The position numbers and the translations under genes were made by a program. Under the pieces are notes generated by a model. The model saw nothing but the letters and a program-made list of their open reading frames with translations, did no database searches and was not told the DNA's origin. A DNA stretch of 64,000 bases from a candidate division WOR-3 bacterium (lineage in GTDB: Bacteria; Hydrothermota; Hydrothermia; Hydrothermales; JAJRUZ01), in NCBI GenBank assembly GCA_039803925.1, contig JBDRZL010000002.1, positions 1 through 64,000 of the forward strand, read 5' to 3'. Below, in pieces: positions 1 to 64,000 of the stretch. Numbering within the stretch: position 1 is the stretch's first letter; each line of letters opens with the position of its first letter.

Positions 1-73
1 TCTTTTTAACCTTTTCAAGAACTTCCATATGTTTACTTGCTTCAACATTTACAAGAACAAATGCCTTTACCAT
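1..73 (-). CDS. Lrp/AsnC effector-domain protein, N-terminus only (partial)
   Basis: Only the first 24 codons lie in the window; the rest runs off the left edge. The peptide begins MVKAFVLVNVEASKHMEV, which matches the first beta-strand and helix of the stand-alone Lrp/AsnC ligand-binding (RAM-like) domain, usually about 75-80 aa. Such proteins lack the DNA-binding half and are thought to sense amino acids or assist full-length regulators. The ATG at 73-71 follows an AGGAGG ribosome site (complement of 80-85). A -35/-10 pair sits just upstream. The family call rests on a short peptide, so it is likely but not certain. Confidence 0.6.
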   Translation of the reverse strand, partial: MVKAFVLVNVEASKHMEVLEKVKK

Positions 74-111
74 ATTTTACCTCCTTTTGAAGTTTTAATT
101 TTAAAATTTAA

Positions 112-140
112 ATTATAAAAAAATCAAGTAATATAAACAA
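112..140 (-). promoter_or_regulatory. Putative sigma-70 promoter for the Lrp/AsnC-domain gene
   Basis: On the minus strand TTGTTT (140-135) and TATAAT (117-112) are separated by 17 bp. The -10 box lies about 38 nt before the start codon, leaving room for a normal leader with an AGGAGG site. Apart from this, I see nothing in the gap from 74 to 218: no hairpin and no RNA gene. Confidence 0.5.
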
Positions 141-218
141 AAAATCTTGTTTTCTTAATATCGTCAAATCCACCTAAATATCTTGAAAAGCCTTTAAACA
201 CCAAAACCTGCTGATAAA

Positions 219-1106
219 CTAATTATAAATATCTTTTATAGCATCTTCAATTAATGGAAATTTAAATTTATAACCTTCCTTTAAAAGATTAAAGGGTATA
301 ACCCTCTGATTCTGCAATATCAAATTATCAGCCATTTCACCCATTATAATTTTTAAAATAAAATCAGGAATGTAAAATAAAAGGGGTCTTTTCAAAACCT
401 TTGAAAAAGTCTTATAAAAATCAAAAGTTTTAACAGGGTTAGGAGAAACTAAATTAAAAATTCCTTTCAAATTTCTTTTATCAATAAAAAAAGAAAAAAT
501 CTTATAAACATCTTCAATGTGAATCCAGGAAATCCACCTCTCTTTATTACCTATAATTGAACCAAGAAAAAATTTAAAAGGTAATTCTATTTTTTTAATA
601 AAACCACCATTACCCAAGACAATACCAAGTCTTGCAATAACTCTCCTTACTCCCATCTCTTCTATTAACTCTGAAGCTCTTTCCCACTCTTCTACTACAT
701 AGGAAAGAAATTTATTACCCTTTTCCCCATTTTCATTTATTTCTTCATCACCTCCATTATAATAACCTATGGCTGATGCTTGAATAAAAACTTCTGGTTT
801 AACCTTAAAAGTGCTTATAAAATCACATAGTTTCTTTGTAAAATTTACCCTGCTTGTAAAAATTCTTTCTTTTTTAGATTCAGTCCACCTTAATGAAAAA
901 ATGTTTTCACCCGCAAGATTTATTACAGAATCAAAACCCTCAGTATCTATATTTCCAATTATATCTCTTCCATTCCATAAAAAAGCTTTGAATTTCGTTT
1001 TCTCGGGTTTTCTTGTAATAACAAAAATTTCATAACCCTTTTCATAGAACTTTTGTGAAATATAACTTCCTAAAAATCCACTTGCACCTGTAATCAAAAT
1101 TCTCAT
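219..1106 (-). CDS. TIGR01777 family NAD(P)-dependent epimerase/dehydratase-like protein
   Basis: A 295-aa extended short-chain dehydrogenase-like protein. The N-terminal Rossmann fingerprint TGASGFLG is at residues 6-13, an ASAIGYY segment typical of the TIGR01777 (YfcH/SulA-like) group occurs mid-protein, and the C-terminal 50 residues match the DUF1731 tail. Length fits the family (about 295-305 aa). The substrate is unknown; members are often annotated as nucleotide-sugar epimerases without proof. It starts with ATG, ends 2 bp from the next gene region and lies downstream of two MFS genes on the same strand, so it is probably co-transcribed with them. Confidence 0.85.
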   Translation of the reverse strand: MRILITGASGFLGSYISQKFYEKGYEIFVITRKPEKTKFKAFLWNGRDIIGNIDTEGFDSVINLAGENIFSLRWTESKKERIFTSRVNFTKKLCDFISTFKVKPEVFIQASAIGYYNGGDEEINENGEKGNKFLSYVVEEWERASELIEEMGVRRVIARLGIVLGNGGFIKKIELPFKFFLGSIIGNKERWISWIHIEDVYKIFSFFIDKRNLKGIFNLVSPNPVKTFDFYKTFSKVLKRPLLFYIPDFILKIIMGEMADNLILQNQRVIPFNLLKEGYKFKFPLIEDAIKDIYN

Positions 1107-1108
1107 AT

Positions 1109-2251
1109 TTAAACAAATATTAAAAGAAATCCTGCTAATAGAGATAAAAAGGAACCAATTAGAAAGGGAATTTTAAGTCCAAAAGTTTCCCATAAAATTC
1201 CAAATATAAAAGATGCAATTAAAAGTCCGACACCCTGAAGAAAATAAAAAAGCCCAAATCCTGTTCCTTTTTTATCTTCAGGTAAAAAATCAGATATTAT
1301 TGCTCTTTCAATCCCTTCTGTAAATCCATAATAAAATCCATAAAACATAAATAAAAATAAAAAGTTTTTTAAATCCTTTGCGAAAGCAAAACCAAAATAA
1401 GATAAAGAATAGATGAGCCATCCTGAAAAAAGAATTCTCTTTTTTCCAAATTTATCAGCTAAAAAACCTGCAGGGATTGAACTTAAAGACTTAATTAAAT
1501 TAAAAAAACTCCATAACAAAGGTAAACTTGCCAAAACTAAACCTTCCTCTTTAGCCTTTAAAATTATAAATGTATCAGAAGAATTAGATATAGTAAAAAT
1601 AAAAAAAACAAAAAGAAAAAAATAATATTTAAAAGGCAATTTAAAATAAAAGGAAAAACTTTCCTTTTTCAAAATCAAATTTTCTTTTTTTTCCTCTTTT
1701 ACAAAAATGGAAATTGAAAGAACTGCCAATAAACCGGGAATTAAAGAAAAATAAAATATATCCCTTATTGAAAAATGTGTGATAAGTAATAAAGCAAATA
1801 GTGGACCTATAAATGCTCCCAAATGGTCCATTGCCCTCTGGAAGGAAAAAGCCTTTCCTGAATGCTCTTTTGAGACCGATAAGGCAATTAAAGCATCTCT
1901 TGGAGCACTCCTTATACCCTTACCAGTTCTATCAAAAAATCTGAGAAGAATAACATTAAAAATATTATTCGCAAAACCGAGAAGAGGTCTTGATATTGCA
2001 GCAATTAAATAACCTATTACTGTAACTTTTTTTCTTTCTTTAAGTTTATCTGAAAAATAACCTGAAATAAGCTTGAAAGTGCTGGAGGTAAACTCTGCAA
2101 TACCCTCAACAATTCCAAGACCCTTTGCTCCCTGCTTTAAAGTTTCAGCTATAAAAACAGGTAATAAGGGATGAACTATTTCCGAAGCAATATCATTTAA
2201 AAGGGAAGTTAAACCGAGAAAAAATGTATTTCTATTTAACCAGTTTTTCAT
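1109..2251 (-). CDS. MFS transporter
   Basis: A 380-aa, very hydrophobic protein with about 12 predicted membrane segments in two halves. The MFS loop 2-3 signature appears as GYFSDKLKERKK in the N-terminal half and as GFLADKFGKKR in the C-terminal half. Substrate cannot be deduced; the family includes sugar, drug and organic-acid exporters. The ATG lies inside the last codons of the upstream MFS gene (20-nt overlap), which points to translational coupling of two paralogous transporters. They are not a split gene, because each has a complete 12-helix length. Confidence 0.88.
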   Translation of the reverse strand: MKNWLNRNTFFLGLTSLLNDIASEIVHPLLPVFIAETLKQGAKGLGIVEGIAEFTSSTFKLISGYFSDKLKERKKVTVIGYLIAAISRPLLGFANNIFNVILLRFFDRTGKGIRSAPRDALIALSVSKEHSGKAFSFQRAMDHLGAFIGPLFALLLITHFSIRDIFYFSLIPGLLAVLSISIFVKEEKKENLILKKESFSFYFKLPFKYYFFLFVFFIFTISNSSDTFIILKAKEEGLVLASLPLLWSFFNLIKSLSSIPAGFLADKFGKKRILFSGWLIYSLSYFGFAFAKDLKNFLFLFMFYGFYYGFTEGIERAIISDFLPEDKKGTGFGLFYFLQGVGLLIASFIFGILWETFGLKIPFLIGSFLSLLAGFLLIFV

Positions 2252-3410
2252 AATTTAAAAATTTCATAAGAATTATAAAGGAAATTATCCCTGGAATAAC
2301 AATAATTCCCCACATAATTAAAGGAGTTTTTATAAATAAATCAAGGATAATACCTCCATATACAGGTGCACTCGCCCATCCAAGACCCTCAAAAAGTCCA
2401 AGAAACCCTATATATAAACTTTTCTTTTCCTCCTTAGAATAAATTGTTACTACTGTTGTTATAAGTGGAAGAGTTAACATTTCACCCGAAGTGAAAATAA
2501 AAACAAAGAAGGCAAAATCAATAAAATTTTTTGCAAAAGAAAATAGAAAATATCCGAGAATATAAAGAAAAATTCCTGTAAGTAAAGCTCTTTTTATACC
2601 TAACTTCTCAGAAAATTTTGTAAATAAAATCTGTAAAAAAACAACTGAAAGCCCATTTATTGTGTATAAGTATCCTATATAAATATTTGATAATCCTCTT
2701 TCCTTTGCAAAAACAGATAAAGTTGAAATCATCTGACCTGCTAAGGTAAAAATTAAATAAGAAGAAAATAAATAAATTAAAAAAAATTTGTCTTCAAAAA
2801 TATCTTTTATTTCTTTTAAAAATGAAGTTTTGTTCAAAACAGGTATCTTTGGACAAATAACGCCAAATTGAATTAAAGGTATAACTAAAAGAGAAAATAA
2901 GGAAGATAAAGAAAATAAAAGCAAATATGATAAAGAAGATAAAAAGCCTCCTATAGCAGGACCAAGAGCAAAACCCAAATTTGTCCCAATTCTTATAACT
3001 CCAAAAGCTCTCGGTCTATCTTTTGGAGGTAAATAAACACCAACATAAGAATCAGAACCAATTTGAAAAAAGGAAAAACCAAGAGAATTGAGAATAAAAC
3101 CTATTGAAAATAATAAAGGAGGGACTTTAAATACTATAAAAATAGTAAAAAATAAAAATGCAAAAAACCTTGATAAAAGACCCAAAATCATTATATTTTT
3201 GCAACCTAACCTATCTCCTAAAAAACCTGCGAAAATTCTTGAGAAAGCACCTAATAGAGAAGCTGTTCCAACAAAAAGACCTATAATTTTCATAGGAACT
3301 CCTCTCACTGAATAAAGATAAATATTTAAAAAAGGTATTGAAATAGAGAAAGCAGCAGCAGAAAAACCTCTTGCTATTGAAATAATAATTATTTCTTTTA
3401 ATCTTGACAT
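2232..3410 (-). CDS. MFS transporter
   Basis: A 392-aa integral membrane protein of the major facilitator superfamily, about 12 hydrophobic segments, with the loop 2-3 motif GFLGDRLGCKN near residue 62. It is the promoter-proximal member of a four-gene minus-strand group (two MFS genes, the epimerase, then the Lrp/AsnC-domain gene further on). It diverges from the secreted beta-propeller gene at 3452; only 41 bp separate the two start codons. Substrate unknown. Confidence 0.88.
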   Translation of the reverse strand: MSRLKEIIIISIARGFSAAAFSISIPFLNIYLYSVRGVPMKIIGLFVGTASLLGAFSRIFAGFLGDRLGCKNIMILGLLSRFFAFLFFTIFIVFKVPPLLFSIGFILNSLGFSFFQIGSDSYVGVYLPPKDRPRAFGVIRIGTNLGFALGPAIGGFLSSLSYLLLFSLSSLFSLLVIPLIQFGVICPKIPVLNKTSFLKEIKDIFEDKFFLIYLFSSYLIFTLAGQMISTLSVFAKERGLSNIYIGYLYTINGLSVVFLQILFTKFSEKLGIKRALLTGIFLYILGYFLFSFAKNFIDFAFFVFIFTSGEMLTLPLITTVVTIYSKEEKKSLYIGFLGLFEGLGWASAPVYGGIILDLFIKTPLIMWGIIVIPGIISFIILMKFLNYEKLVK

Positions 3411-3451
3411 TTTATTTTTTTCATGTTAAAATTTTATAAGGAGGGTTAAAA

Positions 3452-4498
3452 ATGATTATCTTATTCATATTTAATATATTTTATAATGCAAGTATAGGTT
3501 ATAAAGGAATAGCATCTGATTTTGCAATTAATGGTATAGAAACATGGGTTTCCTTTCCACTTGAAAATAAAGTCCTTAATGTAACTGAAATTGAAATAAA
3601 CATAAAACAACCTACTGTGATACTTAATAAAAATGAATTTTTATACATTGTAAATAACTTGGATGATATAATTCATGTTTACAGAAATAAAATATTTTCT
3701 CATAATATAAAATTGCCTCAAGGAGATTATGTTTCAGGATTTATTTCAGGTAACTCACTTTTCCTATTAAGCAGGGAACCCTCAGGGATAATTAGAATAA
3801 ATGGAGATAAAGATTATACAGCTTTTCCTGTTAATTCATATAAGCCGATAGATTTCAGGTTTTATAAAGATAAATTTTATATCCTTGACAGAAAAGGACC
3901 AGCAACTAATTTAAGAATAATGGTTTTTGACAAAGAAGGTAATTATCTTGCTACTTTAGTTGAAATACCCAAAAACTTAGGAGGCGGAATAGAAGTAGCA
4001 GAAATAGATAGAAAAGACCTCCTATTTGTTACTAATTCTCTTATGGGTAAAGTTTATATTTACTCTTTAAATCCTTTTACAAAAATAGACTCTTTTGGAG
4101 CCTATGGTGATTCAATCTATGAATTCAAAACACCCACTAAAATTAAATTTATAGATAATAAACTCTATATTTTAAATCAAAGGAATTCAAGAATAGATAT
4201 CTTTACCTTTCAAAACATTTACACAACCGGAATATCAGAGAAAATTGGAGAACCCTTTGATAATATAAAAATTTTAAACAACAATCTTCATTTAAATCTA
4301 AAGATTCCAGATGGCAATTACACTATTCATGTATTCTCTTTAGATGGAAGAAAAGTTATGAAAATTGATAATATTAAAACTATAAATGGCTTACTTAAAA
4401 AAGAAATTCCCCTATCTTTAAAGAAAGGAATTTATTTTGTTATAATCAAAGAAAAAGAAGGTAAGTTTATAATTCAAAAGGGGGTTAACCTGAAATGA
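3452..4498 (+). CDS. Secreted beta-propeller (NHL-like) protein with T9SS-type C-terminal tail
   Basis: 348 aa. The hydrophobic N-terminus (about residues 1-15) is a probable signal peptide. The middle (about 40-265) is made of repeated strands resembling NHL/6-bladed propeller units, the clearest being the FGAYGDSIYEFKTPTKIKF segment. The last about 75 residues resemble the Por-secretion/T9SS type A sorting domain: IHVFSLDGRKV, then LKKGIYFVIIK, then a short tail. A strong ribosome site (AAGGAGGG) precedes the ATG. It overlaps the multiheme cytochrome gene by 4 nt (ATGA), so the two are expected to be made together and may act at the cell surface. Specific function unknown. Confidence 0.75.
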   Translation: MIILFIFNIFYNASIGYKGIASDFAINGIETWVSFPLENKVLNVTEIEINIKQPTVILNKNEFLYIVNNLDDIIHVYRNKIFSHNIKLPQGDYVSGFISGNSLFLLSREPSGIIRINGDKDYTAFPVNSYKPIDFRFYKDKFYILDRKGPATNLRIMVFDKEGNYLATLVEIPKNLGGGIEVAEIDRKDLLFVTNSLMGKVYIYSLNPFTKIDSFGAYGDSIYEFKTPTKIKFIDNKLYILNQRNSRIDIFTFQNIYTTGISEKIGEPFDNIKILNNNLHLNLKIPDGNYTIHVFSLDGRKVMKIDNIKTINGLLKKEIPLSLKKGIYFVIIKEKEGKFIIQKGVNLK

Positions 4499-6447
4499 AA
4501 AAGAAAAAAATTTATATTTTTATTTTTCCAGCAATAATATTTGCCTTAGATTATCCTCATAATAACAATTCTCCAATAAAAGACTGGGATGTCACCTGTA
4601 GATCCTGTCATGACATCCATAATTCAAATTATCCTTACCTTGGAAAAGTTAATGGGAATTACAATATGTGTTATACTCTGTGTCACAACCCCACAGGAGA
4701 CGCAAAGAATTTTGTAATTGAAGAAAGTAAAAAAGCAATTCCAGGATCAGGAGGTATTCACCACTCTTTTGATGTTCCTGGAGATAATGCAGGCTACGAT
4801 GCAAGCACTTCAAATGCTCAATACAAAAATTATTATGTAAATATAGGTATTGATGCATATAAATTAACCTGCTCCACCTGTCATGAACAGCATAACCATA
4901 ATGGAGGTGTTCCTTTCCTTGTAAACTCATCAGAAACAATGTGCAGGGATTGTCATTCTCCAAGAAATCAAAACATACCACCATATACATCCCACCCTGT
5001 AGGTGTAACAATACCCTCAAATCCCTATTACCATAACCCACAAAATTTACCTCTTGTAGATGGTAATCAAGTTGGTTGTATGACATGTCATGATATTCAT
5101 TATGCTTATTCTGATACAAGTGTTTATGGAACAAGCACTTCTGGAACAACTACATCATTAACAGATAACACAAAGAACTGGCCTACAAACAAATTTATAG
5201 GATGGATTATAAAAATTTATCCAAATGTTAATGATACAGGAAACTGGTATCAGGTAAGAGTGATAACATCAAATACTTCTAATACAATTAACTGGTCAGT
5301 ACCATTATATGGATCAGGAATTTCCTCTGGAAACAGATATGTAATTAAAAGGACAGGAACTGGTAACGGGTATCTCTTAAATCAAGCTATGCATAAATCT
5401 CCTATGAATAACCTTTGCACAAACTGTCATAGTTGTGCTTTGTGTCATGACCCCTCGGATGTCGCCCAAATAGGATCCCATTTTACGAATATTAACACTC
5501 TCTGGCCAGGTGGTCAATATGGTTCTGATTATGCATATATTGACTTAAATGGAAATCTATTACCTCCAGCAAGAAAAAGCGAGGCAACAACAAATTCTCC
5601 TTTACCGAGTTATTTGAGAAACTCATGTTTTAACTGTCACTGGCCACATGGATGGAAAATTCCAAATACTTCACAAAAATATGCGACACTCTTAGTTGAT
5701 AAAGAGGAATTTTTATGTTTTACATGTCATGATTTTAACGGACCTTCTACAAAAAATATAAAGTCAAAATTTGATAATCCTATAAGATGGGTAACAGCGG
5801 CAGTTGGAAACAATAATAATTTAAATCTCAATGATAGACATGATATTCAGGATGAAGCCCAATCAAGGTCAAGAGCAAAAATAGAATGCACAGATTGTCA
5901 TGACCCGCACAGAGCAAATGGAACAATGCCAATCAAAAAAGACCCTGACCCAACTGACGGAAGAGTCCCTGGGACAGGACAGGTTTTACCAGGAGCAGAT
6001 TTTCTTACAGAATGGTGTCTTGATTGCCATGATGGAAGTTTTCCACCTACCATAACACCACCCCAAACTCCTTTAGTTAATGTAAGAAATGCCTATATAA
6101 ATAATGATGTCCATGGAGCAAAAAATGGGAGCCCCACTCTTAAACCGGGTTATGGATGGACAAGTAACCAGATTGTTCCCTGTGCAGCCTGTCATGAGAA
6201 AAAACATATGTCTAACAAACATGAACTTTTTCAGGTAAGAGACACAATTTTTTCGCGTGATGGAACAATACCAATTCCTGATGACGATGGACAATTAGGA
6301 AATGGGTATGACATTCTGGATAACAATATAAGGAATACAGAAATTAATGGATACGATTTCTGTAATACTTGTCATAGAGGTTCAATGGGTAGTAATAGGT
6401 CAAACTGTTTTGCCTCTGGATGCCATCACCATGGAGCTAAATTTTAA
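4495..6447 (+). CDS. Multiheme c-type cytochrome (paired CXXCH family), up to 14 haems
   Basis: 650 aa with an N-terminal signal sequence (lysines, then IYIFIFPAIIFA). I count 12 canonical CXXCH haem sites (first at C35-H39; two nearly fused in the 308-318 stretch) plus a CX3CH (C59-H64) and a terminal CX4CH (C638-H644). Several sites continue as CHxxH, as in doubled-CXXCH cytochromes. Between the fifth and sixth sites (about 209-287) is a haem-free, Thr/Ser/Asn-rich beta domain. The protein should be exported and carry electrons in the periplasm or outside the cell. It is translationally coupled to the propeller protein upstream. The thiol-redox protein CcdA needed for cytochrome c maturation is also encoded in this window, at 62446-63162. 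Confidence 0.9.
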   Translation: MKKKKIYIFIFPAIIFALDYPHNNNSPIKDWDVTCRSCHDIHNSNYPYLGKVNGNYNMCYTLCHNPTGDAKNFVIEESKKAIPGSGGIHHSFDVPGDNAGYDASTSNAQYKNYYVNIGIDAYKLTCSTCHEQHNHNGGVPFLVNSSETMCRDCHSPRNQNIPPYTSHPVGVTIPSNPYYHNPQNLPLVDGNQVGCMTCHDIHYAYSDTSVYGTSTSGTTTSLTDNTKNWPTNKFIGWIIKIYPNVNDTGNWYQVRVITSNTSNTINWSVPLYGSGISSGNRYVIKRTGTGNGYLLNQAMHKSPMNNLCTNCHSCALCHDPSDVAQIGSHFTNINTLWPGGQYGSDYAYIDLNGNLLPPARKSEATTNSPLPSYLRNSCFNCHWPHGWKIPNTSQKYATLLVDKEEFLCFTCHDFNGPSTKNIKSKFDNPIRWVTAAVGNNNNLNLNDRHDIQDEAQSRSRAKIECTDCHDPHRANGTMPIKKDPDPTDGRVPGTGQVLPGADFLTEWCLDCHDGSFPPTITPPQTPLVNVRNAYINNDVHGAKNGSPTLKPGYGWTSNQIVPCAACHEKKHMSNKHELFQVRDTIFSRDGTIPIPDDDGQLGNGYDILDNNIRNTEINGYDFCNTCHRGSMGSNRSNCFASGCHHHGAKF

Positions 6448-7033
6448 AAATGATTTTATAAATTTTCTTAAAAAACTAAGAGAAAAATCAATAAATTCAG
6501 GTGTAATGGCTCTTCCAGAAAATTCAGCTTATCTTTTATGTCTCATAACTTATATTTATAGAGAAAATAATTTAAAAATAGTTGAACTTGGTTCAGGATT
6601 ATTATATTCTGCATTATGGATGTTTTATGGAATATTTATTTCTGGTAAAAAAGGTGAAATATACACTGTGGAAAAAAATGATGAAATTTATAAAGAAAGT
6701 CTAAGAGTATTGGAAGAAACTTCAGAAATTTTAAAAATTGATTTAAAAGAAACTATTAAACCTTTTAAAAAAGATGCCTCTCTTCTTAAAGGTAATGAAT
6801 TTGGAAAAGATATTGATGTTCTTTTTCTTGATATTGATAAAAAACTTTATCTTGAATCACTCAAGAAATTTTTTCCATATGTAAAAAAAGAAGGTCTTAT
6901 AATTGCCCACAATGTCATTTCTCATAAGGATGAACTAAAAAACTTTTTAGAAGAAATTTCTAATTTTAACAAATATTTTACACTAATTCTTGAAACAGAC
7001 CCACAGGGTATCTCTGTATCAATAAAAAGATAA
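6431..7033 (+). CDS. SAM-dependent methyltransferase (O-methyltransferase-like)
   Basis: About 200 aa from the chosen ATG at 6431. The reading frame is open further upstream to 6347, but that stretch only overlaps the cytochrome out of frame and looks non-coding. Class I methyltransferase motifs are present: motif I IVELGSGLLYSALW, an acidic residue after strand 2 (YTVEKND), and FLDIDKKLYLESL as motif IV, as in the Methyltransf_24/O-MT group. The start lies inside the last 17 nt of the cytochrome gene, so the two are coupled. Substrate unknown. Confidence 0.7.
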   Translation: MELNFKNDFINFLKKLREKSINSGVMALPENSAYLLCLITYIYRENNLKIVELGSGLLYSALWMFYGIFISGKKGEIYTVEKNDEIYKESLRVLEETSEILKIDLKETIKPFKKDASLLKGNEFGKDIDVLFLDIDKKLYLESLKKFFPYVKKEGLIIAHNVISHKDELKNFLEEISNFNKYFTLILETDPQGISVSIKR

Positions 7034-7036
7034 TAT

Positions 7037-8038
7037 TTAAAAGATTTTTGAAATTTCATCCTGACAAGATATAATTTTGACTTTATTTTTATTTCTATCA
7101 ACCATCCACTTTCCATATTTTGAATCCTTAAATTCGCCAATTATACTGAAAACAATTTTTCTTGATTTTAATAAATCTATTACACCCTGAATACCTTCTC
7201 TTTTAACTGCGACAAGAAGAGCACCTGATGATATTGTTTTTAAAGGGTCAATACCAAAGTATTTAAAAATCTTTTCTCCATCCTTTACTACAGGAATTCT
7301 ATTTTCATAGACAATAACACCAAGATCTAAAAATTCGCAAAACTCATAAATTCCATTCAATATTCCACCTTCCGTTGGGTCATGTAAAGCAAGAACATCC
7401 TGATTTTCTAAAAGCAAAAAGGCTTCTTCTATAATTCCAATCCCCGGTTTTTTATGATAATTTTTAAATTTCTTCAGTAATTTTTCATTAGTAATTTTTT
7501 TTAATTCTTCTTCTTTTTCTTTTGTTATTATTGAAATTCCTTCAATTGGCACTTCTTTAACACATAAAAGATAATCTCCTTTATTTACCTTTTTGGGAAA
7601 AAAACCCTTACTTTTTTCTCTTAATCCTATCATTGTTCCGGAAATTATAATTCTTTTTAATTCAGGTGTTATTTCAGTATGGCCACCAATTACTGAGATA
7701 TTGTATTTTTTGCACACTTTTTTAACCTCTTTAAAAATTTTAAAAATTTTTTCATCACTTATCCCTTTTGGAAGAAGTAGAGTAAAAAGAAAATATTCAG
7801 GTTTTGCACCCATACATAAAACATCATTAATATTCACCATTACAGCATAATAACCTATATCTTTTTCAGTAAAAGTTATTGGATCCTGAGTGATCACAAG
7901 ATAATAATCACCTATATCAATTACTGAAGAATCAGCACCTGGACCTGGTTTTATTTTAATCTTATCTGAACTTAAAGGTAAAATTTTTAAATATTTTTCA
8001 AGTAAATTTAGGGGAAGTTTTCCTTCTTTTAATTTCAT
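7037..8038 (-). CDS. AIR synthase-related protein (HypE/PurM-like)
   Basis: 333 aa with the PurM/HypE/SelD/ThiL fold. Glycine-rich GPGADSSVI near residue 33, a VMVNINDVLCMGAKP segment that matches the conserved ND(V/L)..MGA(K/R)P signature, IGGHTE, and the HDPTEGGILNGI signature of HypE-like proteins. True HypE ends in a carbamoylated cysteine (PRIC); this protein instead ends ...DEISKIF, so it is unlikely to be the hydrogenase cyanation factor and is better called AIR synthase-related. Convergent with the methyltransferase (3-bp gap). A TATAAT box 6 nt upstream of the ATG suggests its own leaderless transcript, besides read-through from rsmB. Confidence 0.75.
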   Translation of the reverse strand: MKLKEGKLPLNLLEKYLKILPLSSDKIKIKPGPGADSSVIDIGDYYLVITQDPITFTEKDIGYYAVMVNINDVLCMGAKPEYFLFTLLLPKGISDEKIFKIFKEVKKVCKKYNISVIGGHTEITPELKRIIISGTMIGLREKSKGFFPKKVNKGDYLLCVKEVPIEGISIITKEKEEELKKITNEKLLKKFKNYHKKPGIGIIEEAFLLLENQDVLALHDPTEGGILNGIYEFCEFLDLGVIVYENRIPVVKDGEKIFKYFGIDPLKTISSGALLVAVKREGIQGVIDLLKSRKIVFSIIGEFKDSKYGKWMVDRNKNKVKIISCQDEISKIF

Positions 8039-8045
8039 ATATAAA

Positions 8046-9347
8046 TTATAGTTTCTTTAGCATAGAAGCAAACATAAAATCTGAATCCATTTCTATTCCA
8101 TTACAGAAGAAATATTTATCTTTAGTTAAAAAAATTGGGACCCGGGGTTCAATTATTTCAAAATTATATTTTTCAAGTGCTTTTTCTATCTGCTCTTCAT
8201 TTTCTTCTTTCAATATAGTACAGGTTATATAAAAAAGATAGCCGCCTTTTTTTAAAACATCATAAGCATTATCAATTAACTTTTCCTGCAATTTTTTTAG
8301 TTCATTAATTTTCTTCAAATTCATTCTAAAAAGTATTTCTGGCTTTTTTCTGATTGTTCCGAGTCCTGAACAGGGAGCGTCAATTATTACAAGGTCAAAT
8401 TCTTTTTTTGGAAAAAAAAGGGTAGCATCAGTATTTATAACATAACCATTTATCCTGTATTTTAAAAAATTTTCTTTCAGAATTTTTGCTCTTCCCTTTC
8501 TTAATTCACTTGCTAAAATTTTAACATCATTTTTTAAAATAAAACTTAAATATAAGCTTTTTCCGCCAGGAGCAGAGGTCATATCCCATACATAAATTCC
8601 CTTTTCAAAATCCTTATAATGCATAACACTCTGCGAAGAAAAATCCTGAACATAATATAAGTTTTCATATAAATCTACTTCCCAAGGATGATAAAAACTT
8701 TTATAGGCATAAGGAGGAAAACTGAGTTTTGATAGAAAAAATCCTTTTTCCTTATACTTTTCCTCTATTATCTTTCTTACTTCTTTTTCCTTATCATTAA
8801 AATAAACCCTGAAATAATAGGGAGGTTCAGAATGAAACCATTTACAGAAATTAAAAGCGAAATTTTCTCCAAAATCCCTTTTCAATTTTTTATATAACCA
8901 CTTTGGAATTGAAAAATTTATCCAGGGCTCTTTAAAATCAGGAGGTCCTTTTCTCAATACATTTCTTAAAATTCCATTAACAAGTTTTGAAGCAGCAAAA
9001 TTCTCTTTTTTAGTTATCTCTGTCCACGAATCACAAACTGCATAGGGCTTCTTTTTTAAAATAATAAGTTCTGTAAGAGATACCCTTAAAATAGTTCTGA
9101 CACTCGGCTCAAGTTTTTTAAATTTCCCATGATAAAAATTCTTAATTATATGGTCAATGTAAATTAAATTCTTTACTGTTTCAAAACATAACTTTTGAAG
9201 AAATTTTCTTTTTTTAGGCTCAAGATTCAAAGAATGGTATATTATTTGTGGTGAAAGAAAAGAATCCTCTTCAAGAACTTTTTCAAGAATTTTAAAAGCA
9301 ATAACTCTTTCTTCAGTTATACCCAAAAACCTCTTTAAATTTTTCAA
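8046..9347 (-). CDS. rsmB: 16S rRNA (cytosine-967-C5)-methyltransferase RsmB
   Basis: 433 aa. The N-terminal about 130 residues are a NusB-like RNA-binding domain; the rest is a Fmu/NOL1-type m5C methyltransferase. SAM-binding MTSAPGGKS precedes the two expected cysteines, Cys326 in APCSG and Cys376 in ITCT. Residue numbers use the TTG at 9347 as residue 1. That TTG overlaps lipB by 35 nt and the true start is uncertain: another in-frame TTG seven codons in follows an AAGAGG sequence closely. It sits between lipB and the AIR synthase-like gene on the same strand. Confidence 0.88.
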   Translation of the reverse strand: MKNLKRFLGITEERVIAFKILEKVLEEDSFLSPQIIYHSLNLEPKKRKFLQKLCFETVKNLIYIDHIIKNFYHGKFKKLEPSVRTILRVSLTELIILKKKPYAVCDSWTEITKKENFAASKLVNGILRNVLRKGPPDFKEPWINFSIPKWLYKKLKRDFGENFAFNFCKWFHSEPPYYFRVYFNDKEKEVRKIIEEKYKEKGFFLSKLSFPPYAYKSFYHPWEVDLYENLYYVQDFSSQSVMHYKDFEKGIYVWDMTSAPGGKSLYLSFILKNDVKILASELRKGRAKILKENFLKYRINGYVINTDATLFFPKKEFDLVIIDAPCSGLGTIRKKPEILFRMNLKKINELKKLQEKLIDNAYDVLKKGGYLFYITCTILKEENEEQIEKALEKYNFEIIEPRVPIFLTKDKYFFCNGIEMDSDFMFASMLKKL

Positions 9348-9948
9348 TAAAACCTGGAATTACATCTTCTACTTTTATATCTTTTTTCTTTTCCTTTGAT
9401 ATATCTGTAATTTCAACATCAAGACCACAGGGTTTGATCCACTTGAAAGGTGAAAGATCCATATTGATATTAAAAGCAAGACCATGAAAAGTAACAGCAC
9501 CTTTAACTGCTACTCCTATTGAACCAATTTTTTTATCTTTAACAAAAACACCTATATTTTTAGCTTTTCTTTCACCTTTTATACCAAAATCCATCAGAAC
9601 CCTTATCATAACTTCTTCAAGGTTATAAACAAATTTTCTAATGCTTCTTAACACATCATCTAATTTAATAATTGGATATGAAACAAGCTGACCTGGACCA
9701 TGGTAAGTTATATCACCTCCCCTTTCTATATGGTAAAGAGGAATTCCTTTTACTTTTAAAAAATTTTCATCTACGAGTAGATTTTTTAAATTACCTTTTG
9801 AACCGGTTGTATAAACCGGAAAATGTTCGCAGATTATAAGGGTATCGGGTATAAAGTTTTTTTTTCTTTTCTCCACAAGTTCCTTTTGAAAATCCCAGAC
9901 TTCTTTATAATCCCTTTTTCCAAGTAATAAAATATTCAAATTTTTCAT
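9313..9948 (-). CDS. lipB: Octanoyl-[acyl-carrier-protein]:protein N-octanoyltransferase (lipoate biosynthesis)
   Basis: 211 aa, normal family length. Signature RGGDITYHGPGQ at 76-87, KIGSIGV (Lys140 is the conserved catalytic-site lysine), FHGLAFNI, and KPCGL with the acyl-accepting Cys174. It moves octanoyl groups from ACP onto lipoyl domains of 2-oxoacid dehydrogenases or the glycine cleavage system. The promoter ends 6 nt before the ATG, so the mRNA is probably leaderless. The gene diverges from the subtilase at 10048 and overlaps rsmB downstream. Confidence 0.93.
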   Translation of the reverse strand: MKNLNILLLGKRDYKEVWDFQKELVEKRKKNFIPDTLIICEHFPVYTTGSKGNLKNLLVDENFLKVKGIPLYHIERGGDITYHGPGQLVSYPIIKLDDVLRSIRKFVYNLEEVMIRVLMDFGIKGERKAKNIGVFVKDKKIGSIGVAVKGAVTFHGLAFNINMDLSPFKWIKPCGLDVEITDISKEKKKDIKVEDVIPGFIEKFKEVFGYN

Positions 9949-9954
9949 TTAAAA

Positions 9955-9983
9955 ATTTTAAATAAATCTTGACTTTTATTCAA
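9955..9983 (-). promoter_or_regulatory. lipB promoter, predicted leaderless transcript
   Basis: Minus strand: TTGAAT (9983-9978), 17-bp spacer, TAAAAT (9960-9955), then only 6 nt to the ATG at 9948. Transcription would start at or within a base or two of the start codon, and no ribosome site is possible. It overlaps the divergent promoter for the subtilase, so the two may compete for polymerase. Confidence 0.6.
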
Positions 9984-9998
9984 TTATTTAATTATAAT
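9969..9998 (+). promoter_or_regulatory. Promoter for the subtilase gene
   Basis: TTGACT (9969-9974), 18-bp spacer, perfect TATAAT (9993-9998). The expected start of transcription is about 10005, which puts the T-arm-like element (10007-10017) at the 5' end of the mRNA. Confidence 0.65.
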
Positions 9999-10006
9999 TA
10001 AGTTTT

Positions 10007-10017
10007 GGTTCTAATCC
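10007..10017 (+). promoter_or_regulatory. T-arm-like 5' element (site 1)
   Basis: GGTTCTAATCC, beginning 9 nt after the -10 box and ending 30 nt before the ATG of the subtilase. One of ten copies in the window; GG/CC can pair around the 7-nt loop TTCTAAT. Confidence 0.6.
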
Positions 10018-10047
10018 ATTTTTTACAAATCCTATAAGGGGGCTTTT

Positions 10048-13000
10048 ATGAAAAAAATTATCTCCCTTATACTCCTTGTGGCCATTTTACAAGGAGCAAG
10101 AATCACACAGGACCTTGAGAGAAAACTTAATTCTTCCTCTCCTCACGAGTATATAAAAGTTAATCTTGTTCTTGAAAAACAACTTAACGGGATGGAAATT
10201 GTAAAAAATATGAAGATGTCAAAAAAGGCTATCAGAAATTATGTAAAGAATGCTTTAAAAGAATTTGCAAGGGAAACTCAAGCACCGATACTTGAAAAAT
10301 TAAAGGAACTTGAAAAAAGAGGACTGGTAAGAAACATAAAATCCCTTTGGATTGCAAATGTTATAAATTTTGAAGGTAAAAAAGAGGCTATATACGAAAT
10401 ATCAAAACTCAGTGGGATAAGTTCTATTGATTATGATGAAGAAAGATATCTTTTAATTGGTGAAAAAGAGGAAAAGTATCAGAAATTTGCAGTTCCTGAT
10501 GAAACTTCTTACCCATTAAAAACAATTGAATGGAATATTTTAAAAATAAATGCACCAGAGGTTTGGGCTCAGGGTTATAAAGGTCAGGGAGTAATAGTTG
10601 CTGTTCTTGATACAGGTGTAAGGTATACTCATTTAGACCTTGCAGATCATATATGGATAAACACAGATGAAATTCCAAATAATGGATTGGATGATGATGG
10701 AAATGGTTATATAGATGATTATTTAGGATGGGACACAGCATATGGAGACAATAACCCTTCAGATGGACATGGGCATGGAACCCATGTAGCAGGAACTGTA
10801 GCAGGTGAAGGAATTGCAGGTGATACAACCGGAGTTGCTCCTGAAGCTTTAATTATGTGTGTAAAAGTTTTGACAGATTTTGGTGGTGGAACTGAATCAG
10901 GAGTTTGGGAAGGAATGCAGTATGCAGCAGATAATGGGGCTGATATTATAACAATGTCCCTTGGTTGGAGACATGCTTGGAACCCTGACAGAGCAACATG
11001 GAGAAATGTTTGTGTAAACATAAATGCAATGGGAGTTGCTATGACTATAGCAGGTGGTAATGAAAGAGGCGTTGATACACCCCCAGATGCTATAAGAACA
11101 CCAGGTGATGTTCCACCCCCATGGATTCATCCAGACCAAGTTATTCTTGGAAGCACAGCAGGTGTTATAACTGTTGGAGCAACTGATATAAATGATGTTT
11201 ACGGTTATTTTTCAAGTCCAGGACCTGTAACATGGGAAAATGTCCCTCCCTATAATGACTGGAATTACCAACCTGAGATGGGGCTCATTGATCCTGATGT
11301 ATCTGCACCAGGAGTATGTATAACCTCGCTGAGTAATACAAGTGATAATGGCTATGAAACCTGCTGGGATGGAACTTCAATGGCAACCCCACATGTTGCT
11401 GGTCTTGTTGCTCTTATGCTCTCAAAAAATCCAGAATTAACTCCAAGAATAATTGATTCTATTATAGAATTATACGGGGTTATTGACCTTGGAAATCCTG
11501 GTAAGGATAACGATTATGGTGCAGGAAGAATTGATTGTCTTTTAGCTATAAATGCAACACCTTTACCGGGTGCTCCGGAAAAACCAACTGTTATTAGTCC
11601 TTACAACTTTGCAAAATTACCTGATTTGAATCCGGTTTTCAAATTCACTTCAACTGACCCTCAAGGTGATAATATTATATACAAAATCTACTGGTCAGGA
11701 GATACAAGTTTTGTTCAAAAGGATAGTGCTTTAACTCCACCAATGCCAAGTGGTCAGTTAGTGCAATTTGTCCTCCCTGTATCCTTAAATCAAGGTGAAA
11801 CTTACTGGTTCAAGGTAAAAGCAAGGGATACAACTTCTTCAGGATACTGGTCAGGTTTAACTCAAAAAAGGTCATTTACCATTGATACTACACTTCCCTC
11901 TAATTTCAGTTCTTGGTTCCAAACAAAAGGGGCACAATTTAAATACAATACATTTTTCGGAACAGAAATTGTGGGAGATAGTATACAATTAAAACCCTTT
12001 GGTTATATAGAGGACACCTTACTTTTTGAAAATTTTGAGATGGGTATTCCATCCACCTGGACAGTTTTAGATGGTAATTCAGATGGATTTATGTGGACTG
12101 CAGGAACCACAACAGATCTTTCCTCATATACCCCACCCAACTATGGAACTCAATATGCCTATTACTCTGATGATGAGGCGGGTAACGGTGTTATAAACTA
12201 TAATGAAGATATTATTTCACCTAAAATTCCTATTCCTTCCAATGCTTCTAATCTTTTTGTTAAATATGGTTATGGATTCCGCGTCTGGCAAACTGGTGAA
12301 ACATTTGAATTCTATGCAAGATTTTTCTCAGGTGGAACCTGGAGTCCATGGTATATTTTTAAAACATACACCTCAAGTGTGAGTGGAGAAGAAACTTTTG
12401 ACTTTTCAACTTATTTACCAAAAGACTCAATTCAGCTAAGATGGAGATATCATGATGAAAGCTCTTCAAGTCACTGGGGATGGGCATGTGCTATTGATAA
12501 TGTGGTAGTTTATTACAATTATACTTATCAGAATAATGAAGGATATGTTTTAACTTTTCCTATCAATTTTAATGATTTTCAGAATACTTATCCAAAGAAT
12601 AACTGGGGTTATGCAATTTGGGAAAAATCCAGTCCACAGGATTCTATAGGAATACAGATAGAATACTTTAACGGAACAACATGGCAAGTGATTCCAGATG
12701 CTGATTTACCGGGTAATTCTTCAGGATTTTTTACAAATGCTAAAATAGGAGCTTTATCTCTTGAAGCCCTTAATACAAATGTTTATAATTCATTAAGAGT
12801 AAAAGTTTTACTTTACAGGAAATCAATATTTACAAAAGCTCCAAATGAACCTGCCCTTTTATCTTTAGAAATTGGTGCTCCAGCAACAGAAGTAAAAGAA
12901 AAGGAAATATCCATTACTCCCTATTTCAAATTCTCGCCCCTTATTTTCAGGGAAAAAATAAACTTTAGCTTCATTCTTGAACCCTATAAAAATGCTGAAT

Positions 13001-13191
13001 TAGAAATTTATAACTCTACAGGGAGACTAATAAAAAAGGAAATTTTCAAAGGAGGAAACACTCAAAGAACTATAAATTATACCTGGGATGCAAAATCTAA
13101 AAACGGGAAAAAACTTGGAACTGGAATATACTTTATTAAATTTACAAACGGAAATTACAGAAGAACTTTAAAAGCTATACTTGTAAGATAA
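10048..13191 (+). CDS. Secreted S8 (subtilisin-family) serine protease
   Basis: 1047 aa. Signal peptide (about 1-17), an I9-like propeptide (about 30-150), then the S8 catalytic domain: Asp188 in AVLDTGV, His243 in GHGTHVAG, oxyanion Asn338 in AGGNE and Ser444 in GTSMATPHVAG. After about residue 510 come a fibronectin-like module, a jelly-roll/MAM-like module starting near the FENFEMG segment, and a C-terminal tail (IYNSTGRLIKK ... LGTGIYFIKF) resembling FlgD-like/T9SS sorting domains. Start is ATG after AAGGGGG. Expected to be exported and to degrade external proteins together with the M14 carboxypeptidase gene that follows. It has its own promoter and a T-arm-like leader element. Confidence 0.92.
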   Translation: MKKIISLILLVAILQGARITQDLERKLNSSSPHEYIKVNLVLEKQLNGMEIVKNMKMSKKAIRNYVKNALKEFARETQAPILEKLKELEKRGLVRNIKSLWIANVINFEGKKEAIYEISKLSGISSIDYDEERYLLIGEKEEKYQKFAVPDETSYPLKTIEWNILKINAPEVWAQGYKGQGVIVAVLDTGVRYTHLDLADHIWINTDEIPNNGLDDDGNGYIDDYLGWDTAYGDNNPSDGHGHGTHVAGTVAGEGIAGDTTGVAPEALIMCVKVLTDFGGGTESGVWEGMQYAADNGADIITMSLGWRHAWNPDRATWRNVCVNINAMGVAMTIAGGNERGVDTPPDAIRTPGDVPPPWIHPDQVILGSTAGVITVGATDINDVYGYFSSPGPVTWENVPPYNDWNYQPEMGLIDPDVSAPGVCITSLSNTSDNGYETCWDGTSMATPHVAGLVALMLSKNPELTPRIIDSIIELYGVIDLGNPGKDNDYGAGRIDCLLAINATPLPGAPEKPTVISPYNFAKLPDLNPVFKFTSTDPQGDNIIYKIYWSGDTSFVQKDSALTPPMPSGQLVQFVLPVSLNQGETYWFKVKARDTTSSGYWSGLTQKRSFTIDTTLPSNFSSWFQTKGAQFKYNTFFGTEIVGDSIQLKPFGYIEDTLLFENFEMGIPSTWTVLDGNSDGFMWTAGTTTDLSSYTPPNYGTQYAYYSDDEAGNGVINYNEDIISPKIPIPSNASNLFVKYGYGFRVWQTGETFEFYARFFSGGTWSPWYIFKTYTSSVSGEETFDFSTYLPKDSIQLRWRYHDESSSSHWGWACAIDNVVVYYNYTYQNNEGYVLTFPINFNDFQNTYPKNNWGYAIWEKSSPQDSIGIQIEYFNGTTWQVIPDADLPGNSSGFFTNAKIGALSLEALNTNVYNSLRVKVLLYRKSIFTKAPNEPALLSLEIGAPATEVKEKEISITPYFKFSPLIFREKINFSFILEPYKNAELEIYNSTGRLIKKEIFKGGNTQRTINYTWDAKSKNGKKLGTGIYFIKFTNGNYRRTLKAILVR

Positions 13192-13223
13192 AAACCTAAA
13201 GTTTTTGAACTTTTAAGTAAAAA

Positions 13224-13236
13224 GGGTCCGAACCCC
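13224..13236 (+). promoter_or_regulatory. T-arm-like 5' element (site 2, divergent copy)
   Basis: GGGTCCGAACCCC, 24 nt before the ATG of the carboxypeptidase. It differs from the GGGTTCAAATCCC form by transitions only and keeps the GGG/CCC stem and 7-nt loop. I see no good -10 box at the usual distance, so it may act in a read-through transcript from the subtilase. Confidence 0.45.
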
Positions 13237-13260
13237 ATTTAAAAATTATTAACCTTTTAT

Positions 13261-15522
13261 ATGTATAATTTTATAATTTCTCTTTTAATCTTTTCTTCAA
13301 ACCTAACAGTCTTACAAATTTTTGTTCCAGGGGAAAATCTTGTTCCTTTTTTTCTTCAAAATGGATTGCAAGAAATAAAAAGATATGATAGAAACAAAGG
13401 ACTACTTGAAGGAGTTTGCGATAAAAAAATTATAGATTTTCTTGAAAAAAATGGAATTGATTATATAACAATGATTCCTGACCTTGAAGAAGATTTTAAA
13501 AATAAAATGCAGAATAAAATAGATTTTGGTCCATACTATACTTATTCAGAAGCTGTTAATGCTCTTAATACAATACACAATAATTTTCCAAATCTTACAA
13601 CTTCTCCTTTAAATATTGGAACAACATGGGAAAATAGAATAATTTACGCAATGAAAATTTCTGATAATCCAACAGAGAATGAAAATGAACCTGCTGTTTT
13701 ATTAACAGGAGTTCACCATGCAAGAGAACCCATAGGATGCTCAATTGTCCTTGAATTTGCAAAGTATCTTCTTAATAACTATGGAGTTGACCCTGATATA
13801 ACATGGCTTATTGATAATAGAGAGCTATGGATTGTTCCTGTAGTTAATCCTGATGGTTATGTTTATAATGAAACATCCAATGGGTCTTGGAGAAAAAATA
13901 GAAGAAATAATGGCGGAGGTATATACGGAGTTGATTTAAACAGAAATTATGGTTATATGTGGGGATACGATAATAACGGTTCTTCACCTTATCCATCTGA
14001 TGAAACTTATAGGGGACCATCTCCTTTTTCAGAACCGGAAACCCAGGCAATGAGAGGATTATGTAATTCAATAAAGCCTGTTATAGCATTAAATTATCAC
14101 TCCTGGTCAAATTACTTACTTTTCCCATGGGGTTATGATAACTATTATACACCAGATGATGCACTATTCAGAGCAATGAGTATTGAAATGACAAAAAGAA
14201 GTGGTTATGAATATGGAACACCTTGGGAACTTCTTTATACAGCAAATGGAGATTCTGACGACTGGATGTATGGAGAACAAAATGAAAAACCAAAAATTTT
14301 AGCCTTTACTCCTGAGGTAGGTGAAGCTTTCTGGCAACCTGATACAAATATAATAAAGGAACAGATAGATGAAAATTTGCCAATGAATATGTTTGTTCTT
14401 AAAGCTGCTGGACACTTTATTACAATAGATTCTCTTAAATTTGTTGACCAGAATGGGGAGAGAATTATTAATAGAAAAGATACAATCAATTTAACTTTCT
14501 GGTTAAGAAATTGGGGAATAAATGGAAATCTAACAAATGTAACTGGGCTTTTAAAATCAACAGGAACATGTGCAAAAGTAATTGACTCATTAATAAACTT
14601 TCCAGATATACCAGCATTTCCCGGAAATTCTGTATCAAACTCTATTCCATTTAAATTAGTGGTTCATGATTCTTTTCCTGACTCTTCTGCTATACCCCTG
14701 AATTTAACCATACAAGGAAATCCAGGATTTTCAAGAGTTTACAATTTTTACATAAGTAACCCCCGAACACCTATAATCCTTTTTTATGATGGTTATGAAA
14801 CAGGACTCTCTAACTGGATTCAAGGAGGAACTCCTCAAACATGGCAAAGAACAACAAATAACCCCCATTCAGGTTATTACTCACTTACGGATAGTCCAGG
14901 AAACTATGGAGATAACATAAATACCTGGATAAGGACTGCTTCACCAATTAATCTAAATGTTAATACTGATTCAATTAAACTTATATTCTGGACAAGATAT
15001 TCTATTGAATCAGGTTGGGATTATGCATATACTGAAGTTTCAACAAATGGTTCTACATGGAATTCACTAATTTCTTTTACAGGTTCACAAACAAATTGGA
15101 AAAAAATAGTTCTTGACTTAACACCTTATAAAGGAAATCAAATTTATATAAGGTTCAGATTGTGGAGTGATAATTATATTAATTATGACGGAATATACAT
15201 TGATGATGTTTCTGTTGTTTTTAAAAAGGGACCATATTTTGCTGACTGTCCTCAAATAAGTGTTTATGAAAAAGGCTCTGATATTTTAAGGGAAAGTGTA
15301 TATCCTGAAGTAAAGACAATAAAGTTTTTCTCAATGAAGGCAAAAATTTCAGGCGAATATAAAATAAAAATCTTTGATGTAAATGGAAGAAAAATTAAAG
15401 AAGATTTTGTATATCTGAAAAAAGGTGAGGAATACAGATTCAAACCTTCTGTAAAAGGAGCTTACTTCTTTAAAATAGAAACAAAACTATTTAATAATAG
15501 GGGGAAATTTATAGCAGATTAA
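13261..15522 (+). CDS. Secreted M14 zinc carboxypeptidase
   Basis: 753 aa. Short hydrophobic N-terminus (signal peptide), a propeptide-like stretch to about 95, then the M14 domain: zinc ligands His153 and Glu156 in HHAREP and His280 in NYHSW, the substrate-binding DLNRNYGY segment, and catalytic Glu352 in FTPEVGE. Beyond about 400 are a CARDB-like strand-rich region, a jelly-roll/MAM-like domain beginning FYDGYETG (similar to the one in the preceding subtilase), and a C-terminal tail (KIFDVNGRKIKE, ending GAYFFKIETK) of the T9SS/Por type. No ribosome site precedes the ATG. Probably secreted with the subtilase for peptide scavenging. Confidence 0.9.
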   Translation: MYNFIISLLIFSSNLTVLQIFVPGENLVPFFLQNGLQEIKRYDRNKGLLEGVCDKKIIDFLEKNGIDYITMIPDLEEDFKNKMQNKIDFGPYYTYSEAVNALNTIHNNFPNLTTSPLNIGTTWENRIIYAMKISDNPTENENEPAVLLTGVHHAREPIGCSIVLEFAKYLLNNYGVDPDITWLIDNRELWIVPVVNPDGYVYNETSNGSWRKNRRNNGGGIYGVDLNRNYGYMWGYDNNGSSPYPSDETYRGPSPFSEPETQAMRGLCNSIKPVIALNYHSWSNYLLFPWGYDNYYTPDDALFRAMSIEMTKRSGYEYGTPWELLYTANGDSDDWMYGEQNEKPKILAFTPEVGEAFWQPDTNIIKEQIDENLPMNMFVLKAAGHFITIDSLKFVDQNGERIINRKDTINLTFWLRNWGINGNLTNVTGLLKSTGTCAKVIDSLINFPDIPAFPGNSVSNSIPFKLVVHDSFPDSSAIPLNLTIQGNPGFSRVYNFYISNPRTPIILFYDGYETGLSNWIQGGTPQTWQRTTNNPHSGYYSLTDSPGNYGDNINTWIRTASPINLNVNTDSIKLIFWTRYSIESGWDYAYTEVSTNGSTWNSLISFTGSQTNWKKIVLDLTPYKGNQIYIRFRLWSDNYINYDGIYIDDVSVVFKKGPYFADCPQISVYEKGSDILRESVYPEVKTIKFFSMKAKISGEYKIKIFDVNGRKIKEDFVYLKKGEEYRFKPSVKGAYFFKIETKLFNNRGKFIAD

Positions 15523-15905
15523 TCATAAGGAACTTTACGGTAATAAATAGTTTCAAAATTTTTATTTTTTAAGTTGTAGATGAATTCGATTCTCACACCT
15601 GAATAAAAAGGGTCTTTTAATCTTAAAAAATAAATAATTATAATTTTATTTTTATCCTCACTAATTCCAGAGAATAAATAATTAAACTTATGATAAAGTG
15701 AATCTTCAAGAGAAAGAAGATTTAGGATTTTTTTAAATATATAGGAATTTTGCTCAATTTTGTGTTTTGCTTCTTTTATTATTTCTTCATCATCAACTTT
15801 TTTAAAATTTGATTTGAAAGAACCTTCTTTTAATAAAACATTATTAAAATAAGATAATTTATAACAAGAAGAAAGAAAAAGAAAATAAATTAAAAATCTT
15901 TTCAT
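15519..15905 (-). CDS. Small predicted lipoprotein, function unknown
   Basis: 128 aa. The N-terminus MKRFLIYFLFLSSC has a lipobox-like LSSC, so Cys14 is the likely lipidated residue. The rest is Lys/Glu/Asn-rich with alternating strands; I do not recognise a family. Its 3' end overlaps the carboxypeptidase stop region by 4 nt on the opposite strand. It diverges from the FAD reductase: both genes appear to use the same ATTATAAT palindrome as -10 box, 6 nt from this ATG, suggesting a leaderless mRNA. Confidence 0.6.
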   Translation of the reverse strand: MKRFLIYFLFLSSCYKLSYFNNVLLKEGSFKSNFKKVDDEEIIKEAKHKIEQNSYIFKKILNLLSLEDSLYHKFNYLFSGISEDKNKIIIIYFLRLKDPFYSGVRIEFIYNLKNKNFETIYYRKVPYD

Positions 15906-15911
15906 AAATAG

Positions 15912-15919
15912 ATTATAAT
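15912..15919. promoter_or_regulatory. Shared bidirectional -10 palindrome
   Basis: The palindrome ATTATAAT provides TATAAT on both strands. It is 6 nt from the lipoprotein ATG (minus) and 8 nt from the ATG of the FAD reductase (plus). No strong -35 boxes were seen. Both transcripts would have almost no leader. Confidence 0.4.
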
Positions 15920-15927
15920 TAACCTAT

Positions 15928-17076
15928 ATGATGTTAAACAAAATCTACGATGTAATTGTAATAGGAGGAGGACCTTCAGGTTCCTTTTCCTCCCTCAAAC
16001 TCTCTGAGAAGGGAATAAAAACCCTTTTAATTGAAAAGAAAAAAATAATAGGAGAACCGATTCAATGCGGAGAAGGAATTTCTAAATTTGCCTTTGATGA
16101 AAATAAAATAAAAAAAGAAGATTTCTTTATAGATAGAAAAATAAAAGGTTCCAAAACCTTTACCCCAAGTGGGTATTACCTGATTTTCCCCATTGAAGGC
16201 TACCTTATAAAAAGAAATAAATTCGACCTCTACCTTGCTCAATTATCCAAAGAAAAAGGAACTGAAGTTAAAATAGATGAAAAAGTATTGTCTATCAATA
16301 AAATACAAAATTATTTTAAAGTAATTTCTAATAAAAGTGAATATTATTCAAGGTATATAATTTTGGCAACTGGTTATTATGAGGATATTAAGGGAATTAG
16401 TTATCCTCCAATTAAGAAAATAGTTGCTATAGAATACAGGTTTAAAAAGAATAGTTTTGATGATGAGTATCTTTATTTTTATTTTGGAGATGATTTCAAA
16501 CCATTCTATGGTTGGGTTTTTTTTCATAATGAAGAAACAGGAATAGGGACTGGTTTTTATGGAAAAAATAATAATTTAAAAGGGATTCAAAAACTTATTG
16601 AAAAATTTGGATTTAAAAACAGAGAAAAAGTAAAAAAAATAGCAGGCAAAATTCCTTTTTCAAAACCTTTATTTCCTAAGGATTATAAAGGTATATTGAG
16701 GGTCGGAGATGCAATAGGAGCAGTCCATCCATATACTGCAGGTGGTATTCACGGAGCTCTCACTACAGGAAGAATAGCTGCTGAAACATTAATAGATTAT
16801 TTTGAAAAAGAGGGAATTAATGAGATTTATTATAAAAAATTAAAAGAATTACCACTATTCAGGGATTCACTGTGGAATAAACAAAATAAATTATTTTCAA
16901 AAAACTCAAAGGAATGGGATGAAATAGGTAAATTAATGCATAAAAGAATTTATTCAAAAACTCCCTGGATTAGAGCAATTTTCTATTTATTTTTTAATCC
17001 TTTTTCTACATTTAACCTTTTATTTTTTTTAAATTTGCAAAAAGAGTTTAAGTTTTCAGAAAATTATTCCTATTAA
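15928..17076 (+). CDS. Geranylgeranyl reductase family FAD-dependent oxidoreductase
   Basis: 382 aa. N-terminal FAD-binding Rossmann motif VIGGGPSGSFSS, followed by a PIQCGEGIS segment characteristic of the archaeal/bacterial geranylgeranyl reductase group (COG0644), and the second FAD motif VGDAIGAVHPYTAGGIHGA near residue 260. Members reduce double bonds of isoprenoid chains or act as generic flavin dehydrogenases; the substrate here is open. The next gene follows after 13 bp with a good AAGGAGG site, so they form an operon. Confidence 0.82.
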   Translation: MMLNKIYDVIVIGGGPSGSFSSLKLSEKGIKTLLIEKKKIIGEPIQCGEGISKFAFDENKIKKEDFFIDRKIKGSKTFTPSGYYLIFPIEGYLIKRNKFDLYLAQLSKEKGTEVKIDEKVLSINKIQNYFKVISNKSEYYSRYIILATGYYEDIKGISYPPIKKIVAIEYRFKKNSFDDEYLYFYFGDDFKPFYGWVFFHNEETGIGTGFYGKNNNLKGIQKLIEKFGFKNREKVKKIAGKIPFSKPLFPKDYKGILRVGDAIGAVHPYTAGGIHGALTTGRIAAETLIDYFEKEGINEIYYKKLKELPLFRDSLWNKQNKLFSKNSKEWDEIGKLMHKRIYSKTPWIRAIFYLFFNPFSTFNLLFFLNLQKEFKFSENYSY

Positions 17077-17089
17077 AAAGGAGGTAAAA

Positions 17090-18163
17090 ATGTTATATAT
17101 TTTATTTTTTTATATTTTTAAAAGCACTTATTTTCCTGATTCTATTTATGAAAAAGGAAGAAATATAATTATAGAAAATATTAAGGGAACATATCTTGAG
17201 AATTACACTGATAGTTTTGAAATATTTTTTGAAAAAGAATCAAAAAGTGACAATGAGTTTTGGGTTGAAGGAATTATTTATATAAAAAGACAAGAGATTA
17301 AATTATCAAGAAACATCTCTGGATATTCAAATAATGGAATAAATGAAGCACTTAAAGATTTCTGTGAAAATGTTATAATTTACTTGGGATCAATTTTTTA
17401 CAAACCTCCTGAGGTGGAGGAAGTTAAGGGTAATAAAGTGATATTAAAAAATGGATTTTTAAAAGGAATAAAAAAAGATGATACATTTGTTTATGGAGAC
17501 CTTTTATCTCCAGCCGGATATATAAAAATAGAAAAGGTTTATGAAGATATATCTTTAGGGAAGATTTTGATTAAAGAAAGAACTCCTATAAAAGGTGAAA
17601 AGTTAAGGAAAATAAAGGGAGTATCTTTTTTATATAATTTATCTTTATCCTTATACCTTTCAACTTTAAAAACAGTAAAGGGGGACTTTGGAATGGAAGA
17701 AAATATAAAAGATGGTCTTTTATTACTTTCAGGTTTAGGATTCAGATTTAAAATACATGCTCCTTTTTCGTCTTTTTATTTCAATCCTGGTTTATTTTTC
17801 TCTACATCAAAAAATCTTGATGCTCAAAAACTTTCACTTGAAGAAAATTACCTTTTAAACAATTTCTTAAGAACAGGCATTTCCTTTGATATATTACTTG
17901 TATGGCAAAGAGAAAGATACGGAAAAGAGGTTAGAGCAATAGATTACCTTTTATCTCCCTTTTTAAAAGTTGAAAAGGACCTAAATAACATAAATTTATC
18001 AATAAAAACAGAATATTCTCTTGGAAGGATTTTAAGAAACTTTTCATTTGAAAAAATTGGAGGAGATACAATTGTTCCCAACAAGGACCTCATTTACAAA
18101 GCAATTGACCCGAAAAGTTTTAATATTGAATTTCTCATTGGATTTAATTTAAAAAAACCATAA
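17090..18163 (+). CDS. Predicted envelope protein with FlgT-C-like domain
   Basis: 357 aa. Hydrophobic N-terminal signal-like segment (about 1-12). Residues about 105-185 (VKGNKVILKNGFLKGIKKDD and following) look like the small beta domain found at the C-terminus of FlgT and related curli/TolB-accessory proteins. The C-terminal half has alternating amphipathic strands consistent with an outer-membrane barrel. I cannot name a specific function. It sits in a tight plus-strand run between the FAD reductase and ahcY, with ribosome sites before both starts. Confidence 0.55.
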   Translation: MLYILFFYIFKSTYFPDSIYEKGRNIIIENIKGTYLENYTDSFEIFFEKESKSDNEFWVEGIIYIKRQEIKLSRNISGYSNNGINEALKDFCENVIIYLGSIFYKPPEVEEVKGNKVILKNGFLKGIKKDDTFVYGDLLSPAGYIKIEKVYEDISLGKILIKERTPIKGEKLRKIKGVSFLYNLSLSLYLSTLKTVKGDFGMEENIKDGLLLLSGLGFRFKIHAPFSSFYFNPGLFFSTSKNLDAQKLSLEENYLLNNFLRTGISFDILLVWQRERYGKEVRAIDYLLSPFLKVEKDLNNINLSIKTEYSLGRILRNFSFEKIGGDTIVPNKDLIYKAIDPKSFNIEFLIGFNLKKP

Positions 18164-18172
18164 GGAGGAAAT

Positions 18173-19402
18173 ATGCTAAAAGAAGGACTAAACAAAATAC
18201 TCTGGGCTCAAAAAAATATGCCTGTTCTTTTATCAATAAGAGAAAGATTTAAAAAAGATAAAATACTTAAAGATATTAAAATTTCTGCTTGTCTCCATGT
18301 AACTTCTGAAACAGCAAATCTGGTTATTACCTTAAAGGAAGCAGGGGCAGAGGTTGCCTTATGTGCTTCAAATCCTCTTTCAACCAAAGATGATGTTGCT
18401 TATGCCTTAAGAGAAGAATACGGAATTAAAGTTTTTGCAAAATATGGAGCCACAAAAGAAGAATATTATGAGCATATTGAAAAAGCATTATCAATTGAGC
18501 CTGATATAACTCTTGATGATGGTGCAGATTTAACTTCTTTTTTGCATCAAAATTTTGAAAAATTTGGTAAAAATATAAAGGGTGGAACAGAAGAAACTAC
18601 TACCGGGGTCATAAGACTAAAAAGTATGGAAAAAAATAATGTGCTTAAATACCCAATAATAGCAGTAAATGATTCAAGAACTAAATATTTATTTGATAAT
18701 AGATACGGAACAGGTCAGAGCACAATAGATGGAATTTTAAGAGCTACCAATATTTTGCTTGCTGGCAAAAATTTTGTTGTTTGCGGATACGGATGGTGTG
18801 GAAGGGGTGTTGCAATGAGAGCAAGGGGAATGGGAGCTAAAGTTATTGTTACAGAAGTTGATCCAATAAAAGCCCTTGAAGCAAAAATGGATGGTTTTGA
18901 TGTAATGAAAATAGAGAAAGCAAGTTTAATAGGTGATATATTTGTTACTGTAACTGGAAATAAAAATGTTATTGATATCCCTCATATAAAGAATATGAAA
19001 AATGGAGTAATTTTAGCAAATTCAGGGCATTTTAATGTGGAGATCAATGTTGAAGGTCTTAAAAAAATTGCCAAAAAAATTGAAAAGATCAGAGAAAATG
19101 TGGAAAAATACACCCTTGAAGATGGAAAGGAAATTTTCTTATTGAGTGAAGGGCGCCTTGTCAATCTTGCAGCAGCAGAAGGTCATCCACCTGATGTTAT
19201 GGATATGAGTTTTTCCAACCAAGCTCTTGCCTGTGAATATATAGTAAAAAACTACAAAAAAATTGAGAAAAAAGTTTATACTCTGCCTCTTGAAATTGAT
19301 AGAGAAATAGCAAGATTAAAATTAGAAAGCATGGGGGTAGAAATAGATGAATTAACAGAGGAACAAAAAAAATACCTTGAATCCTGGGAAGAAGGAACTT
19401 AA
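18173..19402 (+). CDS. ahcY: Adenosylhomocysteinase
   Basis: 409 aa, the usual length for the short prokaryotic/archaeal-type enzyme. It reversibly hydrolyses S-adenosylhomocysteine to adenosine and homocysteine using bound NAD. Visible signatures: DDGADL and [10 protein letters not shown] of the substrate domain, [18 protein letters not shown], and the NAD-binding [19 protein letters not shown]. The C-terminus ends in a Glu/Lys-rich tail rather than the eukaryotic KPDHYRY form. ATG follows AAGGAGG by 4 nt. The nrdJ promoter lies inside its 3' end. Confidence 0.95.
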
Positions 19403-19405
19403 TAT
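19377..19405 (+). promoter_or_regulatory. Promoter for nrdJ inside the ahcY 3' end
   Basis: TTGAAT (19377-19382), 17-bp spacer, TAATAT (19400-19405). The T-arm-like element follows with GGTTC starting 9 nt after the -10 box, the same spacing as at the subtilase promoter. This would let nrdJ be transcribed independently of ahcY. Confidence 0.55.
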
Positions 19406-19412
19406 TTAAAAA

Positions 19413-19427
19413 GGGGTTCAAATCCCC
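19413..19427 (+). promoter_or_regulatory. T-arm-like 5' element (site 3)
   Basis: GGGGTTCAAATCCCC: the strongest copy, with a 4-bp GGGG/CCCC stem and a 7-nt loop TTCAAAT that fits the tRNA T-loop consensus exactly. It lies 21 nt before the nrdJ ATG and is followed by an AAGGAG ribosome site. Confidence 0.7.
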
Positions 19428-19448
19428 TTAAGATCTAAGGAGAGTATC

Positions 19449-21737
19449 ATGGAAAATAAAAGAATGTTGCTTTTAGAGCCTATAGTTACAGAAAATGCTC
19501 TAAAAGTTCTTGAAAAAAGATATCTTTTGAGAAATGAAAAGGGAGAAATAATTGAAACTCCAAAAGAAATGTATGAAAGAGTTGCAAAAGCAGTAGCTGA
19601 GGTTGATAAGGAATACCCTGTTTTTAAAGAAAAGGTATCTGAAACCGAAGAAAAATTTTATTATATTATGTCTCAAGGATATTTTTTACCAAACTCCCCT
19701 ACCCTTATGAATGCAGGAACAAAAATGGGGCAACTTTCAGCCTGTTTTGTTTTGCCAGTTAATGACTCAATGGAAGGAATTTTTGAAACTTTAAAACATG
19801 CTGCAATAATACATAAAACAGGAGGAGGAACAGGTTTTTCTTTTTCAAGATTAAGACCTAAAGGAGATGTTGTAAGAACAACAGGTCAAATTGCATCAGG
19901 TCCCGTTTCCTTTATGAAAGTTTTTGATGCAGCTACCGAAGCTGTAAAACAGGGTGGAAGAAGAAGAGGAGCCAATATGGGAATTTTAAGAGTAGACCAT
20001 CCTGATATTGAGGAATTTATAACCTGTAAGGATGATGTAACAAAAATAACCAACTTTAACATTTCCGTTGCTGTGACTGACGGGTTTATGGAAGCGCTTA
20101 AAAGAGGAGAGCAAGAATTTCCTTTAATAAATCCAAGAAATGGTGAAGTAATGAAAAAGGTGAATCCAAGAGAGTTATGGAAAAAACTTGTATATCAGGC
20201 ATGGAAAAATGGGGAACCTGGTGTAATATTTATTGATAGAATTAACAAAACTCACACTTTAAAAGGAATGGGAGAAATTGAAGCTACAAACCCCTGTGGC
20301 GAAAAACCTCTATTGCCTTATGAATCCTGTAATCTTGGTTCTATTAATGTGGTTAAATTTTTTAAAGGAATACCATGGTATCTTGAACATAGAAGAACAG
20401 CAAAATGGGAAGAAGTAAGGGATAGAATTGATTGGGAGAAATTTAGAGAGATAATCTATCTTTCAGTTCATTTTCTTGATAATGTTATTGATGCAAATGT
20501 GTACCCTCTACCTGAAATTGAAAGGATAACAAAATTAACAAGGAAAATAGGACTCGGTGTTATGGGATTTGCTGACCTTCTTTACCTATTGGGTATCCCT
20601 TATTCTTCAGAAGATGCTTTAAAAGCTGGAGAGGAAATAATGAAATTTATTCAGGAAAATGCTCACTATTATTCAAATGAAATTGGAAAAATTAAAGGGC
20701 CTTTTCCTACTATTGATAAAAGTATATTTAAAGGCTCAACAAGAAGAAATTCTGTGGTAACAACAATTGCACCTACAGGCACCATATCAATGATTGCTGA
20801 TACTTCAGCTGGGATTGAACCTAACTTTTCTCTTGTTTATGTTAAAAATGTTATGGGTGGAGAAAGACTTTTATATATAAACAAATATTTCAGACAAGCT
20901 GCAGAAGAACTTGGGTTTTACTCAGAAGAACTTATGGAAGCACTTTCTAAAATGCCAACAATAAGGAAAATTGATGAAATTCCCGAACATATAAGAAAAA
21001 TTTTTGAGGTTACATTTGATATAACACCTGAACAACATGTGAGAATTCAGGCAGCATTTCAAAAATATGTTGAAGACGCAGTTTCTAAAACCATAAACCT
21101 TCCAGAAGAAGCTGAGCCCCATGATGTAGAAAAAGCATACCTTTTAGCCTATGAACTTGGATGTAAGGGAATAACAGTTTATAGACATGGTTCAAGACCA
21201 GGACAGGTTTATGATACAGCTAAAAAAGAGGAAGAAAAAAGAATTAAAAAATTAAAACCAAGACCAAGACCAAAAGTTGTCTCAGGAAAAACATATAAAA
21301 TTAAATCCGAACTTGGAACTGTTTATATTACAATAAATGAAGATGAACTTGGACCACATGAAGTCTTTATTCAACTGGGGAAAAGTGGAAGTTCTGCAAA
21401 CGCTTTAACAGAAGCAATTGGAAGGCTAATATCACTTGCTTTAAGATCAGGAATTGACCCAATGGAAATTGTTGACCAGTTAAAAGGCATAAGATCAATG
21501 CCAACATGGGATGATGGGGAAATTATTTTATCCTGTCCTGATGGAATTGGTAAGGTCCTTGAAAAACATTTAAAAGGAGAACAACTCGGTATTTTCCCAG
21601 AGGAGAAAAAACATAAAAGAATTATACAGGAAAATCATACTTCCTCAGGTGAAATATGTCCAGAATGTGGTGGAGTTATGGTTTTTGCTGAGGATTGTCT
21701 TACATGCCCTCATTGTGGATTTTCAAAATGCTCATAA
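19449..21737 (+). CDS. nrdJ: Adenosylcobalamin-dependent (class II) ribonucleotide reductase
   Basis: 762 aa. Reduces ribonucleotides to deoxyribonucleotides with a B12-generated thiyl radical, so it works with or without oxygen. Cys99 (SACFVLP) is one of the redox cysteines; N281, C283 and E285 of NPCGE are the radical-site triad; the phosphate-binding segment APTGTIS is present near residue 440. The C-terminus carries CPECGG and CPHCGFSKC, the zinc-ribbon/redox tail typical of NrdJ. No other ribonucleotide reductase subunit is adjacent. No cobalamin riboswitch fits in the short leader; instead it has the T-arm-like element. Confidence 0.95.
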   Translation: MENKRMLLLEPIVTENALKVLEKRYLLRNEKGEIIETPKEMYERVAKAVAEVDKEYPVFKEKVSETEEKFYYIMSQGYFLPNSPTLMNAGTKMGQLSACFVLPVNDSMEGIFETLKHAAIIHKTGGGTGFSFSRLRPKGDVVRTTGQIASGPVSFMKVFDAATEAVKQGGRRRGANMGILRVDHPDIEEFITCKDDVTKITNFNISVAVTDGFMEALKRGEQEFPLINPRNGEVMKKVNPRELWKKLVYQAWKNGEPGVIFIDRINKTHTLKGMGEIEATNPCGEKPLLPYESCNLGSINVVKFFKGIPWYLEHRRTAKWEEVRDRIDWEKFREIIYLSVHFLDNVIDANVYPLPEIERITKLTRKIGLGVMGFADLLYLLGIPYSSEDALKAGEEIMKFIQENAHYYSNEIGKIKGPFPTIDKSIFKGSTRRNSVVTTIAPTGTISMIADTSAGIEPNFSLVYVKNVMGGERLLYINKYFRQAAEELGFYSEELMEALSKMPTIRKIDEIPEHIRKIFEVTFDITPEQHVRIQAAFQKYVEDAVSKTINLPEEAEPHDVEKAYLLAYELGCKGITVYRHGSRPGQVYDTAKKEEEKRIKKLKPRPRPKVVSGKTYKIKSELGTVYITINEDELGPHEVFIQLGKSGSSANALTEAIGRLISLALRSGIDPMEIVDQLKGIRSMPTWDDGEIILSCPDGIGKVLEKHLKGEQLGIFPEEKKHKRIIQENHTSSGEICPECGGVMVFAEDCLTCPHCGFSKCS

Positions 21738-21764
21738 AAAAGACAAATTATCTTAAAATTATAT

Positions 21765-22961
21765 ATGGAAAAATTTCCCTTTTTAATTGCAAACGAGAAT
21801 TATATAAAAGAAGGTAAAACGACTGATATTTATTTTTTAAGAACAAAAAATATACTTCAAAAAAGAAATATAAAAAAGAAAGTTTTTGCTGAATTTACTG
21901 TTTCATCCCCTCCTTATCCTCTATTTGCCTTTGCAGGAATAAGAGAAGTTGTCAAATTACTTGAAGGTAAAAATATAAACCTCTGGGGAATAAAAGAAGG
22001 AGAAATTATACCCTCCTCTGATATAAACGGAGTTTTAATTCCTGTAATGGCTATTGAAGGTGAATACACAGAATTCTGTGAATATGAAACTCCTCTCCTT
22101 GGATTTATATGTCATGCTTCGGGTATAATGACAAAAGCAATAAGAATAAGAAAAGCAGCAGGTGATAAAATTTTACTTTCCTTTGGAATAAGAAGAATGC
22201 ATCCTGCTCTTGCTCCTTTTATTGATTTTTATGCGTTTATGGGAGGTTGTGATGGGGTATCTTCTATTGCAGGTGCAGAAGCAATTGGAGAAAATCCAAG
22301 AGGAACTATGCCCCACTCCCTCATAATATTAATGGGAGAAGAAGAAGCCTGGAAAGCCTTTGATGAAGAAATATCAAAAGATATACCAAGAATTGCCTTA
22401 ATTGATACTTATGGAGATGAAAAGGTCCAAGCCATAAAAGCAGCAGAGACTATAAAGGATCTCTCGGGCGTGAGGCTTGATACCCCAGCTTCAAGAAGGG
22501 GGAATTTGATAAAAATAATAAAGGAAATTAAATGGGAACTCAAAATAAGGGAAAAAGAAAATATTAAAATCTTCATTTCTGGTGGTCTTGATGAATTTGA
22601 AGTTAAAAAACTTTCTGAAGCAGGAGCTGATGGATTTGGAGTTGGAACATCTCTATCAAATGCAAAAGTTATTGATTATGCAATGGATATTGTTGAAGTA
22701 GAAAATAAACCCTGTGCAAAAAAAGGAAAATTTGGTGGAAAGAAAAAACCTTTTATTTGTAGAGATGATAAAGAAATAATTGTGGATCACTTTAATAAAG
22801 ATGAGTTAATTTGTCCCAAATGTAAAAGGAAGATGGAACCTCTTTTCATCCAGTATATTAAAGAAGGTAAAATTGTTTATGAATTTGAAAATGTGAAAGA
22901 AGTAAGAAAAAAGATAATTGAAAATTTATTAAACTTATCTTTTGAAGAATTGGGGCTTTAA
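21765..22961 (+). CDS. pncB: Nicotinate phosphoribosyltransferase (archaeal-type)
   Basis: 398 aa. Joins nicotinate to PRPP, giving nicotinate mononucleotide for NAD salvage. Signatures include TVSSPPYPLFAFAG, FICHASGIMTKA, SFGIRRMHPA, VRLDTPASRRGN, ISGGLDEFEV and GVGTSLSNA, which match the Thermoplasma/Thermotoga-type enzyme. A C-terminal zinc-knuckle-like part has an ELICPKCKRKM motif. TAAAAT lies 5 nt before the ATG, hinting at a leaderless start; nrdJ ends 27 bp upstream. Confidence 0.92.
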   Translation: MEKFPFLIANENYIKEGKTTDIYFLRTKNILQKRNIKKKVFAEFTVSSPPYPLFAFAGIREVVKLLEGKNINLWGIKEGEIIPSSDINGVLIPVMAIEGEYTEFCEYETPLLGFICHASGIMTKAIRIRKAAGDKILLSFGIRRMHPALAPFIDFYAFMGGCDGVSSIAGAEAIGENPRGTMPHSLIILMGEEEAWKAFDEEISKDIPRIALIDTYGDEKVQAIKAAETIKDLSGVRLDTPASRRGNLIKIIKEIKWELKIREKENIKIFISGGLDEFEVKKLSEAGADGFGVGTSLSNAKVIDYAMDIVEVENKPCAKKGKFGGKKKPFICRDDKEIIVDHFNKDELICPKCKRKMEPLFIQYIKEGKIVYEFENVKEVRKKIIENLLNLSFEELGL

Positions 22962-23116
22962 GTAATTTGAATTAACTATATCACGATTATTTAAATTAAA
23001 ACTTATATTCACTTTCTTCTCACGTAGATGATTTTAAAACTAACCATTTTCAATATGAGAAGTATTAACCCTATAGGGATTGAACTCTGCATAAAGAATA
23101 TGCTTTATTTGCATAA
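22962..23116. other. Intergenic region between convergent genes
   Basis: 155 bp, the longest gene-free stretch in the window. It contains the palindrome CCCTATAGGG (23069-23078) and, on the minus strand, a weak T-arm-like match starting GAGTTCAATCCC. A short hairpin GCATA/TATGC (23089-23103) followed by TTTATTT could be a weak terminator for pncB. No tRNA, small ORF with a ribosome site, or repeat array was found. Confidence 0.4.
23089..23110 (+). terminator. Possible weak terminator after pncB
   Basis: A 5-bp stem GCATA/TATGC with a 5-nt loop (AAGAA) is followed by TTTATTT. The stem is short and AT-rich, so activity is doubtful. Confidence 0.25.
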
Positions 23117-24040
23117 TCAAATTCCATCAACTTTAATTTTTTTATCTTTTTTACTTGCAAAGGCAACAGGCATAGTTTCTGTATTCATAAAATAACCAAA
23201 CTCACAATCCCTTGTTATAGCAATAACACCTGCTCTACCACCTGTATTTTTTTCAAGAATTTCAATACCCTTTATGCAGGCTTCTTTGACATTAACACCT
23301 TCCTCCACTCTATCACAAACAAATTTTGAGAGAACAACCTTCATTATTGCCTCTCCAATTCCAGTTGCAGAAACAGCACAAAAGGAATTAGCATAAGTTC
23401 CACAACCAGGACAGGGAGTATCTCCAACTCTTCCTTCCATTTTAAAAAAAACACCTCCTGTTGATGTTCCTGCAACAATATTACCTTTGCTATCAACAGC
23501 ACAAGCTCCTACAGTCTCACCAACAAAAATCTCATACTTATCCTTAGCCCATTTTAAAATATTTTTCATCTCTTTTTTTAAAAAATTTTTCTTATCTTTT
23601 AGAAATTCAAGGTAAAAATTTAACCTCTCTCTACTAACTAAATTTATTTTTTTAAAACCTTCAAGTAAGGCAAACTCTTCAGCTCCTTTACCAACAAATA
23701 AAAGATGTGGTGTTTTCTCCATAACTCTTCTTGCAATAAGAATAGGGTTTTTAAATCCAGTTATCCCTGCAACTGCACCGAATTTTAAGGTATTTCCAAC
23801 CATTATTGAAGCATCAAGTTCCACTGTTCCCCTTATTGTTAAAACTGAACCAAACCCAGCATTAAAATAAGGATTATCCTCCATTTCTGAAACAGCAGCA
23901 CATACTGCATCAATTGCTGAACCACCTTTTTCTAAAATACGGAATCCCTTTTCACAGGCTTTTTTCACTCCCTTTATAGCTTCCTTTTTGTTTCTATGTT
24001 TTCCAGCCCCTCCATGAACAATAATTCCATAATTTTCCAT
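23117..24040 (-). CDS. iaaA: Isoaspartyl peptidase/L-asparaginase (Ntn hydrolase)
   Basis: 307 aa. Family T2: HGGAG near the N-terminus, GGSAIDAV, NAGFGSVLT..G.VELDASIM, and the autocleavage site at GET|VGACAVD with Thr176 as the new N-terminal nucleophile. GRVGDTPCPGCGTYA carries the conserved GRVGDSP-like substrate segment. It self-cleaves into alpha and beta subunits and removes isoaspartyl residues or hydrolyses asparagine; isoaspartyl repair would suit a heat-exposed proteome. ATG follows an AAGGAGGG site. Diverges from rsmG. Confidence 0.9.
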   Translation of the reverse strand: MENYGIIVHGGAGKHRNKKEAIKGVKKACEKGFRILEKGGSAIDAVCAAVSEMEDNPYFNAGFGSVLTIRGTVELDASIMVGNTLKFGAVAGITGFKNPILIARRVMEKTPHLLFVGKGAEEFALLEGFKKINLVSRERLNFYLEFLKDKKNFLKKEMKNILKWAKDKYEIFVGETVGACAVDSKGNIVAGTSTGGVFFKMEGRVGDTPCPGCGTYANSFCAVSATGIGEAIMKVVLSKFVCDRVEEGVNVKEACIKGIEILEKNTGGRAGVIAITRDCEFGYFMNTETMPVAFASKKDKKIKVDGI

Positions 24041-24092
24041 ATATTTTTCCCTCCTTTTTGAATAGAAAATAAAATTATAGGAAAATTTATAA

Positions 24093-24644
24093 ATGAAAAA
24101 CTATTTAGAAACAACTATTAATAAGGAAATTAAAGAAAAAATTGAAAAATTTGTAAAAATTTTAAAAGAAGTTAATAAAAGAATAAACCTTATAAGCAAA
24201 AGAGACATAGAAAAAATTTATGAAAAACATATTACAGAATCACTTTTTTATTTAGAAATTTTAAAAGGAAAAAAAATTGTTGATATCGGTTCTGGAGCAG
24301 GTTTTCCAGGCATTGTTCTTGCAATTGTAAGAAAAGACTTTGAACTTTATTTAATTGAAAGAAACAAAAAAAAATCAGAATTTTTAAGAAAAATTAAAAG
24401 GGAACTTAATCTTTTAAATGTAAAAATCTATAACTGCGATTTGAAAAATTTTGAGGAAAAAAATGAATTTGAATTTGTATCAAGAGGTGCAGGTTATGTA
24501 GAGATACTAAAAATTTTAAAAGAAAAAAATTTAAAAGGCTACTTTTATCCAGTTTTACCTGAAAGAGAAGAAAAATTTGAATATAAAACTTTCATAAACA
24601 AATGGACAGGAAAAAAAATAAAAATAGGAATTATTAAAATTTAA
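24093..24644 (+). CDS. rsmG: 16S rRNA (guanine-527-N7)-methyltransferase RsmG
   Basis: 183 aa, a little short against the usual 200-215. NKRINLISKRD, KHITESL and the SAM-binding VDIGSGAGFPG (63-73) are diagnostic of RsmG/GidB, followed by LIERNKKKSEFL and FVSRGAG. It methylates G527 of the small-subunit rRNA. The gene is solitary, with a promoter-like TATA-rich leader and no strong ribosome site, and overlaps the repressor gene tail-to-tail by 4 nt. Confidence 0.92.
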   Translation: MKNYLETTINKEIKEKIEKFVKILKEVNKRINLISKRDIEKIYEKHITESLFYLEILKGKKIVDIGSGAGFPGIVLAIVRKDFELYLIERNKKKSEFLRKIKRELNLLNVKIYNCDLKNFEEKNEFEFVSRGAGYVEILKILKEKNLKGYFYPVLPEREEKFEYKTFINKWTGKKIKIGIIKI

Positions 24645-25258
24645 TCAAAAAATTTCAATGATAAAACAAAAATTACCTTACCTATTATATGGGTTTCCTC
24701 ATCTGGTTTTAAAATCCCATACTTTTTGTTTTCAGAAATAAGAAAAAAATTATTTTTTCTTTTTATCAATCTCTTTAAAAGATAATCTGTTGAACCGATT
24801 CTCAAAAGGACAATATCTCCTAAAGTATATTCACCCCTTTCAACCACAACAAAATCACCCTCATTTATCAAAGGCTCCATACTATCAGAACTTACTTCAA
24901 GAACAAAAAATTTTTCTTTATTTTTCAATATTCTTTTTTTTATACGCTCAGGTAAAATAGATAAAGGAAACTCAATCTCTTTTATCCTTTCTGCTGAATC
25001 AAAATAAATTTCCCTTTTACCAGCACCTACCTTACCCATTAAAGGCAAATTTAAAAACTTTTCCTCTTCTAAAAAATAAGAAATACTTATTCCAAATATA
25101 TCCGAAAGCTTTTTCAAATCAGAAAAAGAAGGCCTCCTTTCTCCCCTCTCCCACCTTGAAACCGTAAGCAACTTATAACCAAACAAAGAAGCAAACTCTT
25201 TCTGCGTCAGACCCTTATTTTCCCTCAATTCCTTTATTTTTTTCCCAATAATATCCAT
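24641..25258 (-). CDS. XRE-family repressor with S24 (LexA-like) autoprotease domain
   Basis: 205 aa. Residues 5-60 form a lambda-type (XRE) helix-turn-helix with LTQKEFASLFGYKLLTVSRWERG. Residues about 72-205 form a Peptidase S24 domain: cleavage bond Ala79-Gly80 in GKVGAGKRE, nucleophile Ser126 in SSDSMEP, and base Lys162 in YLLKRL. All catalytic parts are intact, so RecA-filament-stimulated self-cleavage is plausible. It diverges from the UmuD'-umuC operon across two near-perfect palindromes, one overlapping each promoter. The simplest reading is an SOS-like repressor controlling itself and the mutagenic polymerase. It is not the canonical winged-helix LexA. Confidence 0.88.
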   Translation of the reverse strand: MDIIGKKIKELRENKGLTQKEFASLFGYKLLTVSRWERGERRPSFSDLKKLSDIFGISISYFLEEEKFLNLPLMGKVGAGKREIYFDSAERIKEIEFPLSILPERIKKRILKNKEKFFVLEVSSDSMEPLINEGDFVVVERGEYTLGDIVLLRIGSTDYLLKRLIKRKNNFFLISENKKYGILKPDEETHIIGKVIFVLSLKFFD

Positions 25259-25263
25259 TCTTA

Positions 25264-25293
25264 ATTATACCAAAAAAATTTAAATTTATCCAA
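25264..25293 (-). promoter_or_regulatory. Promoter of the S24 repressor gene, predicted leaderless
   Basis: Minus strand TTGGAT (25293-25288), 18-bp spacer, TATAAT (25269-25264), then 5 nt to the ATG at 25258. The -35 box lies inside operator 1, so the repressor should control its own synthesis. Confidence 0.6.
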
Positions 25294-25303
25294 TTCGGAT
25301 TAA
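25286..25303. promoter_or_regulatory. SOS-like operator 1
   Basis: TTATCCAATTCGGATTAA. The core ATCCAA-T-TCGGAT is a 13-bp palindrome with one mismatch. It covers the -35 box of the repressor gene. A second copy lies 28 bp away centre to centre. Confidence 0.7.
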
Positions 25304-25304
25304 T

Positions 25305-25334
25305 TTGATTTATTTATCCAATTTGGATTAAAAT
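25305..25334 (+). promoter_or_regulatory. Promoter of the UmuD'-umuC operon, predicted leaderless
   Basis: TTGATT (25305-25310), 18-bp spacer, TAAAAT (25329-25334), then 6 nt to the ATG at 25341. Operator 2 fills the spacer and touches the -10 box, so bound repressor should block polymerase. Confidence 0.6.
25314..25331. promoter_or_regulatory. SOS-like operator 2
   Basis: TTATCCAATTTGGATTAA. The core ATCCAA-T-TTGGAT is a perfect 13-bp palindrome around one base. It lies between the -35 and -10 boxes of the UmuD'-umuC promoter. Confidence 0.7.
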
Positions 25335-25340
25335 TAAAAT

Positions 25341-25703
25341 ATGGAAAGAGTAAAAGTTATTTATACTGGTTTTCCTTCACCTGCAAGGGATTATGAAGAA
25401 AAGCCTCTTGATTTAAATAAATTTATAGTTTCAAATCCCTTTTCCACTTTTTTTATGAGAGTAGAAGAAGATTTTGAAAGGGAGGGTATTAAAAAGGGTG
25501 ATATAATTGTTGTGGATGCATCAATTGAAAAATTTGAAAATAGGTTAATTGTAGCAGAATTTAAAGGTGATTTTGTAATAGGAAGAATTATAAAAGAAAA
25601 AGGTAAAAAATTTTTTATTTCAAAAAGTATAAAAGAAGAAATAGGAGAAAATATTGAGTTTGAAGTTTTTGGTGTTATAACTTTTCTAATAAGGAGGCTT
25701 TAA
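25341..25703 (+). CDS. UmuD'-like polymerase V accessory protein, catalytic residues lost
   Basis: 120 aa. The segment GFPSPARDYEEKPLDLNKFIV matches the UmuD sequence that starts right after its self-cleavage point (GFPSPAADY), but only 9 residues precede it, against 24 in E. coli UmuD. Where UmuD has GDSM with nucleophile Ser60, this protein reads EEDFEREG (residues 42-49), and the position of Lys97 is Gly81 in DFVIGRII. So it looks like the processed UmuD' form, made directly and unable to cleave. It is followed by umuC after 1 bp with an AAGGAGG site. It probably dimerises on UmuC; this is inferred from family knowledge. Confidence 0.82.
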   Translation: MERVKVIYTGFPSPARDYEEKPLDLNKFIVSNPFSTFFMRVEEDFEREGIKKGDIIVVDASIEKFENRLIVAEFKGDFVIGRIIKEKGKKFFISKSIKEEIGENIEFEVFGVITFLIRRL

Positions 25704-25704
25704 A

Positions 25705-26961
25705 ATGGCTATAGGTGTTATTGATTGTGATAACTTTTATGTTTCCTGCGAAAGAATTTTTAGACCTGATCTTAAAAAAGTTCCCTGTATTGTTCTTTCA
25801 AATAACGATGGCTGCATAATAGCAAGGTCAAAGGAAGTTAAAGAAATGGGTATTCCAATGGGGGCTCCTTATTTTAAATATAAGAATTTAATTGAAAAAA
25901 ATAATATCTTTTTATTCTCATCAAACTACACTTTATATGAAGAAATTTCAAATAGAGTAATGGGAATAATAAAAAGTTTTACAAAAAAAGTAGAAATATA
26001 TTCTATTGATGAAGCCTTTATTGATCTTGAAGGAATTGAAAATAAAGAAGAGTTTGTAAAAAATATTAAAGAAAAAATTGAAAAATGGGTAAAGATTCCT
26101 GTTTCCATAGGAATAGGTGAAACAAAGGTTCTTGCAAAAATTGCTCTAAAATTTGCCAAAAAAGATGAAAATAAAAAAATTTTTAATATAATAAATCATC
26201 CTGAAAAAGATGAATTATTAAAGAAAATAGATGTGGAAGATATATGGGGAATAGGGCCTGTATCAGCAAAATTTTTAAGAGAAAAAGGAATTTTTAATGC
26301 CTATCAATTTAAAAATTTGAATGAGGAATGGATAAGAAAAAACCTCACTCTTAGAGGATTAAAAATACTTAAGGAAATTAAAGAAATAAAGTGTTTTGAA
26401 ATAGAAGGAAATTTAGAAAGAAAGGGTATAAGTGCATCAAGAACTTTTGGAGAAAAAATAGAAAAATTTGAAGAACTAAAAGAGGCAATTACATATCTTA
26501 TATCAGTTGCAGCAGAAAGATTAAGAAGCGAAAACCTTCTTGCCTCTAAACTTCATATCTTTATAATGAGCTCCCCCTTTGAAAAAAATTTTTATTTTAA
26601 AAATATGGGAATAAATTTACCTGCACCAACAGCTTATACACCAGACCTTGTTAAATTCAGTGAAAAAATTCTAAAAAAAATTTTCAAAGAAGGGATAAAA
26701 TATAAAAAAGCGGGTATTTATTTTCACGGACTTATAAAAGACAATAAGAAAATCAAAAGTATATTTTCTGATAAATTTACTTTTACTGATAAAAAGAAAA
26801 ATATAATTTCAACTGTAGATAAAATAAATAAAATATTCGGAAGAGAAACCATTTATCTTGCTGGTGAATTTATAACAAAAAAATGGGAGATGAAACAAAT
26901 TTATAGATCAAAAAGATATACCACAAGATGGGAAGATATAAAAGGGGTAAAAGTTTTATAA
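25705..26961 (+). CDS. umuC: Y-family DNA polymerase V catalytic subunit UmuC
   Basis: 418 aa, full length. Catalytic acidic residues Asp7 (VIDCDNFYVSCER), Asp102 and Glu103 (YSIDEAFIDL) are all present, with NNDGCIIARS of the finger region, helix-hairpin-helix DIWGIGPVSAKFL, the little-finger domain, and the C-terminal DUF4113-like tail that ends in IYRSKRYTTRWEDI. It performs translesion synthesis with its UmuD'-type partner encoded just upstream. Regulated by the divergent S24 repressor through the twin operators. Confidence 0.94.
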   Translation: MAIGVIDCDNFYVSCERIFRPDLKKVPCIVLSNNDGCIIARSKEVKEMGIPMGAPYFKYKNLIEKNNIFLFSSNYTLYEEISNRVMGIIKSFTKKVEIYSIDEAFIDLEGIENKEEFVKNIKEKIEKWVKIPVSIGIGETKVLAKIALKFAKKDENKKIFNIINHPEKDELLKKIDVEDIWGIGPVSAKFLREKGIFNAYQFKNLNEEWIRKNLTLRGLKILKEIKEIKCFEIEGNLERKGISASRTFGEKIEKFEELKEAITYLISVAAERLRSENLLASKLHIFIMSSPFEKNFYFKNMGINLPAPTAYTPDLVKFSEKILKKIFKEGIKYKKAGIYFHGLIKDNKKIKSIFSDKFTFTDKKKNIISTVDKINKIFGRETIYLAGEFITKKWEMKQIYRSKRYTTRWEDIKGVKVL

Positions 26962-26964
26962 ATA

Positions 26965-27606
26965 TTAAAAGGGACTCATTCCAAGAAAAAGACGAGAGAC
27001 CAAACTGGCAGGTAAAAAAACTAAAATTTCAAATAAAGGTATTCTTAAAAAACTTGAAATAAATATAATTCCTGCAAGTAAAAAAAATCCATAGGGCTCA
27101 ATTTCCTTATACCTTAATTTCCATTCAAAGGGTAAAAAAAGTATAAGAATTTTTGAACCATCTAAAGGAGGTATGGGCAATAAATTAAAAAAAGCAAGAA
27201 TTAAGTTTATTACATAAGCTGAAAGAAAAATTTTATAAAGATAGAATAAAAAAAGAATTTCCGTAAAAGGAAAAAGAAAAAAAATTCTCAAAATCAGGGA
27301 AATTAGAAAAGCAAGAATTAAATTGGAAAAAGGACCAAAAATTGCAACCTTTGCCATATCCTTTTCAGGGTTTTTAAAATAATAGGGATCAACAGGAACA
27401 GGTTTTGCCCATCCAATATGAACAAGAAATAAAAATATAAAACCAAGAGGATCAATATGGGAAAGTGGATTTAAAGTTAACCTTCCTGAAAATTTCGCTG
27501 TAGGATCACCTAATTTGTATGCAATTAAAGCATGCGAAAACTCATGTATGGTCAGTGCTATTAAAATTCCAGGTAAAAAAATCAAAAGGTTTACAATATC
27601 AAACAT
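26965..27606 (-). CDS. Site-2 protease family (M50) membrane metalloprotease
   Basis: 213 aa with about 5-6 hydrophobic segments. The zinc site HEFSH (His21, Glu22, His25) is near the N-terminus and the second motif NLLPIPPLDGSK supplies the third ligand. It has no PDZ domain, so it belongs to the short M50 (Rip/YwhC-like) group that cuts transmembrane peptides. Last gene of the long minus-strand run and convergent with umuC after 3 bp. Confidence 0.87.
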   Translation of the reverse strand: MFDIVNLLIFLPGILIALTIHEFSHALIAYKLGDPTAKFSGRLTLNPLSHIDPLGFIFLFLVHIGWAKPVPVDPYYFKNPEKDMAKVAIFGPFSNLILAFLISLILRIFFLFPFTEILFLFYLYKIFLSAYVINLILAFFNLLPIPPLDGSKILILFLPFEWKLRYKEIEPYGFFLLAGIIFISSFLRIPLFEILVFLPASLVSRLFLGMSPF

Positions 27607-27607
27607 T

Positions 27608-28240
27608 TCAGAATTTTATTATAAATTCCGCTCTTCTATTCTTCTCTCTTGCCTCCTTTGTATTTTCATTAACAAGGGGTCTTGAATCTCCAAAAGCAGA
27701 AGCATAAATTCTTTCAGGAGGTATATTCTCTTTTGTTATTAAAAACCTTACAATCTCTGTTCCTCTCCTTGCTGATAGTTCCCAGTTTGTTGGAAATAAA
27801 TCTTTTTTCGTTTGAACAGGAACATTATCCGTATGCACCTGAATTTCCAATTCTTTATATGGAAATTCCTTTATAATTTTGGCGAGTTTAGAGAGCTTTT
27901 CTTCACCCTGTTTTGAAATTACATAATTACCTGGTAAAAAAATTTCATCAGTTAGTATTACCACTTTCATCAAATTTCCTTCTGGTATTACTTTAAATTC
28001 TTTTGATAGCTCTTCTTTTGCTTTTAAAAGAGGTTCTGGTAAGTTAAGGGAAAGTGTATCCTTTCTTATGGTATTTAAACTTTCCAGTTCCTTTGAAATT
28101 TTTAAAACTAAAAATTCATTTTCCCTTTTTAAATCCTTATTTTCAAGCTGTAAAGGCACAACTACAAAAAAATAACCGAATATTAATACAGATATAAAAA
28201 CCAGAAATATTAAAAATAATAAAATACTTTTAAATCTCAA
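27608..28240 (-). CDS. OmpA/MotB-domain membrane-anchored protein
   Basis: About 210 aa. One N-terminal membrane segment, a short coiled-coil (KDLKRENEFLVLKISKELE), then a C-terminal OmpA-like peptidoglycan-binding domain: LEIQVHTDNVP, NWELSARRGTEIVRFL, RIYASAFGDSRPL and REKNRRAEF. The frame is open to 28255 (TTG), but AGGAGG lies six bases before the TTG at 28240, so I chose that start. It overlaps the acyl-CoA synthetase gene by 11 nt. No MotA partner is adjacent, so a motor role is not supported; a cell-wall anchoring role is more likely. Confidence 0.78.
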   Translation of the reverse strand: MRFKSILLFLIFLVFISVLIFGYFFVVVPLQLENKDLKRENEFLVLKISKELESLNTIRKDTLSLNLPEPLLKAKEELSKEFKVIPEGNLMKVVILTDEIFLPGNYVISKQGEEKLSKLAKIIKEFPYKELEIQVHTDNVPVQTKKDLFPTNWELSARRGTEIVRFLITKENIPPERIYASAFGDSRPLVNENTKEAREKNRRAEFIIKF

Positions 28241-29921
28241 TACCTCCCTCCTCAAATAGATATCTTTTTATTTTCTGTGTTGTTGTTTTTGGAAACTCTT
28301 CATCTCTCAGAGAAAAGGATCTTATCTTTTTATAATCAGCAAGTTTTTTATTTACTTCCTCTATCTCTTTTCCAATCCATTCCCTTACCAAATCTTCAGT
28401 AACATCAACATTTAGTTCTTTTGCTCTACTATCAATTTCCTCATAGTTGGGATAAATAATAGCATGGATAATTTCTGTTTTTGTCTTTGGGTGAATTTTA
28501 GCCAGGACAATGCATTCTTTAATAATAGGGGACTCAAGTAATTTCTCTTCTATTTCTTCCGGATATATATTTTTACCACCTTTTGTTACTATAACTGACT
28601 TTTTTCTTCCTGTAATATGAATATAACCATCCTCATCTATATACCCTAAATCTCCTGTTAAAAACCATCCGTCTTTAAAAACCTTTTCCGTTGCTTTTTT
28701 ATCCTTATAGTATCCTAACATAACAATGTCACCTTTAACAGCTATTTCACCTATTCCATTTTCATCAGGATCAAGAATTTTTACTTCCACACCAGGAATG
28801 GGAGGACCAACAGATTCAATTTTATTTTTACCTTTTGGAGGATTAACAGAAACAACAGGAGAAGTTTCTGAAAGACCGTAACCCTGATATATAGGCAATC
28901 CTAACTTTTTGAATCCCTTACCCACCCATGGGGGTAAAGCAGCCCCACCTGATACTATATATCTGATCTTTCCAAACCCCATTTTTTCTCTTACTGTTTT
29001 AAATAAAATCTTTGAAGTTTTTTCTCCTGTTATAGGATCTAAAAAATTTGTTAAAAGAGACATAACCTTAAAGAAAGCCTTTTTACCAGGTGGAAGGTTC
29101 TTTATATTTTTCTGAATACCATTATATAATTTTTCAAGCAATAGGGGGACAGTAAGAAATACTGTTGGTTCTGTTTCTTTTAAGTCCTCAAGAAGTTCAG
29201 TTGGTTTTAAAGACCTTGCATAAGTTATTTTTGCCCCTACATATAAAGGTGCAAGAAAACCACATGTTCCTTCAAAAACATGATGAATAGGTAAAACAGA
29301 AAAAAGGTGATCATTTTCATTAAAATCAAAAACCTTTAAAACCGCTTCAATGTCACTAATAATATTTTTATGGGAAAGCATCACACCTTTTGATGTACCT
29401 GTGGTCCCGGATGTATAAAGTATTATGGCAAGCTCATTTTCATCTCTTATAACAGGATATTCAAGTTTTTCTTTAAAAGAAGAAACTTCTTTAAAGGAAA
29501 GAGCATTCTCTTTTCCATTAGGAAAAGAAATTACCTCCTTTAAACTATCAACTTTATCTTTTATTTCAAGAATATCAGGAACAAATCTTTCACTGACAAA
29601 AATAAACTTACATTCTGAATGTATCATGAAATGTTCCCAGTCATAGGGACTTGCTCTTGCATCAAGAGGAACACAAACTCCACCTGCCCATTGTATTCCA
29701 AAATAAGAAATTCCCCACTCCGGACAGTTTTCACCCAAAATTGCAGCTCTATCACCTTTTGCAAAGCCCTTTGATTTAAGATAACCTCCAATAGATTTTA
29801 TTATTTCAAGAGCCTGTGAGTAGGTGAAAGTTTCAAAAGTATTCCCCCTCCTTATCCTTGAAAACATGTTATTTTTCGAAATAGAATAACCTCTTAAAAA
29901 AACATCTGCTATTTTTTCCAT
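28230..29921 (-). CDS. Long-chain acyl-CoA synthetase (AMP-forming)
   Basis: 563 aa, ANL superfamily. P-loop ILYTSGTTGTSKGVMLSH, the GYGLSETSPVV motif, TGDLGYIDEDGYIHITGRKK and the C-terminal EEIEEKLLESPII region with the KKLADYKKIRSF hinge. It activates fatty acids to acyl-CoA via acyl-adenylate. Together with thiolases elsewhere in the same strand run it may take part in fatty-acid metabolism, though no other beta-oxidation enzymes are next to it. TAAAAT 6 nt before the ATG suggests an additional start inside the glycosyltransferase 3' end. Confidence 0.9.
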   Translation of the reverse strand: MEKIADVFLRGYSISKNNMFSRIRRGNTFETFTYSQALEIIKSIGGYLKSKGFAKGDRAAILGENCPEWGISYFGIQWAGGVCVPLDARASPYDWEHFMIHSECKFIFVSERFVPDILEIKDKVDSLKEVISFPNGKENALSFKEVSSFKEKLEYPVIRDENELAIILYTSGTTGTSKGVMLSHKNIISDIEAVLKVFDFNENDHLFSVLPIHHVFEGTCGFLAPLYVGAKITYARSLKPTELLEDLKETEPTVFLTVPLLLEKLYNGIQKNIKNLPPGKKAFFKVMSLLTNFLDPITGEKTSKILFKTVREKMGFGKIRYIVSGGAALPPWVGKGFKKLGLPIYQGYGLSETSPVVSVNPPKGKNKIESVGPPIPGVEVKILDPDENGIGEIAVKGDIVMLGYYKDKKATEKVFKDGWFLTGDLGYIDEDGYIHITGRKKSVIVTKGGKNIYPEEIEEKLLESPIIKECIVLAKIHPKTKTEIIHAIIYPNYEEIDSRAKELNVDVTEDLVREWIGKEIEEVNKKLADYKKIRSFSLRDEEFPKTTTQKIKRYLFEEGGIEI

Positions 29922-29930
29922 AAAAGAATT

Positions 29931-30683
29931 TTACCTCAATTTATTTCTCAAATTCCATAATTTTGCATATTTAATAAAAGTATGAAAGGCAGAACATACA
30001 GCAAGTATGAACCCTTGAAGTCCATCAAGAAATCCGAGTTTTAAAAAATACATTCTTATAAAAAAATAAAAAGGTCTTAAGGTCAAATCAAAAATACTCA
30101 CCCTTTTACCTTTTTCAAAAAGCTCTTTTGCTGAAAGTTCTGTATAAAGATTCAACTTTTTTAAATAATGAAAAAGATCAGGATCAGTATAATGGATAAT
30201 TTTGCCTTTTTTTATTCTTTTAGTTTTCCCGTAAACTAAGACTTTTTCATGAACAATGTTATCAGAAACTCTTACTTTTCCTTTTTTAAAAACCCTTAAA
30301 GAATAATCAGGATACCATCCTCCATGATATATTAATTTACCAAGAAAATAAGAAATTCTATTTAAAAATAAACCATCAACTTCATTTTTTTTTATTTCTC
30401 TTTTAATTTCTTCTATAAGAATATCTTCAAGAACTTCATCAGCATCAAGGAAAATTACCCACTCTGAGTTTACTTTGGAAAGAGCAAACTCTCTTTGATT
30501 TTTGAAATTATCAAATTTTCTTTCAAATAACAAACAATTTTTTTTCTTTATTATATCAATCGTATTATCTTTAGAACCCCCATCAACAACTATTATTTTA
30601 TCACAGAAGGAAAGAGAATCAATTGCTTTTTCAATTGTATTTTCAGCATCAAGAGAAATTATAACACCTGTTATATTGGACAT
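29931..30683 (-). CDS. Glycosyltransferase family 2 (WaaE/KdtX-like)
   Basis: 250 aa. GT-A fold: ITGVIISLDAENTIEKAIDSL, IIVVDGGSKDNT, and the metal-binding LDADEVLE. Order and spacing resemble the LPS-core beta-glucosyltransferase WaaE/KdtX and related GT2 enzymes, which have a short C-terminal helical part with RPFYFFIRMYFLKLGFLDG. It probably adds a sugar to lipid-linked or LPS-like glycan at the inner membrane face; acceptor unknown. Lies 25 bp downstream of rpoD. Confidence 0.82.
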   Translation of the reverse strand: MSNITGVIISLDAENTIEKAIDSLSFCDKIIVVDGGSKDNTIDIIKKKNCLLFERKFDNFKNQREFALSKVNSEWVIFLDADEVLEDILIEEIKREIKKNEVDGLFLNRISYFLGKLIYHGGWYPDYSLRVFKKGKVRVSDNIVHEKVLVYGKTKRIKKGKIIHYTDPDLFHYLKKLNLYTELSAKELFEKGKRVSIFDLTLRPFYFFIRMYFLKLGFLDGLQGFILAVCSAFHTFIKYAKLWNLRNKLR

Positions 30684-30708
30684 TAGTTAAAATAATCAAA
30701 AATATTTT

Positions 30709-32391
30709 TCAGTCTCTTCTTTCCAGTTTTTCAAGAAGGGATTTTAGTTTTTCAGCTCTCTTAGGATGTCTTAACTTTTTCAATGCCTGGGCTTCTATCT
30801 GTCTTATTCTCTCTCTTGTAACTCCAAATATTCTACCTACCTGTTCAAGTGTCATAGGTGGATGATTACCAAGACCAAATCTTAACTTAATAACCTTTTG
30901 TTCTCTCTTTGTTAAAGTTGATAGAACTTCCTCAATTGTTTTTTTAATAATTGCTTCACGGGCAAGTTCAGAAGGAGATTTTGTAAACTGGTCAGCAATT
31001 ACCTCTTCCATAACTCCTTCCTCATCTTTTCCTATAGGTTTATCAAGAGAAAGAGGCTGATGAGAAACATCAAGAGCTTGTTTCACCTTTTCTTCAGGTA
31101 AACCTAAAATATCGGAAAGTTCCCTAACAGTTGGTTCTCTTCCATAGGTTTGTAAAAAATCTTTTTGTGCTTTTGAGATTTTTGTTAAAGTTTCTATCAT
31201 ATGAACAGGAACCCTTACAGTTCTTGAATTATCAGCAATTGCTCTTGTTATTGCCTGTCTTATCCACCAAGTAGCATATGTTGAGAATTTATAACCTTTT
31301 CTGTAATCAAATTTTTCTACAGCCTTTAAAAGACCGATATTGCCCTCTTCTATTAAATCAAGAAATTCAATTCCCCTGTTCATAAACTTCTTAGCAGTTC
31401 CTATCACTAATCTAACATTTCCTTCAACCATCTTTTTCCTTGCATAATTATAAGCCTCTTTTGCTTTTTCTATTTCTTCTTTAATTTTTTCAAGTTCTTT
31501 GTAAGAAAAACCAAGTTTTTTTTCATATTCTCTTATTGAATTTTTCAAAACCTTTAATGTCTCCTTAACTTTACTTATCACAGGGTCATTATTTGAATTA
31601 TTTTTCTCCTTTTCCTCTAATTCTTCTTTTAATCTTTTATATTCTAAATTTAAATTTTCAAGGGTTTTTATCTCTTCATATAATCTGTCAACATTTTCCT
31701 GTACATAACTGAATTTTGGTACTATTTTTGAAAATAATTTTTCAAGTTCATTCTTTTCTTCCTCATTTAAATCCTTTAAATTTTTCTTTTTATTTTCAAA
31801 AATATCTTCATAAAATTTTAAAAATTCATCTATACCCTTTTGCACTCTCTTCTTTTCTTTTCTGTTAACAACTTTATTTGTCCAGTAGCTTGAATCAACT
31901 TCCAGTATTTCCTCAGGCTGCAATTCAAGATCCTTAACTTTTCTTAGAAAGAAAACAAATCTTTTTAACCCAAAATCAGTTTTAAAAAGAATTTCCTTCA
32001 TTTTTTCCTTAGCATCAAAAATAGTCTTAGCAAGAGCTACCTCTTCTTCTTTTGTCAAAAGTCTTAAACTGGAAATCTGCTTCAAATAAGTTTTAACAGG
32101 GTCATCCTTTACCTTAATCTCGGGTTCCTCAATCTCCCTTTCTTTTTTTCTTTCATCTTCTTCAACAATCTCTATTCCCTCAGCAAATAATGCCTCAATA
32201 ACCTCATCAACAAGATTTGGAGGTAGATTGGTTGTAAGGTCGTTTAAATCTTCCTGTCTTATTTGTTTATTTTTCTTGGCTTTTTCCATAATCCTATCTA
32301 TAACACTCTGAATTAACATCTGTTCAATATCTTTTCCTTCTATTTCATTATTTTTTTTATTTTTAATTCTTTTACTGTTTTTCACTGACAT
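30709..32391 (-). CDS. rpoD: RNA polymerase primary sigma factor (sigma-70)
   Basis: 560 aa. An N-terminal acidic/region 1.1-like part, [10 protein letters not shown] (region 1.2), a Lys/Glu-rich non-conserved insertion of about 200 residues, region 2 ([39 protein letters not shown]), region 3, and region 4 ([24 protein letters not shown]). Its start overlaps dnaG by 10 nt, giving the rpsU-mutS2-dnaG-rpoD order. A -10 box and T-arm-like element inside the dnaG 3' end could give rpoD a private transcript. Confidence 0.96.
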
Positions 32392-34055
32392 TTTTCCTCC
32401 TTTTCTTTTTGGCTAATAGGATTTGAACCCTTACTTTCCTTATACTCATTCCACTCCTTAAAAATTTTTTCTTTTTTCAATATTTTCTTCATTTTTTTCT
32501 CAAGCTTCTCAAAAGCAAATTCGTATGGTTCAACTTCTATCTTTTTTTCAAAATTTACAAACTTTTCTCTTGCTTTAAATATTGCTTCCACCACCTTTTT
32601 CCTTTCATTATCACTTAACTCAAAAAGAAGCTCCTCCAAGCTGCTTCCTTCTCGAATTTTAATTAAAATTCTTTTTAAAAGTTCACTCTTAAATACTCTT
32701 TCATCTATACCTCTCTTTTCAATTTCTTCTTTATTAAATTTGTTAAAAGAAGCTATTATACCAAAAAGACTGAACTCTGAAGGTAAAGTATCCTTACCTT
32801 CATTTTTTTCTTCTCCCAAAAATTTAACTTTTGACCTTATATATTCCGGAGATATTAAAAATTTTTCTGAAACTCTTTTAATAAACAATTCTCTCTCAAG
32901 CTCAGAGGGTATATTGGATATAAACTCTATCATTTCATTGAGAAGAATACTCTGAGCATAAGGATCATAAGGAATATTTTCTGGAAGAAGAGCATCAAGA
33001 AAATTTTTAGAGGAACTCAAAACTTTTTCCATTTCTTCCCTACTCTCTTTTTTTAGGTAAGAATCAGGATCTTCATTAGGAGGTAGTTCTGCGATTTTAA
33101 CCTTCAAATTCGTTTTAAGTAAAAAAGGTAAAGTTCTTTTCATTCCACGTTTTCCTGCATCATCTCCATCAAATAGTATTATAATAATATCAGCAAATCT
33201 CTTCATAATCAAGGCTTGTTCAACTGAAAAAGCAGTTCCAAGCGGTGCCACAGTGTTTTCAAAACCATTTTCAACCATCCTCATTACATCCGTATAACCT
33301 TCTACAAGTATAAGGGTATTTTCCTTTTTTGCCTTGTTTTTAGCAATATCAATCCCAAATAGATTTTTACTTTTCTTAAAAATCTTACTATCTGGAGAAT
33401 TCAAATATTTGGGTTCACCCTCAAAAGCTCTTCCTCCGAAAGCTATACACTTAGAAGAAGTATTAAAAATAGGAAAAATAATCCTATCCTTAAAAAAATC
33501 CTTTAATACCCCTCCTAAACCTGTAATAAGACCAACTTCAAGGAGAAGTGATGGGTTTATTCCCTTTTCTCTTGCTTTTTTAAGAATATAATCACCAGAA
33601 GCTGGTGCATAACCTATTCTAAATCTTCTTATTGTATTTAACTTAAAACCCCTTCCTTCAAGATAGTTCCGTGCTTTTTCTCCTTCTTTTTCAAATAAAA
33701 TCTTTTCATACTCATTAAGAGCAAACTCAAGAACCTCAAAAAGCTTTAAAATTTCCCTATCCTCAGAAATTTTATCTTCCTTTAATTTTATTCCTGCATC
33801 TTTTGCAAGTTCTTTTAAGGCTTCATACTTTGATATACCTTCTATTTCAGAGATAAGATGTACTAAATTCCCTGATTTTCCACATCCAAAACAATAAAAA
33901 AGACCTCTTTCAGGATCAAAAGAAAGGGAAGGCTTTGTATCAGGATGAAAGGGGCATAAAGACTGGTAATTTTTACCGCTCTTTTTCAGATCAAGATATC
34001 TCTGAGCTATTTCAAGAGGAGAAATTGAAGCTATTATTTCATCGTAAATATTCAT
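32382..34055 (-). CDS. dnaG: DNA primase
   Basis: 557 aa. CHC2 zinc finger with C34, H37, C55 and C58 ([11 protein letters not shown] ... [10 protein letters not shown]), a DnaG core with [17 protein letters not shown], and a Toprim domain with [10 protein letters not shown] and [14 protein letters not shown] shorter C-terminal helicase-interaction region follows. Makes RNA primers for replication. Overlaps mutS2 by 4 nt upstream and rpoD by 10 nt downstream. The last about 15 codons include the T-arm-like element of rpoD. Confidence 0.95.
32419..32430 (-). promoter_or_regulatory. T-arm-like 5' element (site 4) upstream of rpoD
   Basis: Minus strand GGGTTCAAATCC within the dnaG 3' end, 27 nt before the rpoD ATG. 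A TATAAG box (32444-32439) ends 9 nt before GGTTC, the same spacing as at sites 1 and 3. No convincing -35 box was seen. Confidence 0.55.
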
Positions 34056-36223
34056 GTTTTTTTAAATCTAATCACAGTTACTCCGTCACCTCCTTCATTC
34101 CATGAAGGGTGAAAATATTCCTCCACAAAGTCTATATTTTTAATAACATCAAAAACCATCTTTTTCAAGATACCTTTTCCTTCACCATGCACAATTCTAA
34201 CTTCATTATAACCTGCTGCTCTTGCATCATAAAGGAATCTTTCAACAAGTTCCTCTGCTTCTTCCTTTTCCATTCCCCTTATTGACAGAACTCTGGAAGG
34301 TAAGGGAATTGAATAAAGGTTTATATCAATTTCCTTCTGAATTTTTTCTTCAGTCGGTTCTCTCAAATAACTCACAGGAACCTCCATTTTTTTACCTTTT
34401 ACATCAAGAACCGCCTTATCACCTTTAATTTCCAAAAGTTTACCTTTTACCGAACTTTCCTTAACTGAATAAAAGTTGCCTATTTCTAACCTTGAAGGAA
34501 TTCTTTCTTCAACTTCGGTCTTTTTTTCTTCTATCCTTTGAATCGCTTTCTTTAAAATCCTTTTATCCTTTTTTTCTTCAAATTCTTTTAAAATCTTATT
34601 TATTTCTTTGCTCCATTCTTCAATTTTTCTTTTAAGTTCCTTTTTATATTCAGATTCCAGTTTTTCTCTTTCTTTTTTTAAATTTTCTCTTTCCTTTTCT
34701 AGCTCCTTCTTTTCTTTATCTATCTCAGCTTTCATTCTATAAATCCTGTCAATTATTTCTGTAGATTCAGGCATTTTTTCAAAAATTGATTCAGGTAAAT
34801 TACATTTTCTGGCAACAAGCAATGCATAACTGGGAGAAATTTTCATTAGCTCAATCTTATATGTTGGTGACAGAACATCAAGATCCAGTGTAAAAGCAGA
34901 AATCAAGACTCCTTTTTCTTCTCTTAAATAAGATTTAATTTTATCATTATGAGTGGCACATATAGTTTTAATATTTTTATCTCTATATTCTCTTAATATA
35001 CCAACACCAAGATTTCCTCCTTCTTCTGGATCAGTATTTCCCATAAATTCATCAAGAAGAACAAGTTTATCCTGAAAGCTTTCAGAAAGAGATTTTTTTA
35101 TTTCTTCAAGATAAAGAGTAAAACTTGAAAAACCTTCCTCTATTTTGCTTCTCTCTTCAAATCCAGCCATAAAAATTTTTTCAGGAATATAAAAATAACT
35201 TTGTGAAGATGAAGGAACAGGTATGCCTCTTTTAATCATTTCTATCAAAAGATAAATAGTTTCAAGAAAAGTAGTTTTTCCTCCACCATTTGGACCTGTA
35301 ACAAGTAAAACACTCTCTTTTTCAGGAATTTCTATTGTGTATGGAACACATTTATTTTGTAGTTTTATTTTAAGTAAAGGATGATAAGTATTTATCAATT
35401 TGAATTTCTTTTCTTTTCCAAATTGCGGAATTTCACCTGAAATTTTATTTGTAAATAAAAACAAGGAAGTATAATAATCAAGTTTTGAAATATAATACAC
35501 CAGTTCAGAGATTTCCTCCTTTAAATCATTATATTCAGAAAAAATTTGATTCAGTATTTTTCTTTCCTCTTCTTTTTCCATATCTTCATAATGTCTGAAT
35601 TTGGAATTAAAAATTACTATGTCTTCAGGCTCAACAAAATAACTTTCTCCGCTTCTTGAATAGGCGATTAGTTTCACATTTTGAGGTAAAGTTTTTAAAC
35701 ATATGGTAAATCTACCTTCCTTATAATAGATTTCTTCATCCCTCAAGATATTTTCCTTTTTGAACTTTTCAATAGAAATCTTTATCTTTCTTTCTATTTC
35801 CTGATAAAGCTCTCTCTTTTTTTCTCTGATCTCTCTTAATATTTGAGATGCAGTATCCTTTATATTACCTTCATCATCAAAAGTCATTTCAAGTTTCTGA
35901 TAAAAAGATAAAATTTCATAATCGAAAGGTAAATATGAATCAGCATCTTCTTTAAGATTTTCAATCTCTCTTCTTATCTCAATTACATCTCTTAAATAAT
36001 TTCTAAACCATACAAAATATTTGGAAATTGATGTCCCTGCTTCTAATTTTTTAAAATCAGGTAATAGAAAGTTTTTCTTTCTTAGTAAAACACTGTATCT
36101 TTTAAACTCTTCAAACCTTTCTTTAATTTTTTCGATATCATTTTCTTCACTAATATTTTTTAAATAATCACGTCCACCTTCGGTCTGTAAATATTGGGAA
36201 ATAAATTCTAAAATTCTCTTCAA
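34052..36223 (-). CDS. mutS2: MutS2-family endonuclease
   Basis: 723 aa. The N-terminal MutS core lacks a mismatch-binding domain I. The ABC ATPase part has Walker A GPNGGGKTT (310-318), STRL-like GGNLGVG and LLDEFMGNTDPEEG. A long coiled coil (about 490-580) leads to a C-terminal Smr domain with LSIRGM and IVHGEGKGIL. MutS2 suppresses recombination and rescues collided ribosomes. The frame starts with TTG at 36223, 3 bp after rpsU; no strong ribosome site, so the start is uncertain by a few codons. Confidence 0.93.
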   Translation of the reverse strand: MKRILEFISQYLQTEGGRDYLKNISEENDIEKIKERFEEFKRYSVLLRKKNFLLPDFKKLEAGTSISKYFVWFRNYLRDVIEIRREIENLKEDADSYLPFDYEILSFYQKLEMTFDDEGNIKDTASQILREIREKKRELYQEIERKIKISIEKFKKENILRDEEIYYKEGRFTICLKTLPQNVKLIAYSRSGESYFVEPEDIVIFNSKFRHYEDMEKEEERKILNQIFSEYNDLKEEISELVYYISKLDYYTSLFLFTNKISGEIPQFGKEKKFKLINTYHPLLKIKLQNKCVPYTIEIPEKESVLLVTGPNGGGKTTFLETIYLLIEMIKRGIPVPSSSQSYFYIPEKIFMAGFEERSKIEEGFSSFTLYLEEIKKSLSESFQDKLVLLDEFMGNTDPEEGGNLGVGILREYRDKNIKTICATHNDKIKSYLREEKGVLISAFTLDLDVLSPTYKIELMKISPSYALLVARKCNLPESIFEKMPESTEIIDRIYRMKAEIDKEKKELEKERENLKKEREKLESEYKKELKRKIEEWSKEINKILKEFEEKKDKRILKKAIQRIEEKKTEVEERIPSRLEIGNFYSVKESSVKGKLLEIKGDKAVLDVKGKKMEVPVSYLREPTEEKIQKEIDINLYSIPLPSRVLSIRGMEKEEAEELVERFLYDARAAGYNEVRIVHGEGKGILKKMVFDVIKNIDFVEEYFHPSWNEGGDGVTVIRFKKT

Positions 36224-36226
36224 ATA

Positions 36227-36436
36227 CTATTTCTTAAGTTTTTCCTGAATTTGCTTTAATCTTCTAAGAACTCTTCTCCTTGCTGTGATAAACTCCTTTT
36301 TCCTCCTTTCAGATGGTTTTTCATAATGTTCTAATCTTTTTACCTCATCCATAATTCTATCTCTGTTTAAAATTTTTTTAAATCTTCTTAACATTTCTTC
36401 AAAACTTTCTCCTTCTCTTAGTTTTACACCTGTCAT
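36227..36436 (-). CDS. rpsU: 30S ribosomal protein S21
   Basis: 69 aa. Short, very basic, with GESFEEMLRRFKK, the RRKKEF motif and a basic C-terminal helix, as in bS21. It helps 30S initiation. First gene of the rpsU-mutS2-dnaG-rpoD stretch; a strong ribosome site (AAGGAGG) and a T-arm-like element precede it. Confidence 0.95.
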   Translation of the reverse strand: MTGVKLREGESFEEMLRRFKKILNRDRIMDEVKRLEHYEKPSERRKKEFITARRRVLRRLKQIQEKLKK

Positions 36437-36462
36437 AACTTTTTTCCTCCTTGCAGTTTAAC

Positions 36463-36475
36463 GGGAATAGAACCC
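36463..36475 (-). promoter_or_regulatory. T-arm-like 5' element (site 5) upstream of rpsU
   Basis: Minus strand GGGTTCTATTCCC, directly after the stop of the HIT gene and 26 nt before the rpsU ATG, followed by AAGGAGG. A weak TAAGAT lies 16 nt upstream of GGTTC; there may be no local promoter. Confidence 0.6.
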
Positions 36476-36476
36476 T

Positions 36477-36815
36477 TTATCCAGGAGGCCATCTTAAAAT
36501 TCTGCCTCCCAGTATATGAAAATGTAAATGAAAAATACTCTGCCCCGCCTCTTTGCCATCATTTATAACAATTCTATAACCTTCTCCGAGATTTTTTTCA
36601 AGTGCTATTTTACTTGCAACTCTTAACAAATGCCCAATTAAATAACTATCTTCTTCTTTCACTTCTCTTAAAGCACTAATATGCTTTTTGGGCACAATCA
36701 GAATGTGGACTGGAGCCTGTGGATTTATATCCTCAAATGCTAAAGATAAGTCGTCCTCATATACAATTTTTGAATTTATTTCTTTTTTTATGATTTTACA
36801 AAAAACACAATCCAT
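36477..36815 (-). CDS. HIT family (histidine triad nucleotide-binding) protein
   Basis: 112 aa. FCKII near the N-terminus with a CxxC (Cys3, Cys6), APVHILIVPKKHI, and the histidine triad HLHFH (96-100) followed by ILGGR. This is the HINT type that hydrolyses nucleoside phosphoramidates such as AMP-lysine. Its ATG overlaps the rsmE stop (TAATG), so translation is coupled. Confidence 0.93.
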   Translation of the reverse strand: MDCVFCKIIKKEINSKIVYEDDLSLAFEDINPQAPVHILIVPKKHISALREVKEEDSYLIGHLLRVASKIALEKNLGEGYRIVINDGKEAGQSIFHLHFHILGGRILRWPPG

Positions 36816-37540
36816 TATACATTCCTCCTTTCAGTTAAATATAGTAAAATGATTCCTGCAAATAAAAGTGCAGTTTCAGTTCTTAAAGTTCTTAATCCAA
36901 GATTCCACTCTTTAAAACCTTTCTTTCTCAAATAATTTATTTCTCCATCTGTAAAAGAACCCTCAGGACCTGCTACTATAACAGCCTTATTAAAATTCTT
37001 TTCCTTCAACTCAGGCATTGCTTTTATCTTTTCGTTCAGTAAAATTTTAAACTCATAATCACTTACATAATCACAAAATTCTTCTAAGTTCATGGGTTTT
37101 TCAATTAATGGTAATACACTTCTCCTTGATTGTTTCATCGCTGAAATTGCTATCTTATTCCATCTTAAAAATTTACCTTCTCCAGGAGATACCTCTGTTC
37201 TTTCAGTTAAAAGAGGAATAAATTTACTAACTCCAAGTTCAGTCCCCTTCTCTATTAAAAATTCCATTCTTTCACCTTTCAAAATACCGCAAGCGAATGT
37301 AAGTTCAAAAGGTATTTCATTGGGTCTTCTTCTTTTTTCAATAATATCACCCTCTGCATAACCATCTTCAGTTTTAGTAAGCAAAACTAAATATTCATCA
37401 CCCTCTCCATTTACAACTTTTATTATATCTTTTGGTTTTTTCCTTAAAACTCTATGTAGATGGTTATACTCCTCACCCACAATAAAAACTTTATTATCTT
37501 TTATATCACTTTTTTTAACATAAAAGTATCTTATATCCAT
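36815..37540 (-). CDS. rsmE: 16S rRNA (uracil-1498-N3)-methyltransferase RsmE
   Basis: 241 aa. N-terminal PUA-like domain (HLHRVLRKK), GILKGERMEFLIEKGTELGV, and the C-terminal SPOUT knot with VAGPEGSFTDGE (191-200) and LGLRTLRTETA (214-224). It methylates U1498 at the ribosome decoding site. Its ATG overlaps the dnaJ stop (TAATG). rsmE next to dnaJ is a common arrangement in other phyla too. Confidence 0.94.
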   Translation of the reverse strand: MDIRYFYVKKSDIKDNKVFIVGEEYNHLHRVLRKKPKDIIKVVNGEGDEYLVLLTKTEDGYAEGDIIEKRRRPNEIPFELTFACGILKGERMEFLIEKGTELGVSKFIPLLTERTEVSPGEGKFLRWNKIAISAMKQSRRSVLPLIEKPMNLEEFCDYVSDYEFKILLNEKIKAMPELKEKNFNKAVIVAGPEGSFTDGEINYLRKKGFKEWNLGLRTLRTETALLFAGIILLYLTERRNV

Positions 37541-38673
37541 TACTTTTTAATTTCTAATAATTTTTTTAAAATTTCTTTTTCTTCTTTTGAAACTTCCTTT
37601 GGAATCTCTACATCAATCTCTACAAAAAGATCACCCTTATTACCATTTAAATCCCTTAATCCCTGACCCCTAATTCTTAAAATCTCCCCAGTTTGAGTCC
37701 CATGGGGAATTTTAAGTTTTAGCTTTTTACCATTTAAAGAATCTATTGATACTTCTCCCCCCAACACAAGAATTGGATAAGGAACTTTCACTTTCATCTT
37801 CAAATCCTTACCCCTTCTTTCGAATCTATCATCTTTTATCTCATTAATCACAACTATAAGATCTCCAGATTTACCTCCTCTTAAACCTGCATTACCCATT
37901 CCTTTTAATCTCAACACCTTGCCTTCTTCAACTCCCGCAGGAATATTTATCTTAATCATTTCTTCTTTCACTACTCTTCCTGTACCCTTACAAGCTTCAC
38001 ATAGATCTCCTATTACTTTTCCAAATCCCCTACACGTGGGACAGGTAGATTGGGTTGCAAAATATCCAAAAGGTGTTCTACTTTCCCTTCTAACATACCC
38101 TGTTCCTCTACAAGTTTCACATGTTTTAAATGATTTAGATTTAGAGCCCATACCACCGCAGGTATCACACCTTACAAATCTTTTTACAAGAACTTTTTTA
38201 GATACTCCTGAATCAATTTCCTGTAATGTTAAAGAAATTTTTATTCTTAAATCTTCGCCGGGCTCTTGTGTAAAATATTCACTCTTTTCTCTTTCCCTCC
38301 TCCCTCCAAAAAGAAAATCAAAAATTGAGGAACCAAAACCAAAATCTTCAAAAATTCTTCCTATATCGCCGAAAATATCTTCAAGATCTTCAAAATGAGA
38401 AAAATCTCTCCATGTAAAATCTCCTTCTCTAAAAACTCCTGCACCTTTTAATCCTTCATGCCCGTATCTATCATAAATCTCTCTTTTCTTTGGATCACTC
38501 AATACCTCATAAGCCTCTGATATCTCCATAAATTTCTTTGCTGCCTCTTCTTTATTATTAGGGTTTCTATCAGGGTGATATTTTAAAGCTAATCTCTTAT
38601 AAGCCTTTTTTATCTCCTCCTGGGTTGCATCTCTACTAACCCCGAGTATTTCATAATAATCCTTCTTAGCCAT
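37540..38673 (-). CDS. dnaJ: Chaperone protein DnaJ
   Basis: 377 aa. J domain with YHPDRNP, a Gly/Phe-poor linker, a zinc-binding domain with four CxxCxGxG repeats ([32 protein letters not shown]), and C-terminal substrate-binding domains. It delivers clients to DnaK and stimulates its ATPase. Separated from dnaK by 7 bp. Confidence 0.97.
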
Positions 38674-38680
38674 TTATTTT

Positions 38681-40609
38681 TTAATCAATAACCTCGTAAT
38701 CTGCATCTACTGTTTTATCTTTTCCCTTACCCTCCTTTTTTTCTTCTACTTTTTCTTCTGTTGGATTCCTCATATTGTCTGTTCCTCTTCCTCTACCTGA
38801 ATAAAACTCAGCACCTCTTCCATGCTGATAAATTTCCTCTGTTGCTTGATACCAGACTTCCTGCAATTCTTTCATTTTATCCTTTATATAACCCGCATCA
38901 TCTTTTTTCATAGCTTCTCTTAGTTCATTCAACTTCTCCATTACTCTGCTTTTCTTACTGGAATCAACCTTATCACCAAGATCCCTGAGTGATTTTTCTA
39001 CAGTGTAAATAAATGAATCTGCCTGATTTTTTGTATCTATAAGTTCCTTTCTCTTTCTATCCTCCTCCGCATGCATTTCTGCTTCTTTTATCATTTTTTG
39101 AATCTCTTCCTCAGTTAAACCTGAAGAAGAATGGACTCTTACTTTTTGTTCCCTTCCTGTTGCAAGATCCTTTGCTGATACATGTAAAATTCCATCAGCA
39201 TCAATTTCAAACGTAACCTCAATTTGAGGAACACCCCTTGGAGCAGGTGGTATACCGTAAAGTTCAAACCTTGCAAGAGATCTATTATCTTTTGCCATTG
39301 GTCTTTCACCCTGTAATACGTGAATGGTAACAGCAGTTTGATTATCTTGAGCAGTTGTAAAGATTTCAGATTTTCTGACAGGAATAGTAGTATTTCTTGG
39401 AATTATAACAGTCATAACACCTCCAAGTGTTTCTACACCAAGAGAAAGAGGTGTAACATCAAGAAGGACAATATCTCTTTTTACTTCACCTGCAAGAACT
39501 GCTGCCTGAATCGCTGCACCCATTGCTACTACTTCATCGGGATTAACACCTTTATGAGGTTCTCTTCCAAAGAAACTTCTTACAGCTTCCTGAACTGCTG
39601 GAACTCTCGTCATTCCTCCAACAAGAATCACCTCGTTTATATCAGAAGGTCTCAATTTTGCATCCTCAAGTGCCCTTTTACATATTTCTATTGTTCTATC
39701 AATCAAATCTCTTACCATTGCTTCAAATCTTGCCCTTGTTAATTCTCTTTCAATATGCTTAGGACCTGCAATAAAAGGAAGTGATATTGTTGTAGTCATC
39801 ATTGTTGAAAGTTCAATTTTAGCTTTTTCCGCAGCTTCCTTTAATCTCTGCATTGCGGATCTATCCTTTCTCAAATCAATCCCTTCTTCTTTTAAAAACT
39901 CCTCAACGAGCCAGTCTATAATTCTCTGGTCAAAATCATCACCACCTAAATGAGTATCACCATTTGTTGATTTTACTTCAAAAACTCCCTCTTCTGAAAG
40001 TTCAAGAATTGATATATCAAATGTTCCCCCACCTAAATCATATACAGCAACTTTAATATCTTTCTGTTTATCAAGACCATAAGCAAGAGCAGCAGCAGTA
40101 GGTTCATTAATAATTCTCAAAACTTCAAGCCCTGCTATTCTACCTGCATCCTTTGTAGCTTGTCTCTGAGCATCATTAAAATATGCTGGAACTGTTATTA
40201 CAGCCTGAGTTATCTTTTCACCAAGATACTCTTCAGCACTTTCTTTTAAATATCTTAAAATAAATGCTGAAATTTCAGGAGGAGAATATATTTTATCCCT
40301 TATTTTAACTCTTGCATCATCATGTGGACCTCTTACAACTTCATAGGGAACTCTTCTAATCTCCTCCAGAACTTCATCATACCTTCTGCCCATAAATCTC
40401 TTTATAGAATAAACTGTATTTTCAGCATTAACAATTGCCTGTCTTTTTGCAATGCTTCCCACTATTATTTCTCCTGTTTCTCTAAAAGAAACAACAGAAG
40501 GGGTAACTCTTCCACCTTCTTTATTCGGAATTACTTTCGGTTCATTTCCTTCCATAATTGCAAGGCAGGAGTTAGTGGTTCCGAGATCTATACCAACCGC
40601 CTTTGCCAT
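38681..40609 (-). CDS. dnaK: Chaperone protein DnaK (Hsp70)
   Basis: 642 aa. [16 protein letters not shown] at the N-terminus, [14 protein letters not shown] and [14 protein letters not shown] of the ATPase domain, the linker [14 protein letters not shown], and a C-terminus ending DADYEVID. It binds unfolded polypeptides in an ATP cycle run by DnaJ and GrpE, whose genes flank it. ATG with a GGAGG ribosome site. A T-arm-like element in the grpE 3' end precedes it. I found no CIRCE inverted repeat. Confidence 0.98.
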
Positions 40610-40613
40610 ATTT

Positions 40614-41165
40614 TTATTCCTCCTTTTCTATTTCACTTTTTTTGGGAATTGAACCCATTTCTTTCTTTTCTTCTTTAAAAAACCCTACAACCACTTTCGC
40701 TGGATTTATTGCTTTGCCCATAAATTTCAATCCTCTTTGAACACTTTTTATTATTTTTTTGTCTAAACTTTTATCAAAAACTTCCTGTAAATCAACAGCT
40801 TCATGAAACTCTGGATTAAAATCCTCGCCTTCCACTGGTTCTATTATCTCACCCCCTTCCTCATTCAATATATTAATAAATTGTTTGTAAATCATTTCTA
40901 CACCTTTTTTAAGATTAAGAGTATCATTATTATTTTCATTAATTATTTCTAATGCTCTTCCTAAATTATCAATTGCTAAAAAAAACTTCTGAATCAATTC
41001 TTTTTTTCCTTCATTTTTTGCCCCTTTAAACTCCTCCTCTTTTCTTTTTTTAAATTTGTTGAAATCCATAATTGTTCGTGTATAGAGTTCTCTAAACTCT
41101 TCTGCTTCTTTATAATTAAAAAGCAATTCTTCTTTAATTCTTTCAAGCCATTTCTTTTTTTCCAT
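40614..41165 (-). CDS. grpE: Nucleotide exchange factor GrpE
   Basis: 183 aa. N-terminal coiled coil, then [30 protein letters not shown], and the conserved C-terminal beta domain with [10 protein letters not shown] and NPAKVVVGF. It releases ADP from DnaK. The promoter's -10 box ends 6 nt before the ATG, so a leaderless transcript is expected. The C-terminal residues from about 171 on are extra to the family and encode the T-arm-like element on the mRNA. Confidence 0.94.
40644..40656 (-). promoter_or_regulatory. T-arm-like 5' element (site 6) upstream of dnaK
   Basis: Minus strand GGGTTCAATTCCC, located in the last codons of grpE and 34 nt before the dnaK ATG. I see no -10 box at the 9-nt spacing, so here the element may act on a read-through or processed transcript. 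Confidence 0.6.
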
Positions 41166-41171
41166 TATATT

Positions 41172-41200
41172 TAAATACTATTAAAGTAAAATTTTTTCAA
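41172..41200 (-). promoter_or_regulatory. Promoter for the grpE-dnaK-dnaJ operon, predicted leaderless
   Basis: Minus strand TTGAAA (41200-41195), 17-bp spacer, TATTTA (41177-41172), 6 nt to the grpE ATG. It lies in the 37-bp gap after the carboxyltransferase gene. It looks like an ordinary housekeeping-type promoter, with no heat-shock operator seen. Confidence 0.5.
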
Positions 41201-41202
41201 GT

Positions 41203-42738
41203 TTATAAAGGTATATTTCCATGTTTCTTCGGTGGTAAACCCTGTCTTTTATTTCTTAAAAGTTTCAGACCTTTTATAATCCACTTTCTTGTTTTACGGG
41301 GCTCAATAACATCATCAATATAACCATAAGCCGCTGCATAGTAAGGATTAGCAAATTTATCCCTGTACATTTTTGTAAGCTCTTTCCTTAATTCTTCCGG
41401 ATTTTCTGCTTCCTGGATCTCTTTTCTGTAAATAATGTTTATTGCACCTTCAGGTCCCATAACGGCAATCTCTGCGGTTGGCCAAGCTAAATTTATATCT
41501 CCTCTTACCTGTTTTGAAGATAATACACAATAAGCTCCTCCGTAACTTTTTCTTGTTATTACTGTAATTTTAGGAACTGTTGCTTCACAATATGCGTAAA
41601 GAAGTTTTGCCCCTTCCTTTATAATACCCCTGTGCTCTTGATAAACACCTGGTAAAAATCCCGGAACATCCTCGAAGGTAATTATAGGAATATTAAAAGC
41701 ATCGCAGAATCTAACAAATCTTGCTGCTTTTATTGAAGCATCAACATCAATAGCACCAGCAAGATGCATTGGCTCTTGAGCAACTATTCCTACACTGAAA
41801 CCACCGATTCTTGCAAATCCAACTATTATATTTGGTGCATATTTCTCATGAACTTCAAAGAAAACTCCATTATCCACTACTCTTCTGATTATCTCTTTCA
41901 TCTCATAGGGAGCATTTGGATCTTCAGGAATAATATCATCAAGCTCTGGATCTTCTCTGTCTTCCGGGTCTCCTGTATCTATGAAAGGTGGTTCCTCCAT
42001 ATTGTTCTGGGGCAAATAAGTCAAAAGGGTTCTTATTCCACCCATAACCTCCTCCTCACTATCATAAACAAAATGAGCAACTCCACTTTTCTCTGCATGA
42101 ACATCAGCTCCACCAAGTTCTTCAAAATTAACATCCTCATGGGTAACTGCCTTAATAACATCAGGACCAGTTATAAACATATAACTTGTTTTCCTCACCA
42201 TAAAAATAAAATCTGTTAAAGCAGGAGAATAAACTGCCCCACCTGCACAGGGTCCTAAAATTGCTGAAATCTGCGGAACAACACCTGATAGAAGGGTATT
42301 TCTTAAAAATATTTCTGCATAACCTGCAAGAGAAGCCACACCCTCCTGAATTCTTGCACCACCTGAGTCGTTAAGCCCAATTATAGGTACTCCAATCCTT
42401 AAAGCAATATCAAAAATCTTTTTAATTTTATCCGCATGAGCAAGAGAAAGTGTGCCACCAAAAACCGTAAAATCCTGTGAAAATACTAAAACATCTCTTC
42501 CATGTATCTTAGCAAAACCAGTAACAACACCATCACCTAATATCTTAGGGAGGTCAAATTCTGTGATTCTGTGAGTAACAAACATATCAATTTCTTGAAA
42601 ACTACCTTCATCTACAAGAAGTTCTATTCTTTCTCTTGCTGTCTTTTTACCTTTTTCTTTATGTTTTTTTATTTTTTCCTCTCCACCTCCCTTTAGTGCT
42701 TCTTCTCTTAATTTTTTTAATTTTTCAAATTTATCCAT
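41203..42738 (-). CDS. Acyl-CoA carboxylase, carboxyltransferase (beta) subunit
   Basis: 511 aa from the ATG at 42738, which follows GGTGA. The frame is open to 42828, but that would overlap dtd and adds a foreign hydrophobic stretch. The biotin-dependent carboxyltransferase fold is clear: LNDSGGARIQEGV, ILGPCAGGAVYSPALTDF, DVPGFLPGVYQE, RKSYGGAYCVLSSK. It matches propionyl-/methylmalonyl-CoA carboxylase or decarboxylase subunits. No biotin carboxylase or biotin carrier gene is adjacent, so the acyl substrate and direction (carboxylase or decarboxylase) stay open. Confidence 0.9.
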   Translation of the reverse strand: MDKFEKLKKLREEALKGGGEEKIKKHKEKGKKTARERIELLVDEGSFQEIDMFVTHRITEFDLPKILGDGVVTGFAKIHGRDVLVFSQDFTVFGGTLSLAHADKIKKIFDIALRIGVPIIGLNDSGGARIQEGVASLAGYAEIFLRNTLLSGVVPQISAILGPCAGGAVYSPALTDFIFMVRKTSYMFITGPDVIKAVTHEDVNFEELGGADVHAEKSGVAHFVYDSEEEVMGGIRTLLTYLPQNNMEEPPFIDTGDPEDREDPELDDIIPEDPNAPYEMKEIIRRVVDNGVFFEVHEKYAPNIIVGFARIGGFSVGIVAQEPMHLAGAIDVDASIKAARFVRFCDAFNIPIITFEDVPGFLPGVYQEHRGIIKEGAKLLYAYCEATVPKITVITRKSYGGAYCVLSSKQVRGDINLAWPTAEIAVMGPEGAINIIYRKEIQEAENPEELRKELTKMYRDKFANPYYAAAYGYIDDVIEPRKTRKWIIKGLKLLRNKRQGLPPKKHGNIPL

Positions 42739-42742
42739 GGTA

Positions 42743-43195
42743 TCACCTGAATTTTTCCTTAGTATCCAGAAAAATTGTAACAGGACCGGAATTAACATGA
42801 TAAACTTCCATATAAGCTCCGAATTCACCTTCTATAACTTTTAAATTACTTTCCTTTAATTTATTAACAAAAAAATTGAACTTTTCAATCGCCTTTACTT
42901 TCTCTTCAGAATTGTCAAAGGAAGGTCTATTACCTTTTTTAATATCTGCACATAATGTGAAATTAGATATAACAAGTATATCCCCACTTACATCTAAAAC
43001 ACTTAAATTCAACTTTCCCTGATTGTCATCAAAAATTCTCAAATTTAAAATTTTATTAACTGCCCACTCAATTTCCTGAATCGAATCATTTTTACAGATA
43101 CCCACAAATAAAAGAAGACCCTTATTGATACTTAAAACTTTGTTCTCATTAATCTTTACATAACCTTCTTTTATTCTTTCAATAACTATTTTCAT
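42743..43195 (-). CDS. dtd: D-aminoacyl-tRNA deacylase
   Basis: 150 aa, full length. Removes D-amino acids (and misloaded Gly) from tRNA. The two DTD motifs are present with small changes: SNFTL at the position of the usual SQFTL, and NSGPVT at the NxGP(V/F)T site. Overlaps the DUF763 gene by 4 nt (ATGA). Confidence 0.93.
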   Translation of the reverse strand: MKIVIERIKEGYVKINENKVLSINKGLLLFVGICKNDSIQEIEWAVNKILNLRIFDDNQGKLNLSVLDVSGDILVISNFTLCADIKKGNRPSFDNSEEKVKAIEKFNFFVNKLKESNLKVIEGEFGAYMEVYHVNSGPVTIFLDTKEKFR

Positions 43196-44232
43196 CTTAC
43201 AAAATAGTATAATCTTTTAAGTAAAAAACTTCTATCTTCTCTTCCAAATCCTCTTCTTTTTGATATAATTCTTTCAAGTATTTCAATAGTTTTATCATAT
43301 TCTCTTCTATTTATCCTATAAGGAGTCCCATCTTTTCCGCCATGGGCAAAAGAAAATCTTGCAGGGTCAGTGTAATCCGGCTTTTCTCCATATAAAATAA
43401 CTGAAAGAAGGGTTAAAACTCTTAAAGTTTTTTCACCAACTCCTTTTATTAAAAGAATTTTTTCAAATTTATCAATATTTTTCTTATAAAAATTTATACT
43501 AATCTGATAAATTTTTTTCTTATCTAAGTCACTTAATTTAATTTCGTGTCTAAAGGGCATTTTATAAATTTCCTTAATTCCCTCTTCTTTTATTAATCTC
43601 AAAATATTTTCCCTTATTTTTCTATTCCTTTCAGACACAAGATTTAAAACTGATTTTTCTCTTCTTTCAGCGATTATCCCTGAATGGGGTTCATTTGTTA
43701 AATCTATCAATTTTTTAGAAAAAATATGATATCTTCTTGCAGTTCTCTTTGAAGGATTCATTCCCTGCTGAATAGTTAACCAGTTTCCCTTACTATCAAA
43801 CCAGAAGGTGTGATGATAGAGAGTGTGCCCATCCTGAACACAAATATTATCAATTTTAGCTGTTAAACGGGAAAGTTTAATAAATAAAGAAGCATCAATA
43901 TTTACTTTATCACTTATTTTCAAAATTTCATCAGGTGTTTTTAAAGCTACTTTACCTTTTCCTCCAGTTATATATATGGGGATATTCCTATCTCTAAAAC
44001 CCTCTTTCAAAGCACCTGTTAGAGTTGTTGTAAGTCCTGAAGAATGCCAGTCAAATCCAAGGAAACATCCAAAGCTTTGAAACCATAAAGGATCAGAAAA
44101 TTTTTCCAATATTAATTCTGTGTCAAACTCTTCAAGCATGTATTCAACAATCAGGGATGATAATTTTTTCATTTTTTGAAAAAGCCATTCCGGTGCTTTT
44201 CCGGAATGTAAAGGTAAACTAATTATATCCAT
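43192..44232 (-). CDS. DUF763 domain protein
   Basis: 346 aa. Matches the DUF763 family, common in archaea and thermophilic bacteria and of unknown function: LPLHSGKAPEWLFQKM at the start, GFDWHSSG, ITGGKGK, NWLTIQQGMN, and SDPARFSFAHGGKDGTPY-type residues near the C-terminus. A helix-hairpin-helix like LLIKGVGEKTLRVLTL (about residues 259-275) suggests contact with nucleic acid; that is inference. Sits 6 bp from the MCP-fusion gene and overlaps dtd. Confidence 0.85.
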   Translation of the reverse strand: MDIISLPLHSGKAPEWLFQKMKKLSSLIVEYMLEEFDTELILEKFSDPLWFQSFGCFLGFDWHSSGLTTTLTGALKEGFRDRNIPIYITGGKGKVALKTPDEILKISDKVNIDASLFIKLSRLTAKIDNICVQDGHTLYHHTFWFDSKGNWLTIQQGMNPSKRTARRYHIFSKKLIDLTNEPHSGIIAERREKSVLNLVSERNRKIRENILRLIKEEGIKEIYKMPFRHEIKLSDLDKKKIYQISINFYKKNIDKFEKILLIKGVGEKTLRVLTLLSVILYGEKPDYTDPARFSFAHGGKDGTPYRINRREYDKTIEILERIISKRRGFGREDRSFLLKRLYYFVR

Positions 44233-44238
44233 TTATTT

Positions 44239-47200
44239 TTATGGAAATTTAAAAGCAATCTCCAATCTGAAGTGTCCCAATGGATGGGGCCAAATTCCAA
44301 GAACTTTATCAGACAAAAGAACCCTTTCATAGGGATGATATAAAAATATGCAAGGTGCATCTTCTAATATTTTCTTTTCTATCTCCTGATAAATTTTCTT
44401 CCTTATTTCAGGTATTCTAACTCTCCTTGCTTCTTCAATCAATTTATCAACAAGGGAGTTTGAATATTTTGCTTCATTAGCTCCTGATTTAATGGAATTT
44501 GAATGATACATTGGATAAACAATACTGTCAGGATCACCGGTATCTGCTACCCAACCAATTGTATGACATTCAGTTTTATCTAAATGAACAGATTCAAGAA
44601 ATTCTTTCCATGGTTTTACTTCAATTTGAACTTCAATTCCAAGCTTTTCAAAACACTCTTTAATAAACTCAGCATTTCTCCTGTATGCTGTACTTTCAGA
44701 AACAGTAAGCTTTATTTTAATGGGTAATTTCACTCCAGACTTAGATAATTCCTCTTTTGCTTTCTCAATATCAAACTCATATCCTTTTAAATCAGGATTA
44801 TAAACCTCTGATGAAGGAGCAAAAATTCCATTAGCCTTTATTGATCTACCTTTTAATATTTCTTTTATAAATTTCTCTTTATCAAAAGCATAATTCAAGG
44901 CTTTACGAAAGTGAATGTTATTAAAGGGATACTTCCTGTTATTAAAATCAAGCCTATGAATTGAAAGTTCTGGGACTGTTTTTATTTTCTGGAAATAATT
45001 AGGTGCTTTTTCCTTTAAAATTTCTTCTTCTTCATAGGAAGGCTCAAGCACATCTAATTCGCCTTTTAAAAACATATTTAAAAAAATTATTGTTTCTTTT
45101 TCTTTAATTAAAAAGATAATCCTATCCACATTAGCTCTTCCCGCAAAATAATCATCAAAAGCCACAAGTTCTATATACTCATCCTTTTTATAATCTTTAA
45201 GAATAAAAGGACCCAAACCTATTAAATCACCATTTTTCTCCCTTGTAATAGCTGCATTGACAAGAGCAAGATTATAAATGAAAGGAACAAAAGGATACTC
45301 AAGTTCTACTTCTATTCTATAATCATCTACAATTCTTATACCCTCAACAAAATTTTTTGTACCTTCAATAAAATCCTTAGCTCCTTTTATCATATCAAAA
45401 TAATTTCTGTAATTTCCCTTTAAAGTTCTCATTAAAGAATCTCTAACATCATGGGATGTCATAATTTCTCCATTATGAAACTTTACATTTTTTCTAAGGT
45501 AAAAAATATACAATTTACCCTCTTTTTCTATTTCAAATTTTTCGACAAGAAAAGGTATTACTTTACTTGAAATTGGAGAAACCATAAATAAAGACCTGTG
45601 AATATTTTCAAGAATTGTGTTACTTGTAGCATCCGTTGCCATGTAGGGATTCAAATTAGCAGGATTACTATTTAGAGGTAACCTCAAAACAATTTCCTCT
45701 ACAGATTTTTCTCCTTCCTCATCTATGTAAGGTAATCTCCTTACTACCTTCTCCTTAACATCTGATATATCTTTCTTAGTATCTGCCATCAATCTTTCAA
45801 TATCCTTGAACTTTAGAGTTAATTGATTTATAAATTCTTCGAGTATAACAAAGGTGTCCTTAAATTTTTCTATATCACTTCCTATACTATCTGTCATTTC
45901 ACCTATCTTATCAAAACTTTCTTCAAGTATCTCAATTTCTTTTTTCATATCAAAAAAACTTATGTCCTTTTCATACTCAGTAAATAAACTCTCTTTAGCT
46001 ATCGCTAAGCTTGTAATTTCTTTTATAAATCCTATAATCTCCTCTGACAAAGATATAGAATTTCTGACTCTTTCTTTGAGCTCCATAGATAGGGGATCTT
46101 CTTTTATACCTGCCCTTGCTGTTTCAACTGATGAGTAAAGGGAGAGAATTTCTCCGTCTTTTAAATCTTCTTTCATCTGTCTCAAATACTTTAAAAATTT
46201 AAAATCGGTTCTTTCAAGATTGAAAGATTCTCGATAAGAAATTAAATAGGAAAAAAACTCATTTATAACTTTATCCATATTATTAATTTGATCCAGATAG
46301 TAAGAAACATTTAACTTGAAATTTTTAAGAGTTAACTCTTCTAAGTCCTTTATCCTTTTATCCTGAATTTTAATTTTTCCAACAATACTCCTTAAAATAT
46401 CTAATTTCTTCTCCCATTCATCCTTACTCTTTTCAAAATTAGAAAATCTATTACTTAACTCTTTTATAATTAAATCTATATTATTTGAAAAGAACTCAAT
46501 CTTATTATTTATTCTCTTTTTAAGATAAATAGGTGATGAGGAAGCTAAATCCATTATTTCATAAAGAGATTCAAGAATTTCTTCATTCCCTTTAAAAATC
46601 TCTGAATAAATAAGCACCTTCTCAGCATCATTAAAAAAGAGAGTGCTTTTTGTTTCAAGATCTATTATGTTCCTAAATAATTCATCTAAAAGAGTTTTTC
46701 TCTCTGAATATATCAAAACAAGATCCTTTAGAGTATTCAAAAAATTCTTTATAGATTCCTTTAATTTTTCAAATATCTCGCTCAAAATTTTTTCATATTT
46801 ATTTAATTCTCCAACCAGCTCCAGAATTTTGTTTTGTTTTAGTTTTAAAGACTCAAAATTATCTTTAATCTTTTCAACATCCAAAGAAAGAATTTTTGCA
46901 TGCAATATAATCCTCTGTGCCAATTTCGATAATTCCTGAGAAACCACAGATAAACCTTTACCTTTCTCTCCAAGATGATAAGCCTTTATTTCAGAATTCC
47001 TTGAAACAATCTCTATATAATGAATCTCCTCCAGCAATTTTTCAGTATTCTCAGTCAACTTATCGAAGAATCTTAAAACTTTTTCTATCCTCCCAATTTC
47101 TTTGTTGTAAAAGGAAAGATAAAGAGGTAACTTATTATAGATTTTTAGTAATTCTCCTTCAACTTTACTGGAAATATCACCTATTTTTAATGTTGTTTCC

Positions 47201-47349
47201 TCCATCTCTTTAAACATATCAGTCATTTTTTTAAGCTCGTTCTGTGTCCGAACTTTTATATTCTCAATTTTATCTCTTTCGCCAAAAACATAAAGACCAA
47301 GTTCGTAAAGTTTTTTAAAAAAATCAAAAACTTTTTGAGCCCTATTCAT
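44239..47349 (-). CDS. Fusion of MCP-like coiled-coil domain with family-5 solute-binding protein
   Basis: 1036 aa with no signal peptide or membrane segment. Residues 1-545 are almost all heptad-rich helix. Residues 109-150 resemble the chemoreceptor signalling tip in degenerate form (EIKAYHLGEKGKGLSVVSQE against IEAARAGExGxGFAVVAxE), and another SSVETARAG stretch lies at about 406-414. Residues about 552-1036 form a complete SBP_bac_5 (DppA/OppA-like) domain: NPANLNPYMATDATSN, LRKNVKFHNGE, YKKDEYIELVAF, FNNIHFRKALNYAFDKE, WVADTGDPDS. Such binding proteins are normally exported; here the fold would be cytoplasmic. Role unknown; a soluble sensor is a reasonable guess. Overlaps amrB by 8 nt. 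Confidence 0.8.
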   Translation of the reverse strand: MNRAQKVFDFFKKLYELGLYVFGERDKIENIKVRTQNELKKMTDMFKEMEETTLKIGDISSKVEGELLKIYNKLPLYLSFYNKEIGRIEKVLRFFDKLTENTEKLLEEIHYIEIVSRNSEIKAYHLGEKGKGLSVVSQELSKLAQRIILHAKILSLDVEKIKDNFESLKLKQNKILELVGELNKYEKILSEIFEKLKESIKNFLNTLKDLVLIYSERKTLLDELFRNIIDLETKSTLFFNDAEKVLIYSEIFKGNEEILESLYEIMDLASSSPIYLKKRINNKIEFFSNNIDLIIKELSNRFSNFEKSKDEWEKKLDILRSIVGKIKIQDKRIKDLEELTLKNFKLNVSYYLDQINNMDKVINEFFSYLISYRESFNLERTDFKFLKYLRQMKEDLKDGEILSLYSSVETARAGIKEDPLSMELKERVRNSISLSEEIIGFIKEITSLAIAKESLFTEYEKDISFFDMKKEIEILEESFDKIGEMTDSIGSDIEKFKDTFVILEEFINQLTLKFKDIERLMADTKKDISDVKEKVVRRLPYIDEEGEKSVEEIVLRLPLNSNPANLNPYMATDATSNTILENIHRSLFMVSPISSKVIPFLVEKFEIEKEGKLYIFYLRKNVKFHNGEIMTSHDVRDSLMRTLKGNYRNYFDMIKGAKDFIEGTKNFVEGIRIVDDYRIEVELEYPFVPFIYNLALVNAAITREKNGDLIGLGPFILKDYKKDEYIELVAFDDYFAGRANVDRIIFLIKEKETIIFLNMFLKGELDVLEPSYEEEEILKEKAPNYFQKIKTVPELSIHRLDFNNRKYPFNNIHFRKALNYAFDKEKFIKEILKGRSIKANGIFAPSSEVYNPDLKGYEFDIEKAKEELSKSGVKLPIKIKLTVSESTAYRRNAEFIKECFEKLGIEVQIEVKPWKEFLESVHLDKTECHTIGWVADTGDPDSIVYPMYHSNSIKSGANEAKYSNSLVDKLIEEARRVRIPEIRKKIYQEIEKKILEDAPCIFLYHPYERVLLSDKVLGIWPHPLGHFRLEIAFKFP

Positions 47350-48151
47350 ATATCACATAGGATATATAACCAACAACATAACCCAAAGATTTTTCTTTTA
47401 TAACATCTTGGGAGGTTGTCATATATAAAACTTTCCTTCCAAATTTACCGTTTCTAAAAATTTTTAAAAGAACATATATTGCAGATGCTCCACAGGCCAT
47501 AATCTTTTCCTCCATTATTCCATTAAAGAATTCTTGAGGATACCCTCTTTCAAGTATTTCCTTTGAATGTATATTTACATTTTTACAATCTCTATAAGAA
47601 TAACCATGATAAAAATCCGAACTTGCAATTACAAGTGTCTTATCATCTATTTCCTTTTTTAAAACTTCTGCTATAATATCAAGAGTTTCTCTTTTGAATG
47701 TTCCTATTAGAATAGGAACCAATTTAAATTTATCTTTAAATTTATACTGTAAAAAGGGAACCTGAACCTCAATGGAATGTTCATTACTGTGATAAATGGA
47801 ATTAAATTTAAATACATCGTAATTTTTTAATTTTTCTTCAAAATCTAAATCAAGTTCCACTTCACCTAAGGGAGTTTGCCATCTTTCATTTTCATCAAGG
47901 GAAGCATAATTAAAAGAATAATGATGAGAAACACCTAAAATTACTATTCTTTCATAATAATTTTTGAGATTTTTATAAACATATGAAGCTGTTTCTCCTG
48001 AGTAAATATAGCCTGCATGAGGTGTTATAGCTGATTTAATTTTTAAATCAATATCTTCAACATTTTCAAATAGCATACTTATCAAATTTTCAAGTTCTTT
48101 TTTTTCTGAAGGATAAAAAGCACCACTTACTGCAGGTTTTCTTATATTCAT
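47342..48151 (-). CDS. amrB: AmmeMemoRadiSam system protein B (MEMO1 family)
   Basis: 269 aa. MEMO/COG1355 signatures: KPAVSGAFYP at the N-terminus, ITPHAGYIYSG, VILGVSHH, WQTPLGEV, SNEHSIEVQVPFLQ, IASSDFYHG and ACGASAIYVLL. Related to extradiol dioxygenases with a His-based metal site. In bacteria it usually accompanies an AMMECR1 protein and a radical-SAM enzyme; neither is adjacent here. The reaction is still poorly defined. Start overlaps hslU by 4 nt. Confidence 0.9.
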   Translation of the reverse strand: MNIRKPAVSGAFYPSEKKELENLISMLFENVEDIDLKIKSAITPHAGYIYSGETASYVYKNLKNYYERIVILGVSHHYSFNYASLDENERWQTPLGEVELDLDFEEKLKNYDVFKFNSIYHSNEHSIEVQVPFLQYKFKDKFKLVPILIGTFKRETLDIIAEVLKKEIDDKTLVIASSDFYHGYSYRDCKNVNIHSKEILERGYPQEFFNGIMEEKIMACGASAIYVLLKIFRNGKFGRKVLYMTTSQDVIKEKSLGYVVGYISYVIYE

Positions 48152-49452
48152 AAGATATACCTTGATACATCTTCCTCCTTTAATGCTTTTGATAAGATTT
48201 CATCAACATAAGAAGCTGTAACCACATAAGGATTTCTATCTAAATAAGGCATTCTGAATAAAGCATCTTCAAGAACAAGATTCATAACAGTTTGCAATCT
48301 TCTTGCTCCAATATCCTCCATTTTTTGATTTGCAAGGTAAGCGTAATGTGCTATCTTTTTAATTGCCTCTTCCTCAAACTCTAAAGTAAATCCCTCTGCC
48401 TCAAATAAAGCTTTAAATTGTTTTATAAGAGAATTTTCAGGTTCAACCAAAATCCTCTCAAATTCCTTCTCACCAAGTGGATGTAACTCTACTCTTATAG
48501 GAAATCTTCCTTGAAGTTCAGGTATCAAATCCTGTGGTGAGGATTTACTGAAAGCACCTGCTCCTATAAAAAGTATGTTATCTGTTTTTACAACTCCGTA
48601 TTTCGTCCATACACTTGTTCCCTCCACAATTGGTAAAAGATCTCTCTGAACACCTTCTCTTGAAACAGAGGGTCCATGTTCTTCTCCCTTACCTACTATT
48701 TTATCAATCTCATCTATAAAAATTATACCCTTTTCCTGCGCAAGTTTAAGTGCTTCCTGTTTTACTTCTTCAATATTAATGAGCTTATTTGCAGCTTCTT
48801 GAGTGTAATATTCAAGTGCATCCTTAACTTTCATTCTCTTGATAACCGTTCTCTTTGGGAAAATATCTTCCATAACATCCTGCAAACTCTGAGCAATTGT
48901 ATCCTGACCCATAGGTACTGGAATAACAGAAACAGGAGATTGTTTTACCTCAATATCAATTTCTCTATCATTATAAAATCCCCTTCTTAAATGTTCTCTT
49001 ATTGTCTCTCTCGGAGAAAACTGGGCTCCTGCAAGTATTTCTACAATTTTATCCTCTGCAAGTTCCCTCGCTCTATTTTCCACTTCCTTCACTCTTTTCT
49101 GTCTTAGCATATTAAAAGCAACCTCCACTAAATCCCTAACCATACTTTCCACATCCTTCCCAACATACCCAACCTCAGTATATCTTGTAGCCTCAACTTT
49201 TAAAAAAGGTGAACCAGTAAGCTGAGCAAGCCTTCTTGCTATCTCTGTTTTTCCAACTCCTGTTGGTCCTATCATAAGAATATTAAAGGGATGAATCTCT
49301 TCTCTTATCTTACCCTTTACTCTCATTCTCCTCCACCTATTCCTCAAAGCAATAGCAACTGCTTTTTTGGCTTCTTCCTGTCCAATTATATATTTATTTA
49401 ACTCCTCAACTATCTCAAAAGGGGTCTTCTCCTCGTTATAATATTCAATCAT
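48148..49452 (-). CDS. hslU: ATP-dependent protease ATPase subunit HslU
   Basis: 434 aa AAA+ unfoldase. NKYIIGQEEAKKAVAIALRNRWRR, Walker A GPTGVGKTE (62-70), the GYVGKDVESMVRDLVE pore-loop region, an inserted I domain, Walker B IIFIDEIDKI, and the sensor-2 region with MEDIGARRLQT. The C-terminus SRYIL, which docks into HslV, is intact. hslV is normally just upstream but is absent here; the upstream gene is a DUF35 protein overlapping by 4 nt. Confidence 0.95.
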   Translation of the reverse strand: MIEYYNEEKTPFEIVEELNKYIIGQEEAKKAVAIALRNRWRRMRVKGKIREEIHPFNILMIGPTGVGKTEIARRLAQLTGSPFLKVEATRYTEVGYVGKDVESMVRDLVEVAFNMLRQKRVKEVENRARELAEDKIVEILAGAQFSPRETIREHLRRGFYNDREIDIEVKQSPVSVIPVPMGQDTIAQSLQDVMEDIFPKRTVIKRMKVKDALEYYTQEAANKLINIEEVKQEALKLAQEKGIIFIDEIDKIVGKGEEHGPSVSREGVQRDLLPIVEGTSVWTKYGVVKTDNILFIGAGAFSKSSPQDLIPELQGRFPIRVELHPLGEKEFERILVEPENSLIKQFKALFEAEGFTLEFEEEAIKKIAHYAYLANQKMEDIGARRLQTVMNLVLEDALFRMPYLDRNPYVVTASYVDEILSKALKEEDVSRYIL

Positions 49453-49910
49453 TTCTTTATTGTAAAGTATTTTATATCCTTAAGTGAACCAACTCTATTT
49501 TTATTAAAAAATGGTACAACTATGTCACCTGTATCTATATCAGTATCAGGATCAAGAAAATGTATTATTCCACCTTTAGCATCAGGAACACCAATTAAAG
49601 CAATCTTTTGAGGCTTATCAAGAGGATTTCCATCTAAATCAAGATAAGATTTAGTCATAACAAGAACAACAAAGGGACCTTCAACATCAACAAATTTTTC
49701 AATCCTCTCAAAACAATCCTCACAGTAAATTCTTGGAGGTAAAATTATTGATTCACAATTTTCACAGTAACTTCCTTTAATTTTTCCTTCTTTTAAACCT
49801 TTATAAAAAATTTCTCCACCATTTCCCACAGTATAAACCCACCAAACTGGAATATCACCTTTTTGCACTTTTACATCACTTAATCTTTCAATAAAATCTT
49901 TAAAGGGCAT
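49449..49910 (-). CDS. DUF35 protein (zinc ribbon plus OB-fold), thiolase partner
   Basis: 153 aa. Rubredoxin-like zinc ribbon YCENCESIILPPRIYCEDC followed by an OB-fold. DUF35 proteins bind thiolases and channel acyl-CoA intermediates (for example in archaeal acetoacetyl-CoA thiolase/HMG-CoA synthase and in BbsA-BbsB). Two DUF35 genes follow two thiolase genes here, implying one partner each. ATG with AGGAGG upstream. Confidence 0.85.
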   Translation of the reverse strand: MPFKDFIERLSDVKVQKGDIPVWWVYTVGNGGEIFYKGLKEGKIKGSYCENCESIILPPRIYCEDCFERIEKFVDVEGPFVVLVMTKSYLDLDGNPLDKPQKIALIGVPDAKGGIIHFLDPDTDIDTGDIVVPFFNKNRVGSLKDIKYFTIKK

Positions 49911-49911
49911 T

Positions 49912-50427
49912 TTATTTCCTCCTTTTTATTGGCTTAAAATATAAAATATCCGTTATCGCTCCTTCCCTTTCGTTTTCCTTTTTCCAGACTGCTTTTACCC
50001 TTGTTCCTATATCAATATTTTTTAAAATCTCTTCCAAGGAATCACCTGCTTCGCCTATTTTATGTAATATTCCTATATTTTCTGAGGCACCTTCAAGCCT
50101 TATTACAGCAGGAATCTCTGGCTCATCTCTTCTTGAAGCATCCCAGTTAACATAAGAAACAGAAAAGGTAAGAATTTCACCTTCATCTTTTAATAAAATC
50201 CATTCATCAGTTGGTCTGAAACAGATTTCACAGAACATTCTTGGCGGAACAATTACCCTACCACAGGAATAGCACTTTCTTGCCAGAATTTTACCCTGCT
50301 TTAAACCCTCAAAAAATTTAGTTATAGCTATTCCACAATCCCATTCATACTCAAGTTTACTTTTCCACTCAACTTTAAAAACTTTTTCAAAATCTTTTGT
50401 ATCAAGTGGTGTTCCTTTAAATTCCAT
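49912..50427 (-). CDS. DUF35 protein (zinc ribbon plus OB-fold), thiolase partner
   Basis: 171 aa. Zinc ribbon CYSCGRVIVPPRMFCEIC, then an OB-fold beginning EGEILTFSVSYVNWD. The N-terminal helix (about 1-55) is longer than in the following paralogue. One base pair separates its stop from that gene's start. Located 10 bp downstream of the first-listed thiolase, with which it probably forms a complex. Confidence 0.86.
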   Translation of the reverse strand: MEFKGTPLDTKDFEKVFKVEWKSKLEYEWDCGIAITKFFEGLKQGKILARKCYSCGRVIVPPRMFCEICFRPTDEWILLKDEGEILTFSVSYVNWDASRRDEPEIPAVIRLEGASENIGILHKIGEAGDSLEEILKNIDIGTRVKAVWKKENEREGAITDILYFKPIKRRK

Positions 50428-50437
50428 TTTTTACCTC

Positions 50438-51610
50438 CTATTTAGATAAAATAACAACTGTTCCAACTTGCATCAAGTCTCCCCATGCCTGTGCCAGTCC
50501 TCTCTTTACCTCTCTTTTAACCTGCCTTTTACCTGCTTCTCCCTTTAATTGCAAATAAATTTCAATAACCTTCATAAGTCCAGCAGCTGCTATTGGATTT
50601 CCAACTCCTAAAAGGCCGCCTGAAGGACTTGAAGGTATCCCATTTTCCGTATCCCTGTTCCAAAAACCTTTTTCAAGCAATTTAGGAGCCTCACCTTTAT
50701 CAGCAAGCAAAAGCCCCTCAAGATGATGGAGTTCCTTATAAGCAAAAGGATCATAGGGTTCAACCACATGAATCTCTTTTCTTGGATCTTTTATTCCTGC
50801 CATATCATAAGCCATTCTTGCTGCATATTCAACATATCTTGGATAATAAAGATCTCTATTTGTCCAGTAAGAAGTATCAAGACACCATCCTACACCTTCA
50901 ATCCAAATAGGCTTATCGGTTCTTTTTTTTGCTTCATGTTCTGATGCAATTACAATAGCACAAGCCGCATCTGTTATAGGTGAAACCATCAATCTGTAAA
51001 CTGGATAGGCAATAACTTCTGAATCAAGAATATCTTTAACAGTATACTCACCGGCAATTCCCTTCTGAGCGCATGGGTGATCCATTCCATTCTTCTTATT
51101 CTTTACAGAAACAAGGGCAATTGTTTCAAGGGGTATTTTATGAACTTTCATATATCTCATCATCTCAAGAGAAAATATCCATAAAAGATTTACTCCTAAG
51201 GGTCTTTCAAGAAATTGATCATAAATAGTATTAAAAGCACCTTGAGGATGTGGCATACAGGAAGACATTTTTTCTTCTGCAACAACAAGACAAGTATCAA
51301 ACATACCACTTGCAACAAGATAAAAACCATGAATTATTGAAAAAACACCAGAACCTCCTCCAACATAAGACCTCATATAGGGTTTTCTTTTAGCACCTGC
51401 TCCATCGGAAATCCAATCACCCTTCATATGGACTCCATCAAAAGCATCAGGTGCTGTTGCCATTACTACACAATCAATCTCACTTATATCCATCTTTGCA
51501 TCTAAAAGAGCCATCTTTGCTGCTTCAAAAGCAAGCTCTTTACCTTGCTCCTTTGCTCTTCTCATAAATTTTGTCATCCCTGCACCAAGAATTGCAACTT
51601 TCTGTGCCAT
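50438..51610 (-). CDS. Thiolase-family protein, nucleophilic cysteine position replaced by Gly
   Basis: 390 aa, SCP-x/acetyl-CoA acetyltransferase type: VAILGAGMTKF at the start, LVVAEEKMS, and SPSGGLLGVGNPIAAAG near the C-terminus. At the place of the acyl-accepting cysteine (usually VCASG) the sequence is YVGGGSGVF, with Gly85 in the Cys slot by gap-free alignment back from VASGMFD. GHP, the usual histidine motif, reads GNP. It may therefore be a non-catalytic or altered-chemistry subunit pairing with the following thiolase. ATG follows GGAGGG. Confidence 0.83.
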   Translation of the reverse strand: MAQKVAILGAGMTKFMRRAKEQGKELAFEAAKMALLDAKMDISEIDCVVMATAPDAFDGVHMKGDWISDGAGAKRKPYMRSYVGGGSGVFSIIHGFYLVASGMFDTCLVVAEEKMSSCMPHPQGAFNTIYDQFLERPLGVNLLWIFSLEMMRYMKVHKIPLETIALVSVKNKKNGMDHPCAQKGIAGEYTVKDILDSEVIAYPVYRLMVSPITDAACAIVIASEHEAKKRTDKPIWIEGVGWCLDTSYWTNRDLYYPRYVEYAARMAYDMAGIKDPRKEIHVVEPYDPFAYKELHHLEGLLLADKGEAPKLLEKGFWNRDTENGIPSSPSGGLLGVGNPIAAAGLMKVIEIYLQLKGEAGKRQVKREVKRGLAQAWGDLMQVGTVVILSK

Positions 51611-51611
51611 T

Positions 51612-52757
51612 TTAACCCTCCCTTTTTAAAATTAAAACTCCTCCACTTGCAGAAGGAAATCCCTTCCATGATGCAAGTAAAGCAGTCTCAGGTTCTCTTA
51701 ATTGAACATTTGAAGCACTTTTCCTCAACTGTAAAATAGCATCATATATAGCTCTTGCACCATTCATTAAAGAAAAATTTCCATTACCTAAATTTCCACC
51801 TGTAGGATTAACAGGTAATTCTCCACTTAAATCATAAAAACCCTCCCTCAATAATTCAGCTGATTCCCCATACCTTGCAAGGGATAATGCTTCAAGATGC
51901 TGTAATTCCTTGTAAGAAAAAGTATCATCAATCTCTGCAAAATCAATTTCTTTGATAGGATTTCTAATACCTGCCATTGAATAAGCTTTTCTTGCTGCAA
52001 CACTCAGATATTCCGCATCACCTTCCCATCTTTCAATATTGGGTGTGAACTCTCCAAAACCAACTCCCTGGATTTTTATAAAGTCTCTATTTCTTTCTTT
52101 TGCTATTTCTTCATTCGCTACAACAATAACACATGCTCCGTCAGCATTGGGAGAAATATCAAGTTCCCTTAAAGGTTCAGATACTGGTTTTGAGAGAAGA
52201 ACTTCCTCAGGAGGAATTATAGAACCAAAAGGACTTCTACCAAATAATAAAGCATTTGCTTTATTTTTTGTAACTACATGAGCAGTATCCAATTCATCAT
52301 AACCTCTTGAATCAAGAAACATTGCCATCTCAAGAGCAATAAGTGCATAAGGATTTATTTCAAGAGGTCTAACATATATGGGATCTAAAGCCATTGAGAA
52401 TAAATGATGATGATTTTTAATATTTGATAATTTGGAATGAGCTTCAAGGACACCAATTTTAAAATATCCTGTTTTAATCTGGGCATATAAAGAAGCAATA
52501 CCTGTAATAGCATCAGCACAAATTGTATGAACTGGCTTTAAAACAGCACCAAGTTGATCAGGAACATATTCATCAAAAATTGATGTTCCTTCTTCAAAAT
52601 CTTCTGATACACAAACGAAAGTATCAACATCTCTTGGTTCTATTCCAGCATCAAGATAGGCTTTCTCTGCTGCTTCATAAATAAGTTCTCTAAAACTCAC
52701 ATCAGGAGAAATTTTACCTCTTAAAGCAATTCCCACTCCTATTATGTAAACATTCAT
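51612..52757 (-). CDS. Thiolase-family protein (SCP-x type)
   Basis: 381 aa. VYIIGVGIALRG at the start, HTICADAITGIAS with Cys80 in the position of the nucleophile, AEIDDTFSYKELQHLEAL, and NPTGGNLGNGNFSLMNGA in place of the usual GHP histidine motif. First gene of the long minus-strand run. It has a clear promoter and a T-arm-like element. One base pair separates it from the Gly85 thiolase. Substrate unknown; a heteromeric thiolase/DUF35 complex is inferred from the gene order. Confidence 0.83.
   Translation of the reverse strand: MNVYIIGVGIALRGKISPDVSFRELIYEAAEKAYLDAGIEPRDVDTFVCVSEDFEEGTSIFDEYVPDQLGAVLKPVHTICADAITGIASLYAQIKTGYFKIGVLEAHSKLSNIKNHHHLFSMALDPIYVRPLEINPYALIALEMAMFLDSRGYDELDTAHVVTKNKANALLFGRSPFGSIIPPEEVLLSKPVSEPLRELDISPNADGACVIVVANEEIAKERNRDFIKIQGVGFGEFTPNIERWEGDAEYLSVAARKAYSMAGIRNPIKEIDFAEIDDTFSYKELQHLEALSLARYGESAELLREGFYDLSGELPVNPTGGNLGNGNFSLMNGARAIYDAILQLRKSASNVQLREPETALLASWKGFPSASGGVLILKREG
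52635..52645 (+). other. Coding-region match to the T-arm-like motif (probably chance)
   Basis: GGTTCTATTCC occurs on the plus strand, antisense inside the thiolase gene, where it is the complement of codons for AGIEPRD. There is no plus-strand gene start nearby. Listed only so that it is not counted with the real sites. Confidence 0.15.
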
Positions 52758-52777
52758 TTTACAAAATTATATTAAAA

Positions 52778-52790
52778 GGGGATAGAACCT
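52778..52790 (-). promoter_or_regulatory. T-arm-like 5' element (site 7) upstream of the thiolase operon
   Basis: Minus strand AGGTTCTATCCCC, 20 nt before the thiolase ATG at 52757. GGTTC starts 11 nt after the -10 box. Confidence 0.65.
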
Positions 52791-52800
52791 TGATAAATGA

Positions 52801-52830
52801 TTATAAAACAAACTATGAACCAGTGGCAAT
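52801..52830 (-). promoter_or_regulatory. Promoter for the thiolase operon
   Basis: Minus strand TTGCCA (52830-52825), 18-bp spacer, TATAAT (52806-52801). It lies at the 3' end of comF and is the likely head of the long minus-strand transcription unit. Confidence 0.6.
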
Positions 52831-53508
52831 TGAAAGGGCAAAAACCTTTTCAGAACCTTTTGATTTTAAAACCTTCGCACATTCTTCAAGGGTTTTCCCA
52901 GAGGTAAAAACATCATCAAAAAGTAAGATTCTTTTATCTTTTACTTCATTGCTTTTAATAACTTTAAAGGCATCCCTTACATTTTCTTCCCTCTTTTTAA
53001 ATTCTTTAATTCTTGACTGGGGTCTTGTTGGTTTCAGTCTTATTAAAATATCATTTCTATAATTTATTTTTAAAATTTTTTTAACACTTTCAAGAATTAA
53101 AACATTCTGATTAAATCCCCTTTCCCTTTCTTTTGACGGATGAAGAGGAACAGGAATTATTATATCAAATAGAGGTAAAACCTTTTCAATCCATTCTATA
53201 ACAAAAGGAACAAAAAATTCCTTAATTTTTGTATACCTTTTAAATTTGTAACTTTCTATAAGCTCCTTAATTATATCATTATAATTAAAAATTGCATAAA
53301 CTTCATCAATATATTTTAATTTAATACTGCATTTATGACTCTTTAAATTTCTTCCACATTTTTTACAAAAAGGTGGATGTATTTTTGACCTTAAAATAAG
53401 CTCTAAACAACCTTTGCAGAAAAATTTATCTTCTTTTAAATTTTCACAGATTAAACAAAGAGGAGGAAAAAAGAAATTTAAAATATCTTTAACAATAGGT
53501 TTTAACAC
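52813..53508 (-). CDS. ComF-family phosphoribosyltransferase-like protein
   Basis: 231 aa. N-terminal zinc ribbon (CLICENL, FCKGC, FCKKCGRNL), then PVPLHPSKERERGFNQ and the PRPP-loop LLFDDVFTSGKTLEEC. ComF/GntX family; needed for DNA uptake or helicase loading in some bacteria, otherwise undefined. The start is GTG at 53508, 7 nt after a TATAAT on the minus strand, so leaderless expression is likely. Divergent from the lutA-like gene, whose -10 box overlaps. Confidence 0.88.
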   Translation of the reverse strand: MLKPIVKDILNFFFPPLCLICENLKEDKFFCKGCLELILRSKIHPPFCKKCGRNLKSHKCSIKLKYIDEVYAIFNYNDIIKELIESYKFKRYTKIKEFFVPFVIEWIEKVLPLFDIIIPVPLHPSKERERGFNQNVLILESVKKILKINYRNDILIRLKPTRPQSRIKEFKKREENVRDAFKVIKSNEVKDKRILLFDDVFTSGKTLEECAKVLKSKGSEKVFALSIATGS

Positions 53509-53511
53509 ACT

Positions 53512-53521
53512 TATAATTATA
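53512..53521. promoter_or_regulatory. Overlapping divergent -10 boxes (comF-like and lutA-like genes)
   Basis: TATAATTATA gives a plus-strand TATAAT (53512-53517, 9 nt before the ATG at 53527) and a minus-strand TATAAT (53521-53516, 7 nt before the GTG at 53508). Both messages would be close to leaderless, and the two promoters cannot be occupied at once. Confidence 0.4.
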
Positions 53522-53526
53522 AAATA

Positions 53527-54123
53527 ATGAATAAAAAAATCTACATCTTCCCTACCTGTATTGGAAATTTAATTTATAAAAATTTAATTAAAGAAATAAA
53601 AAAACTTCTTCAGAAAAAAGAATTTGAAGCTCAAATCTTAAATAAACCTTTTTGCTGTGGACAAGTCTTTTATAATACTGGAAACTTTAAAAAAGCAAAA
53701 AAAATTGGGAACTTAATTTTAAAGGAATGGAAAAACAAGGAAATTTTATTCTTTTCTGGCTCCTGTCTTGAATATGTCTTAGAAAATTTACCCTTACTTA
53801 CTGGAAAAAAAAATTCTTTTTATGCTGAAGAAATTACAAATTTTTTGATAAAAGAGAAAATAATTGAATTACCTTATAATTTTCATACTTCCTGTCATTT
53901 TAAAATTTTTAAAAACAAAAAACCAGAATTTCTCGGTTGCTGTGGATTCGGTGGTGTATTTTCTTCTATCTATCTTAAAACCTCTGAAAAAATTCTTAAA
54001 GCAAAATATAAAGAAAAGGAAATTATCTCAATAGAACCCGGATGTTCTCTTCATATGAAATCAAAAGGATTTGAAATAATTCATCCTTTAGAAAAAATAC
54101 TATGGAAGAAAACAGAGTTTTAA
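53527..54123 (+). CDS. LutA-like CCG-domain Fe-S protein
   Basis: 198 aa, shorter than typical LutA (about 240). Two cysteine-rich CCG modules: PFCCG (43-45) with Cys80 (FSGSC), and TSCH (Cys123) with LGCCGFGG (138-143) and PGCS (Cys173). In Bacillus, LutA works with LutB and LutC in L-lactate oxidation to pyruvate. Here it overlaps the LutB-LutC fusion gene by 22 nt. No lactate permease is nearby, so the substrate is not certain. Confidence 0.8.
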   Translation: MNKKIYIFPTCIGNLIYKNLIKEIKKLLQKKEFEAQILNKPFCCGQVFYNTGNFKKAKKIGNLILKEWKNKEILFFSGSCLEYVLENLPLLTGKKNSFYAEEITNFLIKEKIIELPYNFHTSCHFKIFKNKKPEFLGCCGFGGVFSSIYLKTSEKILKAKYKEKEIISIEPGCSLHMKSKGFEIIHPLEKILWKKTEF

Positions 54124-55691
54124 TTAATATAAAAAGGGCTTTTGATAAAAGAGAAAGTATAATTAAGGAAATAAATTTTGAAGAATTAAGGGAAAAAGCA
54201 AGAAATATAAAAGAAAACTCTATAAAGAATTATAAAGAACTTATAAAAATTTTCATAAAAAAAATGGAAGAAAAAGGAGTAAAGGTTTTTTTAGCCAGAA
54301 CACCTGAAGAGGTAAAACACATATTGAAAGGAATTCTTGAAAAAGAAAAATCAAGAAAAATAGTTGCTTCAAAATCTATGACTCAAGAAGAAATTGGGTT
54401 AAAAAAATTTTTAAGAAAAAATGGTTATGAATTTAACGAAACTGATTTGGGTGAATGGATATGTGACCTTGAAGGTTCACTACCAAAACATATTGTAGCT
54501 CCTGCGATACATTTTTCAAGATTTGATGTTAAAAATCTTTTTGAAGAGAAATTCAATGTAAAACTGAGTGATAATGTTGAAGAACTTACAAATTTTGCAA
54601 GAATAAGATTAAAAAAAATTTTTGAAGAGGCTGATACAGGTATTTTAGGAGCAAACTTTGTTTTCGCTAAGGAAGGAATTATTGGATGTTTTGAAAATGA
54701 AGGTAACCTGGGAAAAACCTTCTATTTTCCAAAAACCTGTATAACGATATTCGGTATTGAAAAATTTGTTGAATCAATCAAAGACTTTCCAGTTTTTTTA
54801 AGAATTTTACCAAGGAGTGCAACGGGTCAGAGAATAACATCTTATGTGCATTTACTTTCAGAAAAAAAGGAGGGGAACTGGTATATAGTAATTCTTGAAG
54901 GTAAAAGGGGAGAAATTGCAAAGAACGAGGAATTTAGAGAGCTACTTTACTGTATAAGATGCGGAGCCTGTTCAAATATATGTCCTGTGTATGGAGTAGA
55001 AGAAGCTGAAAATTACAAAGGACCTTACAATGGACCAATAGGGATCTTATGGAATGCTCTTTTATATAACTTTTACTCAAATGCTTTCTATTCAACTCTA
55101 TGTGGATTTTGTGATACTGTATGCCCTGTTAAGATAAATATCTCCGGTAAAATTAAAAGAATAAGAAAAGAAAAATATCTTCCTCTTAAAATTAAACTAT
55201 TTTTAAAAATTTATTCAATTTTGAATAATTACCCATTTTTACTACGGTTCCTTTCAGAAAAAATTCCAGTTTCAATTGTAAGTCAAATTTTAAAAAATAA
55301 AGAAAAAAAACATTATCCCTATTTTGAAGATTTTAAAGAGGAAGAAGAAAAAACAAAATATGAAAATAACTTTGAAAAAAACTGGAAAGAGGTAAAAGGG
55401 GAATTTGGGGAAAGGGGAAAAGAATTCAAAGTAGAGTATGCTATTTCTGAAACAGGAACCTGCATTTTAAATTCAAAGGATTTTAAAGATTTCTTTAATG
55501 AAGAGGAAGTATTTTTCAGAATAAAAAGGGAGAAAATATTAGATTATTTTGAGAATTTTTTTGATGAAAAATTTATCTTTAATGGGAATTTACTTTTTGT
55601 CAGCGGTCCATCAAGAACTGCTGATATAGAAAAAAAATTAATACTTGGTGTTCATGGACCTTGGAGAACCTTTATTAAGATAGAAGATTAA
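54102..55691 (+). CDS. LutB-type Fe-S protein fused to a short LutC (LUD) module
   Basis: 529 aa. Residues 1-270 are the LUD/DUF162 domain of LutB (VASKSMTQEEIGL, GILGANFVFAKEGI, RILPRSATGQ). Residues 284-294 hold CIRCGACSNICP and 334-342 CGFCDTVCP, the ferredoxin-like clusters. After a helical linker, residues 445-529 match the end of LutC: EYAISETGTCIL, SGPSRTADIEKKLILGVHGP. The LutC N-terminal part is missing. The pair of genes would thus supply all three Lut functions, if the short LutC works. It shares no promoter with the convergent DUF1571 gene. Confidence 0.85.
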   Translation: MEENRVLINIKRAFDKRESIIKEINFEELREKARNIKENSIKNYKELIKIFIKKMEEKGVKVFLARTPEEVKHILKGILEKEKSRKIVASKSMTQEEIGLKKFLRKNGYEFNETDLGEWICDLEGSLPKHIVAPAIHFSRFDVKNLFEEKFNVKLSDNVEELTNFARIRLKKIFEEADTGILGANFVFAKEGIIGCFENEGNLGKTFYFPKTCITIFGIEKFVESIKDFPVFLRILPRSATGQRITSYVHLLSEKKEGNWYIVILEGKRGEIAKNEEFRELLYCIRCGACSNICPVYGVEEAENYKGPYNGPIGILWNALLYNFYSNAFYSTLCGFCDTVCPVKINISGKIKRIRKEKYLPLKIKLFLKIYSILNNYPFLLRFLSEKIPVSIVSQILKNKEKKHYPYFEDFKEEEEKTKYENNFEKNWKEVKGEFGERGKEFKVEYAISETGTCILNSKDFKDFFNEEEVFFRIKREKILDYFENFFDEKFIFNGNLLFVSGPSRTADIEKKLILGVHGPWRTFIKIED

Positions 55692-55695
55692 ATTT

Positions 55696-56337
55696 TTAAA
55701 GCTGCCAGATTTCCTCTTCAATTTCTACATTTAATTTAAACATATAAAATTGTGAATCAAGAACCTTTTCTCCTTTTTCAAAACCCTCTACTCTATAAGG
55801 CACATAATCTTCAGTAAACCAAAATATTTCTTCATTAAAACCATAGTATTTTTCAGGATTTAAAATTTTGACCTTTATTTTTTTACCCTTAAAACCTTTT
55901 TCTTCAAAATCACCTATATATTCCATTTCATATCCCTCATCCATGTATTTTAAAAATCTAAGGTAGACACCACTTATTCCAGCATCATAAGTTTTAAACC
56001 CCCTTATAGATACAACTCTTCCATCATCAGGTTTTAAAGTTAATACAACACCTCTAAGTAAACCACCCTTTCTACCCCTAACTATATTTTTTTCAGGATT
56101 ATACATTGCTTCGGAATCTTTATTTTTTCCTTTTAGAACTTTTAATCTTGTCCATAAGGGTTTTTTAAAGTAAACAAAATAAGAAGCCTCTTCAATTTTA
56201 TCAATTTTTTTCTGAAAGGTGTTATATTCACATATACAGGTTTTTATAGATTCCCATTTTTCCTTTACCTTATTTTTAAACTCATCAATATTAATCTGGG
56301 TTTGAGATAAAATAAAAAACAATGTTGTAATAAACAT
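55696..56337 (-). CDS. DUF1571/LolA-like periplasmic protein
   Basis: 213 aa. Short signal-like N-terminus (MFITTLFFILSQ). The ITQYN-style opening CICEYNTFQKKID, FKKPLWTRLKVLKG, SEAMYNPEKNIVRGRKGG and the strand pattern to the end fit DUF1571, an outer-membrane lipoprotein-sorting-like fold. Function unknown. A T-arm-like element precedes it. Divergent from fumarase beta. Confidence 0.65.
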   Translation of the reverse strand: MFITTLFFILSQTQINIDEFKNKVKEKWESIKTCICEYNTFQKKIDKIEEASYFVYFKKPLWTRLKVLKGKNKDSEAMYNPEKNIVRGRKGGLLRGVVLTLKPDDGRVVSIRGFKTYDAGISGVYLRFLKYMDEGYEMEYIGDFEEKGFKGKKIKVKILNPEKYYGFNEEIFWFTEDYVPYRVEGFEKGEKVLDSQFYMFKLNVEIEEEIWQL

Positions 56338-56361
56338 AATTTTTTATTATAATTTTATTTT

Positions 56362-56372
56362 GGAGTTGAACC
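56362..56372 (-). promoter_or_regulatory. T-arm-like 5' element (site 8) upstream of the DUF1571 gene
   Basis: Minus strand GGTTCAACTCC, 24 nt before the ATG at 56337. Loop TTCAACT fits the T-loop consensus. One base separates it from site 9 on the other strand. Confidence 0.6.
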
Positions 56373-56373
56373 T

Positions 56374-56385
56374 GGTTCTATCCCC
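56374..56385 (+). promoter_or_regulatory. T-arm-like 5' element (site 9) upstream of fumarase beta
   Basis: GGTTCTATCCCC, 35 nt before the ATG at 56421. Same sequence as site 7 from GGTTC onward. Confidence 0.6.
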
Positions 56386-56420
56386 ATTATTATAAAAAAA
56401 GCAAGATTAAAAAACAAATA

Positions 56421-56975
56421 ATGAAAGATATAAAAATTAAGACACCAGTTGATGAAGAAACAATTTTATCAATAAAAGCAGGGGATCCAGTTTATATTTC
56501 AGGAATTATTTATACAGCAAGAGATGCTGCTCATAAAAGGATGCTTGAAGATTATAAAGGTGGTAAAGGTCTTCCCATTGATTTAAAGGGTCAAATAATA
56601 TACTATGTTGGTCCAACTCCAAGTAAACCCGGACAGGTGATAGGTTCAGCAGGTCCAACTACTTCAATAAGAATGGATCCCTATACTCCTTTTATACTTG
56701 AAATGGGTGTAAAAGCAACAATTGGAAAAGGAGAAAGGACTCCTCAAGTTATTGAGTCTCTTAAGAAGTTTAAAGCAATTTATCTTGTTGCAGTGGGAGG
56801 GGCAGGTGCTTTAATTTCAAGAACAATAAAAAGGGTTAGAGTTATTGCTTATGAAGATCTTGGCCCTGAGGCAATAAGAGAGCTGGAAGTTGAAGATTTT
56901 CCAACAATTTGTGCAATTGATGCTTACGGAAACAATCTCTTTGAACAAGGGGTTGAAAAATTCCGTAGAGAATAA
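56421..56975 (+). CDS. Fumarate hydratase class I, beta subunit (C-terminal domain)
   Basis: 184 aa. Matches the beta subunit of two-part class I fumarase/tartrate dehydratase: SGIIYTARDAAHKRM, IYYVGPTPSKPGQVIGSAGPTTS, GKGERTP and VGGAGALISRTIK. The iron-sulfur alpha subunit, usually the gene just before it, is absent here and must lie elsewhere. Fumarase interconverts fumarate and malate. No ribosome site precedes the ATG, but a T-arm-like element does. Confidence 0.9.
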   Translation: MKDIKIKTPVDEETILSIKAGDPVYISGIIYTARDAAHKRMLEDYKGGKGLPIDLKGQIIYYVGPTPSKPGQVIGSAGPTTSIRMDPYTPFILEMGVKATIGKGERTPQVIESLKKFKAIYLVAVGGAGALISRTIKRVRVIAYEDLGPEAIRELEVEDFPTICAIDAYGNNLFEQGVEKFRRE

Positions 56976-57666
56976 AATATTTGTAGGTACATCGGGCTGG
57001 GCTTATTCATGGAATGAAGGGGGTAACTTTGAATGGTTTGTTAAGGAAAGCAATTTAAATGCTATTGAATTAAATGCTTCCTTTTACAGATTTCCACTTT
57101 CTTCTCATATAAATTCCTGGGCAAAGAAAACTTTTAATTTAAGATGGAGTGTTAAGGTGAATCAATTTATAACGCATGTTTTTAAATTTTCTGAAAAAGC
57201 TTTTTTTACATGGGAAAAATTTAAAAATCTCTTTAGACCCCTTGAAAATTTCATAGATTTTTATCTATTTCAAACACCACCTAATTTTTCTGATAAAAAT
57301 AGAGAAAAATTGGAAAAATTTATAAAATTTACAAATTTAAAGGAAAAGTTTGCCTTTGAGCCAAGAGAAAAATCCTGGTTTAAAAAGGAAAATTATAAAT
57401 GGGCAAAAAATCTAAATATTACTTGGGTTTCAATGGATGCACCTATATTTCCAAGAGATATTATAAATCTTAACGGAATAGTCTATTTAAGAATGCACGG
57501 AAGAACTGACTGGTATTCTCATTATTATGAAGATGAAGAATTAAAAGAAATTGCTGAAAGAATTATAAAAACAAAGCCAGAAAAAATTTATGTATTTTTT
57601 AACAATAACCATTCAATGCTTGAAAATGCAAGAAAAATGAAAAAAATACTTGAAAGTTCTGTTTAA
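56953..57666 (+). CDS. DUF72 domain protein
   Basis: About 237 aa. KIFVGTSGWAYSWN is the family's first strand, followed by AIELNASFYRFP, RWSVKVNQFITH, a TIM-barrel pattern, FAFEPREKSW and YLRMHGR. DUF72 proteins have unknown function. The start is unclear: no ATG with a ribosome site exists. I chose the TTG at 56953, which overlaps the fumarase end by 23 nt; the frame stays open to about 56890. Confidence 0.82.
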   Translation: MKNSVENKIFVGTSGWAYSWNEGGNFEWFVKESNLNAIELNASFYRFPLSSHINSWAKKTFNLRWSVKVNQFITHVFKFSEKAFFTWEKFKNLFRPLENFIDFYLFQTPPNFSDKNREKLEKFIKFTNLKEKFAFEPREKSWFKKENYKWAKNLNITWVSMDAPIFPRDIINLNGIVYLRMHGRTDWYSHYYEDEELKEIAERIIKTKPEKIYVFFNNNHSMLENARKMKKILESSV

Positions 57667-57684
57667 AAAATATTTTTAAAATTA

Positions 57685-58185
57685 CTATTCTACTCTTGGA
57701 AGTTCATCAAGGCTTTTTAAACCAAACATTTTCAAAAATTTCTCTGTAGTTCCATAAAGTAAAGGAGCTCCTTTTATTTTTTTTCTTCCCACAACCTTTA
57801 TAAGTCCTTTTTCAAGCAAACTTCTAAGTGTGAAATCTGCAGATGTTCCTTTTAAAATTTCTATCTCTGCTTTTGTAATAGGCTGTTTATAAGCTATTAT
57901 TGCGAGAGTTTCAAGCATTGCTTTTGAAATTCTAAAAGAATTCTCCCCTCTTAATTTCTTTACATAATCAGCATAATCTTCTTTCGTATACATTACATAA
58001 CCACCGGCAACTTCAAATATTCCAAAAGCTCTTTCTTTATATTCTTCCTTTATTTTTTCTATTTCCTCCTTTACCCTTTCCTCCCCAAATCCTGTAATCT
58101 TTGAAATCTTTTTTAAGGTAATAGGCTTTGATGAGGCAAAAAGCAATGCCTCAATAATTCTTTTTAAAGACCTTTCATTTTCCAT
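57685..58185 (-). CDS. scpB: Segregation and condensation protein B
   Basis: 166 aa. Two winged helices: IEALLFASSKPITLKKISKITG and ISKAMLETLAIIAYKQPITKAEIEILKG, then SLLEKGLIKVVGRKK and the YGTTEKFLKMFGL tail. With ScpA it forms the kleisin complex of bacterial SMC. scpA is not adjacent. Start overlaps murJ by 22 nt. Confidence 0.94.
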   Translation of the reverse strand: MENERSLKRIIEALLFASSKPITLKKISKITGFGEERVKEEIEKIKEEYKERAFGIFEVAGGYVMYTKEDYADYVKKLRGENSFRISKAMLETLAIIAYKQPITKAEIEILKGTSADFTLRSLLEKGLIKVVGRKKIKGAPLLYGTTEKFLKMFGLKSLDELPRVE

Positions 58186-59651
58186 TTTTCTTTAAAAAAT
58201 AAAAAGAATATTAAAGATAAAAAAGAATCAAGGAAAAATTCAAGAAAATTGTTTTGAAAAAATCTCATAAATATTATAAGGGAAAAAATTAAAGAAAAAG
58301 ATATGAAAAAAAGATATTCCTTTACATCAATAAATTCAGGTGTATAAAAGCATATTGATATTAAAGCAAAAAAAGAAGAAATTGAAGAGGCAAGTGCAAG
58401 TCCTACATAACCCATAAATTTAAAAAGTAAAGGAGCAAAAACTAAAAAGGATGTTAGCATATTAAAATGGGAAATATTTGCCTCAAGAATTTTTTTCTGA
58501 GAATAAAAATAATTTAAATGAACATTAAAAAGAGAAGAAGGAAGAATACCAACTGAAAACATTATAAAAGCAAGAGCAGTTTTATAGGTATCAAGATTTG
58601 TAAATTTACCCCTTTCAAAAAATAATTTCACAATAAAATCAGAATGAATTATTAAAATCAAAGATAAGGGAAATAAAACAATAAGGGAAAACTGATATAT
58701 TTTTTTAAGATAATCAAGTTTTCTTTCACTCTCACTCATATAGGGAAGGGAAACTGTTGCAAGACCTATACCCAGTATTGCGATGGGAAAATGTCTCAAT
58801 CTAAAAGAATATGATAGATAGGAGAGCTCTCCTTCAGGTAAATAGGAAGCAAGGAATGTTGTAAAAATTATGATAATTTCATTTGTTAACATTGCAAATA
58901 AAACAGGAATTAAAAGTTTAAAAAAATCTTTGATTTCAGGAATTAAAATATTTTTTGTAAGAAATAATTTTATTTTTCTTATCACAAAAATAAATTGAAA
59001 GAAAGCCTGAAAAAAAGACCCTGCAACAACAGCAAGAGAAAGAGAATATAGAAAATATTTTCCCTTTAAATGTAGATAGAAATATGTAAAAATTCCAATA
59101 ACAAGAAAAGTAAGATTAAAGAAAAAAGGTGCAAAGGAAACAGGGAAAAATTTTTTTTCTGAATTTAAAATAGAGCCAAAATAACCTGCTAAAATGATGA
59201 AAAAAACAAAGGGAAACATAAGTTCTAAGGTATTTTTTGCATAAATAAATTTGAATTCAGTATTTTTAAAACCCGGTGCAAAAATTAAAATTAAAACCGG
59301 TGAAAGTAAAATCCCAAGAATTGTAAAAAATAAAGAAACCGAAAAAAAAATTGTAAAGGTTGAACCAATAAATCTTTCATATTTTTCAGCATCTTTTTTA
59401 TTTTCCACAAATAAAGGAACAAGAGAAACCTGCATCATCTGTTCTCCTATAAAAACTCTCAAAAAGTTCATTATTCTGAAAGAAGCATAAAAAACATCTG
59501 AAAGATGTGTGGCACCCAGAGAATAAGCAAGGAACATTTCCCTTAAAAAACCAAATGTCCTTGAAAATAAAGTACCTGTTCCAAAAATTAAAAGGTTTTT
59601 TAAAGTTTTTGAGCCTACTTTTTGACCTCTACTATATCCTCTGGAATCCAT
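58164..59651 (-). CDS. murJ: Lipid II flippase MurJ
   Basis: 495 aa with about 14 hydrophobic segments. N-terminal TLFSRTFGFLREMFLAYSLG and ATHLSDVFYASFRI are the MVF/MurJ signature; Arg residues in the central cavity region are retained. It moves lipid II across the inner membrane for peptidoglycan synthesis. The chosen ATG overlaps the upstream GWxTD gene by 37 nt; a slightly later start is possible. Confidence 0.92.
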   Translation of the reverse strand: MDSRGYSRGQKVGSKTLKNLLIFGTGTLFSRTFGFLREMFLAYSLGATHLSDVFYASFRIMNFLRVFIGEQMMQVSLVPLFVENKKDAEKYERFIGSTFTIFFSVSLFFTILGILLSPVLILIFAPGFKNTEFKFIYAKNTLELMFPFVFFIILAGYFGSILNSEKKFFPVSFAPFFFNLTFLVIGIFTYFYLHLKGKYFLYSLSLAVVAGSFFQAFFQFIFVIRKIKLFLTKNILIPEIKDFFKLLIPVLFAMLTNEIIIIFTTFLASYLPEGELSYLSYSFRLRHFPIAILGIGLATVSLPYMSESERKLDYLKKIYQFSLIVLFPLSLILIIHSDFIVKLFFERGKFTNLDTYKTALAFIMFSVGILPSSLFNVHLNYFYSQKKILEANISHFNMLTSFLVFAPLLFKFMGYVGLALASSISSFFALISICFYTPEFIDVKEYLFFISFSLIFSLIIFMRFFQNNFLEFFLDSFLSLIFFLFFKEKWKMKGL

Positions 59652-60877
59652 TTTTTCCAGTCTGCCCTTGATGGTTCTTCAGGAATTGAAGAATAAACCA
59701 AAAGATAATTACCATCAAGATTTATATCTACAAAGATAAATTGAATTTTTCTTTCACCGGTATAAATCCATGATTCCCAAGCCCTTTCGCTTTCAGGATA
59801 ATAAGAGTTATTAACATAAGAAGGTTTACCATATTTTATAAGTATTCTACCCCGATCTGTATTTCTACCTCTAAGTTTTAAACCCATAGAAAAATTTTGA
59901 TCAGCAAAATTTATCCTATCAACAAGTTCTGTAATAAACTCATTTGCTTCTGTTTTAGAATCAGGGTCAAACTTTTTCCAGAATTTTTGGACAAAGAGTT
60001 TTTTCCCATTAAAATCTGTTATTCTTTTAAACTCTTCCATTTCTTCATTTGAAGCAAAATAATCTATAAAAAACAGGTAATTTTCATAAAACTTTCTCAC
60101 ATTTTCTTCCTGAACTTTTTTCTGAGAGATATATCTGAATTTTTCTTCCTTAGAAAATAATATATTTCCATTTTTAATAACACTTATCACTAAATTAAAA
60201 TCACCTGTTCCCAGTTTATATAAGGGTATCCTTGCACTGGTTTCACCCCTTTGAACAAAAGGAGCCTTTTCTTCTTGTTCATAAATTTTTTCTCCTCCTT
60301 TAAAGATTTCATATCTTAATATCTCATCACCCTCAAAACCATAAAGTTCATAAAAATAATGTAAGGAGGTATCAGGAAAAACAAATAAAAAAGGTAATCT
60401 TATTTCAAATCCAAAATTTTCTCTTTTAAAGAAATAATCCTCCTTATTACCTATTTGAGGGGTTATAAATATGTCAGAAATAAAAGGAAAATTAATTTTT
60501 AAATTTTTTCTAAAATTCACCTCTCCAATTTTTGTTTTTGTTGAAAATTTAACCTTTATCTCGTAATTACCTTCTTCAAGGTTTAAAGCAAAAACATCAT
60601 AAATTTTTGTTTCTTCAGCTACTCTTCCTATTTTAAAAGTCTTTGTCCATCTTTCACTTCCACCTTTTCCGCTTAAAACTTCAAACCAAATAACTTCAAT
60701 ATCAAATTTACCTTCTTCAAAACCCTTCTTTTTTTCAAGGGAAATCTGATTAACATTAAGAGAATAATAAAGTTCAATTGTAAAAAACTTTCCTTTAAAA
60801 ACTGCGAATGGAAAAAGATAAAATTCAAAATTACCCTGTGATAAAAAGACCTCCGAAATTAAAAGAAAAACAAACAT
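59615..60877 (-). CDS. GWxTD domain-containing secreted protein
   Basis: 420 aa. Signal peptide MFVFLLISEVFLSQG. The C-terminal about 150 residues match the GWxTD domain: FVQKFWKKFDPDS, DRINFADQNFS, RGRNTDRGRILIKYGKP, and ending with RAWESWIYTGERKIQFIFVD. The N-terminal part is beta-rich. This domain is typical of Acidobacteria and FCB-like phyla; function unknown. It follows its paralogue by one base. Confidence 0.85.
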   Translation of the reverse strand: MFVFLLISEVFLSQGNFEFYLFPFAVFKGKFFTIELYYSLNVNQISLEKKKGFEEGKFDIEVIWFEVLSGKGGSERWTKTFKIGRVAEETKIYDVFALNLEEGNYEIKVKFSTKTKIGEVNFRKNLKINFPFISDIFITPQIGNKEDYFFKRENFGFEIRLPFLFVFPDTSLHYFYELYGFEGDEILRYEIFKGGEKIYEQEEKAPFVQRGETSARIPLYKLGTGDFNLVISVIKNGNILFSKEEKFRYISQKKVQEENVRKFYENYLFFIDYFASNEEMEEFKRITDFNGKKLFVQKFWKKFDPDSKTEANEFITELVDRINFADQNFSMGLKLRGRNTDRGRILIKYGKPSYVNNSYYPESERAWESWIYTGERKIQFIFVDINLDGNYLLVYSSIPEEPSRADWKKWIPEDIVEVKK

Positions 60878-60878
60878 A

Positions 60879-62039
60879 TCAGTACTGAGGGTATAATTCT
60901 CTCATATCATTAATAAGCTCGTAATCACCAAAACCTGTTTTATCAACAAAAATGAACCTTAATCTGAGGCTATTGTAATACCAGATCTGATAGGGATAAG
61001 AGCTAAATTCAAGGGGATGATCTTCTATAAAATCAGGAGGGCCAAATCTTATATAAATCCTTCCTCTATCAGTTTTATACCCTTTAATTGGACCTGAAAA
61101 ATTCTTCATTACATATTGAAATCTTTCAAGAAATTTAATTTCCAGTTCATTGTGGAGTGTTACTGGATCAGGATCTCTTTTATCCCAGAAATTTCTCCAT
61201 GCTTTTTTTCTTTCCTCAGGTTTAACATCCAATAGTTCTTCAATATCACTCCTCTGAAATATTATGTTTAAAGCATCTACAATATCATTCCATTCATAAA
61301 TTGAAAACAAATCTAAATTTTTTAATAAATACTCATCTTCAAATTCAACCTTTCTTTTTTCTGAATTAAGCTTTACCCTGTATTTCAAAATTTCTTCATT
61401 AAATTCTGATAGGTTAAGGGTTTTAAAGATCCTATTTATTCCCCTTTTAAAATCAAAGGAAAAATTTTTAAAAGTCTCATTTTTTTTATAAAAAATAATC
61501 TCACCCTTTCCTTCCTCTTTTGAATCAAAATTTATCAAAATATTATAAAGAGAATCCGAAAGTGGTGGTTTCTTGTATGATACACTGTCTCCATTTTTTT
61601 TAAAGAAAATTATATCACCAAATTTAACAAAATCCTTATTAATAAAAGTCCTTGAAAAACTCCATCTTTTTTGAGAGTTAAGATCAGTAACTTCAATATT
61701 TATTTTATCTACACTTTTTTGAACAGTAATCCATTTTTCAAAAACAATTTTATTTTCTCTTTCTCTTGTTTCCTCATATTTTTCAAAGGAGAACCTTTTA
61801 AAAAACCTTACAAAATATTCATTCTTATCTTCTGTTGTGCTATATATATCAATCCTAATTCCTCCTGAAAATTCCTTTTCCTCTTTTTTAAAAACAAGAA
61901 TGTAAGGAGAAATTTTAATATTTATTAAAATTGAATCACCTTTTTCGTAAATTTTTTTAATAACATAAAAGTTAATTGTATCAGGAGTTATATAGGAGTA
62001 GATAAAGGCAGAATAAAATATTTTTAAAAAAAATATCAC
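60879..62039 (-). CDS. GWxTD domain-containing secreted protein
   Basis: 386 aa, paralogue of the next gene. GTG start at 62039 overlapping the small membrane-protein gene by 4 nt (GTGA); hydrophobic signal segment FFLKIFYSAFIYSYI. GWxTD region: WRNFWDKRDPDPV, RFQYVMKNFSG, KGYKTDRGRIYIRFGPPD, YQIWYYNSLRLRFIFVD. The pair likely acts together at the cell envelope. Confidence 0.83.
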   Translation of the reverse strand: MIFFLKIFYSAFIYSYITPDTINFYVIKKIYEKGDSILINIKISPYILVFKKEEKEFSGGIRIDIYSTTEDKNEYFVRFFKRFSFEKYEETRERENKIVFEKWITVQKSVDKINIEVTDLNSQKRWSFSRTFINKDFVKFGDIIFFKKNGDSVSYKKPPLSDSLYNILINFDSKEEGKGEIIFYKKNETFKNFSFDFKRGINRIFKTLNLSEFNEEILKYRVKLNSEKRKVEFEDEYLLKNLDLFSIYEWNDIVDALNIIFQRSDIEELLDVKPEERKKAWRNFWDKRDPDPVTLHNELEIKFLERFQYVMKNFSGPIKGYKTDRGRIYIRFGPPDFIEDHPLEFSSYPYQIWYYNSLRLRFIFVDKTGFGDYELINDMRELYPQY

Positions 62040-62392
62040 CAGTTAAATCCTCCCAATTCTGAAAGCATTGAGGCAAAAAATGCAGAAGCTACTATTGCTA
62101 CAAGGAAAATAATAATACCTAAAATTATTCCCACAATTATTAAAATTCCAATTAACTGGAAAAGAAATCTAATTTTTGAATGATATTGAATTAAATCAGC
62201 TTCACTTTTTGATATAGAAGCTTTTTCTGCTGAAGAAGCTGCCTGAAGTGCAGTTATTCCAATCCATATAGGAATCCATGCAATAAGTATCCCTATTATG
62301 GTGATTGCCTCTAAAATACCTGCTATTATGTTAACTATACCAAAAAATTTAATCCAGCCTGTCCCCTTTGAAGCACTTTCATATATATCCAT
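62036..62392 (-). CDS. Small membrane protein, DUF5362-like
   Basis: 118 aa, with hydrophobic segments at about 15-55 and 78-110, joined by a loop rich in Ala/Ser/Lys (AASSAEKASISKSEA). Fits the DUF5362 pattern, but the match is by general appearance. A GGAGGTGA ribosome site precedes the ATG. It heads the operon with the GWxTD pair, murJ and scpB, and has a T-arm-like element. Confidence 0.6.
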   Translation of the reverse strand: MDIYESASKGTGWIKFFGIVNIIAGILEAITIIGILIAWIPIWIGITALQAASSAEKASISKSEADLIQYHSKIRFLFQLIGILIIVGIILGIIIFLVAIVASAFFASMLSELGGFNW

Positions 62393-62413
62393 TTTATCAC
62401 CTCCAAATTAAAA

Positions 62414-62424
62414 GGAATTGAACC
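62414..62424 (-). promoter_or_regulatory. T-arm-like 5' element (site 10)
   Basis: Minus strand GGTTCAATTCC, 21 nt before the ATG at 62392. A TAAAAT (62439-62434) ends 9 nt before it, the same spacing as sites 1, 3 and 4; its -35 box (TTACAC, 62462-62457) is weak. Confidence 0.6.
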
Positions 62425-62445
62425 ATCATAAATATTTTAAAATAA

Positions 62446-63162
62446 TTAAAGGGAAAGTGTAAAGGTAATTTTTGAGAAAATACCCAATAAAAGTAAAATA
62501 CCCAGGGCAAAAAGAAAAAGACCAGCTATAATTTCAACCTTTCTTAAATGTTTTTTAAATTTTAAAAACATTGCAAAAAAGAGATTGATAAAAAGACCTG
62601 AAATTATAAAAGGAATAGCAAGACCAAGGGAATAGAAGGCTAAAAGAAAAGTTCCTTTTAGAGGAGAAGCTGAAGTGGCTGCAAGAGCGAGTATTGCAGA
62701 AAGAATCGGACCAATACAGGGAGTCCATCCAAAACCAAATCCAAATCCAACAAGAAAAGACCTTAAAAAGGGTAGACTTGATTGGACTGGATTTAATTTT
62801 TTTTCCACATCAAGAAACTTAAATCTCAATATTCCTGTAAGATGTAAAGAAAGAATAATTATAAAAATTCCCGCTACTTTTTCCAGAATAAATTTTTTTT
62901 CAATAAAAAAAGATCCAATAAGAGATGAAGCAAATCCAAGGAATAAAAAAATTGTTGAAAAACCAAAAACAAAAAGAAGGGAATGAATTAAAATACCAAA
63001 AGAAAAAGAATTACTACTTTTTAATTCCTCAATAGATGCACCTGTTATATAGGATATATAGGCAGGAATTAAAGGCAATATACAAGGTGAAAGAAAAGAT
63101 AAAAATCCTCCGAAAAAAGCTGTTAATATTGAAGGTGTTTCCACAAGTAATAATAACCTCAT
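62446..63162 (-). CDS. ccdA: Cytochrome c biogenesis protein CcdA
   Basis: 238 aa with about 6 membrane segments. Reactive cysteines Cys27 in LSPCILP and Cys149 in WTPCIGP. It passes reducing power across the membrane to periplasmic thioredoxin-like proteins that keep apocytochrome cysteines reduced, in line with the multiheme cytochrome at 4495. Divergent from valS; AT-rich start with no ribosome site. Confidence 0.92.
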   Translation of the reverse strand: MRLLLLVETPSILTAFFGGFLSFLSPCILPLIPAYISYITGASIEELKSSNSFSFGILIHSLLFVFGFSTIFLFLGFASSLIGSFFIEKKFILEKVAGIFIIILSLHLTGILRFKFLDVEKKLNPVQSSLPFLRSFLVGFGFGFGWTPCIGPILSAILALAATSASPLKGTFLLAFYSLGLAIPFIISGLFINLFFAMFLKFKKHLRKVEIIAGLFLFALGILLLLGIFSKITFTLSL

Positions 63163-63173
63163 AGAATATTAAT

Positions 63174-63203
63174 TTGCAAGGGCTTTTTAAAAGTATTTAT
63201 AAT
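63174..63203 (+). promoter_or_regulatory. valS promoter, predicted leaderless transcript
   Basis: TTGCAA (63174-63179), 18-bp spacer, TATAAT (63198-63203), then 7 nt to the ATG at 63211. There is no ribosome site between. Confidence 0.6.
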
Positions 63204-63210
63204 AAAATCT

Positions 63211-64000
63211 ATGGAAATAGCCAAAAAATACAATCCAAAAGAGGTTGAACCCAAATGGGAGAAATTCTGGACTGAAAAAAATCTATACCAGGCTGGAAAA
63301 GATAAAAATAAAAAGCCCTATGTTATAATGATGCCTCCTCCCAATGTCACAGGAATGTTACATATGGGTCATGTACTGAATAATACTTTACAAGATATCT
63401 ATGCAAGGTATATGAGAATGAAAGGATACGATGTTTTATGGCTCCCTGGTGTTGATCATGCTGGTATTGCAACCCAGAATGTAGTTGAAAAGGAATTGGC
63501 AAAAGAAGGAAAAACAAGATTTGAGCTGGGAAGAGAAAAATTTGTAGAAAGAGTATATGAATGGAAGAAAAAGTACGAAGAAATTATTAAATCTCAACTT
63601 AGAAGACTTGGCTGTTCCTGTGACTGGACAAGGTACAGATTCACAATGGATAAAATCATGTCAAAAGCTGTTCTTGAAGCCTTTGTTAAACTTTATAAAA
63701 AGGGACTAATCTACAGGGGTAAATATATTGTTAATTTCTGTCCAAGATGTGAAACCACTTTATCAGATGAAGAAGTAGAAAGAGAAGAAGTAAATGGAAA
63801 ACTTTATTACATAAAATATCCACTTGAGGAAAAAGGTAAATTTGTTACTCTCGCAACAACAAGACCTGAAACCATGCTTGGAGATACAGCAGTTGCTGTT
63901 CATCCAGAGGATAAAAGATATAAGGACTTTGTGGGAAAATATGCAATCTTACCCTTTATTGGAAGAAAACTAAAAATAATAGAAGATGAATCAGTGGACC
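63211..64000 (+). CDS. valS: Valyl-tRNA synthetase (N-terminal part, cut by window edge)
   Basis: 263 codons are visible and the gene runs off the right edge. PPPNVTGMLHMGH contains the class I HIGH-type motif HMGH (51-54). Further signatures are LWLPGVDHAGIATQ, FCPRCETTLSDEEVE of the zinc-like insert, and the editing-domain start TLATTRPETMLGDTAVAVHP. GVDHAGIATQ and the CP1 sequence favour ValRS over IleRS or LeuRS. Confidence 0.95.
   Translation, partial: MEIAKKYNPKEVEPKWEKFWTEKNLYQAGKDKNKKPYVIMMPPPNVTGMLHMGHVLNNTLQDIYARYMRMKGYDVLWLPGVDHAGIATQNVVEKELAKEGKTRFELGREKFVERVYEWKKKYEEIIKSQLRRLGCSCDWTRYRFTMDKIMSKAVLEAFVKLYKKGLIYRGKYIVNFCPRCETTLSDEEVEREEVNGKLYYIKYPLEEKGKFVTLATTRPETMLGDTAVAVHPEDKRYKDFVGKYAILPFIGRKLKIIEDESVD

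Follow-up and report, generated by a model that had tools for sequence, protein, structure and literature searches.

We identified a 13-nt element, N-GG-TTCNANY-CC-N', in which a 3-bp stem carries a 7-nt loop with the exact consensus of the tRNA T-loop, and whose position is fixed relative to the start codon rather than to the promoter or the 5' end of the mRNA. It precedes ~8% of the genes (122/1499 in the parts read), with roughly a hundred or more element-bearing genes in each genome of one family of uncultivated bacteria. As judged from sequence, the element probably serves as a signal for the start of protein synthesis that has not been described before; what is new is the kind of start-codon signal, while its building block, the T-loop, is well known. 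Many bacterial genes have no Shine-Dalgarno (SD) sequence, and the element touches the open question of how ribosomes find the starts of such genes: comparative genomics suggests that in one family a compact, structure-based leader signal takes the place of strong SD sequences. At present, the element is annotated neither by gene finders nor by RNA-family scans.

Copies of the element in the window

The window, i.e. the whole stretch of 64,000 nucleotides that was analysed, contains all ten copies listed in the initial annotation, whose coordinates were off by 0-2 nt. All of them lie on the sense strand with their 3' ends 21-36 nt ahead of plausible start codons, as had been proposed (Table 1; the gene names come mostly from reading the sequence and partly from Pfam). 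When we searched the window with the pattern GGTYCNANYCC, 13 matches were found versus 0.91 +/- 0.93 in dinucleotide shuffles, and the three further matches, which were absent from the earlier list (20811 -, 52636 +, 56610 +), are located within coding sequence.

Table 1. Window copies of the element, the base pair outside GG/CC and the gene that follows
Coordinates	Strand	Outer pair	Distance to start (nt)	Start	Downstream gene	Remark
10007..10017	+	T-A (10006/10018)	30	10048	secreted subtilase (Peptidase_S8)	
13225..13235	+	G-C	25	13261	zinc carboxypeptidase (Peptidase_M14)	GGTCCGAACCC; C at position 55
19415..19425	+	G-C	23	19449	ribonucleotide reductase (nrdJ-like)	
32419..32429	-	G-U	27	32391	rpoD (sigma-70)	
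36464..36474	-	G-C	27	36436	rpsU (ribosomal protein S21)	
40645..40655	-	G-C	35	40609	dnaK	
52779..52789	-	unformed (A/C)	21	52757	thiolase	
56362..56372	-	unformed (A/A)	24	56337	gene without Pfam family	
56374..56384	+	unformed (T/C)	36	56421	fumarase C-terminal subunit	
62414..62424	-	unformed (T/T)	21	62392	DUF5362 protein	

The outer pair is formed in 6/10 of these copies and unformed in the other 4/10. The copies preceding the fumarase subunit and the gene without Pfam family adjoin back to back. Two copies fall within the 3' end of the preceding ORF: that of rpoD within the ORF 32382-34055, where it reads Gly-Ser-Asn-Pro, and that of dnaK within the ORF 40614-41165 (grpE by position), where it reads Gly-Ser-Ile-Pro. 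In the congener G001, a leader that seems orthologous to that of the nrdJ-like gene (C24:6932-6984) contains GGTTCTAATCC, and the likely orthologue of the dnaK leader is found at C16:45955. The DUF5362 gene keeps the element in its orthologue from another genus of the family (G003).

Anatomy of the element

The anatomy was read from 114 distinct pooled copies. In tRNA numbering the element comprises the pair G53-C61 and the loop positions U54, U55, C56, N57, A58, N59 and Y60. The two G, T54, A58 and the two C are invariant in the pooled copies, G53 and C61 included, and position 55 is C instead of T in 7/114. Variants at C56 were counted separately, giving 13 (A 8, T 3, G 2) beside 105 consensus copies, and position 60 is a pyrimidine save for three variants with G. 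The third stem pair, outside GG/CC, is Watson-Crick in 89/114 copies versus 44.3 expected by shuffling (z = 9.3); it is GC in 43, AT in 37, GT in 9, TA in 6 and CG in 3 copies, and unformed in 16. No covariation was found in the next five pairs outward (pairs 2-6, 114 copies). Since covariation stops after the third pair, a longer stem was rejected, and the element is a 3-bp stem with a 7-nt T-loop. As far as the letters tell, it has the 7-nt loop, U54, C56, A58, Y60 and closing pair G53-C61 by which a tRNA T-loop is recognised, together with a covarying stem pair, in agreement with the T-arm likeness claimed at the outset.

The 35 local tRNAs have a T-loop consensus identical to that of the element and G52-C62 in 34/35, but a 5-bp stem. 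This match to the local T-arms, G52-C62 included, would also be expected of copies that are mobile repeats or debris from tRNAs, dispersed upstream of genes. However, there is no similarity between copies beyond the 13 nt, their position and orientation are strict, they are conserved at orthologues whose flanks are unrelated, and covariation ends at the third pair. Such an explanation is barely credible and is refuted for the present copies, although debris or a repeat is possible as the evolutionary origin of the element.

When five leaders were folded with their exact sequence (window or genome), 4/5 gave a minimum free energy of -5 kcal/mol or weaker. The thermodynamic stability is thus marginal and the folded leaders show no excess over shuffles; given these marginal energies, the element presumably needs a partner.

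We then compared the element with known RNA families. A scan of the window with Rfam release 15 down to E = 5 returned no family over the gathering threshold; matches to the tmRNA model at 19412 and 40643 were T-arm fragments only and far below the gathering score. ARAGORN found no tRNA or tmRNA gene in the window, and no cloverleaf or tmRNA structure accompanies the element. A T-box riboswitch, with its Stem I, antiterminator and T-box sequence, gave no Rfam match either, and the element is just 13 nt long. A start-anchored T-arm signal was not found in the open-access literature, where absence is not proof, and the earlier view that no described family matches was thereby upheld.

The element is anchored to the start codon

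Positions were analysed with gene calls from our own simple dicodon caller, which covered ~839 kb of the source genome (G000; 770 genes, 95% coding). The pattern GGTTCNANYCC occurs 210 times in the whole 1.84-Mb genome, tRNA T-arms included, versus 14 times for the reversed pattern. Among the non-tRNA copies in the 839 kb, 67/85 precede a start by 10-45 nt in sense orientation, versus 0/12 for the reversed control; the reversed pattern and fixed single-base variants that we tested gave 0-5 copies at this distance. The genome-wide enrichment upstream of starts that the initial annotation had called for was therefore observed. The core pattern was also counted in 1447 upstream regions from parts of three genomes (G000, G001 and G003): 112 sense copies lie at 15-31 nt and two at 45-61 nt, and a single copy is antisense, which confirms that the position relative to start codons is constant. 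Measured from its 3' end, the element mostly lies 19-25 nt ahead of the start codon, with a median of 21 nt (IQR 20-23) in SD-less genes and 23 nt (IQR 23-27) in SD genes.

The relation to promoters is much looser. Boxes resembling a -10 sequence are scattered over distances of 2-30 nt on the upstream side of the element and peak only weakly at 10-13, and 9/67 copies lie wholly within the end of an upstream ORF, often reading Gly-Ser-Asn/Ile-Pro. The tight spacing to the start, the loose spacing to -10 boxes and the copies in upstream ORFs together indicate that the signal is tied to the start codon, and anchoring to the promoter was rejected because the boxes are too scattered. A spacing of 9-11 nt from the -10 box, which had been noted at five sites, is thus not general, and the rpoD and dnaK copies are inside ORFs. 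For the same reasons, neither a hairpin at the very 5' end that protects the mRNA nor a role in transcription initiation, both suggested earlier, is supported by the data. The copies located in upstream ORFs are easier to reconcile with a function in translation than with one at the 5' end.

These positions bear on two other explanations. First, a 5'-terminal or leader hairpin might stabilise the mRNA by shielding it from 5'-dependent decay, and the weak excess of -10-like boxes means that the hairpin may be near some 5' ends. The ompA leader is an mRNA-stabilising hairpin that depends on its 5'-terminal position and on stem strength. The element is likewise a 5'-leader hairpin, but unlike that of ompA it has a conserved T-loop at a fixed distance from the start codon. 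Its spacing is fixed to the start codon and not to the promoter, 9/67 copies are fully within upstream ORFs, only 3 bp are selected and most folded leaders are weak, the loop identity is stricter than a generic protective stem would need, and the SD substitution described below would be unexpected. Based on these observations, stabilisation is a distinctly unlikely explanation. Second, the element might act in DNA, as a part of the promoter, an initially transcribed sequence or a regulator site, and most copies are indeed intergenic and near promoters. Against this, the stem shows compensatory changes, the orientation is strictly sense, the anchoring is to the start codon, some copies lie in ORFs and there is no fixed -10 spacing. 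A DNA-level function is largely refuted and very improbable.

Conservation and phylogenetic range

Orthologues were compared between G000 and G003, whose proteins have a median identity of 66%. The element was present in both in 11 cases, in one in 4 and in neither in 133 (p = 3e-13), so that conservation at orthologues in relatives, the other check proposed at the outset, was passed. The shared elements lie in unrelated flanks, and several outer pairs show double changes (a-t to g-c, t-a to a-t, c-g to t-a). On this comparative evidence, the element is conserved by selection.

Among 147 genomes of the phylum, the element is confined to four genomes of one family. In whole-genome scans that required an ATG 17-27 nt after the pattern, these four gave 133, 149, 97 and 183 matches, and 29, 30, 22 and 37 at 33-43 nt before ATG. 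The other 143 genomes gave 4-31 matches at 17-27 nt, which among the matches listed were largely tRNA genes. In G004, an order-level relative, the pattern was found at 15-31 nt in 1/685 genes.

The element probably stands in place of Shine-Dalgarno sequences

G004, which is without the element, was used for comparison as the one outgroup, with 20 orthologues of element genes. In G004 an SD sequence precedes 15/20 (75%) of these orthologues versus 65/224 (29%) of other orthologues (p = 7e-5), where the start caller uses SD strength itself, alike for all genes and genomes. The difference was also seen after restriction to genes whose upstream gap measures 20 nt or more (12/16 vs 21/69; p = 0.0015). 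In the family itself, SD sequences were found in 20% of those 20 element genes, and a near-perfect SD sequence occurs at 14/20 genes in G004 versus 1/20 of their counterparts in the family. Among element genes, 11 have an SD sequence in G004 but not in the family and none the reverse, compared with 30 and 25 among other genes (p = 0.005). For example, the thiolase gene has the element and lacks an SD sequence, while its G004 orthologue has AAGGAGG and lacks the element; the gene for the fumarase C-terminal subunit is also without an SD sequence, which is present in the G004 orthologue. Among element genes with an upstream gap, 38-43% have an SD sequence too, and thus the replacement is not strict.

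The SD excess at the G004 orthologues together with the loss in the family indicates that the element stands where an SD sequence would be. This substitution, seen with one outgroup and 20 genes, supports a role in translation initiation. The element shares with the SD sequence its anchoring upstream of the start codon, at genes that have a strong SD sequence in the order-level relative, and both can coexist at one gene. Unlike an SD sequence, which is complementary to the 16S 3' end and lies ~5-10 nt before the start, the element is structured, lacks this complementarity and lies ~20-35 nt before the start.

Proposed mode of action and candidate partners

Based on these observations, it appears rather likely that the element acts in cis on the mRNA, as a translation-initiation signal that substitutes for the SD sequence and would be recognised as a T-loop. 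The hairpin would lie just beyond the leader stretch covered by the initiating 30S subunit. Since a 3-bp hairpin is too weak to be a mere obstacle, specific recognition is needed; the 30S subunit, an initiation factor or a ribosome-associated protein may recognise the hairpin as a T-loop, and this recognition could recruit or position the ribosome, replacing or joining SD pairing. More tentatively, the leader T-loop may be read directly, as a structural equivalent of the SD sequence, by the ribosome during initiation or by a factor that is bound to the ribosome and specific to the lineage, which would make this T-loop a start signal based on tRNA mimicry, a second bacterial class that arose and replaced SD sequences in one family. 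If confirmed, the element would represent a translation-initiation signal of a new kind that links T-loop recognition to initiation, and initiation independent of SD sequences could be tested with it as a short, portable RNA part.

The thrS operator is a leader RNA that imitates part of tRNA and affects translation, and it is a larger regulator of a single gene. tRNA-like riboswitches have also been reported, e.g. the yjdF riboswitch (PMC9142559), as have elbow-binding RNAs (PMC4810234). The element may resemble the thrS operator and the yjdF riboswitch in that its leader imitates a tRNA part and affects translation; those are larger single-gene regulators, whereas here a minimal T-arm recurs before a large set of genes.

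We also searched for the partner. The 16S rRNA ends with GGATCACCTCCTTTCT at its 3' end, and its anti-SD sequence is intact. The 16S rRNAs of the family have in common the pair A680-U710 of helix 23 and a helix 26 whose tip is slightly longer, but the tip loop of helix 26 is not conserved between genera; it was rejected as a receptor loop and no clear receptor was found. No family-specific gain of copies was found in the TruB, TrmFO, U5-methyltransferase, S1, tRNA_bind and RRM families. TruB is present in 13/13 genomes searched. TrmFO is present in three of the family genomes, and in the fourth, G000, no full-length copy was detected.

In another explanation, a T-loop enzyme (TruB, TrmFO or U5-methyltransferase) or another dedicated RNA-binding protein binds or modifies the element, forming a regulon of ~100-180 genes whose translation is turned up or down. 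T-loop hairpins of mRNAs are modification sites (PMC11549392), and published TruB substrates contain GUUC with a T-arm-like stem (PMC13062092, PMC7912444). The hairpins GUUCNANNC of TruB / Pus4 / TRUB1 and the m1A sites of TRMT6/61A are short mRNA stem-loops with the same T-loop consensus as the element (PMC11549392, PMC13062092, PMC7912444). In E. coli mRNAs, GUUC is recognised by TruB (PMC13062092); the enzyme, whose target motif is 53-GUUYRANYC-61 (PMC7912444), occurs in every genome searched. However, these modification sites are scattered over mRNAs, whereas the element is anchored to start codons. TruB and TRUB1 sites need U at 55, which is dispensable in the copies with C, so that not every copy can depend on pseudouridylation by TruB; eight further copies have A at 56. 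Minimal substrates, such as the 17-mer T-arm, have a stem of ~5 bp (PMC7912444), and only three pairs are under selection here. TruB is single-copy throughout, also in relatives without the element, the gene set resembles a general growth set more than a regulon, and SD replacement would not be expected of a pure repressor site. These points, with the lack of a family-specific enzyme paralogue, weaken the enzyme function suggested in the initial annotation, and we consider a site of this kind fairly unlikely compared with the initiation signal proposed above.

Genes downstream of the element

The downstream genes had mostly been expected to be highly expressed or condition-dependent. The codon bias of element genes differed with p = 0.018 overall and p = 0.11 against genes with similar upstream gaps, which points only weakly to high expression. 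The set, named mostly from reading the sequences and partly from Pfam, includes genes for translation and growth. Ribosomal protein genes within tight operons are without the element, and those that carry it encode S1 (rpsA), S12 (rpsL), S15 (rpsO), S20 (rpsT), S21 (rpsU) and L31 (rpmE). The translation factors among the products are EF-Tu (tuf), EF-P (efp), RRF (frr) and an EF-G-like GTPase. The element is also found before the genes for DnaK, GroES, RpoD, DnaA, DnaN, HU and a cold-shock protein, and further before those for acyl carrier protein, metK, transaldolase, pilins and secreted proteases.

Elements at gene boundaries

Several of the T-arm-like mini-hairpins, both in the window and elsewhere in its source genome (G000), lie within the 3' end of the upstream ORF, and the upstream proteins gain Gly-Ser-Asn/Ile-Pro tails from them. 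When an element overlapped an ORF fully (n = 9), its reading phase was 0 or 2 and never 1.

Elements located in the 3' ends of upstream ORFs
Sequence	Position
Window	32419-32429
Window	40645-40655
G000, contig C1	224938
G000, contig C2	108523
G000, contig C3	86033

In three of the four element-bearing genomes of the family, an element precedes the gene downstream of truB (loci L127, L129 and L130), which is probably rpsO, judging from its position and its MLTKE start. Two elements stand back to back on opposite strands at window positions 56362-56384, between divergent genes. Since these genes are only 83 nt apart, the promoter of each should overlap the leader of the other. In addition, each gene in a row of three small pilin-like genes (G000 C5:34671-35281, L036) has its own element, and the N-terminal part is identical in two of them.

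Protein genes and 16S rRNA features of the family

A full-length TrmFO match was not found in the whole G000 genome and is present in the other family genomes; its lack in G000 perhaps reflects an assembly gap. A short stand-alone tRNA_bind (CsaA-like) frame was observed at C1:53431 of the congener G001 and at C30:34221 of G003, from another genus; of the four family genomes these two have such a frame, which was not found in the nine other relatives searched. In the 16S rRNA of G000 (L041), G001 (L067) and G003 (L087), the tip of helix 26 is longer and a family-specific A680-U710 pair is found, the same position being C-G in the 16 other 16S sequences compared.
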